This document shows positions 1 to 64,000 of a stretch of 64,000 nucleotides of DNA, in pieces. Origin of the DNA: Prevotella sp. HUN102 (GTDB lineage Bacteria > Bacteroidota > Bacteroidia > Bacteroidales > Bacteroidaceae); NCBI RefSeq assembly GCF_000688375.1, contig NZ_JIAF01000001.1, positions 496,001 to 560,000 on the forward strand, in the 5' to 3' direction. The number at the start of each line of letters is the position of its first letter. Positions within the stretch are counted from its first letter, which is position 1. The notes beneath the pieces are model-generated. The model saw nothing but the letters and a program-made list of their open reading frames with translations. It was not told where the DNA came from and ran no database searches. The position numbers and the translations under genes are program-made.

Positions 1-602
1 CCCACCAAGTGCATATCAAGCGCAATGGGTTGGAGGAACGTTTTGATTTCTTCCGACGTTTTTCCGAGCATCTGTAATTTGGCAGAACCGACGGCTGCAC
101 CACCAAGTGTGGACACGGTTTTAAGGTCTTTGAAAAGCATCGAGCCTGCCACGAGCGTTACATTACTATAATAAAAGGAGATTTTCGGCTGTCGCTTTGC
201 AATGAGTTTCGCCGTCGTGCCTTCGGGAATATAGAGGAAAGCATAGATTTCATTGCGCTGAATGGCTTTGCGTGCCTCGTTCACGTTGGGATAATGAGCC
301 ACAACCTCGGTGCTTTGAAAGGAATCAAGATTCCGGATAAGCGCACGGGTAGTAGTGGAATTATCGTTATCAACCACGCCGCAAGGCAAATTTACGGGCT
401 GTCCTTCCTGCATCAATGAGGTAAAGAAGAAAATGATGAGCAAAGGAAAAACAATCATACAAAAGAGATAAATCGGCGTATGGATGAGTTGGGCGACCTC
501 TCGGGAGGCGACAGCAAAGAGACGCAACAACGCTCCGCCCACTCTTGCACGCAGGGAGGGGGCTTGTGATTGTCCGTTGGTGTCTTTTTTCCTCTTGAAC
601 AT
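1..602 (-). CDS. ABC-2 type exporter permease (C-terminus beyond window)
   Basis: Membrane subunit of an ABC-2 type exporter, the usual partner of HlyD and TolC proteins. Only the first 200 residues are in the window; the frame stays open to base 1. From the ATG at 602 there is a basic N-terminus, one hydrophobic segment at about residues 44-62 (HTPIYLFCMIVFPLLIIFFF), then an extracytoplasmic stretch containing NLPCGVVDNDNST and YYSNVTLVAGSML, both typical of the long loop of YhiH/YbhS-like permeases. The start lies 9 bases after the stop of the HlyD gene, so the two are almost certainly co-transcribed. The C-terminal bundle of membrane helices should follow to the left of the window. The substrate cannot be inferred. 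Confidence 0.85.
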   Translation of the reverse strand, partial: MFKRKKDTNGQSQAPSLRARVGGALLRLFAVASREVAQLIHTPIYLFCMIVFPLLIIFFFTSLMQEGQPVNLPCGVVDNDNSTTTRALIRNLDSFQSTEVVAHYPNVNEARKAIQRNEIYAFLYIPEGTTAKLIAKRQPKISFYYSNVTLVAGSMLFKDLKTVSTLGGAAVGSAKLQMLGKTSEEIKTFLQPIALDMHLV

Positions 603-611
603 CGTGTTTCC

Positions 612-1595
612 TTACTTTATTACCAAGGACATTCCCGGCTTCAATCCGTCTACCTTATTTACTGGTTTAGCCTTTACCTGAAAGGTCTTGAGATCGTACT
701 GACCGGTGGTCTTCGTAGCTTTCCATACAGCATACGAACCTTGGTCCTTAATGGCTGTTACTTTCATATCAATACTCTTGTTGAAAGCCGGCACGAAAGC
801 CTTGATAATGCTGCCCACTTTCATTCCCTTGAGCTGATCTTCACGGATATTGAACGTGCCCCAGACGTCGTCTACCATTGCAATGCTCATAATCGGGCTA
901 CCGAAACCCACGAGTTCACCTTCCTTTGGGTAAATCGTTGATACTTCGCCGTCGGCTGTGGCATACTGCGTTGTTTCCTTCAATACCGAACGAACAACAT
1001 CGACTGCCGAGCGGGCTGCCTGTGCCTGCTTCTGCGCCGCACGTTTGGTTTCCTTACGGGCACCGTTCTTTGCCAGTTCCCATTGCGAACGGGTGGCTTC
1101 AACTGCTGCCTTTGTTGTCTTGTAGGCAGCCTCAGCTTCATCGCGCTTCTGTGCTGAAACAACTCCTTCTTCAAAGAGTCTGTTCAGGCGACCGTAGGTC
1201 TTTTCTGCGATTTCATTAGCCGTAACAGCTTGTTGATAAATCTGATATGCACCCTCAACGGTTTCCTGACGAGTCGGTGCTTCTGCCAAATCGCTCAATG
1301 CCTCGGTGGCATTTGCCGTAGCTTCGAGCACTTTTTCCTGTGCATTTGCCTCCGGAATTTCAAGTACGGCAAGCACGTCGCCCTTATGAACAAAGTCGCC
1401 TTCCTTTACACGGATTTCGGTTACACGTCCCGGCAACTTGCACGAGACTCTGTATTCACTTACTTCCACCTCTCCCTGTATGACTTCTTCAGTACGCTCG
1501 AGCGTGAAATAACCTATTACAGACACAAGGACTACTACGAAAACGAATCCTAAAATTGTTAGGAGAATACTGTTATGTTGAGTTTTTGCAGACAT
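612..1595 (-). CDS. HlyD family periplasmic adaptor protein
   Basis: Membrane-fusion (adaptor) subunit that links an inner-membrane ABC exporter to an outer-membrane TolC channel. The 327-residue protein has one N-terminal membrane anchor at about residues 10-29, then a biotinyl/lipoyl-like half (SCKLPGRVTEIRVKEGDFV, about 50-80). A long alanine- and glutamate-rich coiled-coil hairpin with repeated EA/QA pairs spans about 85-200. The second lipoyl half and beta-barrel region follow (GEVSTIYPKEGELVGFGSPI and after). Length and order match EmrA/YbhG-type adaptors. It sits between a TolC-like gene (62-base gap) and an ABC-2 permease (9-base gap), which fits a complete tripartite exporter. Confidence 0.9.
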   Translation of the reverse strand: MSAKTQHNSILLTILGFVFVVVLVSVIGYFTLERTEEVIQGEVEVSEYRVSCKLPGRVTEIRVKEGDFVHKGDVLAVLEIPEANAQEKVLEATANATEALSDLAEAPTRQETVEGAYQIYQQAVTANEIAEKTYGRLNRLFEEGVVSAQKRDEAEAAYKTTKAAVEATRSQWELAKNGARKETKRAAQKQAQAARSAVDVVRSVLKETTQYATADGEVSTIYPKEGELVGFGSPIMSIAMVDDVWGTFNIREDQLKGMKVGSIIKAFVPAFNKSIDMKVTAIKDQGSYAVWKATKTTGQYDLKTFQVKAKPVNKVDGLKPGMSLVIK

Positions 1596-1657
1596 AGTTC
1601 TTTTTGAATATATGATTTTGAATATTATCTTACGAATATTGTTGTCAGCGACTGCTC

Positions 1658-3148
1658 TTAATTCATCAAACCAAGGGCTTTTCGCAATCCCACCTGTGCC
1701 GTGCGCACTGCTATTTCAGCATCAACGATGGCGGTCTTAGCCTGCATCCACGCTGTCTGTGCGCCCATAACATCGGTTATTGTCATTACCCCTTCCTTGA
1801 ATCCTACGTTGGCACAACGGAGATTTTCCTCTGCGGCAACCATATTTTTATTGGCAGTTGCAAGCTGTTTGTTGGCATTTTTCAATCGGAAACGATGTTG
1901 TTCCACCTCCAGTTGTATTTTGTTACGCACGTCGCCAAGTTCCATTTCGGCAATGCGCGTCGCCGTTTTGGCCGCCCGTAGTCGGTATTTGCTTTCGTTC
2001 CAACGCCAGATAGGCACGTGGACAATCACACCAATGTTCCACACATCCTTGAATTTCTGTTCAAAACCATTGAAGAGATTCGGATTCGACACCGTATATC
2101 CGGCCGTGAGAGCCACGTGGGGAAGATAGAGCGAACGGATAAGTTTGTTGTTCTGCCTGCTGATATCAACTGCATTTTGCAGCAAACGGACTTCCGGACG
2201 ACCGTTGAATGTGGTGTCCCGAACATCATAATCTATCGGTTCGTTCGCTGCCAAAGCGTCCGTCTGTTCGTCTTCGAGCAGCAATTCGCCGTCAAGCTCA
2301 AGCCCGCAAAGCTCGCAAAGAGCCATCTTAGAAAGTGCAATTCCGTTCTGAAGCTGCGCAATCTGCAAGTCGGCCGTGTTCAGTTTCACATCGACTTTCA
2401 GTCCGTCGGCTTTCGTTGCCACGCCTTCTTTATACATTTTCTGCACGTTGTCGCTGAATTTCTGTATCAGATTCCTATATTGCAGTGCCAATCGTTCTTT
2501 CTTTTTCAGAGAAACGGTCAGCCAATAGGCATTGTCTACTGCGTAAAGCACGGTTTGTTGCTTCAGCGCAATAGTATTTTGTGCAATATCCTCGCCTATC
2601 GTGGCAATATCGTTCGCAGCTTTAATCGCCCCACCCATATAAATAGGTTGTGTTATCATCACGCCTGTCGCATAAGTATTCCGGGAATTTGAACGGAAAG
2701 CATCACGGACGGACTGCCCGATGTTGTTGCCAGCCTGCACAAGCGGCGTGGTAAGATTGCCGAACATCTGTCCCAACTGCTGCGCAACGTCGGGCGTGAT
2801 GATGCCTTGCTGCGCCAAGCCTGTAATAGTCTCCCCTATCTGTCCTCCTATCTGCCCGATGGAATTGGTGCCGAGATTCGACAAAGCCTCTTTCTGACGG
2901 TCGCTGAGCAACGACACTTCTCGTGTAAAATGCTCATAACCTGCCAGTCCGCTCACTCTCGGCAAGTATTTAGTCTTTGCCGCTTTGTGGACATTCTCGG
3001 CAATATCGGCCGTCAATTTTGAGATTTTCAACTGACGGTTGTTTGCCAATGCCAGTTCCCTGCACCGTTGCAATGAGAGCGTGCTCTGGGCAAAGGATGC
3101 CAAAGACACACCGGAAAACAATATTATAGAATATATGAACTTCATCAT
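1658..3148 (-). CDS. TolC-like outer membrane efflux protein
   Basis: Outer-membrane channel subunit of a tripartite exporter. The 496-residue protein starts with a Sec signal peptide (MMKFIYSIILFSGVSLASFAQS) and shows the two-fold OEP repeat: LSLQRCRELALANNRQLKISK near the N-terminus, and a second half from about residue 310 with the same helical pattern (RPEVRLLQNAVDISRQNNKL). Long helical segments end in a QVGLRKALGLM tail. There is a glycine-, glutamine- and leucine-rich insertion at about 85-145 (LGTNSIGQIGGQIGETITG) that is longer than in E. coli TolC. It is the promoter-proximal gene of the exporter operon; a -7 motif lies about 200 bases upstream on the same strand. Confidence 0.9.
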   Translation of the reverse strand: MMKFIYSIILFSGVSLASFAQSTLSLQRCRELALANNRQLKISKLTADIAENVHKAAKTKYLPRVSGLAGYEHFTREVSLLSDRQKEALSNLGTNSIGQIGGQIGETITGLAQQGIITPDVAQQLGQMFGNLTTPLVQAGNNIGQSVRDAFRSNSRNTYATGVMITQPIYMGGAIKAANDIATIGEDIAQNTIALKQQTVLYAVDNAYWLTVSLKKKERLALQYRNLIQKFSDNVQKMYKEGVATKADGLKVDVKLNTADLQIAQLQNGIALSKMALCELCGLELDGELLLEDEQTDALAANEPIDYDVRDTTFNGRPEVRLLQNAVDISRQNNKLIRSLYLPHVALTAGYTVSNPNLFNGFEQKFKDVWNIGVIVHVPIWRWNESKYRLRAAKTATRIAEMELGDVRNKIQLEVEQHRFRLKNANKQLATANKNMVAAEENLRCANVGFKEGVMTITDVMGAQTAWMQAKTAIVDAEIAVRTAQVGLRKALGLMN

Positions 3149-3347
3149 AAGCCTTACAAATAGCTAAAAGTCTCCACTAATATCATCACGGAAAGGAGAT
3201 ATTTCATCCTCTACCGGCCCGTTCATAGGCTGCGAGCATTTTGCAGCTTTCCTTTTTCAGAGCATTACTTTCTCGCTTTCAGGTGCAATCCTTTTCCTTT
3301 TCGGGATAAGAACAGCCCAATTTCGAGGAGCTTTCTTTTTTCTCTTA

Positions 3348-3355
3348 CAAAAGTA
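3348..3355 (-). promoter_or_regulatory. Bacteroidetes -7 element for the TolC/HlyD/ABC-2 operon
   Basis: Read on the minus strand the sequence is TACTTTTG, matching the Bacteroidetes TAnnTTTG -7 element. It predicts a leader of about 190 bases before the TolC start at 3148. Confidence 0.5.
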
Positions 3356-3459
3356 TTCAATTTTGGTAATAATTCCAATTAAAATTGTTCGATTCTTCTT
3401 TATTTTCTATAAATGATAGAATTTTGGAGAAAAAAAGGATAAGTTTAAAATATTTTAAT

Positions 3460-3467
3460 TAAATTTG
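3460..3467 (+). promoter_or_regulatory. Bacteroidetes -7 element for DUF4492-cydAB
   Basis: TAAATTTG matches TAnnTTTG and lies about 43 bases before the DUF4492 start codon, within an A+T-rich stretch. It is the best promoter candidate for the bd oxidase operon. Confidence 0.5.
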
Positions 3468-3510
3468 TACCATCATTTGTAAATATTACAGATACGAAAA
3501 CATTACCGTT

Positions 3511-3741
3511 ATGAAAAAATCGGGTTTCTTTTATCGAGCTTTCGATTTATACTATGAGGGTTTTAAGAATATGACCCTTGGCAAGACGCTGTGGACTGTC
3601 ATTATCATCAAGCTCCTGATAATGTTCTGTTTTCTCAAGCCTTTCTTGTTTCCAAACCACATAAAGCAGAATGCGGCGAAAGGACAAGAAGATAAATTCG
3701 TGGCAACGGAAATGCTGGAGAGAGACGGAAACGGCAAATGA
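3511..3741 (+). CDS. DUF4492 small membrane protein, bd oxidase associated
   Basis: A 76-residue protein matching the DUF4492 family, found in Bacteroidetes directly upstream of cytochrome bd genes. It has an amphipathic/basic N-terminus (FYRAFDLYYEGFKNMTLGKTLW) and a single hydrophobic helix at about residues 29-48 (VIIIKLLIMFCFLKPFLF), followed by a short polar, charged tail. There is an 84-base gap to cydA on the same strand. By position, size and one-helix topology it resembles the small CydX/CydS accessory subunits of other bd oxidases, but it has no visible sequence similarity to them; that role is inference. The start is the first ATG after the promoter-like motif. Confidence 0.85.
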   Translation: MKKSGFFYRAFDLYYEGFKNMTLGKTLWTVIIIKLLIMFCFLKPFLFPNHIKQNAAKGQEDKFVATEMLERDGNGK

Positions 3742-3825
3742 GAATGATCATAGATGCTATATCGAGGTTCAGCAATTAAAGTATAACATTCAAATTCATA
3801 ATTCAAATAAATCTAACAGTTATCA

Positions 3826-5361
3826 ATGGAAAATCTATTATTAGCCATCGACCCAGATGTAGTGAACTGGTCGCGCGCTCAGTTTGCCCTTACAGCCATC
3901 TATCACTGGCTGTTCGTGCCTCTGACGCTCGGACTTGCGGTCATTATGGGTATTATGGAAACGTGCTATTACCGCACGGGGAAAGAGTTTTGGAAGAAAA
4001 CTGCCCAGTTCTGGCAGAAGCTCTTCGGTATCAACTTCGCAATGGGTGTTGCCACAGGTATCATCCTTGAGTTCCAGTTCGGCACAAACTGGAGCAACTA
4101 TTCTTGGTTTGTGGGCGACATCTTCGGTGCGCCACTCGCCATTGAGGGTATTTTGGCCTTCTTTATGGAGTCTACCTTCGTGGCAGTAATGTTCTTCGGA
4201 TGGAAAAAAGTGAGCAAGGGATTCCATCTTGCCTCCACTTGGCTTACCGGCCTCGGTGCTACTATCTCTGCGTGGTGGATTCTTGTTGCCAATGCTTGGA
4301 TGCAGTATCCAATCGGATGCGAGTTCAATCCTGACACGATGCGCAACGAGATGACCTCTTTCGTGGACGTTGCACTCAGCCCGATGGCAGTAAACAAGTT
4401 CTTCCACACGGTAACATCTTCTTGGGTACTCGGCGCAACGTTCTGCGTGGGCGTTTGCTGTTGGTATCTGCTGAAGAAACGCCACGTGGAATTTGCAAAG
4501 AAAAGTCTTAAAGTAGGCGCAGTTGTTGGCCTTTTCGCCTCCTTGCTCGCAGCCTTTACCGGCGACGAGTCGGCTTATCAGGTTGCACAGCATCAGCCAA
4601 TGAAGCTCGCTGCAATGGAAGCTCTCTATGAAGGTGGCAAGGATCAGTCTCTTACAGGCATTGCACTCGTGAATCCGTTCGAGCAACCTGACTATATGAA
4701 CGAGAAGGAACCCTCAATGCGAATCGCCGTTCCCAATGCACTCTCGTTCCTTGCAACACGCGACCTCCACGGATTTGTGCCCGGCGTGAAGGATATTATC
4801 AATGGTTACACCAAGGATGACGGCACCGTTGAGCCTCCTCTTACCGAGAAAATAGAGCGTGGTAAGGCTGCCATCGCCGCCCTGAAGGCTTATCGTGGCG
4901 GCGAAAAGACTGCTGAAAACGAGAACACGCTGAAGGAAAATATGAAATACTTCGGCTATGGCTACATCAAGAATGCCGAGCAGACCGTTCCTTTCATACC
5001 CATCAACTTCTGGACATTCCGCATAATGGTAGGTCTCGGCTGCCTATTCATCCTCGTATTTGCCGTGATTCTCTTCTTCCTCTACAAGAAAGACATCGCA
5101 CAACCACGCTGGTTGCAGCAAATCGGACTTTCCCTCATACCTCTGGGCTACATTGCCAGCGTGAGCGGATGGCTTGTGGCAGAGTTCGGACGTCAGCCTT
5201 GGACCATTCAGGATATGCTCCCTACTTGGGCAGCCGTCAGCGATGTTGCAAGCAACGGCGTAGCACTCACATTCTTCTTATTCCTATTCCTCTTCACAGC
5301 AATGCTCGCAGTTGAAATCAGCATTATGTGCAAGCAAATCAAGAAAGGGCCAACACTATGA
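3826..5361 (+). CDS. cydA: cytochrome bd ubiquinol oxidase subunit I
   Basis: Quinol-oxidising, haem-binding subunit of the bd-type terminal oxidase, in the cytoplasmic membrane; reduces oxygen to water without proton pumping. In the 511-residue product the haem ligands are visible: H27 in RAQFALTAIYHWLFVPLT, H194 in KFFHTVTSSWVLG and M401 in FRIMVGLG. The conserved acidic helix carries GDIFGAPLAIEGILAFF (E107), and the quinol loop ends in EFGRQPW (455-459). The segment between about 245 and 395 is long, so the quinol-loop region is of the extended kind. It overlaps cydB by ATGA, suggesting coupled translation. Confidence 0.97.
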   Translation: MENLLLAIDPDVVNWSRAQFALTAIYHWLFVPLTLGLAVIMGIMETCYYRTGKEFWKKTAQFWQKLFGINFAMGVATGIILEFQFGTNWSNYSWFVGDIFGAPLAIEGILAFFMESTFVAVMFFGWKKVSKGFHLASTWLTGLGATISAWWILVANAWMQYPIGCEFNPDTMRNEMTSFVDVALSPMAVNKFFHTVTSSWVLGATFCVGVCCWYLLKKRHVEFAKKSLKVGAVVGLFASLLAAFTGDESAYQVAQHQPMKLAAMEALYEGGKDQSLTGIALVNPFEQPDYMNEKEPSMRIAVPNALSFLATRDLHGFVPGVKDIINGYTKDDGTVEPPLTEKIERGKAAIAALKAYRGGEKTAENENTLKENMKYFGYGYIKNAEQTVPFIPINFWTFRIMVGLGCLFILVFAVILFFLYKKDIAQPRWLQQIGLSLIPLGYIASVSGWLVAEFGRQPWTIQDMLPTWAAVSDVASNGVALTFFLFLFLFTAMLAVEISIMCKQIKKGPTL

Positions 5362-6500
5362 CATACGAATTTTTGCAACATTACTGGTGGTTCCTCATTG
5401 CAGTCTTAGGAGCCTTGTTGGTGTTCCTGATGTTTGTTCAGGGCGCAAACTCAATGATATTCCAGTTGGGTAAAACCGACATTGAGCGTCGTCTCGTTGT
5501 CAATTCCACGGGACGCAAATGGGAGTTTACCTTTACCACACTCGTTACCTTCGGAGGCGCATTCTTTGCATCCTTCCCATTGTTTTACAGTACCAGTTTC
5601 GGCAGTGCCTACTGGGTTTGGCTTGCCATCCTCTTCACGTTCATCATTCAGGCCGTGAGCTATGAGTTCCAGAACAAGGCTGGCAACCTGTTCGGCGCAA
5701 AGACATTCCAGACCTGCCTGATTATCAACGGCATCCTCGGTCCGTTGCTCATCGGTGGAGCCGTTGCAACCTTCTTCACTGGTTCCAACTTCATCGTAGA
5801 GAAAGGTAACATTGCCGACGAGATTCCTACTGTAATCTCGCATTGGGCAAACGGTTCCCGTGGTCTCGACGTGCTGCTCAATCCTTGGGTAGTTATCTTC
5901 GGTTTGGCAGTTGTGTTCCTTGCCCGCGTGCTCGGCACACTCTATATTAATAATAATGTGGACGACAAGGAAATCCGTTCCCGCGTGCGTCCTCAGCTCA
6001 TCGTGAACACCGTGCTCTTCCTCGTCTTCTTCCTTACATTCTTTGTGCGCACCCTCGTCAGCGACGGTTTCGCAGTAACGGAGTCGGGAGAAGTAGTGAT
6101 GGAACCGATGAAGTATCTCAACAACCTGCTCGATATGTGGTATCTTGCCCTCATTCTTCTCGTCGGCGTGCTGCTTCTGCTCTACGGCATCGTGCGCACC
6201 GTCCTTCAGAAAGACTATATCAAGGGCATCTGGCCTGCCGGCATCGGTGTTGTACTGGTGGTAATCGTGCTTTTCCTCATCGTGGGTTACAACAACACGG
6301 CTTACTATCCGTCTACGGCCGACCTCCAGAGTTCGCTTACGCTTCAGAACAGTTGTTCAAGCGAGTTCACGCTCACGGCAATGTTCTATGCGAGCCTTCT
6401 CATCCCATTCGTTCTCGCCTACATTTTCTACGCTTGGCGCAGCATCGATGCAAAGAAGCTCGACCGTGAGGAACTGGAAAGCGACGACCACGCATACTAA
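5358..6500 (+). CDS. cydB: cytochrome bd ubiquinol oxidase subunit II
   Basis: Second membrane subunit of the bd oxidase. From the ATG at 5358 (in the ATGA overlap with the cydA stop) the protein has 380 residues and begins MTYEFLQHYWWFLIAVLGAL, the expected CydB N-terminus. An earlier in-frame ATG at 5328 would add ten residues that lie inside cydA and lack family similarity. AAGAAAGGG lies 8 bases before the chosen start and can act as ribosome binding site. About nine hydrophobic segments are visible. A 14-bp stem-loop follows the gene at 6594. Confidence 0.96.
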   Translation: MTYEFLQHYWWFLIAVLGALLVFLMFVQGANSMIFQLGKTDIERRLVVNSTGRKWEFTFTTLVTFGGAFFASFPLFYSTSFGSAYWVWLAILFTFIIQAVSYEFQNKAGNLFGAKTFQTCLIINGILGPLLIGGAVATFFTGSNFIVEKGNIADEIPTVISHWANGSRGLDVLLNPWVVIFGLAVVFLARVLGTLYINNNVDDKEIRSRVRPQLIVNTVLFLVFFLTFFVRTLVSDGFAVTESGEVVMEPMKYLNNLLDMWYLALILLVGVLLLLYGIVRTVLQKDYIKGIWPAGIGVVLVVIVLFLIVGYNNTAYYPSTADLQSSLTLQNSCSSEFTLTAMFYASLLIPFVLAYIFYAWRSIDAKKLDREELESDDHAY

Positions 6501-6593
6501 GTGCAAGCACACAAGATATTATCCGAACATACGATAAGTAAACAAGGGAACGAATCGTAAGCAGACTCGTAAACTTGGAAGCAAATCAGACTA

Positions 6594-6629
6594 TTTCGCC
6601 CAATCAGATTAAACCCTGATTGGGCGAAA
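6594..6629 (+). terminator. stem-loop after cydB
   Basis: Perfect 14-bp inverted repeat (TTTCGCCCAATCAG / CTGATTGGGCGAAA) with an 8-base loop, about 94 bases after the cydB stop. The run of T after it is weak, so it may act as a terminator or as a 3' end stabiliser. Confidence 0.6.
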
Positions 6630-6911
6630 CTGTTTAATGCAAGTTCGGCAAATCATTTACTGCAAGTTCGATTAACTCAAGAGATTACTCAAGCTCAAAC
6701 CGAATATGATACTTCGTGGACACAGCCGATAGGAAGTATAGCTTTCTGCAAAATCGCTGTTTGTACGAGAAATAAAAGTACAGGTGTTGAAGACATTATC
6801 CCAATCCAACTATACCGAACTTAAGTATCACAATTATGAATATTCATACATTTCTTCATTCAAGAAGTAAAATCATAACACATTAAAAATCAGAATATTA
6901 CAAACCAATCC

Positions 6912-6999
6912 CATTCTTCGCAAAAACGCATTTCATTCTTCGCACAAATGCAACGCAATCTTCGCAAGAATGCGCTGCGTTCTTCGCACGTTCAGAATG
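6912..6999 (+). repeat. four-unit 22-bp dyad array, copy 1
   Basis: Four contiguous 22-base units beginning at 6912, 6934, 6956 and 6978. All four have CGC at the dyad centre (pattern FFFF). The first 17 bases of each follow CATTCTTCGCAAGAATG with substitutions; the last five vary. The conserved tail seen after copies 3, 4, 5 and 10 is not present here. Confidence 0.9.
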
Positions 7000-7141
7000 C
7001 AAACGCAGCGTATGTATAATTATACAAGAATTGATTAGAATAAAGCCGAGGCTAATTCCCGCACTATATATCTTTCGCAATAAATCGGATGTATTTGCGT
7101 TAGCATTATAAGAAGACTTATCCCTTACATCGTTCAATATA

Positions 7142-7756
7142 ATGAAGATAGACAACATACTGAACAAGATACGGCAGATAGAACACGGTTTTCAGCACAT
7201 TATTGATGGAACTGATGAAATTCTTTCTGCATACTCAAACGAACAATCTTTTAATCTTGCTCTTGAACTGTTCAAGCACGAAGCCTATCAGGCACGAATG
7301 CTGGCTACAACGATATTAGGCAGATTGGCAGCAACGAATGACGAAGCCCTTGGTTTTCTAAAAGAACAAGTAAGCATAGATGAAAACTGGCGTGTACAGG
7401 AAATGCTCGCAAAGGCTTTTGATGGAGTTTGCAAGCACAGGGGATATGAAATGTCTTTACCTCTCATTAAAGAATGGATGAATAGCGACAATCCGAATGT
7501 TGTCCGTGCCGTAACAGAAGGGTTGAGAATTTGGACAAGCCGTCCATTCTTCAAAGAAAACCCATCAGTTGCCATTGCTCTGATCAGCAAACATAAGGCA
7601 CACGAAAGTGAGTATCTCCGTAAATCCGTTGGAAATGCTTTGAGAGACATAAGCAAGAAGCACGCAGAATTAATACGGAAGGAAGTACAGCAATGGGATT
7701 TGAATAATCCAAAAGTTCTTTTTACCTACAAACTTGCAGCAAAGTTGCTGAAATAA
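7142..7756 (+). CDS. HEAT-repeat protein, AlkC/AlkD-like DNA alkylation repair family
   Basis: A 204-residue all-helical protein that resembles the HEAT-repeat DNA glycosylases of the AlkC/AlkD group, which remove alkylated bases. The most recognisable stretch is near the C-terminus: SRPFFKENPSVAIALISKH and HESEYLRKSVGNALRDISKK. This is the pattern of AlkC-like proteins, where successive HEAT helices line a DNA-binding groove. The N-terminal part (FKHEAYQARMLATTILGRLA) fits the same repeats. I did not identify catalytic residues, and the protein is somewhat short, so activity is uncertain. It is 8 bases upstream of the HXXEE gene and probably co-transcribed. Confidence 0.7.
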   Translation: MKIDNILNKIRQIEHGFQHIIDGTDEILSAYSNEQSFNLALELFKHEAYQARMLATTILGRLAATNDEALGFLKEQVSIDENWRVQEMLAKAFDGVCKHRGYEMSLPLIKEWMNSDNPNVVRAVTEGLRIWTSRPFFKENPSVAIALISKHKAHESEYLRKSVGNALRDISKKHAELIRKEVQQWDLNNPKVLFTYKLAAKLLK

Positions 7757-7764
7757 AAGAAAAG

Positions 7765-8295
7765 ATGATGAATTTAGAACTGATAATGATACTTCTCCCC
7801 ATTGTATTTATGGTTCACGAATACGAGGAGATTATTATGTTCAAACGGTGGCTTGGGCAGAATAGGAATGAACTGAAAAGGCGTTTTCCGAGATTCGAGC
7901 AGTTTCTTGCAAGCAGGGGATATTTTGATTATTCAACAGCTACATTTGCCATAGGAACAGCCCACGAGTTCATTCTGATTTCCGTTGTTTCTTTCTGTGC
8001 CGTATGGTTCGATGCTTATCAATGGTGGTTCGCAGCATTTGCAGGCCATTCCATACACCTTATGGTGCATCTTGCACAATGGGCAGTCTATCGAAAGTAC
8101 ATACCTGTCATCATTACCACAATCCTGACATTGCCTTATTGCATCTATGCCTTTGCAGAATTTGCAAAAGCCTCTATTCTATCTCCTACGCAGATGTGTT
8201 TATGGGCAGCAATCGGCGTTGTTCTTATGGTGCTTAGCCTGCTCTCTGCATTGTTCCTTATGGACAAGTTTCAAAAGTGGCAGAATAAACATTGA
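7765..8295 (+). CDS. HXXEE domain membrane protein
   Basis: A 176-residue integral membrane protein with the family-defining HXXEE motif (HEYEE) near residue 18, in MVHEYEEIIMFKRW. Later conserved histidines are AHEFI, GHSIH and MVHLAQW; such spaced histidines could bind a metal, although no function is established for this family. About five hydrophobic segments are seen. The start codon is the first of two ATGs, 8 bases after the stop of the HEAT-repeat gene, after an A-rich stretch with no strong Shine-Dalgarno. Confidence 0.75.
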   Translation: MMNLELIMILLPIVFMVHEYEEIIMFKRWLGQNRNELKRRFPRFEQFLASRGYFDYSTATFAIGTAHEFILISVVSFCAVWFDAYQWWFAAFAGHSIHLMVHLAQWAVYRKYIPVIITTILTLPYCIYAFAEFAKASILSPTQMCLWAAIGVVLMVLSLLSALFLMDKFQKWQNKH

Positions 8296-8392
8296 GTTAA
8301 ATAATTAAGTATATATCCATTGAATTTCACATTATGATACTTAACAAATTTAAAAGATGGGCAGTTTCTGTGTGAGTATCAGCTTTTTTTCG

Positions 8393-8400
8393 TATTTTTG
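8393..8400 (+). promoter_or_regulatory. -7 element for the mmdA operon
   Basis: TATTTTTG matches TAnnTTTG exactly, about 67 bases before the mmdA ATG, in the 172-base gap after the HXXEE gene. Confidence 0.6.
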
Positions 8401-8467
8401 CACGTAATTTATTGGAATTATTCAACTATAATTCATTTTAGACTTTACAAAGAAAATAAATATATTT

Positions 8468-10033
8468 ATGAGTAAGCAAACTGAAAAAATCAAAGAGCTC
8501 GTAGCAAAAAGAGAGCAAGCTCGCTTGGGTGGTGGCGAAAAAGCTATCGAAAAGCAGCACGCTCGTGGTAAATATACTGCTCGTGAGCGCATCGAAATGT
8601 TGGTGGACAAAGGTAGTTTTGAGGAATATGATATGTTCAAACTCCACCGTTGCCACAACTTCGGAATGGAAAAGAAGCAGTTCTACGGCGATGGTGTCGT
8701 AGCCGGTTCGGCAACAATCGACGGCCGTCTGGTCTATGTATATGCACAGGACTTTACCGTTAATGGTGGTTCGCTCTCTGAAACGATGGCTCAGAAGATT
8801 TGCAAGATTATGGATATGGCTATGACAAACGGCGCACCCGTAATCTGTATGAACGACTCCGGTGGTGCCCGCATTCAGGAAGGTATTACTTCTCTGGCCG
8901 GTTATGCTGAAATTTTCGAGCGCAACATTCTCGCTTCAGGTGTGGTTCCGCAGATTTCAAGCATCCTCGGTCCGTGTGCCGGTGGTGCTGTTTACTCTCC
9001 CGCCCTCACGGACTTCATCATTATGAAGGAAGAAACAAGTTATATGTTCCTCACAGGTCCGAAGGTTGTTAAGACTGTAACGGGCGAAGACATCGACGCT
9101 GAGGGTCTCGGAGGTGCAAGCGTACACGCTACAAAAAGCGGTGTTACCGGTTTCACGGCTAAGACGGAGGAAGAGGCAATGGAAATCATCAAGACTTTGC
9201 TCTCCTATATTCCTTCAAACAACCGTGAGGAAGCTCCACGTGTTGAATGTACTGACCCTATCGACCGAAAGGAAGACTTGCTGAACGAAATCATTCCTGA
9301 CGATCCTAATCAGGCATACGATATGTATAAGGTAATCAAGGCCGTAACCGACAACGGAGATTTCTTTGAGATTCAGCCTAAATTTGCCAAGAACATCATT
9401 ACCGGTTTCGCCCGTTTCAACGGTCAGAGCGTGGGTATCGTGGCCAATCAGCCGTCAGCTTACGCAGGCGTGCTCGATGCAAATGCAAGCCGTAAGGGTG
9501 CTCGTTTCGTTCGTTTCTGCGATGCTTTCAACATTCCAATCGTGTCGCTTGTAGACGTTCCGGGCTTCTTGCCGGGCACAGGTCAGGAATACAACGCCGT
9601 GATTCTCCACGGAGCGCAGTTGCTCTACGCTTACGGAGAAGCCACCGTTCCAAAGATTACCATCACACTTCGCAAGAGCTACGGTGGTTCTCATATCGTT
9701 ATGGGCTGCAAGCAGTTGCGTTCCGACCTCAACTATGCATGGCCGAGTGCCGAAATCGCAGTTATGGGTGCGTCGGGTGCCGTTGCTGTGCTCTGTGGTA
9801 AGGAAGCAAAGCAGGTCAAGGATGAAGGCGGCGACGTCAAGGCATTCCTCGCTGAGAAGGAAGAAGAGTACACAGAGAAGTTCGCCAATCCGTATGAAGC
9901 AGCACAGTATGGCTACATCGACGACGTAATCGAACCTCGCAACACTCGTTTCCGCATTTGCCGCGGCTTGGCTCAGTTGGCTCATAAGAAGCAGAATTTG
10001 CCGGCGAAGAAGCACGGTTGTATGCCAATGTAA
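8468..10033 (+). CDS. mmdA: methylmalonyl-CoA decarboxylase alpha / acyl-CoA carboxyltransferase
   Basis: Carboxyltransferase subunit that moves a carboxyl group between an acyl-CoA (propionyl/methylmalonyl-CoA) and biotin on the carrier protein two genes downstream. The 521-residue protein has the usual two crotonase-like halves. Visible signatures are [14 protein letters not shown] and [16 protein letters not shown] in the first half, and [13 protein letters not shown] and [15 protein letters not shown] in the second. A propionyl-CoA carboxylase beta subunit would look nearly the same; the downstream small protein and carrier, and the lack of a biotin carboxylase gene, favour a decarboxylase. 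No membrane beta subunit (mmdB) lies in this cluster. Confidence 0.92.
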
Positions 10034-10052
10034 TCATCAATAGGAGAATAAA

Positions 10053-10202
10053 ATGGACAAAAACAAATTTGCAGCTATTGCAATGGCACTCTTTGAGTAC
10101 AGTGGCAATAATGTACACGATATCGAACCGGGCATCATTACCATCAAACCTAAGTGTACGATGTGGGATGCCAAGTTTGAGATTATGACCCAGAAACCAT
10201 AA
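10053..10202 (+). CDS. 49-residue MmdE/OadG-tail-like small subunit
   Basis: A short gene between mmdA (19-base gap) and mmdC (8-base gap), preceded by TAGGAGAATAAA, a good ribosome binding site. The product begins MDKNKFAAIAMALFEYSGNN and ends TMWDAKFEIMTQKP. The pattern 'AIAMAL-acidic/histidine-GIITIKP-W-x-K' resembles the soluble C-terminal tail of OadG/MmdD subunits of sodium-pumping decarboxylases, without their membrane helix. Veillonella methylmalonyl-CoA decarboxylase has a comparable small epsilon subunit (MmdE), reported to resemble the delta-subunit C-terminus. Assignment to that group is inference from pattern and position; that it is a real gene is well supported by spacing and ribosome binding site. 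Confidence 0.8.
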   Translation: MDKNKFAAIAMALFEYSGNNVHDIEPGIITIKPKCTMWDAKFEIMTQKP

Positions 10203-10210
10203 GATAAAAA

Positions 10211-10636
10211 ATGAAAGAATTCAAATATACAATCGACGGTAAGGAATACAATGTCGAAATCGGCAGTATCAGCGAAGACTTCGTAGCTGACGTAAAGGTG
10301 AATGGCGAAGCATTCCAAGTTCAGATGGAGAAACCGGCAGAACCAGAGAAGAAAAAGGTTGAACTCGGCAAGCCTGTTGCAGAGGAAAGCGCAGCATCAG
10401 GCGCACCTGCAAACTTCAATGCTTCCAATGCCATCAAGGCTCCGCTTCCGGGCACTATCACTTCAATCGAGGTGGAAGTGGGTCAGGACGTGAAAGCCGG
10501 CGACACAGTTCTCGTGCTCGAAGCTATGAAGATGCAGAACAATATCGAGGCTGAAAAGGACGGAAAGGTAACCGGTATCATTGTAAAAGTAGGTCAGGCA
10601 GTTCTCGAAGACGAGCCAATGATCGTTATTGAATAA
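10211..10636 (+). CDS. mmdC: biotin carboxyl carrier protein (gamma subunit)
   Basis: Biotin carrier of the decarboxylase/carboxylase. The 141-residue protein has an N-terminal beta-rich segment (about 1-40), then a charged and Pro/Ala-rich linker (EKPAEPEKKKVELGKPV and on to about 72). A C-terminal biotinyl domain follows, with the canonical EAMKMQN motif; K107 is the expected biotinylation site. Gly and Pro positions flanking the lipoyl-type hairpin (APLPGTI, VGQDVKAGDTVLVLEAMKM) are intact. Last gene of the operon, followed by a strong terminator at 10691. Confidence 0.95.
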   Translation: MKEFKYTIDGKEYNVEIGSISEDFVADVKVNGEAFQVQMEKPAEPEKKKVELGKPVAEESAASGAPANFNASNAIKAPLPGTITSIEVEVGQDVKAGDTVLVLEAMKMQNNIEAEKDGKVTGIIVKVGQAVLEDEPMIVIE

Positions 10637-10690
10637 ATAAGGAGATTGCTGAATTAAGGCAAACTCCGTAATTCACATCGAAGATAAAGA

Positions 10691-10726
10691 TAAAAGCAGG
10701 TATCGCTTGATACCTGCTTTTATTTT
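10691..10726 (+). terminator. rho-independent terminator after mmdC
   Basis: 14-bp perfect stem (TAAAAGCAGGTATC / GATACCTGCTTTTA), 4-base loop GCTT, followed by TTTT, 55 bases after the mmdC stop. Confidence 0.85.
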
Positions 10727-10765
10727 AACCGAACTCCGGTGGAGCTAAGCGAAAACTTCTCTGAC

Positions 10766-10805
10766 CAACAAAAAACAGGGAGCAATCGGTTGATTGCTCC
10801 CTGTT
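10766..10805 (-). terminator. rho-independent terminator after eno
   Basis: Stem AACAGGGAGCAATC (10774-10787) and GATTGCTCCCTGTT (10792-10805), loop GGTT; read on the minus strand it is followed by TTTTTTGTTGG. It lies 24 bases after the enolase stop. Confidence 0.85.
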
Positions 10806-10828
10806 CTATAATTTAGCGTAAGCGTTGT

Positions 10829-12148
<1,320 letters not shown>

Positions 12149-12305
12149 TTATTTTTAATATAATAAAATATAAACCTTATCATTCTTTTAGATTCCATAT
12201 TGAAAATGAATGCCGACACAAACTGTGTGGATGTTATCCAATTCTCAAACAACATTTTTCTTAGCGTTGAGGAAACAGCTTTCGCATAAGCTCATTTTCG
12301 GAGTT

Positions 12306-12313
12306 CAAAATTA
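12306..12313 (-). promoter_or_regulatory. -7 element for eno
   Basis: TAATTTTG on the minus strand, predicting a leader of about 160 bases for eno. Several A+T-rich alternatives lie closer to the gene, so this is only a candidate. Confidence 0.35.
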
Positions 12314-12695
12314 TAAAAAAAGAATGAACGGAGCAAACATTTCACAGAAAATAACACGGCTTTCAGCCACTATAACAAGGCTATTTCACATTGTTTCAAT
12401 ATCTCTTTCGTTTTTGTAATGTGCAGATTGCAAAAGGTTTACGTTTATTCGGTCCACAATAGGGGCAACAATGGGGCTCGATCGGTCGCAGTAGGCAGAC
12501 AGGATTACAAATTCCGGAATTTGGAAGCACGTTTATTAAAATCTAATTAATGGGTAAACAGATTTACAAAACACTAAAAAAGATGATTCCTATACATTCA
12601 TCGTCTTCCATCGGACCATATTTAAAGATGGCGCAACACCTCAATCAACAATAATTTGTAAGTGTCTGAAAATCAAAGAATAAAATATAAGGTTG

Positions 12696-12783
12696 CAAAC
12701 GTGCGAAGATTGCATTTCATTCTTCGCAAGAATGCAACGCAAACGTGCGAAGATTGTAAGCCATTCTTCGGTTACTTGCAAAG
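12696..12783 (-). repeat. four-unit 22-bp dyad array, copy 2
   Basis: Units at 12696, 12718, 12740 and 12762; centre triplets GCG, CGC, GCG, CGG (pattern RFRF, last unit diverged). An inverted version of the conserved tail (reads TTGATTTTCAGACACTTACA on the minus strand) starts about 20 bases left of the array, so this copy appears to lie in reverse orientation. Confidence 0.88.
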
Positions 12784-12923
12784 TGCCTGAAATTGGATTG
12801 AAAACGGGACGGGCAAACAGGAAAACAAGCGTACAGTAATAATGCCCTGCCCTGATGAATAACACACGCTATATCTTGTCATTCATCGTCCAGAATTTGA
12901 TTTTTCAGCAGACAATAAGAGCC

Positions 12924-13850
12924 TCACACTTCCTCTTGCGACTTCTGCATCTTTATCATCGAATCGGGAACGGCCTGCTGAATTTTATCTACAAGCAATT
13001 CGCGCAGCGTGGTTCTGATGAAGTTCTTGCCAGTCATAAGCACTACATCGCGTGTAGGAATAGGATGAGCAAATGGTTTTACGAGCTGCTGCTGCGCATC
13101 AGAAAGCTGTGCTATGGAAAGTTCCGGGATGAAAGTAACGCCTTTTCCACTCTCAACGATGCGCATAAAGGTTTCAATGCTGCCGAGATTATAGGCTTTC
13201 TTGCTCTTGATGGCCGATTTCAACTGGCAGAATTTCACTAATTGGTCGCGGAAACAGTGTCCCTCGTCGAGCAGCCACAGATATTCGCCGCTCAAATCGG
13301 CTGTCCGTATCGCCTTGTAGTCATAAAGTGCATCGCCTTTTGCTACGTAAACAAAGAATTTCTCATAAAACAGATGCGAACATTCAAATTCTTCCAAACC
13401 CTCCACACGTGCCAGAATACCTGCGTCGATATCGCCTCGTTGCAAAGCCCGTCGCATATCCTCGGTCTTCAGTTCCGTAACACGAATGTCCATATCAGGA
13501 TATTCATTCATCAGCTGAGGCAGAAACCGCGGTATGAGGTAGGGAGCGACGGTCGGAATGACACCGAGATTGAACGTTCCGAAGAGCGAATGCTTCTGCT
13601 CTTCCACCACTTCCTTCAACCGTCGGGCACGAACGAGCACGCTCCACGCACGTTCAATGATAAGCTGCCCCGAGGGAGTCGGCTTTATAGGCTGTTTTCT
13701 ACGGTCAAAAATCTTCACACCCAACTCATCTTCCAGTTTCTGAATCATAGAACTGAGCGTAGGTTGGGTAACATTGCAGTGGTCGGCTGCCTTGGCAAAG
13801 TGCTTAAACCGATAGACAGCCATTACATATTCAAGTTGTTGAAGTGTCAT
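12924..13850 (-). CDS. oxyR: hydrogen peroxide sensor OxyR (LysR family)
   Basis: LysR-type activator of the peroxide response. From the ATG at 13850 it has 308 residues: an N-terminal winged helix-turn-helix (YRFKHFAKAADHCNVTQPTL and SSMIQKLEDELGVKIFDR), then the periplasmic-binding-like sensor domain. The redox pair is present in DEGHCFRDQLVKFCQ; counting from this start the cysteines are C199 and C208, the numbers of the E. coli pair. The start at 13850 is preferred over an in-frame start at 13883 because GGAGG sits 11 bases before it, and the -7 motif TAACTTTG at 13871-13878 falls inside the longer frame. The leader would be only about 15 bases. Confidence 0.93.
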   Translation of the reverse strand: MTLQQLEYVMAVYRFKHFAKAADHCNVTQPTLSSMIQKLEDELGVKIFDRRKQPIKPTPSGQLIIERAWSVLVRARRLKEVVEEQKHSLFGTFNLGVIPTVAPYLIPRFLPQLMNEYPDMDIRVTELKTEDMRRALQRGDIDAGILARVEGLEEFECSHLFYEKFFVYVAKGDALYDYKAIRTADLSGEYLWLLDEGHCFRDQLVKFCQLKSAIKSKKAYNLGSIETFMRIVESGKGVTFIPELSIAQLSDAQQQLVKPFAHPIPTRDVVLMTGKNFIRTTLRELLVDKIQQAVPDSMIKMQKSQEEV

Positions 13851-13870
13851 TCTTAATAGTCCTCCAAGTG

Positions 13871-13878
13871 CAAAGTTA
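13871..13878 (-). promoter_or_regulatory. -7 element for oxyR
   Basis: TAACTTTG on the minus strand, 21 bases before the oxyR ATG, with GGAGG between them. It gives a very short leader and decides the start codon. Confidence 0.6.
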
Positions 13879-14006
13879 CCCAAAATAATCTATCCCTCAA
13901 AATACCGACCATCGGAAAAAGCATTTGTATCTGAAAAATCACTAAAAATGATGATAAAATTAAATATACCAATAAACATTCAATGATTGAAACCCGTATA
14001 AAAGAA

Positions 14007-14033
14007 TTAAGCCCGGCTTTGAGCCGAGCTTAA
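14007..14033 (-). terminator. terminator downstream of the broken secreted-protein gene
   Basis: Inverted repeat TTAAGCCCGGCT / AGCCGAGCTTAA with a 3-base loop. On the minus strand the single mismatch becomes a G-U pair and the stem is followed by TTCTTTTATAC. About 120 bases after the stop at 14156. Confidence 0.6.
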
Positions 14034-14155
14034 TATATTAAATGTCTTATGCTTGAATTAACGTCTTTCGCCTGAAGTTCATATTAAAGAGGGCGTATAC
14101 GCCTCATCAATAAAGCCCCGCGAAATGAGTTAAATTTGCATTACTCCAATTTAGA

Positions 14156-15163
14156 TTAACGGACTACAACCTTAGAAGTCTTAACAGTACCGTCCAACAT
14201 CTTAACCACCTTGATATTAACGCCGGTAGTTGGCTGTGCAACACGCTTACCTGTAACGTCGAAGTAAACTACTTCTGCTGCCTCTTCGTTAGAATCTACT
14301 GTGCTGATACCTGCTGTAAATGCGCCAGTACCCTTGAGTTCGCAAGCTGTATAGAACTCAACAACAGCCAAATCAGCTCTGTCGTTATTGAAAACTACCG
14401 AAGTTGCAGGCTTGAGTGTGTACTTGTCTTCAGCCGGGTTGTAAACAAATACAACATCTGCCAAGTCTGTTATATCATCGAGTTCTTTCATTTCCTTTGA
14501 TGCGCTCCCAAGAATAATTTCAAGTTAGTTGCAATGCCAATATACTGACCCTTAGGGAATGTTACCACATTGTTTGCATCGATAGTACCCTTAACGGCAG
14601 CATTAGCGCATTCTTCGATATTGAGAAGACCCTGGAAATAAACATCGCTCCCTACACGTCCTACCTTCACAGTTCCGTCAAACTCATTTTTACCAGTTTT
14701 ACTGGCAGCATTTGGAGCCGTCATCGCTAAGATTGAGCTTGATGTTATCACCGTCGATTGTGTAAGTAAAAGACTTATCAGTGCTTTTTACATAATCGTC
14801 ACCTTTAAATTCATATACATCAACATTCAACAATGTGGTACCTGTTTCGCCGAGATCAGGCAAGAAGAATACAGTCTGACCAATAGGAACTGTGATTGTA
14901 TTGCCTTCTTTCGTACCTTTTACCCAAGTACCGATGGCGATTTCTGCAATAGGGTCCTTGATGTAAACTCCATTGGATGCAGTTGTAACCACTTCCAGTG
15001 TAGTGTTCTTGAACACGTGGATCTCGCCCGTATCAGAGTTAATAAACTTACCAGTACGGTTGTAAACCTTGTGTGTACCTTCAGGCACAACAGTGATCAT
15101 GTTTTGTGCAGTTGCTCCGATTGCCATCATAGCAACAAGAGCGAGGAGTAAAATTTTTCTCAT
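14156..15163 (-). pseudogene. secreted repeat protein with C-terminal sorting-type tail, two frameshifts
   Basis: One ancestral gene read in three pieces. Piece 1 (15163 to about 14700) begins with a signal peptide (MRKILLLALVAMMAIGATAQ) and holds one beta-rich module (GNTITVPIGQTVFFLPD). Piece 2 (about 14735 to 14520) is in another frame and carries a second copy of the module (NNVVTFPKGQYIGIAT). Piece 3 (about 14525 to 14156) returns to the first frame and ends with VVYFDVTGKRVAQPTTGVNI and TSKVVVR, a pattern like type IX sorting or BspA-type C-terminal domains. The arithmetic implies a one-base insertion near 14700-14735 and a one-base loss near 14521-14528 (ACTAA-CTTGAA, possibly from AAA). 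The intact protein would be about 335 residues. It could be a true pseudogene or a pair of sequencing errors; conserved coding content on both sides of each shift suggests recent damage. Confidence 0.75.
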
Positions 15164-15492
15164 ACGTTTAAAATTGTTTATATCAATAAATCTAGTCTAT
15201 ATATTTTTGCTTACAAGTCCAGTCTATATATTATGGGCAAAATAACTATGTTTTTTTGAAAAACCAACTTTCAAATAAAGTTTTTTCAGATTAAGTTATT
15301 TTTTTTATATAGAATGCTTAAAAACAGTCTATTAAAAGCCGTCTGATAGACCTTTTTAATTTATTTGATCGTGTTTGGATAAGCCTATACATATTTATAT
15401 ATAGGGAGATGAAATCACAATTTTGCATACTGTAAGCAGACCTAATTACACTGTCGGCACAGCAGAATAACGAAACAACTGCCTGCAAATAA

Positions 15493-15629
15493 AAACACGA
15501 TTTGCAATCTTCGCAAGAATGCAATTCATTCTTCGCAAAAATGCAGCGCAATCTTCGCAAGAATGGAATGCAATCATCGCAAGATTGGAAAACGAATTTT
15601 TATCCGTTGATTTTCAATTACTTACAAAC
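15493..15629 (+). repeat. full 137-bp repeat module, copy 3 (array 15505-15592)
   Basis: Left flank AAACACGATTTG (15493-15504); four 22-base units at 15505, 15527, 15549 and 15571, all with CGC centres (FFFF); 14 variable bases; then the tail TTGATTTTCAAT, T/A, ACTTACAAAC-like (15607-15629). Flank and tail positions match copies 4, 5 and 10 exactly. Confidence 0.92.
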
Positions 15630-15807
15630 AGTATGAAATTATACTTTACATAATTTTGATTGGCAGGCTGATGAAGTGCGGCAATATGTATAATTTCCTG
15701 TCGGCAGCATTTTGCAATGCTTGATTCAAGCAAGGATTGGTCATTACTTTTGCCTTTTACGATTATATTCTTTTAATTTTTTAACTTTTTATTCTTTAAC
15801 TTTTTCT

Positions 15808-15815
15808 TACCTTTG
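15808..15815 (+). promoter_or_regulatory. -7 element for the SulP gene
   Basis: TACCTTTG, preceded by T-rich sequence with repeated TTAACTTTTT; 28 bases before the ATG at 15843. A longer frame opening at 15813 would start inside this element, so the downstream ATG is chosen. Confidence 0.6.
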
Positions 15816-15842
15816 CAGCTCATTGCTATTACTACAAGAATA

Positions 15843-17519
15843 ATGAAACTATTTGATTACAAGCCAGTACTGGCTGACACGCTTCGCAGTTACAGTAAAA
15901 AAAGCCTCGTAGCCGACTCTATGGCAGGCATCATTGTCGGTATCGTGGCACTTCCTTTGGCAATCGCTTTTGCCATTGCTTCGGGCGTTTCTCCTGAAAA
16001 AGGTATCATCACGGCGATTATTGCCGGACTGATTATCTCTATTTTTGGTGGAAGCAAGGTACAGATTGGTGGTCCTACGGGTGCTTTCATCGTCATTGTC
16101 TACGGAATCATCGAACAATACGGCATACAGGGACTTACCATTGCCACGATTATGGCCGGGCTCTTCCTTATATTATTAGGTGTATTGAAGTTGGGAACCA
16201 TTATCCGATACATTCCCTATCCTATCGTAGTTGGTTTTACGAGTGGTATTGCCCTGACCATCTTTACCACACAGATAAAAGATCTCTTCGGACTTACCAT
16301 CGACAGCGTGCCTGCCGAGTTTATAGACAAATGGATTGTATATGCCCACTCCTTCGATACTATCGACTGGTGGAGCACCGTCGTGGGCATTCTCAGCATC
16401 CTGATTATCGTTGTTACCCCGCGTTTCTCGAAGAAAATTCCGGGTTCGCTGGTGGCAATCATCCTGATGACCGCAGGTGTATGGGCATTGAAGAGCTTTG
16501 CAGGCGTCAATTCCATCGAAACTATCGGCGACAGATTCACTATCAGCAGCAGTCTTCCCACAATGGAAATCCCGTCGTTAGACCTCGAAACCATCAAAGG
16601 GCTTATCTCTCCCGCCATTACCATCGCTATCTTGGGTGCGATTGAATCTTTGCTCTCGGCAACCGTAGCCGACGGCGTTATCGGCGAACAGCACGATTCA
16701 AATGCAGAACTCGTAGGACAGGGGCTTGCCAACATAGCAGCACCACTCTTTGGTGGTATTCCTGCAACTGGAGCAATAGCGCGCACAATGACAAACATCA
16801 ACAACGGCGGCAAATCGCCCATCGCCGGCATTATTCACGCCATTGTCCTGTTGCTCATTCTTCTTTTCCTGATGCCGTTGGCGCAGTATATTCCGATGGC
16901 GTGTCTCGCCGGAGTTCTCGTCGTTGTTTCGTATAATATGAGTGGATGGCGCACGTTCGCTGCCCTTCTGAAGAATCCCAAGTCCGATATTCTCGTGCTT
17001 CTCATTACCTTCTTCCTTACCGTCATCTTCGATCTCACGATTGCCATCGAGGTCGGGCTCATCATTGCGTGCCTGCTCTTTATGCGTCGTGTGTCTGAAG
17101 CTACCGACATCCGAATGATCAGAGACGAGATTGACCCGAACGACGACACGGACATACAGCTCAACAACGAACATCTGACCATTCCCGAAGGCGTGGAAGT
17201 GTATGAAATCAACGGTCCTTACTTCTTCGGAGCAGGCAACCAGTTTGAGAATCTGATGATGAATATGCACAAACGTCCCAAGGTTCGCATCATCCGTATG
17301 CGTAAAGTGCCTTTTGTTGATTCAACGGGAATTCACAACCTCACTACACTCTGCGAGCGTTCGCAGAAAGACAACGTGAAGATTATCCTTTCGGGAGTCC
17401 GTCCTAATGTTGATGACGTACTCCGTAAAGCCGGATTCAACGAACTCGTAGGCGAAGAAAACATTTGCAGTCATATAGATATTGCTCTCGAACGTTCCAA
17501 AATTCTTATTTCAAAATAG
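15843..17519 (+). CDS. SulP family anion transporter with STAS domain
   Basis: Inner-membrane permease of the SLC26/SulP family (sulfate, bicarbonate or other anions). From ATG 15843 it has 558 residues. The transmembrane core contains the family hallmarks: DSMAGIIVGIVALPLAIAFA, SKVQIGGPTGAFIVIVYGII, GFTSGIALTIFTTQ and GGIPATGAIARTMTNINNGG. A cytoplasmic STAS domain occupies about 440-558, with VPFVDSTGIHNLTTLCERSQ. The substrate cannot be assigned; no carbonic anhydrase gene adjoins it. It runs convergently into the M64 operon, sharing a bidirectional terminator. Confidence 0.93.
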   Translation: MKLFDYKPVLADTLRSYSKKSLVADSMAGIIVGIVALPLAIAFAIASGVSPEKGIITAIIAGLIISIFGGSKVQIGGPTGAFIVIVYGIIEQYGIQGLTIATIMAGLFLILLGVLKLGTIIRYIPYPIVVGFTSGIALTIFTTQIKDLFGLTIDSVPAEFIDKWIVYAHSFDTIDWWSTVVGILSILIIVVTPRFSKKIPGSLVAIILMTAGVWALKSFAGVNSIETIGDRFTISSSLPTMEIPSLDLETIKGLISPAITIAILGAIESLLSATVADGVIGEQHDSNAELVGQGLANIAAPLFGGIPATGAIARTMTNINNGGKSPIAGIIHAIVLLLILLFLMPLAQYIPMACLAGVLVVVSYNMSGWRTFAALLKNPKSDILVLLITFFLTVIFDLTIAIEVGLIIACLLFMRRVSEATDIRMIRDEIDPNDDTDIQLNNEHLTIPEGVEVYEINGPYFFGAGNQFENLMMNMHKRPKVRIIRMRKVPFVDSTGIHNLTTLCERSQKDNVKIILSGVRPNVDDVLRKAGFNELVGEENICSHIDIALERSKILISK

Positions 17520-17584
17520 CAAACGGACAGCCGGGAGTAAAGAAAACGGATGGCATTATATCCGGGTTCGGAATTATCCCTAAT

Positions 17585-17721
17585 TAAAGCGTTTTGCGTT
17601 TTTGCGAAGATTGCGTTGCATTCTTCGCAAAAACGCATTGCAATCTTCGCAAGAATGCAGCGCAATCTTCGTATAAATGGAAACGTGTTCTTTATTAACT
17701 GATTATCAATGATTTAACTAA
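17585..17721 (+). repeat. 137-bp repeat module, copy 4 (array 17597-17684)
   Basis: Units at 17597 (GCG centre), 17619, 17641 (CGC) and 17663 (CGT), pattern RFFF. The left flank is weaker (ends GCGTTTTG); the tail begins at 17699 as CTGATTATCAATG, exactly 15 bases after the array, but its second half has drifted (ATTTAACTA). Located between two convergent genes. Confidence 0.88.
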
Positions 17722-17744
17722 ACAATAAAGAGATAATAAAAACG

Positions 17745-17778
17745 TGGCGTATTTGAAGGTCAAACTTCAAATACGCCA
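17745..17778. terminator. bidirectional terminator between SulP and M64 operon
   Basis: 14-bp perfect stem TGGCGTATTTGAAG / CTTCAAATACGCCA with a 6-base loop. T-rich runs follow in both directions (TATTCTTTTTCC on plus, CGTTTTTATT on minus). It lies between convergent genes. Confidence 0.85.
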
Positions 17779-17802
17779 TATTCTTTTTCCGAACGACAAT
17801 CG

Positions 17803-19101
17803 CTATTCGGTATAGAAATCCACCAGTCGCTTGATGGCTCTTTGGCAAACAGGACAGAACTCGGGATTGCTGTTGGTGCGCATTCGGCAGTCAGGATAAG
17901 GACGATAGACGCCCTTCTGCGAGTAGCCGGCAGGCGAATAAGCTCCAATCTTCCATTTTGCGTACTTCGCACCGGGCTTATCCAAATCTGCCGGCTGCGG
18001 AGTTGGAACAGCAGTTTTGCTTTCCGTCATATCCTTCCATTTTGATTTGAAATCCACCAACGTGGTAAGGTTGGGCTCCCAAGGCTCAATATCGTGAGGA
18101 TACATATTCAATTCCTCTGCGCCATAGGCATATTCATCGCCCAAACCTGCAAAGGAATGTCCAAACTCGTGTACCACCACCGGCTTGAAATAAGGATGAT
18201 GCGTCATAGAAAGGTTATAGGAGTTCAGGATTCCACCACCTCCGTAGCTGTCTGTATTTACCAATACGATGATATGCTCGTAGGGAGTGCCCGCCAACCA
18301 GTTGTGCAAATCCTTCAGATGCAATGTGGTGAGATACCGGTTGCTGTAAAATGTGTCGAAATTAGAGTGCAGTGCCGTGTTTTTCCACACGCCGAGAGTC
18401 GGCTCGGAAGTGCCGCTGTCCACCGACGGTGCCTTCACGGCAACGATATTAAAGCGGTTTCGCACAGACTTGAAAGGCTCGTGGGCAAACATTGCCTCCA
18501 CAGCTATCTTGCAATCTTTTATGAAAATCGGCATTTCTGCCTCTGTGTAGCCTTCGGCAATATAGGCAATGTGGATGCAGCGAGCCGTGTCGGCAGCCTG
18601 CTGAAGCGTTTCGTATGGCGTGATTTTCCGTTCGCCAATCTTTCTTATCAGTATATCCGTCGGCACAACGGTATGCGTCAGCGATGCCGTTATCTCTCTT
18701 CTGTTGTTTCGCAAGTCCACCGTTACGTCCACCGTGTCCTTTGGATAAGGCACAAGGAAGACATTTTCAAACGACCTTGTTTTTGTCTTTGCCTCGTCAT
18801 AGGTAATCCATTCCTGAAAAAGTGTTGAAAAAGAGTTTCTGTAAATCACTTCCTTTGTGCGATGATGGCGCACCGTAATCTGTCCGTTTCCCTCTACGGG
18901 CAGTTCCGACAGACGTTTTGTCTTGCCGTACCAACGTGGAATGCGACACAGTTCATCAACGGCGATATACTGTTTTTCGGCATTTCCCGAAAAAGAATAG
19001 TCTATTCGCAGTGTAGCATCTGTGAAATGCTGATTGAAATCCTGTGTAAAGGCTGTCAGACAACAGAATGCAAACAGGATAAGTGTCGTGATTTTTCTCA
19101 T
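17803..19101 (-). CDS. M64 family (IgA peptidase-like) zinc metallopeptidase
   Basis: Secreted metallopeptidase of the M64 family, named after a Clostridium ramosum IgA protease; the substrate here is unknown. From the ATG at 19101 it has 432 residues with a signal peptide (MRKITTLILFAFCCLTAFTQ). The beta-rich N-terminal half leads to the catalytic region: IVLVNTDSYGGGG, then the zinc motif HEFGHSFAGLGDEY (H311, E312, H315, with D322 the likely third ligand). A tail with two cysteines, FCPVCQRAIKRLVDF, closes it. The open frame extends upstream to 19332, but that extension lies in the preceding gene and has no signal sequence. Last gene of a three-gene operon. Confidence 0.9.
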   Translation of the reverse strand: MRKITTLILFAFCCLTAFTQDFNQHFTDATLRIDYSFSGNAEKQYIAVDELCRIPRWYGKTKRLSELPVEGNGQITVRHHRTKEVIYRNSFSTLFQEWITYDEAKTKTRSFENVFLVPYPKDTVDVTVDLRNNRREITASLTHTVVPTDILIRKIGERKITPYETLQQAADTARCIHIAYIAEGYTEAEMPIFIKDCKIAVEAMFAHEPFKSVRNRFNIVAVKAPSVDSGTSEPTLGVWKNTALHSNFDTFYSNRYLTTLHLKDLHNWLAGTPYEHIIVLVNTDSYGGGGILNSYNLSMTHHPYFKPVVVHEFGHSFAGLGDEYAYGAEELNMYPHDIEPWEPNLTTLVDFKSKWKDMTESKTAVPTPQPADLDKPGAKYAKWKIGAYSPAGYSQKGVYRPYPDCRMRTNSNPEFCPVCQRAIKRLVDFYTE

Positions 19102-19133
19102 CTTATTATGGTTATTTTGGTTATTACAGAATA

Positions 19134-20282
19134 TTAATAAAATCGGAATCTGACCGGTATCATAAGCCAGCAGCGCACCGGTTTTCCTCCTTGCTTTGCT
19201 GGTTTGAAACGTGGAAACTGCCTGATAACCTTCAATGTTTCCGTTCCGAATCCGTCTTCTCCCCCTTTGACGATGATTGGCGAACTGATGGTTCCATCGG
19301 TTTCTACAACAATTTTCACTACCGAACGCCAATTAATGCAATCATCTATATGGATAGCAGGAATTTGAATGTGCTCAGCTATAAACTTGAACATAGCATT
19401 CAAACCACCCGGAAATTCAGGCATCTCTTCACAAAATTCATAAATACGTCCACGCGTGGGTCTTGTTCCGTCAAGAACAATGGCTTTGTTGCGTTCAAAG
19501 AACTTGCGCGCACCGTTTATTCTATATTCCTTCCAAGGATAGACAGAGCAGATTGCCTGTGCAATAAACGATTCGATATGTGCTTTCTGGTCGTCGGTAA
19601 GGTCGTCGGGGATTGCTTTCTTAACACAAACTTTGCACTCTTCTATCTTGCCCACCGTTTCTGTACGCCCAAAACTTACATCGAATAAAATCTTGTGTCC
19701 CTCAATCGTGGGCAAATCGGCAATCGGGATATAATTTTCCACCGAATCCCGCTGAAAAACCTCCTCTACTGTCAAGCCGGGATAAACCTCGTTTTCAAAC
19801 GATTTGGCCTTTATTATTCTGCCCTTTTCCATCGTCAGCAGCACTTCACGCTGATAATTGCGCTCGAAACCACTATGAAGATAATACAGCAGAGAATCCT
19901 TGCCCAGTCGTAAGCTGCCCGAAACCCAAGAAGCAACAATCTTTCCCTTCTGAACATACGCAGCGCAGACTGCCATCATCTTGTCTTTGTCGAGCTTTTT
20001 CATCGTCGAACCCTTGTCCCGTAAGCAGATACTGTCCAGCACCAACAATGAATCATCCACCGACCAATAGCCCGTATAGCCCGTCCAATTGGACGTTACA
20101 TAGCCGACTTCGGGCAGCATCTTTCTGATTTTTCCGTTCAACTCTGCGTTCATTGAAAGAGGGTGCGCCAAAAGTTCCCATTTCTCGCCTCCATAGTATA
20201 TTACATCTCCCACCTGACCAGTTGGCGAAGCACTTCGGACGCAGAAAACGAAAAGCAATAATAAACAGGTAACTTTCTTCAT
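19134..20282 (-). CDS. secreted protein with TonB C-terminal-like domain
   Basis: A 382-residue exported protein beginning MKKVTCLLLLFVFCVRSASP. The N-terminal 280 residues match no family I recognise. The last 95 residues form a TonB C-terminal-type domain: EMPEFPGGLNAMFKFIAEHI, RSVVKIVVETDGTISSPIIV and ETLKVIRQFPRFKPAKQGGK, ending PVRFRFY. This is the domain Bacteroidetes 'energy transducer TonB' proteins use to touch outer-membrane receptors, but the protein has a cleavable-type signal peptide rather than a long membrane anchor with Pro-rich spacer. It may therefore be a periplasmic protein that reuses the fold. Nine bases separate it from the cyclophilin gene and 32 from the M64 gene. Confidence 0.8.
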   Translation of the reverse strand: MKKVTCLLLLFVFCVRSASPTGQVGDVIYYGGEKWELLAHPLSMNAELNGKIRKMLPEVGYVTSNWTGYTGYWSVDDSLLVLDSICLRDKGSTMKKLDKDKMMAVCAAYVQKGKIVASWVSGSLRLGKDSLLYYLHSGFERNYQREVLLTMEKGRIIKAKSFENEVYPGLTVEEVFQRDSVENYIPIADLPTIEGHKILFDVSFGRTETVGKIEECKVCVKKAIPDDLTDDQKAHIESFIAQAICSVYPWKEYRINGARKFFERNKAIVLDGTRPTRGRIYEFCEEMPEFPGGLNAMFKFIAEHIQIPAIHIDDCINWRSVVKIVVETDGTISSPIIVKGGEDGFGTETLKVIRQFPRFKPAKQGGKPVRCWLMIPVRFRFY

Positions 20283-20291
20283 ACGCCGTGA

Positions 20292-20975
20292 TTATTTCAC
20301 AACCGTAGCCCTGATGATTCTTATATCAACATTCGGACGGTCGTTTTCATCGCAGACAGCAGATTGGATTTTCTCTACAATCTCCAGTCCTTCCACCACT
20401 TCTCCAAAGACTGTGTAGGTAGCATCCAAATGAGGCGTACCACCGATGTTTTTATATATTTCACGCACTTCGGGCGACATCTTTACCGTTCCCTTCGTAT
20501 ATTCGTCCAGTCGTCCCTGTGCCCAGTCCAATTGCTTGTCGGAATAGCGAATGCCCCAGACGATGTAGAACTGCGATGCCGAGGAAGCGTGCTCCGGATT
20601 CACGTCGTCAGGCTCTCTTGCGGCAGCCAAAGCCCCACGCTTGTGCAGGAACTTAGGGTAGACGATTTCGGCAGGAATCGAATATGTCTCCGGTGTGTCA
20701 CCCAACTGCTGCCCCGACTTGGCAGTCTTGGAACCCATATCGCCCGACTGCACCATAAAATTCTTTATCACACGATGGAAAAGCACGCCGTCGTATTTGC
20801 CTTCGCGCGTCAGTTTCAGGAAGTTGTCTCGGTGTTTCGGCGTTTCAGTATAAAGCTGAACGCGAATGTTTCCACTGTCGGTTTCCAAGAGAACTTCGTG
20901 TCGCAAGGTATCGGTTTGCGCCTGACCAGCCATAGCAATCAGGCAAAGCAGCAAGGTTATAAATTGTTTTTTCAT
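20292..20975 (-). CDS. cyclophilin-type peptidyl-prolyl isomerase, exported
   Basis: Periplasmic or lipid-associated peptidyl-prolyl cis-trans isomerase that speeds folding of exported proteins. The 227-residue protein has a signal peptide (MKKQFITLLLCLIAMAGQAQ), then the cyclophilin core: LYTETPKHRDNFLKLTREGK, YDGVLFHRVIKNFMVQSGD (catalytic Arg in FHRVI), ASSASQFYIVWG and YTVFGEVVEGLEIVEKI. An insertion around residues 150-180 (YSDKQLDWAQGRLDEYTKGT) is usual for Bacteroidetes versions. First gene of the operon with the TonB-domain protein and M64 peptidase. Confidence 0.93.
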   Translation of the reverse strand: MKKQFITLLLCLIAMAGQAQTDTLRHEVLLETDSGNIRVQLYTETPKHRDNFLKLTREGKYDGVLFHRVIKNFMVQSGDMGSKTAKSGQQLGDTPETYSIPAEIVYPKFLHKRGALAAAREPDDVNPEHASSASQFYIVWGIRYSDKQLDWAQGRLDEYTKGTVKMSPEVREIYKNIGGTPHLDATYTVFGEVVEGLEIVEKIQSAVCDENDRPNVDIRIIRATVVK

Positions 20976-21009
20976 ATTATCAGTATTGTTTAATTAATTT
21001 GTTCAACTG

Positions 21010-21017
21010 CAAACTTA
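21010..21017 (-). promoter_or_regulatory. -7 element(s) for the cyclophilin operon
   Basis: TAAGTTTG on the minus strand, 35 bases before the ATG at 20975. A second match, TACTTTTG, lies at 21051-21058; I cannot decide which is used. Confidence 0.45.
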
Positions 21018-21180
21018 CTCATTTTTTTCGAGTTATGCAATCACTCGCCGCAAAAGTATTGATTTTCTATCCCCGAAAAGGCTGTTTTCCTCTTTCCAAA
21101 AAGAGATTTCCCCAATTATTCCACGATACCCTTTTCACTTACCTGCAACACTTAATTTCATCAACAAAAAACGTTTGAAA

Positions 21181-21317
21181 GAACACGGTTTGCAAGTAAC
21201 CGAAGAATGCAATCCATTCTTCGCAAAAACGCAGCGCAATCTTCGCAAGAATGGAATGCAATCTTCGCAAGATTGGAAATTGATTTTCAGACACTTGATT
21301 TTCAATCACTTACAAAC
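21181..21317 (+). repeat. full 137-bp repeat module, copy 5 (array 21193-21280)
   Basis: Left flank GAACACGGTTTG (21181-21192); units at 21193 (reverse-type, diverged centre CCG), 21215, 21237 and 21259 (CGC), pattern RFFF; tail TTGATTTTCAAT, C, ACTTACAAAC at 21295-21317, exactly 15 bases after the array. Confidence 0.92.
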
Positions 21318-21363
21318 AGGAATATAGGTTTGCAATATTCGCAAACAACGGAAATTATAAAAG

Positions 21364-21453
21364 TTACAGAACTCAAGTATTCCGCTTTCTGAAAACGCTG
21401 TATAAAGACTTTCAGCGTAACAAAATCAGGAAAGGGATACTTGAGTTCTGTAA
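21364..21453 (-). terminator. 90-base compound hairpin after metY
   Basis: 17-bp perfect outer stem (TTACAGAACTCAAGTAT / ATACTTGAGTTCTGTAA). A weaker middle stem lies inside it, then an inner stem (ACGCTG / CAGCGT). It begins 4 bases after the metY stop; on the minus strand CTTTTATAATTT follows. Unusually long for a terminator. Confidence 0.75.
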
Positions 21454-21457
21454 TTGA

Positions 21458-22743
21458 TTAGAGTTTGTCCAATGCCTGACGAATATCGTCCAGCAAGTCG
21501 TCTATATCCTCAATACCAACCGAGAAACGGATGAGGTCGGGCGCAATGCCTGCATCGCGCAGTTGCTCGTCGGAGAGCTGACGGTGTGTGTGGCTTGCCG
21601 GATGCAGCACACAGGAACGGCAGCCGGGCACGTGTGTTACGATGTTGATGAGTTCCAGCGAATCCATCCACTTGATGGCAGTTTCACGGTCGCCCTTCAG
21701 TCCGAACGACAACACGCCGCAAGAGCCGTTCGGCAGATATTTCTGCGCACGTTCATAGTTCTCGTTTCCTTCCAATCCACAGTAATTTACCCACGCCACA
21801 CGTGAATCATTGTTCAGAAATTCGGCAATCTTCTGCGCATTTGCGCAATGCTGACGGATGCGAGATGCAGACTTTCCATTCCGAGATTGAGAAGGAAGGC
21901 GTTTTGCGGACTTTGAATGCTTCCGAGGTCGCGCATCAACTGCGTCGTCATCTTGGTAATATAGGCAAGTTTGCCGAAATTCTCCGTGTAGGTAAGGCCG
22001 TGATAAGAATCGTCCGGCGTGGTAAGACCGGGGAATTTATCCTTGTTTGCAGTCCAGTCGAAGTTGCCGCTGTCGATGATTGCGCCACCTACGGCCACTG
22101 CGTGTCCGTCTAAATACTTAGCGGTAGAGTGCGTTACGATGTCACATCCCCACTCTATCGGGCGACAGTTGATTGGTGTTGCAAAGGTATTGTCCACTAT
22201 CAGCGGCACACCATTCCTGTGAGCAATGCCTGCAAATTTCTCAATGTCGAGCACGGAGCAGCCGGGATTGGAGATTGTCTCGCCGAACAGCAGCTTAGTG
22301 TTCGGCCTGAAAGCCTTCTGAATCTCTTCTTCGGGAAGATTCGGGTTGATGAAAGTACATTCAATGCCCATCTTCTTCATTGTTACGCCGAAGAGATTGT
22401 AGGTTCCTCCGTAGATTTCATTTGATGAAATGATGTGGTCGCCTGCTGAACAGATGTTCAGAACGGCATAGAAACTTGCTGCCTGACCTGAAGAAGTGAG
22501 CATACCTGCCACGCCACCTTCGAGTGCTGTCAGCTTTCTTGCCACATTGTCCAGCGTAGGATTCTGCAAGCGCGAATAGAAATAGCCCTCTTTTTAAAGG
22601 TCGAAGAGCATTGCCATTTCCTCTGAATTGTCGTACTTGAACGTAGTGCTTTGCACGATTGGCACTGCAATAGGCTCGCCATTCTTTGGTTCTCACCCTG
22701 CTTTCACGCAGAGTGTGGAAGGTTTTAGTTTTCTGTTTCCCAT
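21458..22743 (-). pseudogene. metY: O-acetylhomoserine sulfhydrylase, decayed
   Basis: A PLP enzyme of the MetY/cystathionine-gamma-synthase family, which makes homocysteine from O-acetylhomoserine and sulfide. From the ATG at 22743 the frame reads MGNRKLKPSTLCVKAG, then TGA at codon 17 (22693-22695) where homologues have Trp, then EPKNGEPIAVPIVQSTTFKY. TAA follows at codon 50 (22594-22596) where Glu is expected in FDL-E-KEGYFYSR. The frame then runs intact through the PLP region (HSTAKYLDGHAVAVGG) until a one-base deletion near 21861-21864, after which RIRQHCANAQKIAEFLNND and the C-terminus continue in another frame to 21458. Total length (about 428 codons) equals a normal MetY, so the gene was complete. 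Three independent lesions make sequencing error unlikely. The terminator is intact. Confidence 0.92.
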
Positions 22744-22905
22744 AAGTTTAATTTTACATTGATTGTTGTTATCCGAAGCATTGCAAGTGATATATAATGA
22801 ATATCGTCAATGGGAACTGACGGTTATCCTGTAAACATATTCCTGAATCTTCGTCTATATATAATATCTATTCTTTACTTTAGTCTAAATGAGATTGGAT
22901 CTGAA

Positions 22906-23601
22906 TCATTTTTTTCTCACGGTTATGTGGAAACAATGCTGATTTCTCTCGAAAATCACCCAGCATTTTCCCTCTTCTCTGAGTTCGTAAATCACTTCGC
23001 CGAGCATATTTGCCATCACATCGTTGTTCACGGGTTCGCCGTCCGTGCTGATTCTGTTGTACCGGGTATAGCTCAAATCGAATGTTGTGCCATACATATG
23101 TGAGGAATTTGAGGATGCGTTGCCGTTCACTTTCCGCAGACTTGCCACATCTTCGCGGGTGCGCAACATAGAGGTTGCAATGATTCTGTGCGAACGATAG
23201 CCCGCTTTCTTCAGCTTTTTCTGAAACCGTTTGCCGATGGTCTTGAGTAACTGCTTGGCACCGTCAGTGAGATAAGGGCTTGAATGCGTCATCGGGTCGA
23301 GCAGATAATACTTGTTCGACGTTATCTTGTTCAGCTTTCTTGCCTTTTTCCTTACTTCGCTTCTACGTTCAATGGGCGTAATTCCATATTTCGTTGCCGC
23401 CTCAAGCTGCTGTCCGTTCAGGTCTTTGAAGTGATATTTGCTGCTTACCGATGCGTCATCTTTCCGGAAAGTGCTGCCAGTTCCACTATATTTGCCGCTC
23501 ACACACGCAGCAATCACGCCCAGTACAAAAAGACACGATGCTATTGCAATCGTCTTGTACGGGTTGAATTTTGGTCTTTTCTTATATATTCTTCTAACCA
23601 T
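22906..23601 (-). CDS. DUF5715 family protein, M15-like peptidase fold
   Basis: A 231-residue membrane-anchored or lipidated protein found in Bacteroidales. From the ATG at 23601 it has a basic N-terminus (MVRRIYKKRPKFNPYKT) and a hydrophobic segment ending VIAACVSG, which contains a possible lipobox (IAAC). The C-terminal half has a D-Ala-D-Ala carboxypeptidase-like (M15) pattern: ATSMLRTREDVASLRKVNGN, the H-x6-D element HMYGTTFD and a late histidine in HCFHITVRK. These suggest a zinc peptidase acting on peptidoglycan; the third ligand and general base were not verified. The longer frame to 23637 adds residues without family character. Confidence 0.7.
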   Translation of the reverse strand: MVRRIYKKRPKFNPYKTIAIASCLFVLGVIAACVSGKYSGTGSTFRKDDASVSSKYHFKDLNGQQLEAATKYGITPIERRSEVRKKARKLNKITSNKYYLLDPMTHSSPYLTDGAKQLLKTIGKRFQKKLKKAGYRSHRIIATSMLRTREDVASLRKVNGNASSNSSHMYGTTFDLSYTRYNRISTDGEPVNNDVMANMLGEVIYELREEGKCWVIFERNQHCFHITVRKK

Positions 23602-23714
23602 TATTCTTAAGTTCAGCTGACAATGTATGGCTTTCAACCACTATTTTTCATCTTAACGGAGATAGATTTACTATCGATTGCACACTAACAATCTCTTCAT
23701 TGCGTGCAAACGGG

Positions 23715-23912
23715 CTACAATCGGCTTGTTTCCAACAAAACATCGGCAACGTCTGACGGTTCATTGAAGAGCATTCCCTCTTCGAGTTCATCGTCTCTCA
23801 GTTCGTTCAACAACTGAATCGCAGTAGATTCGTCGATGGCCGGCTCGCCGTTCTGCTTCGTTCTTGCGAGCAAATCGTCGAGAATCGCCTGTCTGTATTC
23901 CAGTATATTCAT
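23715..23912 (-). CDS. small acidic conserved protein, function unknown
   Basis: A 65-residue acidic helical protein (MNILEYRQAILDDLLARTKQ, then ELRDDELEEGMLFNEPSDVA). I do not recognise a family. The ATG at 23912 is preferred because AGGAG lies about 10 bases upstream; a GTG seven codons earlier overlaps that site. It sits between mutS2 and the DUF5715 gene, all on the minus strand. The strong acidic bias and even codon use suggest it is real. Confidence 0.6.
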   Translation of the reverse strand: MNILEYRQAILDDLLARTKQNGEPAIDESTAIQLLNELRDDELEEGMLFNEPSDVADVLLETSRL

Positions 23913-24098
23913 ATTCTTGTCTCCTATTCCCACTAACGAGGGATATTGATTTTTATTATATATCTTTCTCTTTATAAGTTACTTATAGTCGAAAACACAT
24001 TCATTGGAAGCATTGTATCGTCTGAACATTATTTCATCTTCGCAAGTTTTTGCCTTAATGGGGTTTCCCTGAAGACGAATGGAGCGCGTAATGCTCCT

Positions 24099-26744
24099 CT
24101 ACAATTCCACTATCGTGATTCCGGCACCGCCGAACTGCACGTGCTCGTCGCGAAAACTCTGCACATTGGGAATGGAATTGAGATACTGCCGAATCATCGT
24201 TCGCAGAATGCCGTTGCCTTTTCCGTGCAGAATCTTCACTTGTCCGGCTCCGACAAGTATGGCATCGTCGATGAAATACTGCACCTGATTGATGGCTTCA
24301 TCGGCTCTCAAGCCCCGAACGTCCAGTTCTTGCCGGAACTGGTTACGATGCTTGTCAATCGTTTCGCGCGTTTCACGGCTGTAATTGTAGGCTTGGAATT
24401 GCTTTTGCGACTCTTGAATGGAAGCCGTATCGGCGTGTTCCAACCTATTGAGTTGCATCTTCGTGCGCATTCCACCGAATATAACCACGGCCTGCTTGCC
24501 GTCGATGCTTTCCACCTTTCCAATAGATGTCAGGCCTTTGATACGCACTGAGTCTCCTTCCTTGATGGTCTTGCCGTCCTTCTGCTTCTGAATTGCAGTC
24601 CGCAATGACTCCACGGCAGCCTGTTTGCGCTCGGTTTTATCTTTCTTATGCTGTTCGTGGCGTTCCTTTCTATTCTTTATTTCATCTATTTTCTTCTGAA
24701 AGTCCTCATCACTCAAAAGTCCGCTATTGCGCATATCCTGCTTATTGGCAGGTTTTTTCCCATTTCCTTTCGAGTTGTTTGCAGGTATGGTGCCATCTCC
24801 TTCAAGGATACTTGCTTCGTAATCAGCCAACTGCTGCCGTAATCGCTTCGTTGCTTCCTTCTCGGCTTGCTGTTCACGAATCTCGCGAATCACATTCTCA
24901 ATGCGCCTGTTGCTCTCCTTTATCATCTCTTCTGCCTGAGCTTTGGCGCGATTGATAATCTGCTTGCGACTCTCGCGCAGCTCTTCCATCTCCTTTTCGT
25001 ACTTTGCTATCGTCTTCTCCAACTCTTTTTCGTGGCTGTGGATAGTCTGTCGCTTGCTCTCCCAATAGCGTTTGTCGCGCACAATGTCCTGCAAATACTT
25101 ATCGCTCTGAATATAATCCGAGCCAACTATCTCTGAAGCATCCTTTATTACTTCGTCAGGAATACCCGTCTTTCGTGCAATCTCGATGGCAAAGGAGCTT
25201 CCCGGACGACCAATGGAGAGTTGAAACAAAGGACGCATCTCGTGTCTGTCGTACAGCATTGCGCCGTTCGCTACTCCCGGATGATCTTCGGCAAAGTGTT
25301 TCAGGTTCTGATAGTGCGTGGTTATCACTGCCCAAGCCTTCTTTTGCCAGAATTGCTTCAGCACGGATTCGGCAATTGCACCGCCAATCTGCGGCTCTGT
25401 ACCAGTTCCGAACTCATCAATGAGAATCAGCGTTCGGTTATCGGCCTGCTTCATCATATTCTTCATATTCATCAGATGCGAAGAATACGTACTGAGGTCG
25501 TTCTCAATGCTCTGCTCATCGCCGATATCTATCATCAGATGATGGAACGTTCCCGTTTCAGAACGGTCGCCGACGGGAATCGACAAACCACATTGAAGCA
25601 TATATTGGAGCAATCCCACCGTTTTCAGACACACCGATTTGCCACCTGCATTCGGTCCGGAGATAATCAGAATACGCTTGTCTTCGGTCAGTCTGATGTC
25701 CAAAGGAACAACTGTATTGGGCTTTTGCTCAATGCTTTCATCAACATTCGCCGCCAATGCTTTTCTTGCCAGCGATAATTGAAGCAATGGATGAACAGAA
25801 CGAATCCAATCTATCTGTGGTTCAGGGCTTATCTTGGGTTCAAATGCCTTGAAAAGTCTGGCCAATTCAGCCTTTGAGCGTATGAAATCTATGCGTGCAA
25901 GGAAATGATAGGAGTCGAGAATCTCGGCCACGTGTGGGCGAACCTGCTTGGCAAATTCCGTCAGAATGCGAATGATTTCCCTTCGTTCCTCATTCTCCAA
26001 CTCACGAATCTTGTTGTTTGCTTCCACAACCTCCGTTGGTTCTATGTAAACCGTCCTACCCGTGGCACTCTCATCGTGAACGATGCCCGATATTCTGCGC
26101 TTCATTCCCGGTGCAACAGGTATCACAAGACGGCCGTCGCGCATTGTAGGAGCAACATCTTTCTCCACCACTCCTTCGCTCTGGGCAGCACGGAGAATGC
26201 TGTTCAGCGTGCGCGATATGCTCCCCTCCACCCTTGCAAGCTCTCTTCTGATTTGCAGGAGATCGGGCGATGCCGTGTCGCGCATCTTCCCAAACTTGTC
26301 GATGATCTGACTGATGCGCTGCACGAGTATCGGAAACGTTGCCACTCCATCGGCCAATGCGTACAAAGCCGGGTAGAATCTCCTTATCTCTCCGTCGTCC
26401 CGTTCCTCGCCTGCGCTCAGAAACTTCACGATGGCAATGATAGTTTCCAGCGAACGCTTCAAATCGAAGAGTTCATCGACCTCCATATACGTGCCCTGCA
26501 AGCGAATACGCGCCACGCTCTGCCGAACATCAAACACGTTGTCGAGTGGAAAGTCCTCCACTCCTTCCTGTATTCTCCTAAATTCGCGCAGTTCTTCCAT
26601 CCACTGATTAATCTGATTTGTATCAATGGAAAACTCCATTCGGTCCACTTCTTCCTTTCCAAGTGTAGACAAACAGCGTTGATGGAGCAGCGAACGTATT
26701 TCGTTGAAACCTATCTTTTGTTCAAAGTTGTTGGGATATATCAT
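24099..26744 (-). CDS. mutS2: MutS2 family ATPase/endonuclease
   Basis: DNA-binding ATPase of the MutS2 family, involved in suppressing recombination or in ribosome rescue in other bacteria. The 881-residue protein lacks the mismatch-recognition domains of MutS. Domains: core/lever helices (1-310), ATPase with Walker A GPNAGGKS (363-370) and Walker B LILIDEFGTGTEP, a long charged coiled coil (about 530-640), a linker with Asn/Gly/Lys-rich sequence (ANNSKGNGKKPANKQ) and a KOW-like segment (EGDSVRIKGLTSIGKVESID). A C-terminal Smr nuclease domain follows (LDVRGLRADEAINQVQYFID, ILHGKGNGIL). It is longer than the common length of about 790, mainly because of the linker. Confidence 0.95.
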   Translation of the reverse strand: MIYPNNFEQKIGFNEIRSLLHQRCLSTLGKEEVDRMEFSIDTNQINQWMEELREFRRIQEGVEDFPLDNVFDVRQSVARIRLQGTYMEVDELFDLKRSLETIIAIVKFLSAGEERDDGEIRRFYPALYALADGVATFPILVQRISQIIDKFGKMRDTASPDLLQIRRELARVEGSISRTLNSILRAAQSEGVVEKDVAPTMRDGRLVIPVAPGMKRRISGIVHDESATGRTVYIEPTEVVEANNKIRELENEERREIIRILTEFAKQVRPHVAEILDSYHFLARIDFIRSKAELARLFKAFEPKISPEPQIDWIRSVHPLLQLSLARKALAANVDESIEQKPNTVVPLDIRLTEDKRILIISGPNAGGKSVCLKTVGLLQYMLQCGLSIPVGDRSETGTFHHLMIDIGDEQSIENDLSTYSSHLMNMKNMMKQADNRTLILIDEFGTGTEPQIGGAIAESVLKQFWQKKAWAVITTHYQNLKHFAEDHPGVANGAMLYDRHEMRPLFQLSIGRPGSSFAIEIARKTGIPDEVIKDASEIVGSDYIQSDKYLQDIVRDKRYWESKRQTIHSHEKELEKTIAKYEKEMEELRESRKQIINRAKAQAEEMIKESNRRIENVIREIREQQAEKEATKRLRQQLADYEASILEGDGTIPANNSKGNGKKPANKQDMRNSGLLSDEDFQKKIDEIKNRKERHEQHKKDKTERKQAAVESLRTAIQKQKDGKTIKEGDSVRIKGLTSIGKVESIDGKQAVVIFGGMRTKMQLNRLEHADTASIQESQKQFQAYNYSRETRETIDKHRNQFRQELDVRGLRADEAINQVQYFIDDAILVGAGQVKILHGKGNGILRTMIRQYLNSIPNVQSFRDEHVQFGGAGITIVEL

Positions 26745-26846
26745 TGATTCTCCTTACTTCAGCAATTATAATCCAAAGTTCGGGCTGCGCAGCACAACGT
26801 TTCATCCGTTTTACGCCACTCGTTCTCCTCACTCTGAATTGATTCG

Positions 26847-26854
26847 CAAAGTTA
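26847..26854 (-). promoter_or_regulatory. -7 element for mutS2
   Basis: TAACTTTG on the minus strand, 102 bases before the mutS2 ATG. Confidence 0.45.
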
Positions 26855-26905
26855 CAATTTTTCTTTTTAATAATGTTGCAGTTTGGTCGTTAATTGCTTT
26901 TTTCG

Positions 26906-26913
26906 TACTTTTG
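26906..26913 (+). promoter_or_regulatory. -7 element upstream of crcB
   Basis: TACTTTTG, 192 bases before the crcB ATG; it predicts an unusually long leader. Confidence 0.45.
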
Positions 26914-27048
26914 CAAGGATTGAAACGAACTGGTAACAGGGGAATCAAGCCGCTCGGGAAACATTATTTTGCAACGGAAACACTCCTTTTAAAAGACCAG
27001 AGAAGTTGCACTCAAGAACATTACAAGAACAATAAACCAAAGAATGAG

Positions 27049-27083
27049 CAATACATTTCAATAAACTGAAATACAATGTATTG
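27049..27083 (+). promoter_or_regulatory. hairpin in the crcB leader
   Basis: CAATACAT / ATGTATTG outer stem (8 bp) with an inner TTTCA / TGAAA pairing, ending 21 bases before the crcB ATG. It could modulate translation initiation; this is inference from position only. Confidence 0.35.
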
Positions 27084-27104
27084 AAAACGTAAATAAAATA
27101 TATT

Positions 27105-27479
27105 ATGAAAGAGTTTTTACTCGTAGGCATTGGCAGTTTCCTTGGTGGTGGAATGCGCTTTCTCGTTTCAAAAGCAATGATCTCTTGGATGGCATCCTCT
27201 TTCCCTTTAGGCACGTTCACGGTAAACATCATCGGATGTTTAATCATTGGTTTTGTTTCAGGTCTGCCACTCGGAGGATGGTTTTCGCCCAACACGAAAC
27301 TTATTCTTACAACCGGTTTCTGCGGAGGATTCACAACTTTCTCCACCTTTATGAACGAAAACTCATCGCTCGCAAAGGACGGCAATTTCACATTGGCTGC
27401 TCTCTACATCTTCGCAAGTCTTGCCATCGGCTTCCTCTGCGTGACAGCCGGACACCAGTTGGCAAAAACATTCCAATAA
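27105..27479 (+). CDS. crcB: fluoride ion channel CrcB/Fluc
   Basis: Small membrane protein that exports fluoride as a dual-topology dimer. 124 residues with four hydrophobic segments and all family motifs: GGGMRFLVSK near the N-terminus, GTFTVNIIGCLIIGF (conserved Asn in the pore) and TTGFCGGFTTFSTFMNE (sodium site and phenylalanine box). A single copy is expected to form the homodimer. The DUF2284 gene follows 95 bases downstream with its own promoter motif. Confidence 0.95.
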   Translation: MKEFLLVGIGSFLGGGMRFLVSKAMISWMASSFPLGTFTVNIIGCLIIGFVSGLPLGGWFSPNTKLILTTGFCGGFTTFSTFMNENSSLAKDGNFTLAALYIFASLAIGFLCVTAGHQLAKTFQ

Positions 27480-27540
27480 TCTATTCCTGGACAATACGCA
27501 TTTTTTGCCCCTTTCCTTGCCCGTCTTCGAGAAAGATTCG

Positions 27541-27548
27541 TACTTTTG
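27541..27548 (+). promoter_or_regulatory. -7 element for the DUF2284 gene
   Basis: TACTTTTG, 27 bases before the ATG at 27575, so the gene has its own promoter despite the crcB gene just upstream. Confidence 0.55.
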
Positions 27549-27574
27549 CAATACCTATACAATAAACATTGACT

Positions 27575-28198
27575 ATGAGCACAAGAGAAATAACATCTAT
27601 CGGCGAAGCTAAGGACAAAGGTTTCAGCCTATCGAACATCGCTACCACCATCCCCGTAAAGGAATATGCAGATGGTTACAGGGACATTGAGAAGTTTCTC
27701 GGTTTATGCAAACAATGCCCTCGCTTCGGAAAGAGCTGGACTTGTCCTCCCTGTGAATTTGACGTTACCGAATACGTGGAACAATTCAAATATGCCCACA
27801 TATTGAGTATGAAGATGACGTTCGACGAGGAAACGATGAACAAGACCAATACTGCCGAAGACGTGCGCACCGTTTGCGATGAGGCTATGAAATTCAGCCT
27901 GACGAAGGCATCTGCCTATCTCAGAAAATACGAACGGAAATACCCCGGAAGCATCTGTTTTTTAGGTTCCCGCTGCCTGCTTTGCGGCTCAAAGCCTTGC
28001 GCCCGACTGGAAAACAAGCCGTGCCGACATCCAAAGGACGTGCGTGTTTCGCTGGAAGCAGTAGGTTTCGACCTTGGAAAAACAAGTCAAGACCTGTTGG
28101 GAATTGAAATGAAATGGGGAAAACCAGACCGCCTTCCCGAATACATCACGCTCATCACGGCTCTTCTCACGAACGACGAGAACCTTGTGCTGACCTGA
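27575..28198 (+). CDS. DUF2284 cysteine-rich metal-binding protein
   Basis: A 207-residue soluble protein of the DUF2284 group (predicted metal binding). It has two cysteine-rich sections: LCKQCPRFGKSWTCPPC at about 44-60, and CFLGSRCLLCGSKPCARLEN followed by KPCRHP at about 127-150. The CxxC pairs suggest an Fe-S cluster or zinc. The frame opens with a TTG at 27569, but the ATG at 27575 is closer to the usual start. Function unknown. Confidence 0.8.
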   Translation: MSTREITSIGEAKDKGFSLSNIATTIPVKEYADGYRDIEKFLGLCKQCPRFGKSWTCPPCEFDVTEYVEQFKYAHILSMKMTFDEETMNKTNTAEDVRTVCDEAMKFSLTKASAYLRKYERKYPGSICFLGSRCLLCGSKPCARLENKPCRHPKDVRVSLEAVGFDLGKTSQDLLGIEMKWGKPDRLPEYITLITALLTNDENLVLT

Positions 28199-28366
28199 AA
28201 GAACGTTCCTGAGCGCATACTTCAAACTGCATCGTTTTTATTATGAAGGATATTTCATTTGCATATCTCCCTTCTTCACGCCTACCAACGTTAGCTTCAT
28301 CTTCGACTCAGGGGCGAATTGAGTTTTAAATACAACTGAATTTTCTTTACATATAGCCTAAAATTT

Positions 28367-28412
28367 TGCCCATATTTTCAAAAAAGAATCCCTTTGTTTG
28401 AAAATATGGGCA
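28367..28412 (+). terminator. terminator after the DUF2284 gene
   Basis: 16-bp perfect stem TGCCCATATTTTCAAA / TTTGAAAATATGGGCA, 14-base loop, followed by TTTTTGACGG. Confidence 0.75.
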
Positions 28413-28545
28413 TTTTTGACGGCTTTAATAAACTGTTGATTTACAACGAATTAAATCCTATCACCCAATAATCAGGACAAAGCACGCCATATATTCTTCG
28501 CAAGAATAGCAGAAAATAGGTCAAAATACGGCAATGACAGCGAAA

Positions 28546-28633
28546 CATTCTTCGCAAAAACGGATTGCATTCTTGCGAAGAATGCAAAACAAACTTCGCA
28601 AGAACGTTTGGCAGTTGTGCGAAGAATGGAAAA
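28546..28633 (+). repeat. four-unit 22-bp dyad array, copy 6
   Basis: Units at 28546 (CGC), 28568 (GCG), 28590 (CGC) and 28612 (GCG): FRFR. Unit 2 holds the cleanest GCG-centred dyad, GCATTCTTGCGAAGAATGC. An extra single unit lies out of register at 28492. The sequence GCGTTTTTCGGTAAAT, three bases, TTTTACAA begins 73 bases after the array, the same spacing as in copy 8. Confidence 0.9.
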
Positions 28634-28878
28634 TAAACTCGCAAATTCGGATTTATATTCTTTGTTTTATCTGTCCGGATTTTCTATTTTCAGATTTTTC
28701 AAAGGGCGTTTTTCGGTAAATCATTTTTACAATATTTATTTATGAGTTCGGGACAGTTGCAAACTTATAGGTAGAAAACTACAAACAAAAAGAATGCAAA
28801 ACTTTCAAGAGATTCTGTCGCTCTTGAATGCTTTGCATCCTCTGTGGGAAAAACAATATCCGTAATTCGGTCAGCCGC

Positions 28879-29886
28879 TTACACCATTACGCCGTTTACC
28901 TTACGGAGGATTTCGTCTCTGCATTCCTCCATCAGCCATTTCGGCGTGCTCGTTGCACCACAGATGCCAACGGTGTTTACATTCTTGAACCACGCCATAT
29001 CTATCTCATCGGCACTTTCCACCTGATGCGAATTGGGGTTCACGCTCAGGCATTCGTGGAAAAGCACCTTGCCGTTGGAGCTTTTCCGCCCTGCAACGAA
29101 GAGTACAAGGTCGTGTTTTGTGGCAAAGGACGAAATATTCGGCATACGATTCGCCACCTGTCGGCAAATGGTATCGAAACTTCTGAAAGTTGCATTGGGA
29201 GAAATGTTCTCCTGAATGTATTCAATTATCTTATGAAATTCGTTCAGGCTCTTTGTTGTCTGGGAATAGAGATAGATGTTCCGTTTGAAATCCAACTGCT
29301 TTATTTCCTCGAACTTCTCTACAACGATAGCCTCGCTGTGTGTCTGCCCCACCAATCCTAACACCTCGGCGTGTCCGGGTTTGCCGAAAATAACTATCTG
29401 GCTGTCTTTATTGTCAGCCTTTTCCCGCAATTCTCCACCTATATTATAAGGTGTAGATTTCCGAACTTCGGTATTTTCGTCGGCAAGGGAGCATCCGGTG
29501 TCTTTCAATACCCGTTCATCCGTTTCTGCCGAAGCAGCATTCGCCCCTCTTTCATACTGATTCTTGATTCTTCTTTGCAGGGCAAGCACCACAGGACAGG
29601 TGGCATCGATAATCTCTATATTGTTCTTCCGTGCCAATTCATAGGTTTCCGGTGGTTCGCCGTGGGCACGCAGCAATACGGTAACGTTGCGGAGTTCCTT
29701 CAACTCATCGTGATTGATGGTAATCAACCCTCTTTTTGTGAGCCGTTCCACCTCCATACTGTTGTGAACGATGTCGCCCAGACAGTACAGTTTCGTTCCT
29801 TTCTGCAATTCTTCTTCAGCTTTCTTTATGGCTGTCGTTACGCCAAAGCAGAAGCCGCTGCCGTCGTCTATTTCTATTTGAAGCAT
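28879..29886 (-). CDS. ispH: 4-hydroxy-3-methylbut-2-enyl diphosphate reductase
   Basis: Last step of the MEP isoprenoid pathway: an Fe-S enzyme making IPP and DMAPP. The three cluster cysteines are present: C13 (GSGFCFGV), C97 (IDATCPVV) and C241 (FDTICRQV). So are the active-site histidines H41 (DIVHNS), H75 (LRAHGEP) and H172 with E174 (KPGHAEV). At 335 residues it is about 45 longer than expected. The extra part is a hydrophilic insertion at about 113-158 (ERGANAASAETDERVLKDTG and following) between RIKNQY and SQIVIFGK, a place where homologues have only a short loop. The reading frame is intact through it. Confidence 0.93.
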   Translation of the reverse strand: MLQIEIDDGSGFCFGVTTAIKKAEEELQKGTKLYCLGDIVHNSMEVERLTKRGLITINHDELKELRNVTVLLRAHGEPPETYELARKNNIEIIDATCPVVLALQRRIKNQYERGANAASAETDERVLKDTGCSLADENTEVRKSTPYNIGGELREKADNKDSQIVIFGKPGHAEVLGLVGQTHSEAIVVEKFEEIKQLDFKRNIYLYSQTTKSLNEFHKIIEYIQENISPNATFRSFDTICRQVANRMPNISSFATKHDLVLFVAGRKSSNGKVLFHECLSVNPNSHQVESADEIDMAWFKNVNTVGICGATSTPKWLMEECRDEILRKVNGVMV

Positions 29887-30007
29887 TTTCGTTTTTACTT
29901 AACGGCGAGGAATGATGACTATCAATAATGTTTGGGATTCAGACACGGCATCGTGATTGCCCATCCGAACCCCAAATCATCTTGAAACTCATTTCCTCTT
30001 GGATATC

Positions 30008-33000
30008 TTATTCATTAACTCTAACTATCGCTGCCCCTGTTCGGCCTGAATACTCGGGAGCATAAGCACATTGTGCTGTGCAGGTTCCGGTCTGATAGAC
30101 GCCTACGCGATCTATATAATATTCTGTTTCAACAACGTGTGTTCCTTTCGCCATCTGGTCGAAATAGAAGTTTGTTGTGTAATCTTTCGGCGCAATGTAG
30201 TATCCGCTCCAACCTTGATAACCGCTTAATTGCTTTACCGGCTCCAGACAAGCTGCCCGTTTGTCTATTACCTGAACGAAATCATAGTCGCGGTCGGCTG
30301 TTATCGTAAGGCGAACAACTACCTTGTCGCCCACTTTCAGCTTCATTTCGCCGGTGGTTCTGTTATCAACGCTTACAGGAATCAGTTCGCGCTTTACCTT
30401 CAGTTCAGAGTTTGACGACTTGATTTCCGTAATTGGCTGGAAGAACTGGGCGTAAACGGCTCCCCAACTTGTGCCGGTGCTGGTCTTTTCAACTGTCAGC
30501 GTGCTTGCAGATTCTCGGCTTTCATCATTCGGGGTCGTGTTTACAGACACCTGTTTCTGCACCTTCACATAGCCCAGACCTGCTGTTGCCTTCGGCGTTT
30601 CAATACGCTTGCCATCCAGTTTCAACACGCTCGCCTCGCCATTGTCCATCGTCCATCTGCCGTCGTTCATAAATGCCCAGATGGCATCCACGGAATTGAT
30701 TGGCGTATCCCAAGCCTGTGTGCGCTTCGACTGCAATATCCATCGCTGCATTTCCTGCACGGTCTTCACGTCGTTCGGTCTGATGGTTTTGAAAGCCTCG
30801 ATGGCAGCCACTTCGGTAGGAATCTTGTAGTCGCTCCAACTGTAATATGCGTGGCGGGTGTCGAAATATCTGCCTTTTTCTTCAGAATAAACCGTGTATT
30901 CCTTGATGCTCTGGAGATACTCTTCGGCTTTCTTCGTCTGGCCATATTGCTTCAGGATTACGGCAGTATTGGCCTTTCCGTAGATTGTCAGATCGACAGG
31001 TTTCTTCGCAAGAAGACTGATAAGGTAAGTGATGTCGGCCGTTGTAGGACGCTTTGCCAAAGCATTGCTATACAGGTAGTCGCAGAGTGCGTCGGAAGGT
31101 ACGATATTCTTGTATCCCTTCTTCTCAAGTTTCTTCATTTCAATAACACGTTCGGCCACTTCCTTGTCCAAATAACGGAACGCACTGGCGAGCAGCGTCT
31201 TTGTTTCGTCGTTATTCTCGCCCATCAGGGTGTTGAGACGGGTCAGCGTCTTCACTACGGACACCGTCATATACATATTTCCTCGCATCCCTTCCCACCA
31301 AGAGAACGAGCCGTCGGAGTTTTGCAGCCTCTTCAGGTTTGCCAATGTCGAACCGATATTGCTCTTTAATTGGTTCTCATCAAAGAAACGGATGAGCATC
31401 TGTTTCTGCTCAGCTTCATTGTTGGCATCAAGCACCCACGGCGTTTCGTTGAGCGCAAGCTCCTTCAAATCCTGATTCTTCTGCAATGCCGACATCATAG
31501 ATGTCTCCTCGCCCTTTTCATTTCGCCACGCTTCTATGGTCTGCTTAATCTTTGGCGAAGTCTTGATTATCTTGTTTGCAAGGTTGTTTGCATAGAAAGC
31601 CGACACGAGACTGATGGCATTCTTTGTGTTCACGTCAGCCACATAAGGCAATGCCTGAATCATCAGCCAGTTAGGATTGTTCGTATATTCCACCGTCAAT
31701 CTCTGATTAGTGGTGTTCTTCGGGAAGAGCTTTGTCAGATCAATGTTCTTCACACCGGCTTCATTCTGCGTGAACGGATAGGTGTTGATGACGTACTCAC
31801 GGTTTGGAAGCACAGCAAGATAGTGCTGCTCGCCGTCGGAATAGCCGTCGCCCTTGGCAAAGATTCGTACAATGAGCATATTCTGGTCGGCCGTAAGCTG
31901 CCTTGCACTGCCTTCTTTCAGCACGTCTGCCAAAGAGAAACTTGCCGATGAAGTGCCGTTTGCAGCCATAGTAAAGTCCTTTTCTTCAGTATATAAAACC
32001 TTATCGGTCAATGGATCAACGAGTTCGAGGGTTGCAATGCCGCTCACTTCCTTTGCAGAAGTGTTCATAATGCGTGTGGAAACAACAGCCTCGTCGCCCA
32101 AACGCACGAATCTCGGCAGGTTTGGCTGCACCATCACGGTTTTCTGTGCGATTACTTCACCGTCAATCTGGCCATAATTAATTGCCTTATCGTGAGCAAA
32201 ACCCATAAATTTCCACGTGGTAACGCTCTCAGGCAATTTAAACTTCACGCTGATATTGCCTGCATCGTCGGTTTCCAAGTTAGGATAGAAGAACGCTGTT
32301 TCATTGAAATTCTCGCGCATCTGCAACTTTGGCTTCTTCGCAGTAGCCGCTCCGGTTTCGACTGCTGCTTTTGCCTCGGTCTTTCCTCGCATTTCTCCGT
32401 ACTTAGCAGGCTCTGCTTGCGATGCACTCAATGAGGATTCGGCTGCTTCTTTCTTGACAGCTGCCAACTCAGGTACGGCCATATCGTACATAACATTCTT
32501 ATCCATTGAACCTGCTCCACGCACCATTATCCTCCGACGATTGAAAACCATCTGCTCATTGAAGTCAATAAAATAACGATTGTCGAAACCGGCGAAAGAC
32601 AAGTATCGTATGCCCGATTGCGGAACAGGCACCGTATAATACATTTGGAACGAAGAAGTGAGTGAACCAGAGAAAGAAGCACCTGTCAATCGGTCGATAA
32701 AGTTTTTGCCGAACGCCCAATAATGTGTCTTAATCTGGTCGAGACTCATATCATAGAGCGTTGTCACCATCCGTGCTTTTGCAGCTTTTCCGTCCGGCGA
32801 TTTCACTGTCAGCGTCCATTCTTCGGCTTGTCCCGGCACCAGACGGTCGCGGAAGGTCTTCCACTTCACGCTCAATTCCTTGTCGGGATGCGGACGACGG
32901 ATGGCTGCATTGTGAGAATACATCACACCGTTCTTAACCCAAGCGTAGTTTATCGTCAAGCCATCGCCATATTCAGGCTTGTACGTAAACTTACGTGTTG

Positions 33001-35665
33001 TCAATGCGTTGCTCTGACGGATTGCTCCACGCTCCAAAATCTTCTTGTCAGAATATATTGTATATATAATGTATTGGTCTTCATCGCTCGAACCAATCTG
33101 AATATAGACCGGTTTGCCGTCGTTCGGGAATCTGTCTGCACTCTGATAGAACCAATCGTGCGTTTCAAGCACGGGTTTCTTGTCGTCGAGTGAGAATATA
33201 ATGAAAGTCTTACGCAATGTATCGCCTTCACAGGTAGCGAACAATTCGTACTGACCAGACTTCAAATCCTTCAGTTCGATAGGTTTATTGGCAGCCACGG
33301 CAGTAAGAGAGCCGAACATCTGATTGTCTTTCCTGTATGGAACAACGGCATATTCCACCTTTCCATCGACTGGCTGACCGGCAGCATTTACCATCTTGAG
33401 CGTAAACTGCTTCAGTTCGCCCCTCAATGCTCTATCCGGCAAATCCGTCGTTATCTCTATCGGCTTGAATCGCAACGGCAGAACCATATCGCCTTCGTGG
33501 GATTCGCCTGCAACATCCGTTACCTTTGCTTCCACTACAAACCTTAGATATGGACGGAAATAGCTTGTTTCTTCTGTTTCCTTTGCCTTTTCGGGCATAA
33601 CGATAGGAACGGAGATTTCGAACTCGCCATTCTCATCGGTCGTTACTTCGCCCTTTGCAAGATTGAGGTCGTAATGAGAGGTGTACCAACTGTAATACGA
33701 GGCTTTTCGGTTGATGCTGTATTCCACCTTTGCGCCTTGAACGGCAACGCCGGAATAGGTTTTGGCACGTCCCTTTACCTTGATTGTGTCGCCATCGGCG
33801 TACTTTTCCTTGTATTCGTCAAATTCAACGTCGAAGGTCGGACGCTTGTATTCCTCCACACTAAAGTAGAAACTCTCGTGATTACAACTGATGGAATAGC
33901 TGCCCGTAAGTTCGTTCTTTGGCAATTCAAAGTCGATGGCAACTGCACCATACTCGTCTGTGGTTGCTTTCTTCGTGGCAACGGTTTCATAGTTGGCATT
34001 ATAGAGACGTACCGTAAGCTCCTCATTCGCCAATGCGCGCGACGTGAGCAAGTTGTGGTTCATCTTATAATACATTAGCGATGCGTGAACGGCCTGTCCG
34101 GGACGGTAGATGCTCCTGTCCGTAAATATCCTTACGATATTCTCTTCGCCTATTCTATCTCCTCCTTTCAGGTATCTGTACATAGCATCCGACGACGGAA
34201 GCGCACGGTCTTTATCGGTATAGACATAAACAGAGGTGCGCTCTCCCGCCGAAGGCTTCAGAACTTCTCCGTCGGCATTGGTTACAAGCGTTTTAGCCTT
34301 GTCTCTCTTGAAGTAATATTCGTTGGAAATCATTACCTTTGCGCCCTTTACCGGCTGGCCGGTGGTAGCATTCACAACCACGAAACGGTCGCCACTCACC
34401 GAGGCATCCTCGCTCAGGAGGAAGAGGTCCGTAACATTGTAGAGTTCGTATTGCGGTGCAATTTTCCTGTCAGACGATGATATTTCCACCAAATAGATGC
34501 CCGGTTCGAGCTTTGGCATAGCGAAAGAGCCTTTCGTAAACTCGTATTCGGGACGCTTGGGGAACGTAAAATCGAAGGTCTTTGCCGATGAAGGAATGAG
34601 CTTGGCTCTTATTTTCTTGAGATTTTCCCGGTAACTTGGGTTCAGACCGTGGTCGCCTTCCAACGTGGTGCGTGTTATCGTGAGCTTCAAATCGGTAAGA
34701 TTCCTAACCTCAAACTCCTTTATCTTCTGTATGGTATTCGAAGGCCAGACGTATGAATCAAGCTCGAAGCTGAAACTCGGCGCAGTCATCTCATTGCGTT
34801 TTTTGCGCAGAAGTTCCATTTCGCTGAATGCTCCCCAACGCTTCAAGGCATCATCAATATACGCAATCCTGTCCTTTGCCTCCGAACGGTCATTGAAAGC
34901 CAACTGATACTTCTTGACTGCTGCCTTTCCACATATAGGCAAGTCGCCGTAAAGTACTGTCAATGAATCCATTTGAGCCACCGTGGCATCCTTACCCAAC
35001 CTGTTATAGGCCGAAAGGAATGCAGCCTGACGGTTGCCTGTGGAAGAATAATACTTGTCCATCACGTCGTATCTGCCCGTCTCGGCACCGATTACGTGCA
35101 GCAGGTCGTCATTGTAGATGGCATCGTCCTTGCCCAGTTCCAGCAACGGCTTGTATTCGGCTGCCTTGTGCTGTGCCAGAAGTTCCGGATTCGCTATCGC
35201 CTTGTCGAAATAATATTTATATGATTTTGTGCTGAACGCATCATCGGGGTCGGTTTCCTCGTCCGTCATATTCTCCAATACGCTCGGAACATCCTCCACA
35301 TCGTCGAATCCTCTCGAGAGCAGCAGCAGTTTGCCCAAGGCACAGTTGTAGATTGCCGACTGCACCTTGTCGCGCTTGTCGGCCTCCTCCACCAGTTTCA
35401 CGAGCCGTTTCTTCTGCACATTGGCAGAATCGGGCGAAATCAAGGTAACAAGACTCGACGTATAAAGTTCGGCAGCCAACAGGTTGCCGTACGATTTCTC
35501 CTTCTGTGCCTTCAGGATTATCTTGCCCAGCACCTCTATCTGTGTCTTTGGCAAGTCTTTCCGCGAAGCTTCATCTACCTGCTTCCATAAAGCATCGTAA
35601 CTCTGTGCGAAAAGTGAAAATGGAGACATAACCATTATAATGAACGTTATTAAGATTTTCTTCAT
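30008..35665 (-). CDS. alpha-2-macroglobulin family protein, no thioester
   Basis: Very large exported protein (1885 residues) of the bacterial alpha-2-macroglobulin family; relatives trap proteases or guard the periplasm. The signal peptide is MKKILITFIIMVMSPFSLFA. An N-terminal helical region is followed by successive macroglobulin (MG) beta domains, including the MG2-type IFTDRSIYRPGQAVHASLMY (about 515). An alpha-2-macroglobulin core has FFYPNLETDDAGNISVKFKL and PESVTTWKFMGFAHD, and an alpha/alpha-toroid follows (SDGSFSWWEGMRGNMYMTVS). Where thioester members have a GCxEQ motif this one reads ALPYVADVNTKNAISL, so no thioester can form. A weak hairpin lies downstream (29931-29976). Confidence 0.9.
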   Translation of the reverse strand: MKKILITFIIMVMSPFSLFAQSYDALWKQVDEASRKDLPKTQIEVLGKIILKAQKEKSYGNLLAAELYTSSLVTLISPDSANVQKKRLVKLVEEADKRDKVQSAIYNCALGKLLLLSRGFDDVEDVPSVLENMTDEETDPDDAFSTKSYKYYFDKAIANPELLAQHKAAEYKPLLELGKDDAIYNDDLLHVIGAETGRYDVMDKYYSSTGNRQAAFLSAYNRLGKDATVAQMDSLTVLYGDLPICGKAAVKKYQLAFNDRSEAKDRIAYIDDALKRWGAFSEMELLRKKRNEMTAPSFSFELDSYVWPSNTIQKIKEFEVRNLTDLKLTITRTTLEGDHGLNPSYRENLKKIRAKLIPSSAKTFDFTFPKRPEYEFTKGSFAMPKLEPGIYLVEISSSDRKIAPQYELYNVTDLFLLSEDASVSGDRFVVVNATTGQPVKGAKVMISNEYYFKRDKAKTLVTNADGEVLKPSAGERTSVYVYTDKDRALPSSDAMYRYLKGGDRIGEENIVRIFTDRSIYRPGQAVHASLMYYKMNHNLLTSRALANEELTVRLYNANYETVATKKATTDEYGAVAIDFELPKNELTGSYSISCNHESFYFSVEEYKRPTFDVEFDEYKEKYADGDTIKVKGRAKTYSGVAVQGAKVEYSINRKASYYSWYTSHYDLNLAKGEVTTDENGEFEISVPIVMPEKAKETEETSYFRPYLRFVVEAKVTDVAGESHEGDMVLPLRFKPIEITTDLPDRALRGELKQFTLKMVNAAGQPVDGKVEYAVVPYRKDNQMFGSLTAVAANKPIELKDLKSGQYELFATCEGDTLRKTFIIFSLDDKKPVLETHDWFYQSADRFPNDGKPVYIQIGSSDEDQYIIYTIYSDKKILERGAIRQSNALTTRKFTYKPEYGDGLTINYAWVKNGVMYSHNAAIRRPHPDKELSVKWKTFRDRLVPGQAEEWTLTVKSPDGKAAKARMVTTLYDMSLDQIKTHYWAFGKNFIDRLTGASFSGSLTSSFQMYYTVPVPQSGIRYLSFAGFDNRYFIDFNEQMVFNRRRIMVRGAGSMDKNVMYDMAVPELAAVKKEAAESSLSASQAEPAKYGEMRGKTEAKAAVETGAATAKKPKLQMRENFNETAFFYPNLETDDAGNISVKFKLPESVTTWKFMGFAHDKAINYGQIDGEVIAQKTVMVQPNLPRFVRLGDEAVVSTRIMNTSAKEVSGIATLELVDPLTDKVLYTEEKDFTMAANGTSSASFSLADVLKEGSARQLTADQNMLIVRIFAKGDGYSDGEQHYLAVLPNREYVINTYPFTQNEAGVKNIDLTKLFPKNTTNQRLTVEYTNNPNWLMIQALPYVADVNTKNAISLVSAFYANNLANKIIKTSPKIKQTIEAWRNEKGEETSMMSALQKNQDLKELALNETPWVLDANNEAEQKQMLIRFFDENQLKSNIGSTLANLKRLQNSDGSFSWWEGMRGNMYMTVSVVKTLTRLNTLMGENNDETKTLLASAFRYLDKEVAERVIEMKKLEKKGYKNIVPSDALCDYLYSNALAKRPTTADITYLISLLAKKPVDLTIYGKANTAVILKQYGQTKKAEEYLQSIKEYTVYSEEKGRYFDTRHAYYSWSDYKIPTEVAAIEAFKTIRPNDVKTVQEMQRWILQSKRTQAWDTPINSVDAIWAFMNDGRWTMDNGEASVLKLDGKRIETPKATAGLGYVKVQKQVSVNTTPNDESRESASTLTVEKTSTGTSWGAVYAQFFQPITEIKSSNSELKVKRELIPVSVDNRTTGEMKLKVGDKVVVRLTITADRDYDFVQVIDKRAACLEPVKQLSGYQGWSGYYIAPKDYTTNFYFDQMAKGTHVVETEYYIDRVGVYQTGTCTAQCAYAPEYSGRTGAAIVRVNE

Positions 35666-35692
35666 ACCTTATTTATTTTATAATGTAGGATA

Positions 35693-35700
35693 CAAAGATA
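35693..35700 (-). promoter_or_regulatory. -7 element for the macroglobulin gene
   Basis: TATCTTTG on the minus strand, 28 bases before the ATG at 35665; a close match and ideal distance. Confidence 0.6.
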
Positions 35701-35890
35701 ATTATTTAAATCCAAATAGCCATACAAACTGATAATTAGAAATATAAAATTATCTTTTTTAAGAATGGATAGCCTATAAAGTGAGATTCAACTAAAAAAT
35801 GTTTTGAAAAACATTACCTCTCGGCTTTGCTGTTTCCTCTCTCACGGATTTCAAGGAAGCACGGATATTATGAATATAAATTCATTTTAC

Positions 35891-35923
35891 AACTACTTGT
35901 AATTCAATGTATTACAAGTAGTT
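35891..35923 (-). terminator. hairpin after the coiled-coil gene, adjoining the array
   Basis: 13-bp perfect stem AACTACTTGTAAT / ATTACAAGTAGTT with a 7-base loop, two bases from the array. No strong T run follows, so its role as terminator of the tamB operon is tentative. Confidence 0.45.
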
Positions 35924-35925
35924 TT

Positions 35926-36013
35926 CATTTTTGCGAAGAATGCACTCCATTCTTCGCAAGAATACATTTCAAACGTGCGAAGATTGCCTTCCAATCTTCG
36001 CACGTTTGAAATG
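35926..36013 (+). repeat. four-unit 22-bp dyad array, copy 7
   Basis: Units at 35926 (GCG), 35948 (CGC), 35970 (GCG) and 35992 (CGC): RFRF. Units 3 and 4 form a 13-bp inverted repeat (AAACGTGCGAAGA / TCTTCGCACGTTT). In place of the usual tail, GCGTTTTTC begins 15 bases after the array. Confidence 0.9.
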
Positions 36014-36141
36014 TAAGGGTGCAGTATGCGTTTTTCTGCATATAAATACAGGAAAACGTCAATGAATATTCTGCCGCTCCATACTGTGGACAGAACCATT
36101 CTCAAGACCGAAAATCGGAAGATTCGGAAGGAAGAACAGAG

Positions 36142-36405
36142 CTAATTCAACTTACGGCTCTGCCGCACTTCCTTCAGCACGTTCAAGCGTTGTTCATATA
36201 TCGGCCGCCACTTGTTGATCATTTCCTGAAGTGTCTGGCTCTGCCTTTCCAACTCTTTATACTCTACTGATGCTTCTTCATTGGCGCGGCTCAATTCCAA
36301 CATACGAGCGAGAAAGAGCCTCTGCTGCTCGTCGGCACGCTTTAATTGGGCACCGAGCTTCTCCACTGAGGCTATATAATCGAGAGCTTTGTCTATATTA
36401 TCCAT
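36142..36405 (-). CDS. small coiled-coil protein
   Basis: An 87-residue, almost entirely helical protein (VEKLGAQLKRADEQQRLFLA and EYKELERQSQTLQEMINKWR). Heptad-like Leu spacing indicates a coiled coil; there is no signal peptide, so it is cytoplasmic. I do not recognise a family. It lies 48 bases downstream of tamL on the same strand and may be the last gene of the tamB-tamL operon. Confidence 0.6.
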   Translation of the reverse strand: MDNIDKALDYIASVEKLGAQLKRADEQQRLFLARMLELSRANEEASVEYKELERQSQTLQEMINKWRPIYEQRLNVLKEVRQSRKLN

Positions 36406-36453
36406 AAGTCTATTCGGATTTGATGATGTAAAATGATTTGAATCACGACACTA

Positions 36454-38958
36454 TCAGAACGGCATTCCGATGGCAAAATGCAATGCCTGCGCATCGCGGA
36501 ATCGGTCGATATTGTAGAATCCGCTCTTGCCTGTCTCGTAAGGCACGTGCAGACCGACGCCCCAGTCCACGCGAACCATAAAGAAACCGAGGTCGTAGCG
36601 AAGTCCTACACCTGTACCGAACGCCAGTTCCTTGAAGAAATTGTTGAATTTGAACTGCGAACCGGGACGGCCGTCGTCGTTATGGAGCGTCCAGACATTT
36701 CCGGCATCGAGGAAAGCCGCGCCGTAGAGATTGCCGATGAGGTGCGGACGGTACTCGAGATTCATCTGTATTTTCACCTCGCCAGTCTGTTCCACATACG
36801 AACGTGTACTGAACTCGGGAATATACTTGCCCGGTCCTATCTCGCGCACGTTGAAAGCACGGATGCTGTTTGCGCCTCCCACGAAGAACTGTTCGGAGTA
36901 TGGGGCAAAACTGCTGTTTCCGTAAGCCCATATTACGCCTCCGTTCACGTGGGCTGCAATGGAGGTTTTGGACGAAAGTGTCCACAGTTTGGTAAAGTTC
37001 GTCTCTAATTTCACGAATTGTGCAAATGGATTCTTGAACATTGTCTTGTTCCTTTCACTCCATTTCTCGCCGAATGCGGCATAGCCTGCCGAAAGAACAT
37101 TGGACGCTTCGCTTACCGTTGTCCACCAACGAATCGGATTCGCATAGTTCATCGGGCTTTGATAGGTGTACTGGAGACTGGCTTTCGGGATGAACTGGTC
37201 GGCCATCGACACTTCCAGATAAGGTATGTCGTTTATCAGCGTGAGGAAACGGTCGGTTACGCTGTGCATATATTCATACGAGAGCGACAACGGTTTGAAG
37301 ATAAACGAATTGCGCTCGTTGGGCATCCAACTGTAAGCCAGTTCGCCCGATACGACGTGCCGCTTGAAATACCGCGAACGGTTCAGTACGTTTACCGATG
37401 CGCTGAGCGTGGTCATCGGTGTTTCAAAATATTTCCGACGAGGTTTGGGAGCCAGTGGCGTTTCGCCTCTCGCCAATGCTTCCTCACGTTTGCGGCGAAT
37501 GCGTGCCCTCCGTATGCGGGGCGGTACTTGGAAAGGATTCACGATTCGTGGAAATTGCAGGCTTGCTTCGGCTCCGTATTCATAATCGTTCACACCTGCC
37601 ATTTCATCGTCGTCGCTACGGTTTGTTATCCATTCGTAAGCTCCGTGCAGACGGATGTTGAGCAGCTCGCCGCCACGGAACGCATTGCGCTTCGTAAGAC
37701 CGACAACCAGCTCCGGACCATACTTTCCTGTGGTTTTTCCACGGCCATAAGCCTCAACGTAGAAGTCGTAAGGCTTGTCGAAAATGGCATCGAGCGTCAT
37801 ATCGAGAATGCTGCAAGTGTCGGTACTGTCGTGTGGAGCGAAGGTAAAGTTTGTGGAAGTGAAAAGCCCGGTTGCGTTGATTTTCTCCAGACTTTCCTGA
37901 TATTTCTCCAGACTGTAAAGGTCGCCACGACGCATCTGAAGGTCGTTTGAAAGCACACGGGTGCGCAATGGCGAACGGCTGCCGTTGTAATTGATGGTAA
38001 AGTTGCGTGTCTTGCGCTGATTGTGCAGTTCCTCGAGGAAATTTCTCTGAAGATTGATGGTTATTTCTCCAATTCTCCACTTGCGAATCGACTTGTCGCT
38101 CACGGAATCCGCCATCTGCAAGCGCATAATTGCCTTGCCGGGAACGAGCGTTGTATCGGCAAGATAGCTCGCATCGTTGTTCTGATAGTAATAATAGCCG
38201 TTGTCCCGGAAGAGAGTCGTGATGCGCTGTCGTTCCCCTTCAAGCGTAGCCACGTCGAAAGGGTCGCCATTGTGGATGACGGCATTCGCACTGTCGGAAC
38301 GTATCAGGCTGTCGGCCTCGGGGGGGAAGTTTGTGTATTGCAGGCTGTCGATGGTCCAGAGGTGTCCCATATCCACAAAATACTGCATCTTCATCTTCTT
38401 AGGATGGGACTGCGGTACTTCCTTATAAGTGATTTTTCCGTTGAAATAGCCTCGCTTGTCGAGAAGATTCTCGCCCACCGTTACGTGCAGGTCGGGCGCA
38501 ACGTGGCTCATCAGCACGGGCTGTGAGCCGAAAGCACGGGTCATCCATCGGCCGAATCCAGTTGTGTCGGGCGAAAAGGCATTCCAGATCCACAAGCCGA
38601 TGGGGAACGGTGACTTCAAGGATGGACTGCCGAAGAGCGAGCCGTTCGGCGTGGTGGCAAGTACAAGATCCAACTCTTCCTGCACAGACGGAAAGTGATT
38701 GTTCTTTTCGTAGTTGGAATATTGCGTCGTCTTCATTCCGGTATATAAGTGTTCGCCGTCGGGAATCGCGTTGGTCGTGCTGCAAGAAGCCAAAACAGAC
38801 AGGAGCAGACAGATAAATATGCCTGCAAAGAGGACGTTTCGGAACGCATTTTGGATGCCGTTGAGGGTACTTCTGCCTGTGTCGTCTTCCTTTTTATAAG
38901 GATTGGCACGCTTCTCGCCCACCACTATATACTGATTACTTTTTCTTTCCATTCTCAA
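36454..38958 (-). CDS. tamL: lipidated Omp85 protein TamL (BamA/TamA family)
   Basis: Outer-membrane beta-barrel of the Omp85 superfamily that works with TamB in envelope biogenesis. The 834-residue protein has a 40-residue charged N-terminal lead, a hydrophobic stretch and a lipobox LASC (C59), followed by POTRA-like domains (about 230-370, including RKWRIGEITINLQRNFLEEL). A C-terminal 16-strand-type barrel ends in Phe (HFAIGMPF). The motif region NGGVIWAYGNSSFAPYSEQF and FVGGANSIRAF matches Omp85 lid-lock and surface motifs. Lipidation is the mark of the Bacteroidetes TamL variant. The start overlaps the end of tamB by 23 bases. No alternative start lies between the long lead and the signal, so the lead may be real or the true start mis-set. 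Confidence 0.88.
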   Translation of the reverse strand: MRMERKSNQYIVVGEKRANPYKKEDDTGRSTLNGIQNAFRNVLFAGIFICLLLSVLASCSTTNAIPDGEHLYTGMKTTQYSNYEKNNHFPSVQEELDLVLATTPNGSLFGSPSLKSPFPIGLWIWNAFSPDTTGFGRWMTRAFGSQPVLMSHVAPDLHVTVGENLLDKRGYFNGKITYKEVPQSHPKKMKMQYFVDMGHLWTIDSLQYTNFPPEADSLIRSDSANAVIHNGDPFDVATLEGERQRITTLFRDNGYYYYQNNDASYLADTTLVPGKAIMRLQMADSVSDKSIRKWRIGEITINLQRNFLEELHNQRKTRNFTINYNGSRSPLRTRVLSNDLQMRRGDLYSLEKYQESLEKINATGLFTSTNFTFAPHDSTDTCSILDMTLDAIFDKPYDFYVEAYGRGKTTGKYGPELVVGLTKRNAFRGGELLNIRLHGAYEWITNRSDDDEMAGVNDYEYGAEASLQFPRIVNPFQVPPRIRRARIRRKREEALARGETPLAPKPRRKYFETPMTTLSASVNVLNRSRYFKRHVVSGELAYSWMPNERNSFIFKPLSLSYEYMHSVTDRFLTLINDIPYLEVSMADQFIPKASLQYTYQSPMNYANPIRWWTTVSEASNVLSAGYAAFGEKWSERNKTMFKNPFAQFVKLETNFTKLWTLSSKTSIAAHVNGGVIWAYGNSSFAPYSEQFFVGGANSIRAFNVREIGPGKYIPEFSTRSYVEQTGEVKIQMNLEYRPHLIGNLYGAAFLDAGNVWTLHNDDGRPGSQFKFNNFFKELAFGTGVGLRYDLGFFMVRVDWGVGLHVPYETGKSGFYNIDRFRDAQALHFAIGMPF

Positions 38959-41900
38959 AGTTGATTAAACTGTCGCGGGATGTCGGCTGTTGTGGGGCAG
39001 ATGTGTCTTCGCCGTTGCTCCTGAACTTGAAGATGTCCTTGAAATGACGGAGTTTTCTGCGCCACATAAAACCGATTCCGTATTCGCCTTGCTCTCCTTC
39101 GAGCCAGTCGTAAGCCTCGCGCTCGTAGTAAAGTTTCAGATATTTCGTTTCTTTCTTGTTCAATCTGTACTCCACGGACAGGTTATCAAAGAAGGCTCCG
39201 TTGCGTTCCGAGAATTGAGAACCGGTAGAAACACGTCCTCCCATAATGATTCTCAGTCGGTTGTCCCACAATCTCTTCGAGAATTTGAAGGTATAATCCG
39301 TGTGCAGACTGCCGTTGGCGTCCGCCGCACTCTCCATATTTGCAGTTATATCAAGCCCCATTGAGTTCAGAGCCTTGCCGGTAATGGAGTTCACCTGACT
39401 TTGAAGGAAGCCTGCCAGTGCGCTGTTCATAGCCGTGTTGGCGTTGGAATTGTTGGCACCGTCGAAATACATTCCCGAAGCCAACATCGTTACGGCGAGC
39501 TTTGAACGCTCTTCCGCACTCTTGGTACTGAGCGTATTCTGCATTTCTTGGTCTTCGGGAGCATCTATTATAAACTCAACGCCGGGCTTGGGGAATCTCT
39601 TTGTAAGACGAACTCCACAAGCAAAGTCCACCAGTCGTCCCTGTCCTGTACCGTCGGAAACGCTCGTCTTGATGTCTTCCGTAGCTTCAATGCTCAGCAA
39701 CGGCTGCATCGGGTCGCCCGAAAATTCGAGATACGAACCTTCCTGAATGTTGAATGTGCGCAAAGGAATAATCGGAAGCGAATACTTCATCACACCACTG
39801 TTGAGCGTATATCGGCCACGGAGCTGAATACTGTTGGTCGGATCGTAGTTCATTGTGAGAGAACCGCCGCCGAAAAGGTCGATATAATTGGACTTATCGG
39901 AATTGAGCGCACAGACAATATGCGCCTGTTCGTCGATATCTATGCCCAACTGCATACTGAAACCAGTAATGTCGGGTCGCCGAATCACGTCGGGCGTGGA
40001 ATCATTGAGGTTCGTAAACTGCACCAAATCCTTGAGTTCATTGTCCGTTGTCAGCGTTGCATCGCGCAGAACATAGGTCATATCCGTCGTTCCGAGCACA
40101 TCCAGCTTGCCACGCAAATTAAGATTGGAGAGCAATCCCTGCATACGTCCGTTGAAATTGACGAATGCCTTGCCGAAAACCTCCGAACGGGGATTCTCCT
40201 TTGCATCGATGATTTCAAAGTTTTCGGCACGCATCCGTACATCCATCTTCATACGGTCGAAGCTCGAGAAGTCGAGATAGCCTGCCATTGTAAGCGGGGA
40301 ATCGTTGTTGGCAAACATTTCAAAGTTCTCAAATTCCACACGGCTGTCCTTAATCAGCACAGGGTCGTCGGCAAACCGCATATCAATTCCATAAGGGATA
40401 CTTACAAGATGCGCCGAATCCAAGTAGAGTTCGCCATCTATATCCAACTGATTCAGCGGTCCCTGAACCGACAACAGTCCTTCGCCCTCACCACGCAAGC
40501 CCACTATCTGGTCGGGAACGAAGCCGTTGATATAGCTCAACGGGAAACGGTCCATACGGAAATCGGCATCCAGATAGCCCTCTCCGTCGCTCTTGTAACT
40601 GCCCGAAAGTTCGCCCACCTGCCTGTTTCCCTTCGTAAGGATAGCATCAATCTTGTGCGTTCCATCCTCGAGAGGAATGTAAACGAACTGCGCTCCCACG
40701 TTGCCCATCGCACTGTTCTCGTATATCATATCCCTGATGGTCATATCACTGGACACCGTAAGGTCGCTTTTTGTCTGAACAATGTGATAATCGCCATCGA
40801 GAACACCCGACATCTTTGGTGCCAACGGAAGCACGGAGAGCAACTGTCCGATTTCAAACTTGTGCATTGAGAGCGTCAGATTCTGCAAGGAAGCCGTGTC
40901 GGCATCCTCCGTGAGCAACTGAATACCTCCTCCATCGTCTGCCATCAACTGCAAATCCGCCGACAATCGCCGGTCTTTTCCTATATAAACATAGTTGTCC
41001 TCGTTTACATTAAACTGCTTATAGCCCAGAATCGCCTTCGAGGAAGTGAGGTTCAGCTTGATACCTTCGGCTGCCATTGCAGCTTGCGTGGACAGTGCCA
41101 ACGCAGGCTTGTCCTTCATATCCATTACTGCAAGCGAGGCATTGATGCCGTGTTCAAAGAAAGAACCCTGAAGGTAACCCTTGTAAGGATAGTCGTTGTC
41201 GGGTCCATTGAGCAGGGCCGCCTCATATTCAAGCCCCTGTTGTCCGGTACTTAATTCTATCTGCATCGTGTCGATGCGCAAACTGTCGTACACGAGCCTA
41301 TCAATGAGAATCTGTCCATTCAATCCTCTCGACGGAGACGACGTTATATCAATGTTAGCCGAATTGAAAGCGTAGCCCCTTTCTGCCAGCAAACGACTGA
41401 AAAGATTGCCTGAACCACTTTCAAGAATGAATCGTCCGGTGGGCAGATTGCGCTGCAAAGCCAACTGGTCGATGGTCTTGTTAGCCAACTGCTTGCCCAA
41501 ATCGCGCGATATATTGCCGAAAGACGCAAGCACCTGCTTGTAGCTTCCGTCCAAATCGGTGTTGAGCAGGAAATCGCCTGCACGAATAACGGCGTGCGTG
41601 GTGTCTCTCCGGCTCAGCACATCAAGGCTCACATCGCCCGGAACATAGGCCTTGTCGCGTGTCTGCACCTGCAAATCGCCGAGCATTCCCTTTACCATCA
41701 GGTCGTCTTTCATATCAGACGAGAAATCGACGTTGGCAGAGAAGTTCGTGCTGAACGGCTGATCCACAATGCCCAACTGATAGAAATCGGCATTGGCAAC
41801 AAGTCCGTTGAGACTGCCCTTAATATCATTGCCCGACATACTTGCGCCAAGATTGAAACTTCCGGCCAACAATCCCACCGTATTCGAGCCACGAACCTCG

Positions 41901-44059
41901 TTCAGTTTCAGGTCGCCCAGATAGCCGCTGACAGAATACCGGTCATTCATATTCGACTTGAAATCAATGTCGGCATCGGTAGAGAGTTCGTAAACCTGAC
42001 TTACAAGCCCCAGACCTTTCAGGTCGGCTTTCGCCAGATGTCCCTTTATGTGCGAATCGAGATTGCTTCCCTGCACGGCAGCCGTAAGATTAAAGTCGCC
42101 CACAACCAGTTTTCGGCTGCGTATCAGCCCAGCATCGGTAAGCGAGAAATCGAGCAACTTGCCCTTGATATAATGCCTGTCGTTGAGATTCGACCTCACA
42201 TCCACGTCTGCCCACGCACTGATTACGTAAGCATCGTTCATTGCGCCGAGCCGTTTCAGGTCTATCCGTTTCAACATCCCCTTCAGATGGCCGTCCACCA
42301 GCTTGTCCGTGAACTTACCGCTGAACGAGAAATTCCCGCCGAGCATCCTGTTCGTGCTGTTGATTGTCGCCTTCGTGAATCCGTTTTTCATCGTGATTCT
42401 GCCCTTGATACCGTCAAGAACATAATCCTGATATTGGAATCTGCCGATGTCGGCACTGAGATTTACGGCAGCATTGGGACTGAAAAAGTCCATTCCGTGT
42501 CCACTTGCCGAGACCGTTCCGCTGAACGGATGCAAGCCCATTGTGGGCAGAAATTCCTGTAATTGCAGATTGTTTGCCTTTGCCGTAAGGTTATATGCGT
42601 CGTTTCGTGTGTCGTAGCTTCCCCTGACGTGGACATTTCCCCGTCTTTCCGACAAATGAATGTCTGCCGTATAAACGCTTTCGCGAATCTTCACATTGCC
42701 GTTGATTCCCATTCCGTGAGGGAATTTCACGGTTTTCGCCACCTCTCTCGGCAAGAGTTTGCCCACGAAGTCGAGATTCTCTGCCTTTCCTTTCAGCGCA
42801 ATATCCGAACGCATACGTGCTGGCTCTGTGGGATTGGCTATCCATCCCGTAGCGGTCAGGTCGAAATTGCCGGGCATTGCCAAGTGCAACTGCCTGAAAG
42901 TGGCGTATTTCATATTTCCCTGTAAAAGCCCCTGTACGTTAATCGGCTTTTGAGGAATGGCATTCAGCATCTTCGGGTCGAGAGAAGTGAGGAACGGTTT
43001 CAGGTCGGCTACGGACAGAAAACCGTCCAACCTCGTATAGAGTTTACCGGGATTGACCTCCGAGAAAGCATTCATTTCCATCCGGAACGCCCCTGCCAGC
43101 TCCGTTCCGGGCATTTTCAGATACATTTCCGGCAGATGAATGGCAACGGAATCCATTGAGAACGGACCACGAAAATCCTGTATCACAAGCCCGCTCTTCT
43201 CCTTGAAGTTTGCCGTTCGCACCCTCGCTGCAATCTTCGGAGCTGCATACACGAAGGAATCTACGCCTATGTTCAGTTCGCTCATAGCGATATAGCTCGC
43301 ATCGAAACCACGCCTTGCACGAGGCTCATAGTTCAAATCGTAGTTGAGCGAGCCACCGTTCCAGTCCAGCGAGCTTACCTTATAAATGCTCTTGTCCAAG
43401 GCAAGTTCGGTGTTTTTCGCCGCAGCCTTCTCAAAATTCGCACGCACACTCATCGTATCCCCCGGCAGGTGCAGCCGGAAGTCGGTCTTCGCAATCCTCA
43501 ACATATCAATATTGATTCTGTTGAGCGCATTTTCGGAAGATGTGTCTTCGGGAACGGTGTCTGCAAGGGCTATGTCGAGCCAGCCTCCTTCGATGTCGGC
43601 AAAGTTGATCCGCAGCGAATCTCCTCCGAACGTGAAACCGCGGCTGACCAGTTTCAGTTTTTCAAGATTGGCTTTAACTTGCAGATCGCCTATAAAGTTC
43701 GTGGTATTCGCCTTCAGACGTCGGAAAGAAAATTCGTCTATTTCCACTTTTCCGCTGAAAAGCGGCATCATTCTCACTTGCAGCACAAGACTTTCCACGT
43801 CGGCAACGGTATCGTTGCGCTCGGGAATGGAGTCGTTGGGCTTCAATGCCAGCAAGCCGTCGAGCTGAAGGTCGATGGGAAAGGAAAGATTCACTTGCTC
43901 AATGCTGACCCTCATTCCCGTTTTCTCAGAGGCATAGGATGCCGCCTGCCTTACAGCCCAGTTCTGAACGGGCGGCAAGTAAAGCAGCAATGTAAGAATA
44001 AGAAAGAGTACGACCGGCGCAAGAACGATTGCCACGAGCCATTTCATTGTTTTCTTCAT
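38936..44059 (-). CDS. tamB: translocation and assembly module protein TamB
   Basis: Giant inner-membrane-anchored periplasmic protein (1707 residues) of the TamB/AsmA-like group, thought to bridge the envelope and move lipids or help insert outer-membrane proteins. It has one N-terminal membrane helix (LVAIVLAPVVLFLILTLLLY), then a very long repetitive beta-rich body, with recurring units such as ADVDVRSNLNDRHYIKGKL, DADIDFKSNMNDRYSVSGYL and ANVDFSSDMKDDLMVKGML. The C-terminal DUF490 domain is about 1400-1680 (SIQLRGRYTLNSGVMKYSLP, LSTKSAEERSKLAVTMLASG). It overlaps tamL, implying coupled expression. Confidence 0.93.
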   Translation of the reverse strand: MKKTMKWLVAIVLAPVVLFLILTLLLYLPPVQNWAVRQAASYASEKTGMRVSIEQVNLSFPIDLQLDGLLALKPNDSIPERNDTVADVESLVLQVRMMPLFSGKVEIDEFSFRRLKANTTNFIGDLQVKANLEKLKLVSRGFTFGGDSLRINFADIEGGWLDIALADTVPEDTSSENALNRINIDMLRIAKTDFRLHLPGDTMSVRANFEKAAAKNTELALDKSIYKVSSLDWNGGSLNYDLNYEPRARRGFDASYIAMSELNIGVDSFVYAAPKIAARVRTANFKEKSGLVIQDFRGPFSMDSVAIHLPEMYLKMPGTELAGAFRMEMNAFSEVNPGKLYTRLDGFLSVADLKPFLTSLDPKMLNAIPQKPINVQGLLQGNMKYATFRQLHLAMPGNFDLTATGWIANPTEPARMRSDIALKGKAENLDFVGKLLPREVAKTVKFPHGMGINGNVKIRESVYTADIHLSERRGNVHVRGSYDTRNDAYNLTAKANNLQLQEFLPTMGLHPFSGTVSASGHGMDFFSPNAAVNLSADIGRFQYQDYVLDGIKGRITMKNGFTKATINSTNRMLGGNFSFSGKFTDKLVDGHLKGMLKRIDLKRLGAMNDAYVISAWADVDVRSNLNDRHYIKGKLLDFSLTDAGLIRSRKLVVGDFNLTAAVQGSNLDSHIKGHLAKADLKGLGLVSQVYELSTDADIDFKSNMNDRYSVSGYLGDLKLNEVRGSNTVGLLAGSFNLGASMSGNDIKGSLNGLVANADFYQLGIVDQPFSTNFSANVDFSSDMKDDLMVKGMLGDLQVQTRDKAYVPGDVSLDVLSRRDTTHAVIRAGDFLLNTDLDGSYKQVLASFGNISRDLGKQLANKTIDQLALQRNLPTGRFILESGSGNLFSRLLAERGYAFNSANIDITSSPSRGLNGQILIDRLVYDSLRIDTMQIELSTGQQGLEYEAALLNGPDNDYPYKGYLQGSFFEHGINASLAVMDMKDKPALALSTQAAMAAEGIKLNLTSSKAILGYKQFNVNEDNYVYIGKDRRLSADLQLMADDGGGIQLLTEDADTASLQNLTLSMHKFEIGQLLSVLPLAPKMSGVLDGDYHIVQTKSDLTVSSDMTIRDMIYENSAMGNVGAQFVYIPLEDGTHKIDAILTKGNRQVGELSGSYKSDGEGYLDADFRMDRFPLSYINGFVPDQIVGLRGEGEGLLSVQGPLNQLDIDGELYLDSAHLVSIPYGIDMRFADDPVLIKDSRVEFENFEMFANNDSPLTMAGYLDFSSFDRMKMDVRMRAENFEIIDAKENPRSEVFGKAFVNFNGRMQGLLSNLNLRGKLDVLGTTDMTYVLRDATLTTDNELKDLVQFTNLNDSTPDVIRRPDITGFSMQLGIDIDEQAHIVCALNSDKSNYIDLFGGGSLTMNYDPTNSIQLRGRYTLNSGVMKYSLPIIPLRTFNIQEGSYLEFSGDPMQPLLSIEATEDIKTSVSDGTGQGRLVDFACGVRLTKRFPKPGVEFIIDAPEDQEMQNTLSTKSAEERSKLAVTMLASGMYFDGANNSNANTAMNSALAGFLQSQVNSITGKALNSMGLDITANMESAADANGSLHTDYTFKFSKRLWDNRLRIIMGGRVSTGSQFSERNGAFFDNLSVEYRLNKKETKYLKLYYEREAYDWLEGEQGEYGIGFMWRRKLRHFKDIFKFRSNGEDTSAPQQPTSRDSLINFENGKKK

Positions 44060-44452
44060 ACCCAGATGCCTTTGACAGTAGCTACATTATTATATAACAA
44101 CATTGCAAAGTAACACAAAAAAACTGGAATTACGAAAAATCTACACATTAATTTTACGATATTAATATGCAACGCTCGGGATAGACGGACAAGCGTACAA
44201 GGAAACAAGCCTGAGAGGCAAGCGCAAATATATCTTTCCGTTCTGAATAATCTTAACAAAACACTCTCCATAATTCGATTATTTTGAACGAAATGTTTTT
44301 TATTTTCAAATACGCGAGTTTTGCGTGTGCAATCTTAAACTACTATATATCAACACACTAAGAGCAACACACCAGTCAATGTGCAGAAAGAAAGCATCAG
44401 AGACTTCCCAAACAGAACATTATATCATACCAAAAGAACAGAATTTACAGTA

Positions 44453-44540
44453 AATTCCTCACGGAAACGGCATACGTTCTTGCGAAGAACGATTTGCATT
44501 TATCGCAAGAATGGAAGACAATCTTCGGATATTTCAGAAA
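44453..44540 (+). repeat. 22-bp dyad array, copy 8 (first unit degenerate)
   Basis: Clear units at 44475 (GCG), 44497 (CGC) and 44519 (CGG); the 22 bases before them (44453-44474) resemble a decayed fourth unit. The block GCGTTTTTCGGTAAAT, three bases, TTTTACAA begins 73 bases after the array, as in copy 6. Confidence 0.75.
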
Positions 44541-44641
44541 CAATGTTCCCAAAACTAAAAAACATTGGTGGGAAGAAGGCTGAAAATTCTCCAGATTACT
44601 GAAAAATTTTATGCGTTTTTCGGTAAATGGATTTTACAAAA

Positions 44642-44694
44642 AAGAATTGCAAGTGCCATTGGGGAATGAAACCTCAATGGCACTTGCAATTCTT
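44642..44694 (-). terminator. terminator after yggS
   Basis: 20-bp perfect stem (AAGAATTGCAAGTGCCATTG with its complement at 44675-44694), extended by G-C/G-U pairs inside. On the minus strand TTTTTTGTAAAATCC follows, 14 bases after the yggS stop. Confidence 0.85.
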
Positions 44695-44707
44695 AATTCC
44701 ACATCAA

Positions 44708-45379
44708 TCAATATATGCGTGGGCCGAAAATGGCCGTACCCACTCTTACCATCGTGGAGTTGCATTCGATGGCTATCGGGTAATCGTCGCTCATTCCCCA
44801 AGAGCGTTCCCTGAAATCGTCGTCATCGGCAAAATACGTTGCCTTGATTTCGTCAAAGAAATCAGATGCCGTCATCATCTCTTTACGAATCTGCTGCTCG
44901 TCGTCCGTGTTGGAAGCCATCATCATAATGCCCGAGATATGCACGCCTTTCATTTCCCGCCATTCGCCCGATGCCAGAAATTCCCGGCATTCATCGAGCT
45001 TGAAGCCGTACTTTGATTCCTCTTCGGCAATGTGCAGTTCGAGCAGAACATTGATAACTCTTTCGTTCTTCAGGGCTTGCTTGTTGATTTCCCTCATCAG
45101 TTTCACAGAATCAACAGCCTCTATCATCGAGATATAAGGTGCTATGTACTTTACCTTGTTCGTTTGCAGATGCCCGATAAAATGCCATTCAATGTCTTTC
45201 GGCAGGGTTTTCGCCTTCTGCGAAAGCTCCTGTTCGTGGCTTTCGCCGAACACGCGCTGCCCTTCGGCGTAAGCGACTTCCAGATATTCGTTGGGATGAA
45301 ACTTACTGACGGCTATCAATCTCACGCCGTCAGGAATGTTTGCCATCACATCGTGCAAACTCTTGGCTACATCAAACAT
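44708..45379 (-). CDS. yggS: YggS/PLPBP family pyridoxal phosphate homeostasis protein
   Basis: A 223-residue single-domain PLP-binding TIM-barrel protein that buffers pyridoxal phosphate and amino-acid pools; no catalytic activity is known for the family. PLP lysine K26 lies in LIAVSKFHPN. Other family motifs are GQRVFGESHEQEL, WHFIGHLQTNKVKYI, the IEAVDSVKL segment and a C-terminal MVRVGTAIFGPRIY, all intact. It lies 77 bases downstream of the DUF4494 gene and ends in a strong terminator. Confidence 0.95.
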   Translation of the reverse strand: MFDVAKSLHDVMANIPDGVRLIAVSKFHPNEYLEVAYAEGQRVFGESHEQELSQKAKTLPKDIEWHFIGHLQTNKVKYIAPYISMIEAVDSVKLMREINKQALKNERVINVLLELHIAEEESKYGFKLDECREFLASGEWREMKGVHISGIMMMASNTDDEQQIRKEMMTASDFFDEIKATYFADDDDFRERSWGMSDDYPIAIECNSTMVRVGTAIFGPRIY

Positions 45380-45456
45380 ATTTTCAATCAGTATTTAAAG
45401 GTTAGGTCAGTGTTGCGGGATGGAGATACGCGACGCACCTCCATTCCTCCGGGATT

Positions 45457-45942
45457 TTACCCTTCGTATTCAGGCTTTGCATCGGCAGCCTTGGAAGCCG
45501 AACGGTGCTCGAAAACGTCCATTATCTTTGTGTCGGCGATTGACACGATGGCGTAGTCTATCATCGTCTGTCCCATCACTTCGTCCACGTGCTTCACGGC
45601 ACCGTTTACCGAGTTTGCCTGAACGAGATAGGTAATGTAGGAACGTTTCTCCTTTTCCGTCTTTTCGTCAATCATGATAAAAGAGAGTCTTGCCTTGTAC
45701 CACTTGTCGTCCATATCGCCGTCGCTGAAGAAGATTTCCCCATACACGGCAGGCGTGATTGCCTTCACGTCGAACTCGCCGCTTATATAGTGCGACATTT
45801 CCTCCGTTATGGCACTTTCTGCCTCGGAAAAGCTCAACGCCTCCACGGTGTAAGCCTCTGTAACCTTCTTGTTCTGACCATCTTCCATCGTCTTGTCGTA
45901 GCGCACCTTGGTCTCGAACCACTTGCTTGTCTTACTTCTCAT
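45457..45942 (-). CDS. DUF4494 family protein
   Basis: A 161-residue cytoplasmic protein of the Bacteroidetes DUF4494 family (starts MRSKTSKWFETKVRYDKTME; characteristic KWYKARLSFIMIDEKTEKEK and ITYLVQANSVNGAVKHVDEV). Function is unknown in the family. The last twenty residues (HRSASKAADAKPEYEG) are a disordered tail. A -7 motif at 46003 precedes it and yggS follows it, so the pair is probably one transcript. Confidence 0.85.
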   Translation of the reverse strand: MRSKTSKWFETKVRYDKTMEDGQNKKVTEAYTVEALSFSEAESAITEEMSHYISGEFDVKAITPAVYGEIFFSDGDMDDKWYKARLSFIMIDEKTEKEKRSYITYLVQANSVNGAVKHVDEVMGQTMIDYAIVSIADTKIMDVFEHRSASKAADAKPEYEG

Positions 45943-46002
45943 CTTATGATTATTTTATACCGCACGACCTGTGTCGGGCTGTTTTTAATGTTTATACTTA
46001 TG

Positions 46003-46010
46003 CAAAAGTA
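46003..46010 (-). promoter_or_regulatory. -7 element for DUF4494-yggS
   Basis: TACTTTTG on the minus strand, 61 bases before the ATG at 45942; divergent with the aminotransferase promoter. Confidence 0.55.
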
Positions 46011-46064
46011 GTAAAAAAGTCTGGCTTAATCTGAAAAATGTGCCATTAAAATAAAAAAAATATC

Positions 46065-46072
46065 TATCTTTG
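46065..46072 (+). promoter_or_regulatory. -7 element for the aminotransferase operon
   Basis: TATCTTTG, 76 bases before the ATG at 46148, preceded by an A-rich stretch. Confidence 0.6.
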
Positions 46073-46147
46073 CATATCATAATATCAGCACAAGGTTTCA
46101 TAATGTAAGCCTTCTCGATATTAAAGTATTAATTTAAAGTAGAAACT

Positions 46148-47353
46148 ATGCCGGAAATATCAGTTCGAGGACTTCAAATGTCTGAATCACCTATCAGAAA
46201 ACTGACACCGTTGGCCGAAGATGCAAAGAAACGGGGCGTCAAAGTTTATCATTTAAATATCGGACAGCCAGATCTGCCAACTCCACAGTGTGGACGCGAT
46301 GCGCTGAAGAATATCAACGGAACCGTTATGGAGTATTCTCCGTCGCAGGGCTATGCTTCCTATCGCGGGAAACTTTGTGGATTCTACAAGAAATCCGACA
46401 TCAGTCTTGATGCAGACGACATCATCATCACGGCAGGTGGTTCGGAAGCCGTGCTGTTTGCATTTATGGCTTGCCTGAATCCGGGCGACGAAGTCATCCT
46501 GCCCGAGCCTGCCTATGCCAACTATATGACTTTCGCCATTTCCGCCGGTGCGACAGTCAGACCTATCCCCACTTCCATCGAAGAGGGATTTGCATTGCCG
46601 AAGGTTGAGAAGTTTGAAGAACTGATAAACGAGCGCACAAAGGCCATTATGATATGCAACCCTAACAATCCGACGGGTTATCTCTACACGCATAAGGAAA
46701 TGGAGCAGATAAGAGACATTGTGAAGAAGTACGACCTCTATCTGATTTCGGATGAGGTGTATCGTGAATACAATTACACCGGTCTGCCATATATATCGGC
46801 TATGCACCTCGAAGGAATCGAGCAGAACACGATTATGATAGATTCCGTTTCCAAGCGTTACAGCGAGTGCGGCATACGCATCGGTGCGCTTATCACTAAG
46901 AATGAGGAAGTCAGGAAGACGGTAATGAAGTTCTGTCAGGCGCGTCTTTCTCCTCCATTGATCGGTCAGATAGTTGCCGAAGCCAGTCTGGATGCGCCCG
47001 AGGAATACTACCGAGAGGTGTATGATGAGTATGTGGAGCGCAGAAAATGCCTCATTGACGGACTGAACAACATTCCGGGAGTCTATTCTCCTGTTCCGAT
47101 GGGTGCATTCTATACGGTGGCGAAACTTCCGGTAGACAATGCCGACAAGTTCTGCCGATGGTGTCTGACCGACTTTCAATACGAAGGCGAAACTGTAATG
47201 ATCGCTCCCGCATCGGGATTCTACATCACTCCGGGCGCAGGCATCGACCAAGTGCGCATTGCCTACGTGCTCAAACGTGAGGAATTGCAGCGTGCCCTGA
47301 CCGTTCTTCAAAAGGCTTTGGAGCAGTATCCCGGCAGAAAAATAAGCGAATAA
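46148..47353 (+). CDS. class I/II aminotransferase (aspartate aminotransferase-like)
   Basis: PLP-dependent aminotransferase, 401 residues. Signatures are VYHLNIGQPDLPTPQ at the N-terminus, AGGSEAVLFAFMACLNPGDE, ICNPNNPTGYLYTHKEMEQI, LISDEVYREYNYTG and the PLP-lysine motif SVSKRYSECGIRIGAL. The family makes or uses aspartate, alanine or aromatic amino acids; the substrate cannot be read from the sequence. It is 8 bases upstream of the permease gene, perhaps only by convenience. Confidence 0.92.
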   Translation: MPEISVRGLQMSESPIRKLTPLAEDAKKRGVKVYHLNIGQPDLPTPQCGRDALKNINGTVMEYSPSQGYASYRGKLCGFYKKSDISLDADDIIITAGGSEAVLFAFMACLNPGDEVILPEPAYANYMTFAISAGATVRPIPTSIEEGFALPKVEKFEELINERTKAIMICNPNNPTGYLYTHKEMEQIRDIVKKYDLYLISDEVYREYNYTGLPYISAMHLEGIEQNTIMIDSVSKRYSECGIRIGALITKNEEVRKTVMKFCQARLSPPLIGQIVAEASLDAPEEYYREVYDEYVERRKCLIDGLNNIPGVYSPVPMGAFYTVAKLPVDNADKFCRWCLTDFQYEGETVMIAPASGFYITPGAGIDQVRIAYVLKREELQRALTVLQKALEQYPGRKISE

Positions 47354-47361
47354 TACGATAT

Positions 47362-48609
47362 ATGAACTTTCCATTATTTATAGCGAGAAAGATAAACGAC
47401 AGCGGGGATAAGACCAGAAAGGTTTCCAAGCCTGCCATCCGAATTGCCACTTTCGGCGTGGCTATTGGTCTTGCCGTTATGATAGTGTCGGTTTGCGTGG
47501 TATTGGGATTCAAACACTCCGTGCGCAACAAGGTAATAGGGTTCGGAAGCCATATTACCGTTGCCGACTTTATGACTTTGCAGAGTTCCGAACAATATCC
47601 TATTCAGATTACGGACAGCGTGAGGAACGCATTGGCAAAGGTAAAAGGTGTGAAGCACGTGCAGAGATTCGCCTACACACAGGGCATATTGAAAACCGAT
47701 GACGACTTTCTTGGTATGGTATTGAAAGGTGTCGGACCTGAGTTCGACTCCACTTTCATTCATCAGAATATGCTGGAAGGCAGTATTCCCGTCTTTTCAG
47801 ACAGTGCCAATCAGCAGAAGATTGTCATATCGAAGACCATTGCCGACAAGCTGAATCTGAAACTGGGGCAGAGCATCTTCGCCTATTTTGTGAATAAAGA
47901 TGGGGTGCGCACGCGTAAATTCACAATCAACGGAATTTACGAAACGAATATGAAGCATTTCGACTCGCAGATCTGCTTTACCGATTTATACACAACGAAC
48001 AAGCTAAACGGCTGGGCTGCCGATCAATATTCGGGGGCAGAATTGCAGGTGAACGACTTTGAGAAGCTCGACGAAACGGCACTGAATGTCTTGAAAAGCG
48101 TGAAGAATAAGACAGACGACTACGAAGGTACTTATTCTGCCGATACTGTCATCGAACAGTATCCACAGATATTTTCTTGGCTCGACCTGATGGATCTTAA
48201 CGTTTGGATGATTCTCGCCCTGATGGTGGCAGTTGCCGGCGTAACGATGATTTCCGGTCTTCTCATTATCATACTGGAGCGCACGCAGATGATTGGTTTA
48301 CTCAAAGCAATGGGCGCAAAGAACAGACAGATAAGAAGTATATTCCTCTGGTTTGCCACCTTTATCATCGGCAAGGGACTGCTGTGGGGCAACATTGTTG
48401 GAATAGGAATCATATTAATCCAGAAGTATTTCGGACTGATTGAGCTGAATCCACAGACCTATTATGTGAGTACGGTACCCGTGGAAATCAACATTCCCCT
48501 GATCTTAGCCCTGAACATAGCCACATTATTAATATGTGTGTTCGTGCTCATCGCACCGAGTTTCCTCATAAGTCATATTCATCCTGCCAAATCAATGCAC
48601 TACGAATAG
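47362..48609 (+). CDS. LolC/LolE-like ABC transporter permease (FtsX family)
   Basis: Inner-membrane permease with the MacB-like periplasmic core and FtsX domain, 415 residues. The N-terminus MNFPLFIARKIND and the first helix with RIATFGVAIGLAVMIVSVCV are typical of LolC/E, which extract lipoproteins from the inner membrane. Three more helices lie at about 280-310, 330-355 and 375-400 (MILALMVAVAGVTMISGLLI, LLKAMGAKNRQIRSIFLW). No LolD-type ATPase is adjacent, as is common in Bacteroidetes. Lipoprotein export is the likely but unproven role. Confidence 0.85.
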   Translation: MNFPLFIARKINDSGDKTRKVSKPAIRIATFGVAIGLAVMIVSVCVVLGFKHSVRNKVIGFGSHITVADFMTLQSSEQYPIQITDSVRNALAKVKGVKHVQRFAYTQGILKTDDDFLGMVLKGVGPEFDSTFIHQNMLEGSIPVFSDSANQQKIVISKTIADKLNLKLGQSIFAYFVNKDGVRTRKFTINGIYETNMKHFDSQICFTDLYTTNKLNGWAADQYSGAELQVNDFEKLDETALNVLKSVKNKTDDYEGTYSADTVIEQYPQIFSWLDLMDLNVWMILALMVAVAGVTMISGLLIIILERTQMIGLLKAMGAKNRQIRSIFLWFATFIIGKGLLWGNIVGIGIILIQKYFGLIELNPQTYYVSTVPVEINIPLILALNIATLLICVFVLIAPSFLISHIHPAKSMHYE

Positions 48610-48728
48610 ACGGAAAAACTATATTAAACTATTGAGTTTTTGATAATTACAACATTTTTAAACAGAAAAAGCGAATTAAAGAACACATTTTTCTGCACAA
48701 AACGTTTTGAAATGAGCAAAAAATAAAG

Positions 48729-48736
48729 TAACTTTG
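48729..48736 (+). promoter_or_regulatory. -7 element for the first acyl-CoA ligase
   Basis: TAACTTTG, 24 bases before the ATG at 48760; a short leader. Confidence 0.6.
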
Positions 48737-48759
48737 CACGCAATTAACAAATGTGTGCA

Positions 48760-50430
48760 ATGGATTCAATACCAAGTTTCAACTCATACATAGAGAACAG
48801 TATCAAGGATAACTGGGAAAAGGACGCCTTGACAGACTATCACGGGGCGACACTCCAGTACCACGACGTGGCAAGAAAGATTGAAAAACTGCATATCCTT
48901 TTTGAATACAGTGGGCTAAAGAAAGGAGACAAAGTGGGATTGTGCGGACGAAACTCCTCAATGTGGGCAGTCTGCTATCTGGCAACCCTTACATACGGAG
49001 CTGTGGCTGTGCCGATTCAGAACGAATTTACGCCCGAACAAGTCTACAACATCGTAAATCATTCCGAATCAAGACTTCTTTTCGTCGGCGACGTCGTTGC
49101 TCCAACGTTGGATGCAGCGCAAATGCCCAATCTTGAAGGCATCATTTATATCCCGGACTTGTCGTTGGTAATGTCAAGGTCGGAACAACTAACGTATGCA
49201 CGTGAGAATCTGAACGCCATCTTCGGACAGAAATTCCCTAAATATTTCCACAAGGAGCACGTAAGCTACCATATTGACTGTGCGGAAGAACTGGCTCTGA
49301 TCAACTATACCAGCGGAACAACCGGCTTTTCAAAAGGCGTAATGATTCCTTATCGTGCGTTATGGAGCAACTTGGATTGGGCAAACAGCGAGTTCGGCGT
49401 GCATATTCCGAAGCACTCCAACATCCTTTGCACGTTGCCGATGGCTCATATGTACGGTATGACGTGCGAGTTCATCTTCAACATCTGCTTCGGAAACCAT
49501 CTCTTCTTCCTCACAAGGCTGCCCAGTCCAACGCTGATTTCAGAGGCTTGCAGCGAAGTAAAGCCGGCAATGGTCGTTGCAGTTCCGTTGGTTGTAGACA
49601 AGATTATACGCAAAAAGATATTTCCACAGATTGACAACAGAGCCACTTCAATGCTGTTGAAAATGCCCGTTATCAACAAGAAAATCAAGGAAAAGATCCG
49701 CAACCTTGTAATGGAGGCATTCGGAGGAAACGCCTATCAGGTAATGACCGGTGGTGCGGCGTTGAACAAGGAAATTGAAGATTTCCTCACAAGCATTGAT
49801 TTTCCCGTGAATGCGGGCTATGGAACAACGGAAACTGCTCCGATGATCACATACAGCGACCAGTCGGATTTCGTGGGAGGTTCGTGCGGCACCATCGTAA
49901 AGCACATGGAAATGAAGATTCTCAGTTCCGACCCAAAGACCATTCCGGGCGAAATCATCGCACGAGGATTAAACGTAATGCAGGGCTATTTCAAGAACGA
50001 AGAAGCCACAAAAGCCGTGCTCGACAGCGACGGATGGTATCATACGGGCGACCTTGCCACAATGGATGAAACCGGACACGTATTCATCCGAGGCAGAATA
50101 AAGAATATGCTGCTCGGCGCAAACGGGCAGAATATCTACCCGGAAGAAATAGAAGACAAGCTCAACTCAATGGCAATGGTCAGCGAAAGCCTGATAATCC
50201 AAAACGGCGACAAGCTGATCGGACTTGTAGTACCCGATATGGAGGAAGCATCCTCAATGGGTTTCAGCGAGGAAGACCTGCAAAGCATTATGGAAGAAAA
50301 CCGTAATGCCCTCAACCAAATCCTCCCGACATTCTGCAAGATATCGACTATCAGAATCCAACAAGAGGAATTCAAGAAAACTCCCAAGAAGAGTATCAAG
50401 CGTTATTTATATCAGAACGCAGAAGTATAA
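48760..50430 (+). CDS. AMP-binding acyl-CoA ligase, copy 1
   Basis: Adenylate-forming enzyme that probably activates a fatty acid to acyl-CoA (or acyl-AMP). Taking the ATG at 48760 gives 556 residues and an N-terminus (MDSIPSFNSYIENSIKDNWE) that aligns with its neighbour; an ATG three codons earlier is only 8 bases from the predicted transcription start. Motifs are INYTSGTTGFSKGVMIPYRA (A3), GYGTTETAPMITY (A5), DGWYHTGDLATMDETGHVFI (A7), IRGRIKNMLLGANGQNIYPE (A8) and the C-terminal catalytic Lys in KKTPKKSIKRYLYQ (A10). It is followed by its own terminator. Confidence 0.92.
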   Translation: MDSIPSFNSYIENSIKDNWEKDALTDYHGATLQYHDVARKIEKLHILFEYSGLKKGDKVGLCGRNSSMWAVCYLATLTYGAVAVPIQNEFTPEQVYNIVNHSESRLLFVGDVVAPTLDAAQMPNLEGIIYIPDLSLVMSRSEQLTYARENLNAIFGQKFPKYFHKEHVSYHIDCAEELALINYTSGTTGFSKGVMIPYRALWSNLDWANSEFGVHIPKHSNILCTLPMAHMYGMTCEFIFNICFGNHLFFLTRLPSPTLISEACSEVKPAMVVAVPLVVDKIIRKKIFPQIDNRATSMLLKMPVINKKIKEKIRNLVMEAFGGNAYQVMTGGAALNKEIEDFLTSIDFPVNAGYGTTETAPMITYSDQSDFVGGSCGTIVKHMEMKILSSDPKTIPGEIIARGLNVMQGYFKNEEATKAVLDSDGWYHTGDLATMDETGHVFIRGRIKNMLLGANGQNIYPEEIEDKLNSMAMVSESLIIQNGDKLIGLVVPDMEEASSMGFSEEDLQSIMEENRNALNQILPTFCKISTIRIQQEEFKKTPKKSIKRYLYQNAEV

Positions 50431-50448
50431 CACATAAAAGGCATTAAG

Positions 50449-50516
50449 TACCACTGATTTATTCCTTCAACGTCCGCTGCACCGTTATGCAGTAATTGGA
50501 GGATAAATCAGTGGTA
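50449..50516 (+). terminator. compound terminator after ligase copy 1
   Basis: 13-bp perfect outer stem TACCACTGATTTA / TAAATCAGTGGTA (50449-50461 and 50504-50516) around a GC-richer inner region, then TTTTTGTTCT. It separates the two ligase genes into independent units. Confidence 0.75.
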
Positions 50517-50586
50517 TTTTTGTTCTATTTAGAACGACAAGGCTAAAAAACTGCACATTATTTTTTGAATTGTGCAGATTTATGGC

Positions 50587-50594
50587 TATCTTTG
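50587..50594 (+). promoter_or_regulatory. -7 element for the second acyl-CoA ligase
   Basis: TATCTTTG, 23 bases before the ATG at 50617; nearly the same distance as for copy 1. Confidence 0.6.
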
Positions 50595-50616
50595 CACTTA
50601 GCTTAAACATTATGCG

Positions 50617-52278
50617 ATGGAAAAAATACCAAGTTTTAATGAAATGATAGAAAAGAGCATTATTTCCCATTGGGATTTGGACGCTCTTACAGACTATAAA
50701 GGAAAGACCCTTCAGTATCACGATGTGGCTCGAAAGATTGAGAAAATCCACATTATGTTTGAAGCAAGCGGTGTAGTGAAAGGCGACAAAATAGCTATTT
50801 GTGGCAGAAATTCATCTATGTGGGCTGTTGCATTCCTTGCAACACTCACATACGGAGCGATTGCAGTCCCCATTCTGCACGAATTTACACCCGATCAGGT
50901 ACACAACATTGTGAACCATTCCGACTCAAAGATTCTCTTTGTGGGCGACGTTGTGGCAACAGAAGTCGATGCAACAAAGATGCCGGGACTCGAAGGCATT
51001 ATCTATCTGCCCGACCTCTCGCTCGTTATCAGCCGAACAGAGAAGCTCACATACGCCCGCGAACATCTGAACGAGATGTTCGGTAAGAAATATCCGAAAT
51101 ATTTCCGACAGGAACACGTTCACTACTACCGTGAACAAAGTCCCGACGAACTGGCACTTATCAACTACACAAGCGGCACTACCGGCCGTTCAAAGGGCGT
51201 TATGATTCCCTACCGTGCAATGTGGAGCAATGCAGACTTCGCCATCCACGTGCTCGGAAAGCAAATCAAGGCAGGCGACAACGTAATCAGCATCCTGCCG
51301 ATGGCGCACATGTACGGAATGGCCTTCGAGTTTATCTTTGAATTCATCCACGGAGTACATATATTCTTCCTTACCCGTATGCCGTCGCCGGCCATCATTG
51401 CTCAGGCACTTGCCGAAGTGAAGCCCTGCATAATGATTGCCGTGCCGCTCGTTATCGAGAAAATCATCCGCAAGCGCGTGTTCCCAAAGATTCAGAACAA
51501 CAAGATGAAGCTCCTCCTCAATATGCCGATGATCAACAAGAAGGTAAAGGAGAAGATTCGCGAACAGGTGTATCAGGCGTTCGGAGGCAATCTTTACGAG
51601 GTAATCATTGGCGGAGCCGCGCTCAACAAAGAAATTGAAGCCTTCCTGAAAGACATCGAATTTCCATTTACCGTTGGCTACGGAGCCACGGAATGTGCGC
51701 CGATTATCTGTTACAGCGACTGGAAGACATTCGCAGAAGGCTCTTGCGGCAGGGCGGCACTCCATCAGAAAGTGCGTATCGACAGCTCCGATCCGGAGAA
51801 CATTGCCGGAGAAATCCTCACAAAAGGCCCCAACGTGCTTCTCGGCTACTACAAGAATGAGGAGGACACAGCGCGCGCCATCGACAAGGATAACTGGTTC
51901 CATACCGGCGACCTCGGCACGATGGACGCTGAAGGAAACGTATTTATCCGTGGACGCTCAAAGAATATGCTCTTGGGAAGCAACGGACAGAACATCTACC
52001 CTGAAGAGATAGAAGACAAGTTGAGTTCGCTCCCACTCGTTGCAGAGTGTCTCGTGATTCAGCGTGAGGAAAAACTCGTCGCACTGGTCTATCCCGACCA
52101 CGAGGAAGCCAAGAACTTGGGATTGAGTGATAATGATATCAGAAACATTATGAACGAGAACAAGACGCAGCTCAATGCCGCTACCCCAGCCTACTGTAAT
52201 GTTTCGGATTTGGAAATACTCGACGAAGAGTTCCAAAAGACTCCAAAGAAGTCTATCAAACGATACCTATACAAGTAG
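50617..52278 (+). CDS. AMP-binding acyl-CoA ligase, copy 2 (tandem paralogue)
   Basis: 553-residue paralogue of the preceding ligase, collinear from end to end (MEKIPSFNEMIEKSIISHWD at the start, KTPKKSIKRYLYK at the end). Motifs: INYTSGTTGRSKGVMIPYRA, GYGATECAPIICY, DNWFHTGDLGTMDAEGNVFI, RGRSKNMLLGSNGQNIYPEE and the A10 lysine. By eye most positions are identical, with changes concentrated in the substrate-binding middle part (about 210-330), so the two may prefer different acids. Separate promoter and terminator. Confidence 0.92.
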   Translation: MEKIPSFNEMIEKSIISHWDLDALTDYKGKTLQYHDVARKIEKIHIMFEASGVVKGDKIAICGRNSSMWAVAFLATLTYGAIAVPILHEFTPDQVHNIVNHSDSKILFVGDVVATEVDATKMPGLEGIIYLPDLSLVISRTEKLTYAREHLNEMFGKKYPKYFRQEHVHYYREQSPDELALINYTSGTTGRSKGVMIPYRAMWSNADFAIHVLGKQIKAGDNVISILPMAHMYGMAFEFIFEFIHGVHIFFLTRMPSPAIIAQALAEVKPCIMIAVPLVIEKIIRKRVFPKIQNNKMKLLLNMPMINKKVKEKIREQVYQAFGGNLYEVIIGGAALNKEIEAFLKDIEFPFTVGYGATECAPIICYSDWKTFAEGSCGRAALHQKVRIDSSDPENIAGEILTKGPNVLLGYYKNEEDTARAIDKDNWFHTGDLGTMDAEGNVFIRGRSKNMLLGSNGQNIYPEEIEDKLSSLPLVAECLVIQREEKLVALVYPDHEEAKNLGLSDNDIRNIMNENKTQLNAATPAYCNVSDLEILDEEFQKTPKKSIKRYLYK

Positions 52279-52390
52279 GAAAAGAAATGCTCTTCAGTCT
52301 GATACAGTCCTAAAGTTCTGAAAACAGCACTAAAATTCAAACTGAGAACGCATTTCTCTCAAACGAATGCACATTAATTTCATATAGATT

Positions 52391-52421
52391 AAGCCCTCAA
52401 ACTCTCGCAGTTTGAGGGCTT
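52391..52421 (+). terminator. terminator after ligase copy 2
   Basis: 13-bp perfect stem AAGCCCTCAAACT / AGTTTGAGGGCTT, 5-base loop, followed by TTTTCATT. Confidence 0.85.
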
Positions 52422-52538
52422 TTTCATTGCTCCATCAAAACGTTGGAAAGCATTGCCAACAGAAAAATGAGACAATCTTTCCACCATTAAAAAGAACACT
52501 CATAACACATTGAATATAAACCACTTACAAACACTCTA

Positions 52539-52626
52539 CAAACATGCGAAGATTGCAGCTCATTCTTCGCAAAAATGGAATGCAAATGTGCGAAGATTGA
52601 ATTGCATTCTTCGCACGTTTGCATCA
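52539..52626 (+). repeat. four-unit 22-bp dyad array, copy 9
   Basis: Units at 52539 (GCG), 52561 (CGC), 52583 (GCG) and 52605 (CGC): RFRF. Units 3 and 4 form an imperfect 13-bp inverted repeat. A CACTTACAAAC sequence, like the end of the conserved tail, lies upstream (about 52522-52532) rather than downstream. Confidence 0.9.
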
Positions 52627-52698
52627 CAACGGAATAACGCCCATTTCTCTCTACATAAAAAACAGGCACAATAATTTGTAAAACTGCTTTAATTTGAT

Positions 52699-52706
52699 TA
52701 TTTTTG
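52699..52706 (+). promoter_or_regulatory. -7 element for the LRR lipoprotein
   Basis: TATTTTTG, 59 bases before the ATG at 52765. Confidence 0.5.
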
Positions 52707-52764
52707 TAACGAACTAAACAATAGTACAACAATCTATTGATTCATAACCAAATTTATATCCATT

Positions 52765-54132
52765 ATGAAAAAACAAAAAATTTCATTCATCCTAATGCTT
52801 CTCGGCATTATTATGTTCGCAGCTTGCTCTGACAAGGACGAGCCGGAACAGTCGTTTACAATCTCCGTGAAACCTGCCACGCTATCGCTTATCGTAGGAC
52901 AGAGTGAAACACTCACCGTAACCGGTGCGCCCAAAGATGCAGAAATAATATGGAGATCGTCCAACGAGCAAGTTGCTAAAGTGCGAAACGGCAGAGTGGA
53001 AGCAGTCGGAGAAGGCTCTGCCAACATTATGGTTATTGCCAGAAAAGGCAATATCTCTTCTGAAGCACAGTGCCAAATTACTGTCAAGAAAGCTGTTTTG
53101 GAGAAGTATATCAGCTTTGACGATGCCTACCTGAACAAGACTTTGCTGGAGATTCCCGGTCTGGATGCCAATAAAGACGGTGAGATTTCGCCCGAAGAAG
53201 CCAAGACCATACACAAACTCAACTTCAGCTATCCGGCAGGCGAAAGTGTTCCCGCTGAGAAAACCATCAAGAGTCTAAAGGGTCTGGAATATTTTGTAAA
53301 CCTCGATACGCTTACATTGAACTATCATAAAATATCCGATGCCACCCCTATCAGCAAGCTGAGCAAACTCTCGCAACTGCACTTAGGCGGTAATCCCATC
53401 ACGGCTATCGACCTTTCAAACCTCAAGGAACTGAGAGACTTGCGCATCTTCAAGTGTGAAATAGCCAATCTGAACCTTGCCAACAACACCAAACTGGAGA
53501 TATTGGACATTCACAATACGAGCATCGGCAGCATAGACCTCACCTCACTCAAAGAGCTTTCAATTATCGTGGCGCGTGAAACGAAGCTCACAAAGATTGA
53601 ACTCAAAGACCTGCCAAAGCTCACTGGCGTAGACTTGCGCCAAAGTCTGCTGCAAGAAATAGTTGTAAGCAATTTGCCGAAACTGGAAAAACTGTATATC
53701 GAACAAAACCAAATCAGCAAGATTCAGCTCAGCAACCTGCCCGAACTGCAACATCTCGTAGCTTATGAGAACCAGATCAGCAAGATAGATTTCAGTCTTC
53801 CGAAACTGATGTTCCTCACTATCCACCAGAATAAAATTACCGAAGCCGACTTCAGCAAGATGCCTATGCTCTTCCGTTGCTATATGAGCAACAACCTTTT
53901 GAAGAAAGCCGACTTCAGCAACAATAAGGTTATCGCACAAATAGAAATGTCGGAAATGCCGAATCTCGAACTCATCGACCTGAAAAACGGCGAATTTTCG
54001 GATAATGCCGAATACGAAATGCTGTATAACAACGTCAAGTTGAAGAAGATACGCGTAGACAGCGGCGCAGAAGAAACCTATGTGAAGGGCTTAGTAAAGA
54101 ATTTCCCGGACATTGAAGTGGTAACAGAGTAG
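52765..54132 (+). CDS. Ig-like / leucine-rich-repeat surface lipoprotein
   Basis: A 455-residue lipoprotein with signal peptide and lipobox FAAC (C21). Order: a bacterial Ig-like (Big_2) domain at about 30-108 (LSLIVGQSETLTVTGAPKDA, VAKVRNGRVEAVGEGSANIM), an EF-hand/dockerin-like calcium loop (DANKDGEISPEEA) at about 133-145, then ten or more leucine-rich repeats of about 20-22 residues (LSQLHLGGNPITAIDLSNLK and similar). The architecture is that of BspA-like adhesins of oral and gut Bacteroidetes; the binding partner is unknown. No C-terminal sorting tail is present, which fits lipid anchoring. Confidence 0.85.
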   Translation: MKKQKISFILMLLGIIMFAACSDKDEPEQSFTISVKPATLSLIVGQSETLTVTGAPKDAEIIWRSSNEQVAKVRNGRVEAVGEGSANIMVIARKGNISSEAQCQITVKKAVLEKYISFDDAYLNKTLLEIPGLDANKDGEISPEEAKTIHKLNFSYPAGESVPAEKTIKSLKGLEYFVNLDTLTLNYHKISDATPISKLSKLSQLHLGGNPITAIDLSNLKELRDLRIFKCEIANLNLANNTKLEILDIHNTSIGSIDLTSLKELSIIVARETKLTKIELKDLPKLTGVDLRQSLLQEIVVSNLPKLEKLYIEQNQISKIQLSNLPELQHLVAYENQISKIDFSLPKLMFLTIHQNKITEADFSKMPMLFRCYMSNNLLKKADFSNNKVIAQIEMSEMPNLELIDLKNGEFSDNAEYEMLYNNVKLKKIRVDSGAEETYVKGLVKNFPDIEVVTE

Positions 54133-54240
54133 GAGAAATAAGGCAGATAAGTGTGAATGATAAAGAAACCTTCTCATAAATTTGGTGATTTCTTTACTTA
54201 TTCTATTATCAACTTATTCCAAACCTGGCTATAAACAAAA

Positions 54241-54276
54241 AAGCGATGTGCGTTTATGAATATACGCACATCGCTT
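54241..54276. terminator. bidirectional terminator between LRR gene and Crp-family gene
   Basis: 13-bp perfect stem AAGCGATGTGCGT / ACGCACATCGCTT, 10-base loop; TTTTCTTA follows on plus and CGCTTTTTTGTTT on minus. It serves two convergent genes. Confidence 0.85.
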
Positions 54277-54332
54277 TTTCTTATCACTTATGTTGCACTC
54301 TTCTTCAGAAAAACCTGTATGGAAGAATGTCT

Positions 54333-54926
54333 TTAATCGAGCAGAGTGGACGCACGCACACGGCTCAGCGTCTCGGGTGTCATCTGCAAATAACTTGCAA
54401 TATACACCAATGGGGCACGGAGAATAACCTGTGGGTTCAGCTTGCACATCTTCTTGTATCTGTCCTGAGCCGTCTCGAAACGCACGAGGTCGGCGTGTAT
54501 CTGGGAAATAATCAGGCTCTCTTCCAATATCTTACGATACAGAATCTGAATATTCACGTTGTGCAAAGCCACTTGCTCCAATCTATGTTTCGGCAAAGCA
54601 TATACCAAAGTCGGTTCCAACGCTTCCACTTGGAGCTTTGTCGGCTCTTCGCGGAACAGACTCTCGATACACATAAAGATGGTACGGTCTTCTCCCAGAT
54701 GTTCGGTAATCTGCTTGCCGTTCTTGAAATAGAACTGGCGAATCAGTCCACGCTCAATGTAATAGATACTGTTGCAAACTTCGCCTTCCTTCAGAATCAT
54801 CTCGCCTTTCGCATACTTGCGTGGGACAAGAATACTTTCCAACACGTCAAGCTCATCGTGAGTCATTGTGCTGTACTTCCTCGCCAACTCACGCGCTATA
54901 TCTCTGGTTTCGATGGTTTCTTTCAT
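54333..54926 (-). CDS. Crp/Fnr family transcriptional regulator
   Basis: A 197-residue regulator with an N-terminal cyclic-nucleotide-binding-like beta-roll (VPRKYAKGEMILKEGEVCNS, IYYIERGLIRQFYFKNGKQI) and a C-terminal helix-turn-helix (VYIASYLQMTPETLSRVRAS). The usual cAMP-contact Arg/Ser pair is not evident, and there is no N-terminal cysteine cluster for an Fnr-type Fe-S centre, so the effector is unknown. It begins 24 bases after lepA and is probably co-transcribed. Confidence 0.88.
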   Translation of the reverse strand: MKETIETRDIARELARKYSTMTHDELDVLESILVPRKYAKGEMILKEGEVCNSIYYIERGLIRQFYFKNGKQITEHLGEDRTIFMCIESLFREEPTKLQVEALEPTLVYALPKHRLEQVALHNVNIQILYRKILEESLIISQIHADLVRFETAQDRYKKMCKLNPQVILRAPLVYIASYLQMTPETLSRVRASTLLD

Positions 54927-54950
54927 TATGTTATTTCTCCTAAATGGTTT

Positions 54951-56732
54951 CTAATCCAACTTCAATACGGCCAAGAACGCTTTCTGCGGCACCTGTACAT
55001 TGCCCACCTGCTTCATACGTTTCTTACCTTTCTTCTGTTTTTCCAAGAGCTTTCGCTTTCTGCTCACGTCACCACCATAACACTTAGCCGTTACGTCCTT
55101 GCGCACCTGCTTGATGGTTTCGCGCGCCACAATCTTCCCTCCGATGGCTGCCTGAATGGCAATATCAAACTGCTGGCGAGGAATCAGTTCCTTTAATTTC
55201 TCGCACATTCTGCGTCCGAAGGCTACGGCGTTGCTGTCGTGAGTCAGCGTAGATAGTGCGTCCACAGGCTCTCCATTCAGCAATATGTCCAGTTTTGCCA
55301 GTTTCGACGGACGGAACGAGTCTATATGATAATCGAATGAAGCATATCCCTTGGAAATACTCTTCAGTTTATCGTAGAAATCTATCACGATTTCGCCCAA
55401 CGGAATCATAAAAATCAGTTCCAGACGGTTGCCGCTCACGTAGTTCTGACTGACGAGTTCGCCTCGTTTGTCCAGACAGAGCGTCATAATCGGACCGATA
55501 TAATCAGCCGAAGTAATGATGGATGCCTTGATATACGGCTCTTCAATATGCTCAATCATCGTAGGTTCAGGCAGCCCCGATGGGTTATGCACCTCGCGGA
55601 TCTCGCCCAACTTGTCGTAAACCATATAGCTTACGTTCGGAACGGTCGTAATCACATCCATATTGAACTCACGGTCCAGACGTTCCTGAATGATTTCCAT
55701 GTGCAGAAGTCCGAGGAATCCGCATCGGAAACCGAATCCCAGAGCCTGAGAACTTTCAGGAGAGAATGTCAGCGAGGCATCGTTCAACTGTAATTTCTCC
55801 AAGGATGCACGCAGGTTTTCGTAATCACTCGGATCAACCGGATATACGCCGGCAAACACCATAGGCTTAACCACTTGAAAACCTTCGATGGCACTTTCGC
55901 AAGGACGATCAATATGCGTTACGGTATCGCCCACTTTCACTTCACGTGCGTTCTTAATGCCCGATATTATATATCCTACCTCGCCCGTACTCAGCTCTTT
56001 CGTAGGCTTCATATCCATCTTCAGCACGCCCACTTCGTCGGCATCGTATTCCATTCCCGTCTGAACGAACTTCACTTTGTCGCCTTTCTTTATCGTTCCG
56101 TTCGTTACCTTGCAGAGCGTGATAATGCCGCGGAAGGAATTGAAAATGGAATCGAAAATCAATGCCTGCAACGGCGCGTTCTTGTCGCCCACAGGTGCAG
56201 GCACACGCTTGATGATTGCATCCAGAATGGCAGGTACACCTTCTCCGGTCTTGCCACTGGCACGAATGATGTCCTCTCGTTCGCAGCCAATGAGGTCGAT
56301 GATTTCGTCCTCAACTTCCTCCGGCATAGCGTTAGGCATATCAATCTTGTTGATTACCGGAATAATCTCGAGATTGTTATCAATGGCCATATACAGGTTG
56401 GAAATGGTCTGTGCCTGAACGCCTTGCGTGGAATCGACTATGAGCAGCGCACCCTCGCACGCCGCAATACTTCGCGAAACCTCATAGGAAAAGTCTACGT
56501 GTCCCGGAGTGTCAATCAGGTTGAGCACGTACTTCGTTCCCTCTTGTTCGTACTCCATCTGAATGGCGTGACTCTTGATTGTGATTCCTCTCTCACGTTC
56601 CAAATCCATATCATCAAGCATCTGACCACTCGTTACCTGAATAGTTTTCGTAAACTCCAAGAGACGGTCGGCTAATGTGGATTTTCCGTGATCAATATGC
56701 GCAATGATACAGAAATTTCTTATATGATCCAT
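54951..56732 (-). CDS. lepA: elongation factor 4 (LepA)
   Basis: Ribosome-associated translational GTPase that aids initiation or back-translocation. 593 residues with the canonical G motifs (HIDHGKST, G1; RERGITI, G2; DTPGHVD, G3; NKIDMP, G4), domains II and III, the EF-G-like domain V, and the LepA-specific C-terminal domain ([40 protein letters not shown]). Leader about 18 bases from the -7 element. Confidence 0.97.
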
Positions 56733-56755
56733 TGAAATATTATTCTTTTATCAGG

Positions 56756-56763
56756 CAAAATTA
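56756..56763 (-). promoter_or_regulatory. -7 element for lepA
   Basis: TAATTTTG on the minus strand, 24 bases before the lepA ATG. Confidence 0.55.
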
Positions 56764-56817
56764 CGAATAAAAAGCGAAATATACGAAAGAACAATTCATA
56801 AAATACTACATTTTTTC

Positions 56818-56825
56818 TATCTTTG
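56818..56825 (+). promoter_or_regulatory. -7 element for the small lipoprotein
   Basis: TATCTTTG, divergent to the lepA promoter; leader of about 75 bases to the ATG at 56908. Confidence 0.55.
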
Positions 56826-56907
56826 CATTCTGATTATTCGGATGATTTCATTTGGAAAGCAACTCCGATTCATCTTCACAACAATTCCAATAAAACGTTT
56901 TATAGTG

Positions 56908-57300
56908 ATGAAAAAGTTTTTTGTTTTCTGCATTGCAGCCTTATCGCTCGCCGGATGCCACGACAGCTTGGAAGAACGTGCCAAAAAAGACACGGAAATG
57001 TACACGCTCAAGAAGTGTCCTACGCCGATTATCTACAATGAACGCACCGACAGTATCGTTTTTGAGCCCGACACCCGAACGCTGCACTATCATCTTTCAC
57101 TGTTCAATGAAGCTGACGATGATGCCGTCATAGCCTTGGTAAAGGATAAAAAGACTGCAAATCTGCTTGAAATCCTGAAGAATGATATGCAGAGAAAGGC
57201 CTATAAGGACGAAGGATTCAATTTCAGATACACCTACGTATCGGGCAAGAATCCGAAGAAGGTCTACATAGACGTAATTTTCAAGAAAGGAGATTATTAA
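56908..57300 (+). CDS. small lipoprotein, function unknown
   Basis: A 130-residue lipoprotein: signal MKKFFVFCIAALSLAGC with lipobox LAGC (C17), then a mixed alpha/beta domain (HYHLSLFNEADDDAVIALVK, FRYTYVSGKNPKKVYIDVIF). I recognise no family. An in-frame ATG at 56842 would add 22 residues that disrupt the signal peptide, so 56908 is preferred. Stand-alone gene between divergent and convergent neighbours, with its own promoter. Confidence 0.8.
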   Translation: MKKFFVFCIAALSLAGCHDSLEERAKKDTEMYTLKKCPTPIIYNERTDSIVFEPDTRTLHYHLSLFNEADDDAVIALVKDKKTANLLEILKNDMQRKAYKDEGFNFRYTYVSGKNPKKVYIDVIFKKGDY

Positions 57301-57368
57301 GATTATCTGCCGGAAGAAACGGCAAAACCAGATAATAGAACAAAAAGAACATTGTCTTACAATATTCA

Positions 57369-57412
57369 AACGGAGTGTTCCAATATTCATTTGAATACCG
57401 GAACACTCCGTT
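57369..57412. terminator. bidirectional terminator before yebC
   Basis: 13-bp perfect stem AACGGAGTGTTCC / GGAACACTCCGTT with a further inner pairing (TATTCA/TGAATA). It lies between convergent genes; T-rich sequence follows mainly on the plus strand. Confidence 0.7.
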
Positions 57413-57435
57413 CTCCTTATATTATTAAGTCAATA

Positions 57436-58173
57436 TTATTCAGCTTTATCAGCCGGTTTCATATTGGTATATACATTCTGCACGTCGTCGAAGTCTTCGA
57501 GCTTGTCAATCATCTTCTCAATCGTCTCACGTTCTTCATCGCTAACTTCCTTCAAATCGTTAGGAATGCGTGTGAACTCTGCCGATGTGATTTCAAAACC
57601 GTTGTCTTCCAAGTGCTTCTGAATCTCACCGAAACTTGTCGGTTCGCCGTAGATGGTGATTTCTCCCTCTTCTTCGTCGAGGTCGAACTCATCTTCCACT
57701 CCGTAATCAATCAAATCGAGAATCAATTCATCCATATCCAGTCCTTCCTTCGCCTTGAAACTGAACACAGACTTGTGGTCGAAGAGGAACGAAAGTGAAC
57801 CCTGCGTACCGAGTGTGCCATTGAACTTGTTGAATACCGAACGGACATCACCCACGGTGCGTGTGGTATTGTCGGTCAAGGTATCCACGAAGATGGCAAT
57901 TCCGTGAGGTCCGTATCCTTCATACGGCACTTCCTTGTAGTCGCTTGTATCCTTACCCATAGCGTTCTTGATGGCACGCTGGATATTGTCCTTTGGCATA
58001 TTCTCGCGCTTACAAGTTGCGATAATCGCACGCAAGCGTGGGTTTGTTTCCGGTTCAGGGCCACCAGCCTTTACGGCGATAGCGATTTCCTTACCCAATT
58101 TTGTGAAAGTACGAGCCATGTGGCCCCATCTCTTCAGCTTAGCAGCTTTACGATATTCAAATGCTCTTCCCAT
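57436..58173 (-). CDS. yebC: YebC/PmpR family translation or transcription factor
   Basis: A 245-residue member of the YebC/PmpR family (RWGHMARTFTKLGKEIAIAV, IERAIKN-type IQRAIKNAMGKDTSDYKEVP, YEGYGPHGIAIFVDTLTDNT, RSVFNKFNGTLGTQGSLSFL). The family regulates transcription in some bacteria and helps ribosomes through proline stretches in others. It lies 13 bases after pheT, so it is the second gene of that operon. Start ATG at 58173 gives the normal length. Confidence 0.94.
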   Translation of the reverse strand: MGRAFEYRKAAKLKRWGHMARTFTKLGKEIAIAVKAGGPEPETNPRLRAIIATCKRENMPKDNIQRAIKNAMGKDTSDYKEVPYEGYGPHGIAIFVDTLTDNTTRTVGDVRSVFNKFNGTLGTQGSLSFLFDHKSVFSFKAKEGLDMDELILDLIDYGVEDEFDLDEEEGEITIYGEPTSFGEIQKHLEDNGFEITSAEFTRIPNDLKEVSDEERETIEKMIDKLEDFDDVQNVYTNMKPADKAE

Positions 58174-58186
58174 TGGAATTGTTCAT

Positions 58187-60655
58187 TTAGCGGAGTTCTG
58201 CTCCGAGTTTATTTGTTAAATTTTTAATTAATTTCTGCATAATGGCGTCGATAGCCTTGTCGTTCAGGGTCTTGCTCTCGTCCTGAAGAATGAAGTTCAC
58301 GGCATAGCTCTTCTTACCTTCAGGCAGATTCTTGCCCTCGTAAACGTCGAAAAGCTCCACCTTCTTCAGCAGTTTCTTCTCGCTCTCACGTGCAATCTGC
58401 TCTATCTGTGCAAATTCCACATTGGAATCGAGCAGCAATGCGAGGTCGCGGCTGACGCTTGGATACTTGGATATCTCTTCAAACTGAAGATTGTTCTTGC
58501 GAACGGCCTTCATCAAGCCCGTCCAGTTCAGCTCAGCATAGTAAACCGGCTGTGCAATATCCATCTTCTTGAGCAGTTTATGGCTCAAGATACCCATCTC
58601 GACAACCACCTTTCCGGCACGGGTCTTCAGTGCCAAAGCCTTGTCGAAGATGTTATTATCAGATGATTCTGCAACTATCATTCCCTGTGCCACACCGATA
58701 CGGCGGAGAATATTCTCCACGTGAGCCTTCAGTTCATAGAAAGTGCTGTCTTCGTTGGCGTGCGCCCAAGAGCCTTCAACACGCTTGCCGGTTACCCAAA
58801 GTCCCAAGTGGTAAGTCTGATTGTAGGCCTTGATAGGACTTTCCTCGCTCCACTTCTCCTGTTCGTACTTATAGGTGTTGCCCATCTCAAAGAACTTCAG
58901 GTTCTGTGCCTTGCGGTTCACATTTCTCCTGATGCTCTCCAGACCACCGAAGAGCAATGTCTGGCGCATAACGCCCAAATCGCTCGACAACGGATTCATC
59001 AGTTTTACGGTCTGTTCCCAAGGATAAGCGTTCAGCTCCGTCCCTTCATAGTAAGACGATGCCGTGAGCGAATTGTTCAGAATCTCGTTGAAACCTGCGC
59101 CAACAAGCTGCTCGCTGATGATATCTTCCTTATGATGGTTCTTGTCTGCTTCTTCAGCAATGGTGAGAGACGACTTCAAGGTAGTCGGAATCTCCACATT
59201 ATTATATCCATAGATACGCAGAATATCCTCCACAACATCACACGCACGCTGAACATCCACACGATAGGGAGGAACGATGAGGTCGAGCCCTTCGGCATCT
59301 TCCTTCACTATTTCCATTTCAAGACTCTGTGCAATGCTCTTGATGGTTTCGGCACCGAGCTGCTTACCAATCAAACGATCGGCATATTCATAGTTCAGAC
59401 GAACGGGGAAGCCTTCCATCTTCGTGGGATATTCGTCACGGATTTCCATACTTACCTTCGCACCGGCCAATTCCTTACAAAGGATTGCAGCCTGCTTCAG
59501 GGCGTAGATAGTGCCGTTAGGGTCGATACCACGCTCGAAACGGAAGCTGGCATCGGTGGACAAACCGTGGCGGCGGGCACTCTTGCGAATCCACGTGGGA
59601 TGGAAATAAGCACTCTCCAAAATCACGTCCTTCGTATTTTCGTAAGTGCCGCTGCCCTTTCCACCGAACACACCTGCGATACACATCGGTTCTTCGGCGT
59701 TGCAGATAGCCAGGTCGTGCTCTCCGAGCGTGTGTTCCTCGCCATCGAGCGTAACGAACTTCTTACCTTCGTTCTTGTCTTTCACGATAATCTGTCTGCC
59801 TGTTACCATATCTGCATCGAAGCAGTGCATCGGCTGTCCGTAGGCCATCATCACGTAGTTCGTAATATCCACAATATTGTTGATAGGACGAACGCCGATA
59901 ATATTCAACTTATCCTTCAACCACTTCGGACTTTCCTTTACCTCACAGCCGGTTACGCTCAAGCAGGCATAACGACGGCACGCTTCTGCATTCTCTATCT
60001 TAACATCAATTTCAAGATCGTGATTATCTACAACAAACTTATCGCAATCCGGGCGGTGCAATGAAGTTTCATAGCCATTCTGTTTCAGCCACGCATAGAG
60101 GTCGCGGGCTACTCCATAGTGGCTCAAAGCGTCGGCACGGTTGGCAGTTATGTCTATTTCCAAGAGCCAGTCGCTGTCCAACTGATAGTATTCGGCTGCC
60201 GGCATACCCACCTGAGCATCTTCCGGCAAAACGATGATACCGTCGTGGCTCGTGCCCACACCGATTTCGTCCTCGGCACAAATCATACCCAAGCTCTCAA
60301 CGCCTCTGAGTTTGCTCTTCTTGATTGTGAAGCTCTCTTCGCCGTCGTAAAGCACGCAGCCCAAATCTGCCACGATTACCTTCTGCCCGGCTGCCACATT
60401 GGCCGCGCCGCAAACAATCTGCTGCGGCTCGCCTTTGCCCAAATCAACGGTGGTAACGTGAAGATGGTCTGAGTTCGGGTGCATCTCGCAGGTAAGCACC
60501 TTTCCCACGAAAAGCCCCTTGAGTCCACCACGAATCGTTTCCACTTCCTCCACGCTTCCGACTTCAAGTCCTGTGGATGTCAGCGCAGCCGCCAAATCCT
60601 GTGGAGTGAGGTCGAAATCCACGTATTCCTTAAGCCATTTGTATGAAATATTCAT
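58187..60655 (-). CDS. pheT: phenylalanyl-tRNA synthetase beta subunit
   Basis: Beta chain of the heterotetrameric PheRS. 822 residues of bacterial full length: N-terminal domain (MNISYKWLKEYVDFDLTPQD), tRNA-binding EMAP-like domain (VGKVLTCEMHPNSDHLHVTT), B3/B4 editing domain (NIVDITNYVMMAYGQPMHCF), B5 domain, catalytic-like core and C-terminal ferredoxin-fold anticodon-binding domain (ISKYPSVSRDLALLLDSNVE to the end). No pheS is adjacent, as often in Bacteroidetes. -7 element at 60712. Confidence 0.97.
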   Translation of the reverse strand: MNISYKWLKEYVDFDLTPQDLAAALTSTGLEVGSVEEVETIRGGLKGLFVGKVLTCEMHPNSDHLHVTTVDLGKGEPQQIVCGAANVAAGQKVIVADLGCVLYDGEESFTIKKSKLRGVESLGMICAEDEIGVGTSHDGIIVLPEDAQVGMPAAEYYQLDSDWLLEIDITANRADALSHYGVARDLYAWLKQNGYETSLHRPDCDKFVVDNHDLEIDVKIENAEACRRYACLSVTGCEVKESPKWLKDKLNIIGVRPINNIVDITNYVMMAYGQPMHCFDADMVTGRQIIVKDKNEGKKFVTLDGEEHTLGEHDLAICNAEEPMCIAGVFGGKGSGTYENTKDVILESAYFHPTWIRKSARRHGLSTDASFRFERGIDPNGTIYALKQAAILCKELAGAKVSMEIRDEYPTKMEGFPVRLNYEYADRLIGKQLGAETIKSIAQSLEMEIVKEDAEGLDLIVPPYRVDVQRACDVVEDILRIYGYNNVEIPTTLKSSLTIAEEADKNHHKEDIISEQLVGAGFNEILNNSLTASSYYEGTELNAYPWEQTVKLMNPLSSDLGVMRQTLLFGGLESIRRNVNRKAQNLKFFEMGNTYKYEQEKWSEESPIKAYNQTYHLGLWVTGKRVEGSWAHANEDSTFYELKAHVENILRRIGVAQGMIVAESSDNNIFDKALALKTRAGKVVVEMGILSHKLLKKMDIAQPVYYAELNWTGLMKAVRKNNLQFEEISKYPSVSRDLALLLDSNVEFAQIEQIARESEKKLLKKVELFDVYEGKNLPEGKKSYAVNFILQDESKTLNDKAIDAIMQKLIKNLTNKLGAELR

Positions 60656-60711
60656 TTATCTTGATATTTTATTTATTTCAAATTTATGAGAGTTTACTAT
60701 AAAGTAACGTG

Positions 60712-60719
60712 CAAAATTA
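60712..60719 (-). promoter_or_regulatory. -7 element for pheT-yebC
   Basis: TAATTTTG on the minus strand, 57 bases before the pheT ATG. Confidence 0.5.
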
Positions 60720-61112
60720 ATAAATTTTATCGATATGCCCAAATCTTAATCTACCTAATTAATACAGGCAGATGCAATTATAGGTTCGTTGGATTTGCAT
60801 CCGTTTTCCAACTGTCTTTCCTACCGGCGAAGAATCCTTGATGGGCTTAGCAAAACCTTTCATCTGCCGCCTGCTTTCGGAATAAGTCTATTGGACAATG
60901 AATCTATAAGTTTAATAATTCAGGGATAAATACATTGATAATCAAATTGTTTAACCATTTCTTTTCAATTCTTCTCGAAGCTCAGTCGTAATCTTCTCGC
61001 CCGTATATTCGTCTGTTGCCATATTATAATGAAATCCGATTTATCAACAAATCGGATGGGATTCTGCATCAGCCGTTCAGCAGAACAATTATCACGCTCG
61101 AGAAAGAGAAAC

Positions 61113-61249
61113 AAACACGTTTTGCAAGTATGCGAAGAATGCACTGCAATATTCGCAAAAACGCAACGCAAACGTGCGAAGATTGCAGCGCATTCTTCGC
61201 ACGTTTGAAACCAAGGAATATAACCATTGATTATCAATCACTTACAAAA
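61113..61249 (+). repeat. full 137-bp repeat module, copy 10 (array 61125-61212)
   Basis: Left flank AAACACGTTTTG (61113-61124); units at 61125 (GCG), 61147 (CGC diverged), 61169 (GCG) and 61191 (CGC), pattern RFRF; tail TTGATTATCAAT, C, ACTTACAAAA starting at 61227, exactly 15 bases after the array. Units 3 and 4 form a perfect 13-bp inverted repeat AAACGTGCGAAGA / TCTTCGCACGTTT with an 11-base loop. Confidence 0.92.
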
Positions 61250-61473
61250 CCAACAACAACCACGGCACAGTTTCATTCCAAACTTATGTATGAAAAAATC
61301 CGACGAACCGGAAACCTCTGCCTCGTTCTGCATCTGTCTGTTTTCTCTTACTGCCTGATTTTCATATATTTTCTGCAAACTCATCATCAGATTTCATAAA
61401 TTTGATTCTATCGGAAAATTATAAATATTTTCACATTAGGCAAAGACTTTTAGCAAATATCATTTTTTTATTT

Positions 61474-61481
61474 TATCTTTG
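61474..61481 (+). promoter_or_regulatory. -7 element for the metallopeptidase gene
   Basis: TATCTTTG, 57 bases before the ATG at 61538. Confidence 0.6.
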
Positions 61482-61537
61482 CAACATATTTATATAGACA
61501 AAAGACTATTAACAGATAAAAATCAAGCAGAAAGAAT

Positions 61538-62419
61538 ATGAGACTTACAGGACGCAGACAAAGCAGCAACGTTGAGGACAGACGTGGAATGAGCACCGGT
61601 GCGAAAGCTGGCATCGGAGGAATTGGCGGTATCATCCTCATTGCAGTGATGACGCTTCTCGGTGGTGGCAACATCGGCGACGTAGTTACACAGGTGGTTC
61701 AGCAGCAGATGCAGGGACAAGTACAGGAAAAGACCAACGGCAAAACCGAATTTACGACTGAAGAACAGGAACTTGCCGAATTTTCAAAGACTATTCTTGC
61801 AGGCACGGAAGACGTGTGGGTGCAGCAGTTTCAGGAGAACGGAATGCAGTATCAGTTCCCTACCCTCGTGCTCTTCACGGGTGCTGTGAATACGGCTTGT
61901 GGAAATGGGTCGGCAGCAATGGGTCCGTTCTATTGCAGCGGCGACCAAAAGCTCTACATCGACCTCAGTTTCTTCTCAAGTATGAGAAAGCAGCTCAACA
62001 TTGAGGCCAAGGGCGACCTCGACTTTGCCTACGCCTACGTGATTGCGCACGAGGTAGGCCACCACGTGGAGTATCTCCGCGGAATTCTCGGAAAAGCACA
62101 CGCAAAGATGGCTCGCTTGGATAAGACAGAAGCAAACAAAATCAGCGTCAAGCTCGAGTTGCTCGCAGACTACTACGCAGGCTGTTGGGCACACTACGAC
62201 AACGAGAAATACCAGAGTCTTTCGGACGGCGATCTCGAAGAAGCCATCGACTGCGCCGAAAAGATTGGCGACAATTACTTGCAGGAAAAAGCACAAGGCT
62301 ACTCGCAGCCCGAAAGTTTCACGCACGGTACGTCTGAACAGCGTATGTACTGGCTGAAGAAGGGCATTGAAACGGGCAACTGGAACACTACGACCTTCGC
62401 TCCGGGCGAATTGGACTAA
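61538..62419 (+). CDS. YpfJ-like neutral zinc metallopeptidase
   Basis: A 293-residue membrane-anchored predicted metallopeptidase of the YpfJ family. N-terminal Arg-rich cytoplasmic segment (MRLTGRRQSSNVEDRRGMST), a glycine-rich hydrophobic helix (about 24-45), then the peptidase domain. The latter carries CGNGSAAMGPFYCSGDQKLY, the zinc motif HEVGHHVEYL (171-180), a downstream KISVKLELLADYYAGCWAHY segment with the likely third ligand Glu, and GTSEQRMYWLKKGIETGN. The two cysteines in CGN and FYC may form a disulfide. Substrate unknown. A bidirectional terminator follows. Confidence 0.92.
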   Translation: MRLTGRRQSSNVEDRRGMSTGAKAGIGGIGGIILIAVMTLLGGGNIGDVVTQVVQQQMQGQVQEKTNGKTEFTTEEQELAEFSKTILAGTEDVWVQQFQENGMQYQFPTLVLFTGAVNTACGNGSAAMGPFYCSGDQKLYIDLSFFSSMRKQLNIEAKGDLDFAYAYVIAHEVGHHVEYLRGILGKAHAKMARLDKTEANKISVKLELLADYYAGCWAHYDNEKYQSLSDGDLEEAIDCAEKIGDNYLQEKAQGYSQPESFTHGTSEQRMYWLKKGIETGNWNTTTFAPGELD

Positions 62420-62511
62420 GGAGCATTCCATCCTCAAACCTGTTCTTTCGCCATCTTATGCCTATGGCTTCGGGCTGATTGCTAAGGCATACGCCAGATT
62501 GAACACCATAG

Positions 62512-62557
62512 AAAAAGACCATATCTCGTCCTTTGGGAACAGAGATATGGTCTTTTT
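62512..62557. terminator. bidirectional terminator between metallopeptidase gene and dnaB
   Basis: 16-bp perfect stem AAAAAGACCATATCTC / GAGATATGGTCTTTTT with a 14-base loop; the A- and T-rich stem ends serve both strands. It lies between convergent genes. Confidence 0.85.
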
Positions 62558-62571
62558 GGTATGTCAATATC

Positions 62572-64000
62572 TTAGAACGGAGGGCGTTCCGTGCCGGGAG
62601 GAGGCAACGGTCCGTCGTCGAAACCGGGTGGAGGAGGCAGTATGTCGGGGCCGTTCATCTTACTTCCGACAATCTCGCCTCCCATATCAAACGGACTGGG
62701 AAGCCCTGAATCATCTGGATTTGCAAACCTTGTGAACTCTCCTCTAAAGTTCAACAGCACGTCGCCGGTTGCACCTTTACGGTGTTTCGCAATGATAATC
62801 TGCGCCATACCGCGAAGGTCGTTGCCCTTTTCATCCTGATAGATGTGATAATACTCCGGACGATGCACGAAGAGAACCATATCGGCATCCTGCTCAATGG
62901 CTCCGGATTCGCGCAAATCGCTCAACTGCGGCCGCTTTCCCTCGATGCCGTCGCGCTGCTCAACGGTACGATTCAACTGCGAAAGTGCCAGAACGGGGAT
63001 GTTCAGTTCCTTTGCCAATCCCTTCAGCGAACGGCTGATGGTGGACACTTCTTCCTGTCGGCTGCTGAATCGCATACCGTTTGCGTTCATCAACTGGAGG
63101 TAGTCAATCATCAGCACCTTGATTCCGTGCTCCCTTACCAGTCGTCTGGCTTTCGTTCGTAACTCGAACACCGACAATCCGGGCGTGTCGTCCACGTAAA
63201 CGGGTGCTCCGTCCATCTTACGGATGTTCGTATCGAAACGTTCCCATTCGTCGGGTGTGAGCTGACCGTTCAGAATCTTGCTGCCGGGAATGGAACAAAC
63301 GTTGGAAATCAAACGATTGACCAACTGCACGTTGTTCATTTCAAGAGAGAAGAATGCAATCGGCGTCTGATAGTCTATCGCAATGTTCTTGACCAAACTC
63401 AAGGCAAACGAGGTCTTACCCATCGCCGGGCGGCCGGCAATAATCACCAAGTCGGAAGGCTGCCAACCGGCAGTTATCTCGTCGAGTTTGTAATATCCGG
63501 TCGGAACACCGGTCAGTCCTCCGTCGTTCTGCGATGCCTTGAGGAGAATCTCGTGCGCCTGCTTCACCACGGTGTCTATCTGAACGTAGTCTTGCGCCAT
63601 ATTCTTCTGCGAAAGCTCGAACAGGCTTCCTTCGGCGCGCTGCATCAGCTCATCGACATCGACCGTCTCGTCGAACGCATCTGTTTCAATCATTGAGGCA
63701 AAGTGTATCAACTGGCGCGCCAGAGACTTTTGCGCAAGGATTCGCGCGTGGTATTCTATGTTGGCAGATGATGCCACCTGCGAAGTGAGTTCGGCAATAT
63801 AAGCCGGCCCGCCTACGTCGGCGAGCGTTGCCTTACGCCTCAACTCCTCCGTAACGGTCATCATATCCACAGGGTTTTCCTGAAAATTCAGCGACTGGAT
63901 GGCTTCATAGACTTTCTGATGGCGAGGTTCGTAGAACGTTTCAGGGCGCAATATCTCTGAAACAACGGTAAATGCGTCCTTATCGACCATCAATGCGCCC
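62572..64000 (-). CDS. dnaB: replicative DNA helicase DnaB (N-terminus beyond window)
   Basis: Hexameric replicative helicase. The visible 475 residues open as GALMVDKDAFTVVSEILRPE, which is the middle of the DnaB N-terminal domain, so the true start lies right of the window (roughly 40 residues missing). The RecA-like domain carries Walker A GRPAMGKTSFAL, FSLEMNNVQLVNRLISNVC, Walker B-like KVLMIDYLQLMN, SRSLKGLAKELNIPVLALSQ and DLRESGAIEQDADMVLFVHR. The C-terminus is a Pro/Gly-rich tail (PPPPGFDDGPLPPPGTERPP), common in Bacteroidetes DnaB. Confidence 0.96.
   Translation of the reverse strand, partial: GALMVDKDAFTVVSEILRPETFYEPRHQKVYEAIQSLNFQENPVDMMTVTEELRRKATLADVGGPAYIAELTSQVASSANIEYHARILAQKSLARQLIHFASMIETDAFDETVDVDELMQRAEGSLFELSQKNMAQDYVQIDTVVKQAHEILLKASQNDGGLTGVPTGYYKLDEITAGWQPSDLVIIAGRPAMGKTSFALSLVKNIAIDYQTPIAFFSLEMNNVQLVNRLISNVCSIPGSKILNGQLTPDEWERFDTNIRKMDGAPVYVDDTPGLSVFELRTKARRLVREHGIKVLMIDYLQLMNANGMRFSSRQEEVSTISRSLKGLAKELNIPVLALSQLNRTVEQRDGIEGKRPQLSDLRESGAIEQDADMVLFVHRPEYYHIYQDEKGNDLRGMAQIIIAKHRKGATGDVLLNFRGEFTRFANPDDSGLPSPFDMGGEIVGSKMNGPDILPPPPGFDDGPLPPPGTERPPF

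What the first reader, a model, noticed from the sequence alone, without database searches (positions are those of the whole stretch)
6912..61212. Ten intergenic arrays of exactly four 22-bp units in strict register
The window holds ten 88-bp arrays (starting at 6912, 12696, 15505, 17597, 21193, 28546, 35926, 44453, 52539, 61125), about one per 6 kb, all between genes. Each has four contiguous units with no spacers and no register slip (in the copy at 44453 the first unit is degenerate). The unit is CATTCTTCGCAAGAATG plus five variable bases. The constant copy number of four and exact 22-base period, about two helical turns, set it apart from ordinary satellites or decayed tandem repeats. The period would place all dyads on one face of the helix, so a nucleoid-type or regulatory protein that binds four dyads at once is one inference; a transcribed structured RNA is another. 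I know of no named family.
Basis: partly seen in the sequence, partly recalled or inferred. Interest (0 to 1): 0.85.

Follow-up and report, generated by a model that had tools for sequence, protein, structure and literature searches.

The report
Four-step phased DNA repeat arrays
Between its genes this bacterium carries well over a hundred copies of a small DNA element made of four 22-letter steps; relatives carry elements with the same step length but mostly different letters, which suggests that a fixed spacing on the DNA helix, rather than a fixed sequence, is what is being kept.

Summary
The ten arrays are real. In the host genome 434 of 456 unit-to-unit steps measured at 159 loci are exactly 22 bp, no other step is under 44, and the longest unbroken run is four units at 135 loci. 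Most copies form one compact element: a leader dyad, a 19-bp gap, then four 17-bp near-dyads with 5-bp spacers; leader and unit centres lie 33 and then 22 bp apart. Other genomes of the genus carry intergenic arrays with mostly unrelated unit sequences but the same step, usually four or five units, and in some of them the leader again sits 19 bp away. Orthologous arrays differ by whole units. I found no gene-orientation bias, no clear target duplication and no consistent RNA pairing signal. Best reading: a dispersed non-coding element acting as a helically phased binding platform for an unidentified oligomeric protein. Nearest known kinds: PINSR (Prevotella intermedia) and BrickBuilt (Porphyromonas gingivalis). 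Protein and function are inferred, not shown.

The parts
6912..6999 (.). array of four 22-bp units (++++), between the cydB 3' end and a DNA-alkylation-repair-like gene; leader diverged
12656..12676 (+). leader TTGTAAGTGTCTGAAAATCAA (1 mismatch to the pattern), 19 bp before the next array
   Evidence: (C1:508656)
12696..12783 (+). array, orientation -+-+ from the leader, between eno and a LysR-type regulator gene
15505..15592 (-). array of four units between divergent genes (one ending at 15163 -, sulP-like from 15813 +)
15607..15627 (-). leader of the array at 15505 (0 mismatches)
   Evidence: (C1:511607)
17597..17684 (-). array of four units between convergent genes; the leader to its right is diverged but its core lies 19 bp away
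21193..21280 (-). array of four units
21295..21315 (-). leader of the array at 21193 (0 mismatches); a second leader core lies at 4 bp
   Evidence: (C1:517295)
28492..28508 (+). single extra unit 54 bp before the array at 28546; part of the second element type
28546..28633 (+). array of four units inside the second element type
28706..28719 (-). outer motif TTACCGAAAAACGC (0 mismatches) of the second element type
35926..36013 (+). array, -+-+, with near-perfect inter-unit hairpins; leader-like sequence at 35887-35907 is diverged (5 mismatches)
44453..44540 (-). array, first unit degenerate, three scoring units; second element type
44613..44626 (-). outer motif TTACCGAAAAACGC (0 mismatches) of the second element type
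52539..52626 (.). array, -+-+; leader unclear
61125..61212 (-). array of four units between divergent genes (pheT - / Zn_peptidase +)
61227..61247 (-). leader of the array at 61125 (1 mismatch)
   Evidence: (C1:557227)

Best explanation
It is a high-copy, non-coding, dispersed intergenic DNA element. SHOWN by sequence: a leader (TTTGTAAGTNNTTGAAAATCAA, whose core is a near-palindrome), usually a 19-bp gap, and four 17-bp near-palindromic units separated by 5 bp, so that leader and unit centres lie 33, 22, 22 and 22 bp apart. The step is held while the sequence drifts within the genome and is mostly replaced between species. INFERRED: multiples of about 11 bp put all dyads on one face of the helix, so that an oligomeric DNA-binding protein can bind leader and units side by side and bend or bridge the DNA. 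What is selected is the geometry; the recognised letters change with the protein in each lineage. The element spreads as a dispersed repeat into intergenic DNA. Whether the bound complex serves chromosome organisation, transcription insulation or the element's own spread is not settled.
For: Register: 434 of 456 steps exactly 22 bp, no other under 44, against 1838 substitutions in 109 arrays, mean 16.9 per 83 bp. Internal control: the leader-array distance does vary, 40 in 97 and 39 in 12 of 109. Copies: 150 rows, the cap, weakest E 1.9e-23; 146 places after merging. Other species, outside long ORFs: lag 22 gives 28 of 43 clusters, no other lag more than 3, in 680 kb of seven genomes (18 of 31 at the stricter threshold); the profile hits that led to five of these genomes were not in the stretches read. 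Loci L072-L110 (738 kb): 0 of 24. Own high-copy units elsewhere: 215 + 210 strand hits in G010 and 297 + 292 in G349 for a unit pair absent from G000; 54 + 39 in G331 for another; reversed controls 0. Steps: 81 of 83 in G331 and 56 of 56 in the AAAAG-type loci, commonest number four units. Leader core exactly 19 bp from the array edge, with loci picked by leader or profile left out: 7 of 16 G000 arrays, 5 of 23 in G331, 2 of 18 AAAAG-type (one in G010, one in G349); a random position has it at 18-20 bp in 2 of 7840 cases. Gene context: of 46 distinct arrays with a called gene on each side, 0 in genes, 23 tandem, 12 convergent, 11 divergent, much as in gaps without arrays.
Against: No binding protein was found or sought directly; no expression or ChIP data were available. 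The leader core was absent or elsewhere in most arrays of G331 and the AAAAG loci, and was at 19 bp in none of 4 G001 and 10 G016 arrays (one each at 44 and 55 bp). G016 and G010, the two genomes not picked by the profile, gave 9 of 19 clusters at lag 22, but only 2 of 11 at the stricter threshold. A loose unit model for G016 gave 22 bp in 30 of 47 steps. The second element type has 54- and 91-94-bp offsets that are not clean multiples of 11. The leader motif also occurs elsewhere: of 30 leader loci in other genomes, lag 22 was the best period on one side in 4 and on the other in 6. Only 18 of 41 arrays have a significant dyad in the consensus unit. Species-specific, high-copy repeats are also what a mobile element would give. 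The 22-bp-pair searches picked the G331 and AAAAG loci, so at least one step there is 22 by selection.
Confidence: 0.5

Rival explanations
1. A non-autonomous mobile element (MITE-like) whose four 22-bp units are transposase-binding sites, much as Tn7's right end holds four partly overlapping 22-bp TnsB sites. A co-evolving transposase would keep the geometry while sequences turn over.
For: Dispersed high copy number, species-specific units, a second element type with an outer motif sharing the same module, asymmetric leader and tail. Tn7 right end so described in PMC11406308 (passage) and PMC8649781 (passages). BrickBuilt precedent.
Against: No general target-site duplication: the best offset for 4-mers had 7 of 109 against 1.1 expected, among 1350 offsets tried; old copies could have lost theirs. 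No terminal inverted repeat was seen in the leader-bearing type, by inspection only. No Y1_Tnp in this genome (controls rang in 5 of 14). A PF09299 search found nothing in 40 genomes, but no control rang, so it is inconclusive. The step persists in arrays that are on average 72% identical, where dead copies should have drifted.
Confidence: 0.3
2. A transcribed structured RNA, terminator or mRNA-stabilising hairpin.
For: Nine of ten window arrays fold with z of -2 or lower. Units 1 and 2 pair better than shuffled (WC 0.81, z 4.3). Arrays lie nearer to gene ends than to gene starts (median 138 against 256 bp).
Against: Units 3-4 z 0.9, units 2-3 z -5.4; A.C exceeds G.U in the first hairpin (0.043 to 0.017) and G.U exceeds A.C in the second (0.060 to 0.037), so no consistent strand signal. 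Spacers 1 and 3 do not co-vary. No gene-orientation bias: 47 gene ends and 45 starts face arrays. No clear strand bias, no Rfam match in the window. An RNA hairpin does not need a constant 22-bp DNA step.
Confidence: 0.12
3. An ordinary minisatellite maintained by slippage and gene conversion, with 22 bp a preference of the copying machinery.
For: Orthologous arrays in three related species have 5, 4 and 7 units, differing by whole units. Several unit families with the same step occur in one genome (six in G331, five in G193).
Against: In G000 the number is four at 135 of 159 loci, with a leader at a nearly fixed distance. Loci L072-L110, mostly outside Bacteroidales, show no 22-bp cluster outside long ORFs.
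Confidence: 0.08

Closest known systems
[quoted passage not shown]
   Same: Non-coding, intergenic, 177 and 184 copies in two strains, clade-specific, reported without terminal inverted repeats, similar size (188 bp against about 136 bp here), probably the same or a related genus.
   Different: Its sequence is only in a figure that is not held, so homology and a 22-bp step could not be tested. The text seen mentions no tandem units or phasing in it.
BrickBuilt MITE of Porphyromonas gingivalis (PMC4596501: abstract, section 5, section 7 part 1, passages)
   Same: Intergenic arrays of short contiguous units, with different leader and tail flanks.
   Different: 23-nt unit, 1 to 22.8 units per element, 19 copies, indels up to 6% within elements, terminal inverted repeats at both ends in 4 of 19.
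22-nt tandem direct repeats of P. gingivalis W83 (mentioned in PMC4596501, section 7; the original report not seen)
   Same: Same unit length, in the same order.
   Different: That paper says their locations were not given; number, sequence and phasing unknown to me.
Tn7 right end (PMC11406308 and PMC8649781, passages)
   Same: Four 22-bp protein-binding sites in a row.
   Different: Tn7's sites partly overlap and bound a large transposon with its own genes; here solitary short copies (146 places listed), near-palindromic units in both orientations, no clear target duplication.
REP / REPIN elements with RAYT transposase (PMC3733652, passages; PMC3116915, listing only)
   Same: Short palindromes, many copies, intergenic.
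   Different: No Y1 transposase in this genome; fixed four-unit array with a leader.

Membership tests
PINSR | 188-bp consensus sequence | not testable with these tools
   consensus is only in a figure; no supplement look-ups allowed
PINSR | intergenic and high copy | tested here: met
   0 of 46 arrays in genes; 146 places from a capped list
PINSR | no terminal inverted repeats | tested here: inconclusive
   none seen in the leader-bearing type by inspection; no dedicated test; the second type has an outer motif
BrickBuilt | 23-nt unit | tested here: not met
   22 bp in 434 of 456 steps, none 23
BrickBuilt | widely variable unit number (1-22.8) | tested here: not met
   four at 135 of 159 loci
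REP/RAYT | Y1 (IS200/IS605-type) transposase in the genome | tested here: not met
   PF01797: no match in G000, controls rang in 5 of 14
Tn7-like end | TnsB-type transposase (Mu-transpos_C) | tested here: inconclusive
   0 of 40 genomes, but no control rang
Tn7-like end | target-site duplication (5 bp, recalled) | tested here: not met
   for 5-mers the best offset had 3 of 109 (0.14 expected) and the next 4 of 109 (0.58 expected), among 1350 offsets; ancient duplications could be lost
CRISPR array | unique spacers, tens of bp long (recalled) | tested here: not met
   spacers are 5 bp and recur between arrays
Rfam RNA family | match at gathering score | tested here: not met
   0 matches in the window

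The most novel reading that the evidence does not exclude
These arrays are sites of a chromosome-organising system, general in this genus and perhaps wider in Bacteroidales, in which a multimeric protein reads dyads at 22-bp (two-turn) steps. Protein and sites co-evolve quickly, as centromere proteins and satellites do, so that species have new letters on an old ruler.
Probability: 0.25. Interest if true: 0.95.

Novelty: new variant of a known kind. Interest (0 to 1): 0.76.

Why it matters
Dispersed bacterial repeats are usually recognised by sequence. Here the sequence is mostly replaced between species while step length, usual unit number and, in part of the arrays of three species groups, leader distance are kept, so the constraint can be read off the geometry. 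That makes a protein-binding hypothesis directly testable (half-turn insertions, pull-down), and raises the question whether PINSR, BrickBuilt and other unnoticed repeats belong to one structural class that sequence searches cannot join.

Tried and rejected
Tannerella forsythia was my first guess for the host, from size and G+C; dropped, because the genus in the database holds several hundred species (one search drew 398 'from a larger group') and the best named enolase relatives include rumen MAGs labelled Prevotella or Prevotellaceae. The genus is probably Prevotella in the broad sense; no tool named it.

Terminator at gene ends: a crude flank reading suggested more stop codons facing arrays. 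A better gene caller (one search was spoiled by spurious short ORFs) gave 47 gene ends and 45 starts, so this was dropped.

One long hairpin (units 1:4 and 2:3 with paired spacers), suggested by some folds: rejected, because units 2-3 pair less well than shuffled and spacers do not co-vary.

RAYT-driven REP: no Y1_Tnp. Viral contigs: 34 leader-pattern hits, not examined one by one, and 0 for the two-unit hairpin pattern. Plasmids: only weak matches of at most 17% of the query among the 20 records listed of 24. Literature: the ten searches turned up no description of a genus-wide 22-bp phased class; open-access library only, and PMC4596501 does mention 22-nt tandem repeats in P. gingivalis W83.

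The R1 search of 398 genomes scored only 7 candidates per genome, so its 13 of 398 is no census; three of its hits (L338, L341, L345) look like coding sequence. In one search the G001 seed pattern matched nothing. In one search only arrays outside long ORFs with 28 of 44 matches were kept (41, five of them from G000); none came from the 100 kb of G412. One search used 46 units, five of them added by hand. Without ORF masking, period 21 is commoner than 22 in the named loci (33 against 15 clusters at a low threshold), and one lag-22 cluster occurs in L072-L110. The direct-lag scan is blunt: in the window it found 4 lag-22 clusters of the ten known arrays. first counted the leader distance with five loci that had been picked by leader or profile (L332, L414, L393, L395, L397); one search repeats it without them, and its lower counts are the ones reported.

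Full report
CHECK. The core unit with up to 3 mismatches matches 28 times in the window against a mean of 0.47 in shuffles. The window arrays lie 77 to 559 bp from the called genes on either side, between convergent, tandem and divergent pairs. Neighbours include cydAB, eno, a sulP-like transporter, an M64 peptidase, an Omp85 protein, an alpha-2-macroglobulin-like protein and pheT. Nothing about them suggests a regulon.

GENOME-WIDE CENSUS. The window is part of G000, 3.32 Mb in 4 contigs, 99.96% complete. I collected 159 loci: 149 stretches around listed hits of a 14-mer unit or of the leader plus the ten window arrays. Both hit lists were cut by the tool (119 and 112 matches counted, about 100 of each listed), two stretches overlap (L165, L166), and some leader hits have no array. 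With a weight matrix and no assumption about spacing beyond a 12-bp minimum, 434 of 456 successive unit distances are 22; the other 22 are 44 or more, among them 54 six times. The longest 22-bp chain is four units at 135 loci, five at 2, three at 9, two at 3, one at 5 and none at 5. A sequence profile of 93 elements gave 150 rows in G000, the cap, the weakest at E 1.9e-23, nearly all close to the full model length. Merging opposite-strand duplicates leaves 146 places, 4.5 per 100 kb on C1 and C4 and 3.6 on C3; strands 16/13, 46/59 and 5/7 (plus/minus), no clear bias.

ANATOMY. Of 109 arrays with a leader, 77 have unit orientation -+-+. The leader ends 19 bp before the array in 97 and 18 bp in 12. 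Conservation starts at TTTGTAAGT and fades shortly after the last unit (AAATCGTGTTT), about 136 bp in all. Arrays differ from consensus at 8 to 35 of 83 positions; mean pairwise identity is 0.72. So the array's step did not vary among these while the linker before it did (these 109 were chosen with intact 22-bp chains; the unselected count is the one above). A second element type holds the same four-unit module with an outer TTACCGAAAAACGC motif 91 or 94 bp from the array: 28546 and 44453 in the window and nine further loci, with four more shifted by one or so units (my reading); some have an extra unit at 54 bp.

OTHER SPECIES. The 14-mer of this genome occurs in 2 of 40 relatives counting itself and in 0 of 16 genomes around named loci; a two-unit pattern in 1 of 200 genus genomes, itself. 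Yet the profile's weak hits elsewhere were mostly arrays with other letters and the same step. A scan of periods 10-40 outside long ORFs gave 28 of 43 clusters at 22, and at most 3 at any other period, in 680 kb of seven genomes (18 of 31 at a stricter threshold); in the two genomes that the profile had not picked, G016 and G010, 9 of 19 (2 of 11 stricter); in the eleven loci nearest by enolase (labelled Prevotella, Prevotellaceae, Phocaeicola oris and others) 4 of 7; in thirty loci mostly of other Bacteroidales 2 of 6; in 738 kb of loci L072-L110, mostly outside Bacteroidales, 0 of 24; in 50 kb of E. coli 0 of 2. Forty-one arrays, five of them from G000, have 3 to 7 units, median 4.6, under an extension rule that tends to overshoot; 18 have a significant consensus dyad. 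Forty-six consensus units fall into 24 groups at 16 of 22 circular identity (largest value in 4000 shuffled pairs 15), up to six in one genome; not all species are apart, since the G412 unit groups with G000's and some G016 units with those of G001 and G331. Whole-genome counts show own high-copy units elsewhere: the AAAAG-type pair gives 215/210 strand hits in G010, 297/292 in G349, 25/24 in G374 and 0 in G000, G016, G331, G001 and G193; the AATATGGCTGA-type gives 54/39 in G331, one in G016 and 0 in the other four (reversed controls 0). These patterns fix a 22-bp pair and picked most of the loci used next; counting all units there, 81 of 83 steps in G331 and 56 of 56 in the AAAAG loci are 22, with four units the commonest number (15 of 30 and 10 of 18 arrays). 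The looser G016 model gave 30 of 47.

LEADER. The core YTGAWWWTCAR within 70 bp of an array edge lies at exactly 19 bp in 7 of 16 arrays of G000 (window plus six stretches), in 5 of 23 of G331, with no core at another distance there, and in 2 of 18 AAAAG-type arrays (one G010, one G349; a third array has it at 8 bp, centre distance 22) when loci picked by leader or profile are left out. One G000 array (21193) has a second core at 4 bp. In G001 (4 arrays) and G016 (10 arrays) it was never at 19 bp. A random position has it at 18-20 bp on one side in 2 of 7840 cases. Nineteen bp means 33 bp between the centres of leader and first unit. A longer leader pattern occurs in 287 of 398 genus genomes, G000 included, against 22 with the reversed control by my count of that table, but often away from 22-bp arrays.

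TURNOVER OF UNITS. Three related species (86-87% identical over 3.1 kb) have orthologous arrays of 5, 4 and 7 units, all steps 22. A second pair (94% identical) keeps all 7 units with 2 substitutions in 154 bp and no indel; the 200-bp windows around it are as well conserved (5 and 1 substitutions) and show no indels either, so this pair is no test of selection. In the first set, units come and go whole and in register.

HOW IT PROBABLY WORKS. The step is kept where sequence is not, the leader when present is mostly in the same phase, and orientation relative to genes does not matter. This fits a protein that reads one DNA face at multiples of about 11 bp better than an RNA or a terminator. RNA-type evidence was sought and is mixed: nine of ten window arrays fold well, units 1-2 pair above shuffling, units 3-4 do not, units 2-3 pair below it, and G.U does not consistently exceed A.C. 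These tests do not correct for relatedness among copies. Transposase binding is the main rival; the Tn7 right end is a real precedent for four 22-bp sites, but no general target duplication was seen, no Y1 transposase was found, and the search for a TnsB-type domain was uninformative.

LIMITS. Only parts of the other genomes were read. No strain comparison, expression or binding data were available. The PINSR sequence could not be compared.

Noticed in passing
28492-28719 and 44453-44626: Second element type: same four-unit module, outer motif TTACCGAAAAACGC 94 bp from the last unit, an extra unit at 54 bp in some copies; nine other loci of the genome show the motif at 91 or 94 bp.
   Followed up: partly
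about 44240-44330; also L018 and L028: A further dispersed repeat with CTCGCGTATTTGAAAA ... TTCAAAATAANCGA parts beside array-bearing loci.
   Followed up: no
L390, L391, L401, L402, L406, L408, L415: Leader-like motif followed by a nearly identical sequence (GTATTACTTTGTAGTAT ... CTACTACATTTGGCTACTACAAG) in seven different genomes (more diverged in L402); looks like another conserved element.
   Followed up: no
21458-22569: A 113-aa ORF matches only the end of a Cys/Met metabolism PLP enzyme and lies beside a second ORF on the same strand; the gene may be split.
   Followed up: no
15770-15805 and 21280-21311: Short 15-bp tandem repeats (TRF) near two arrays.
   Followed up: no
G000 contigs C1, C3, C4: No two of the 146 listed elements are closer than 2.3 kb although the mean gap is about 22 kb; this may only reflect one intergenic space per copy, and weaker copies are missing from the capped list.
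   Followed up: partly
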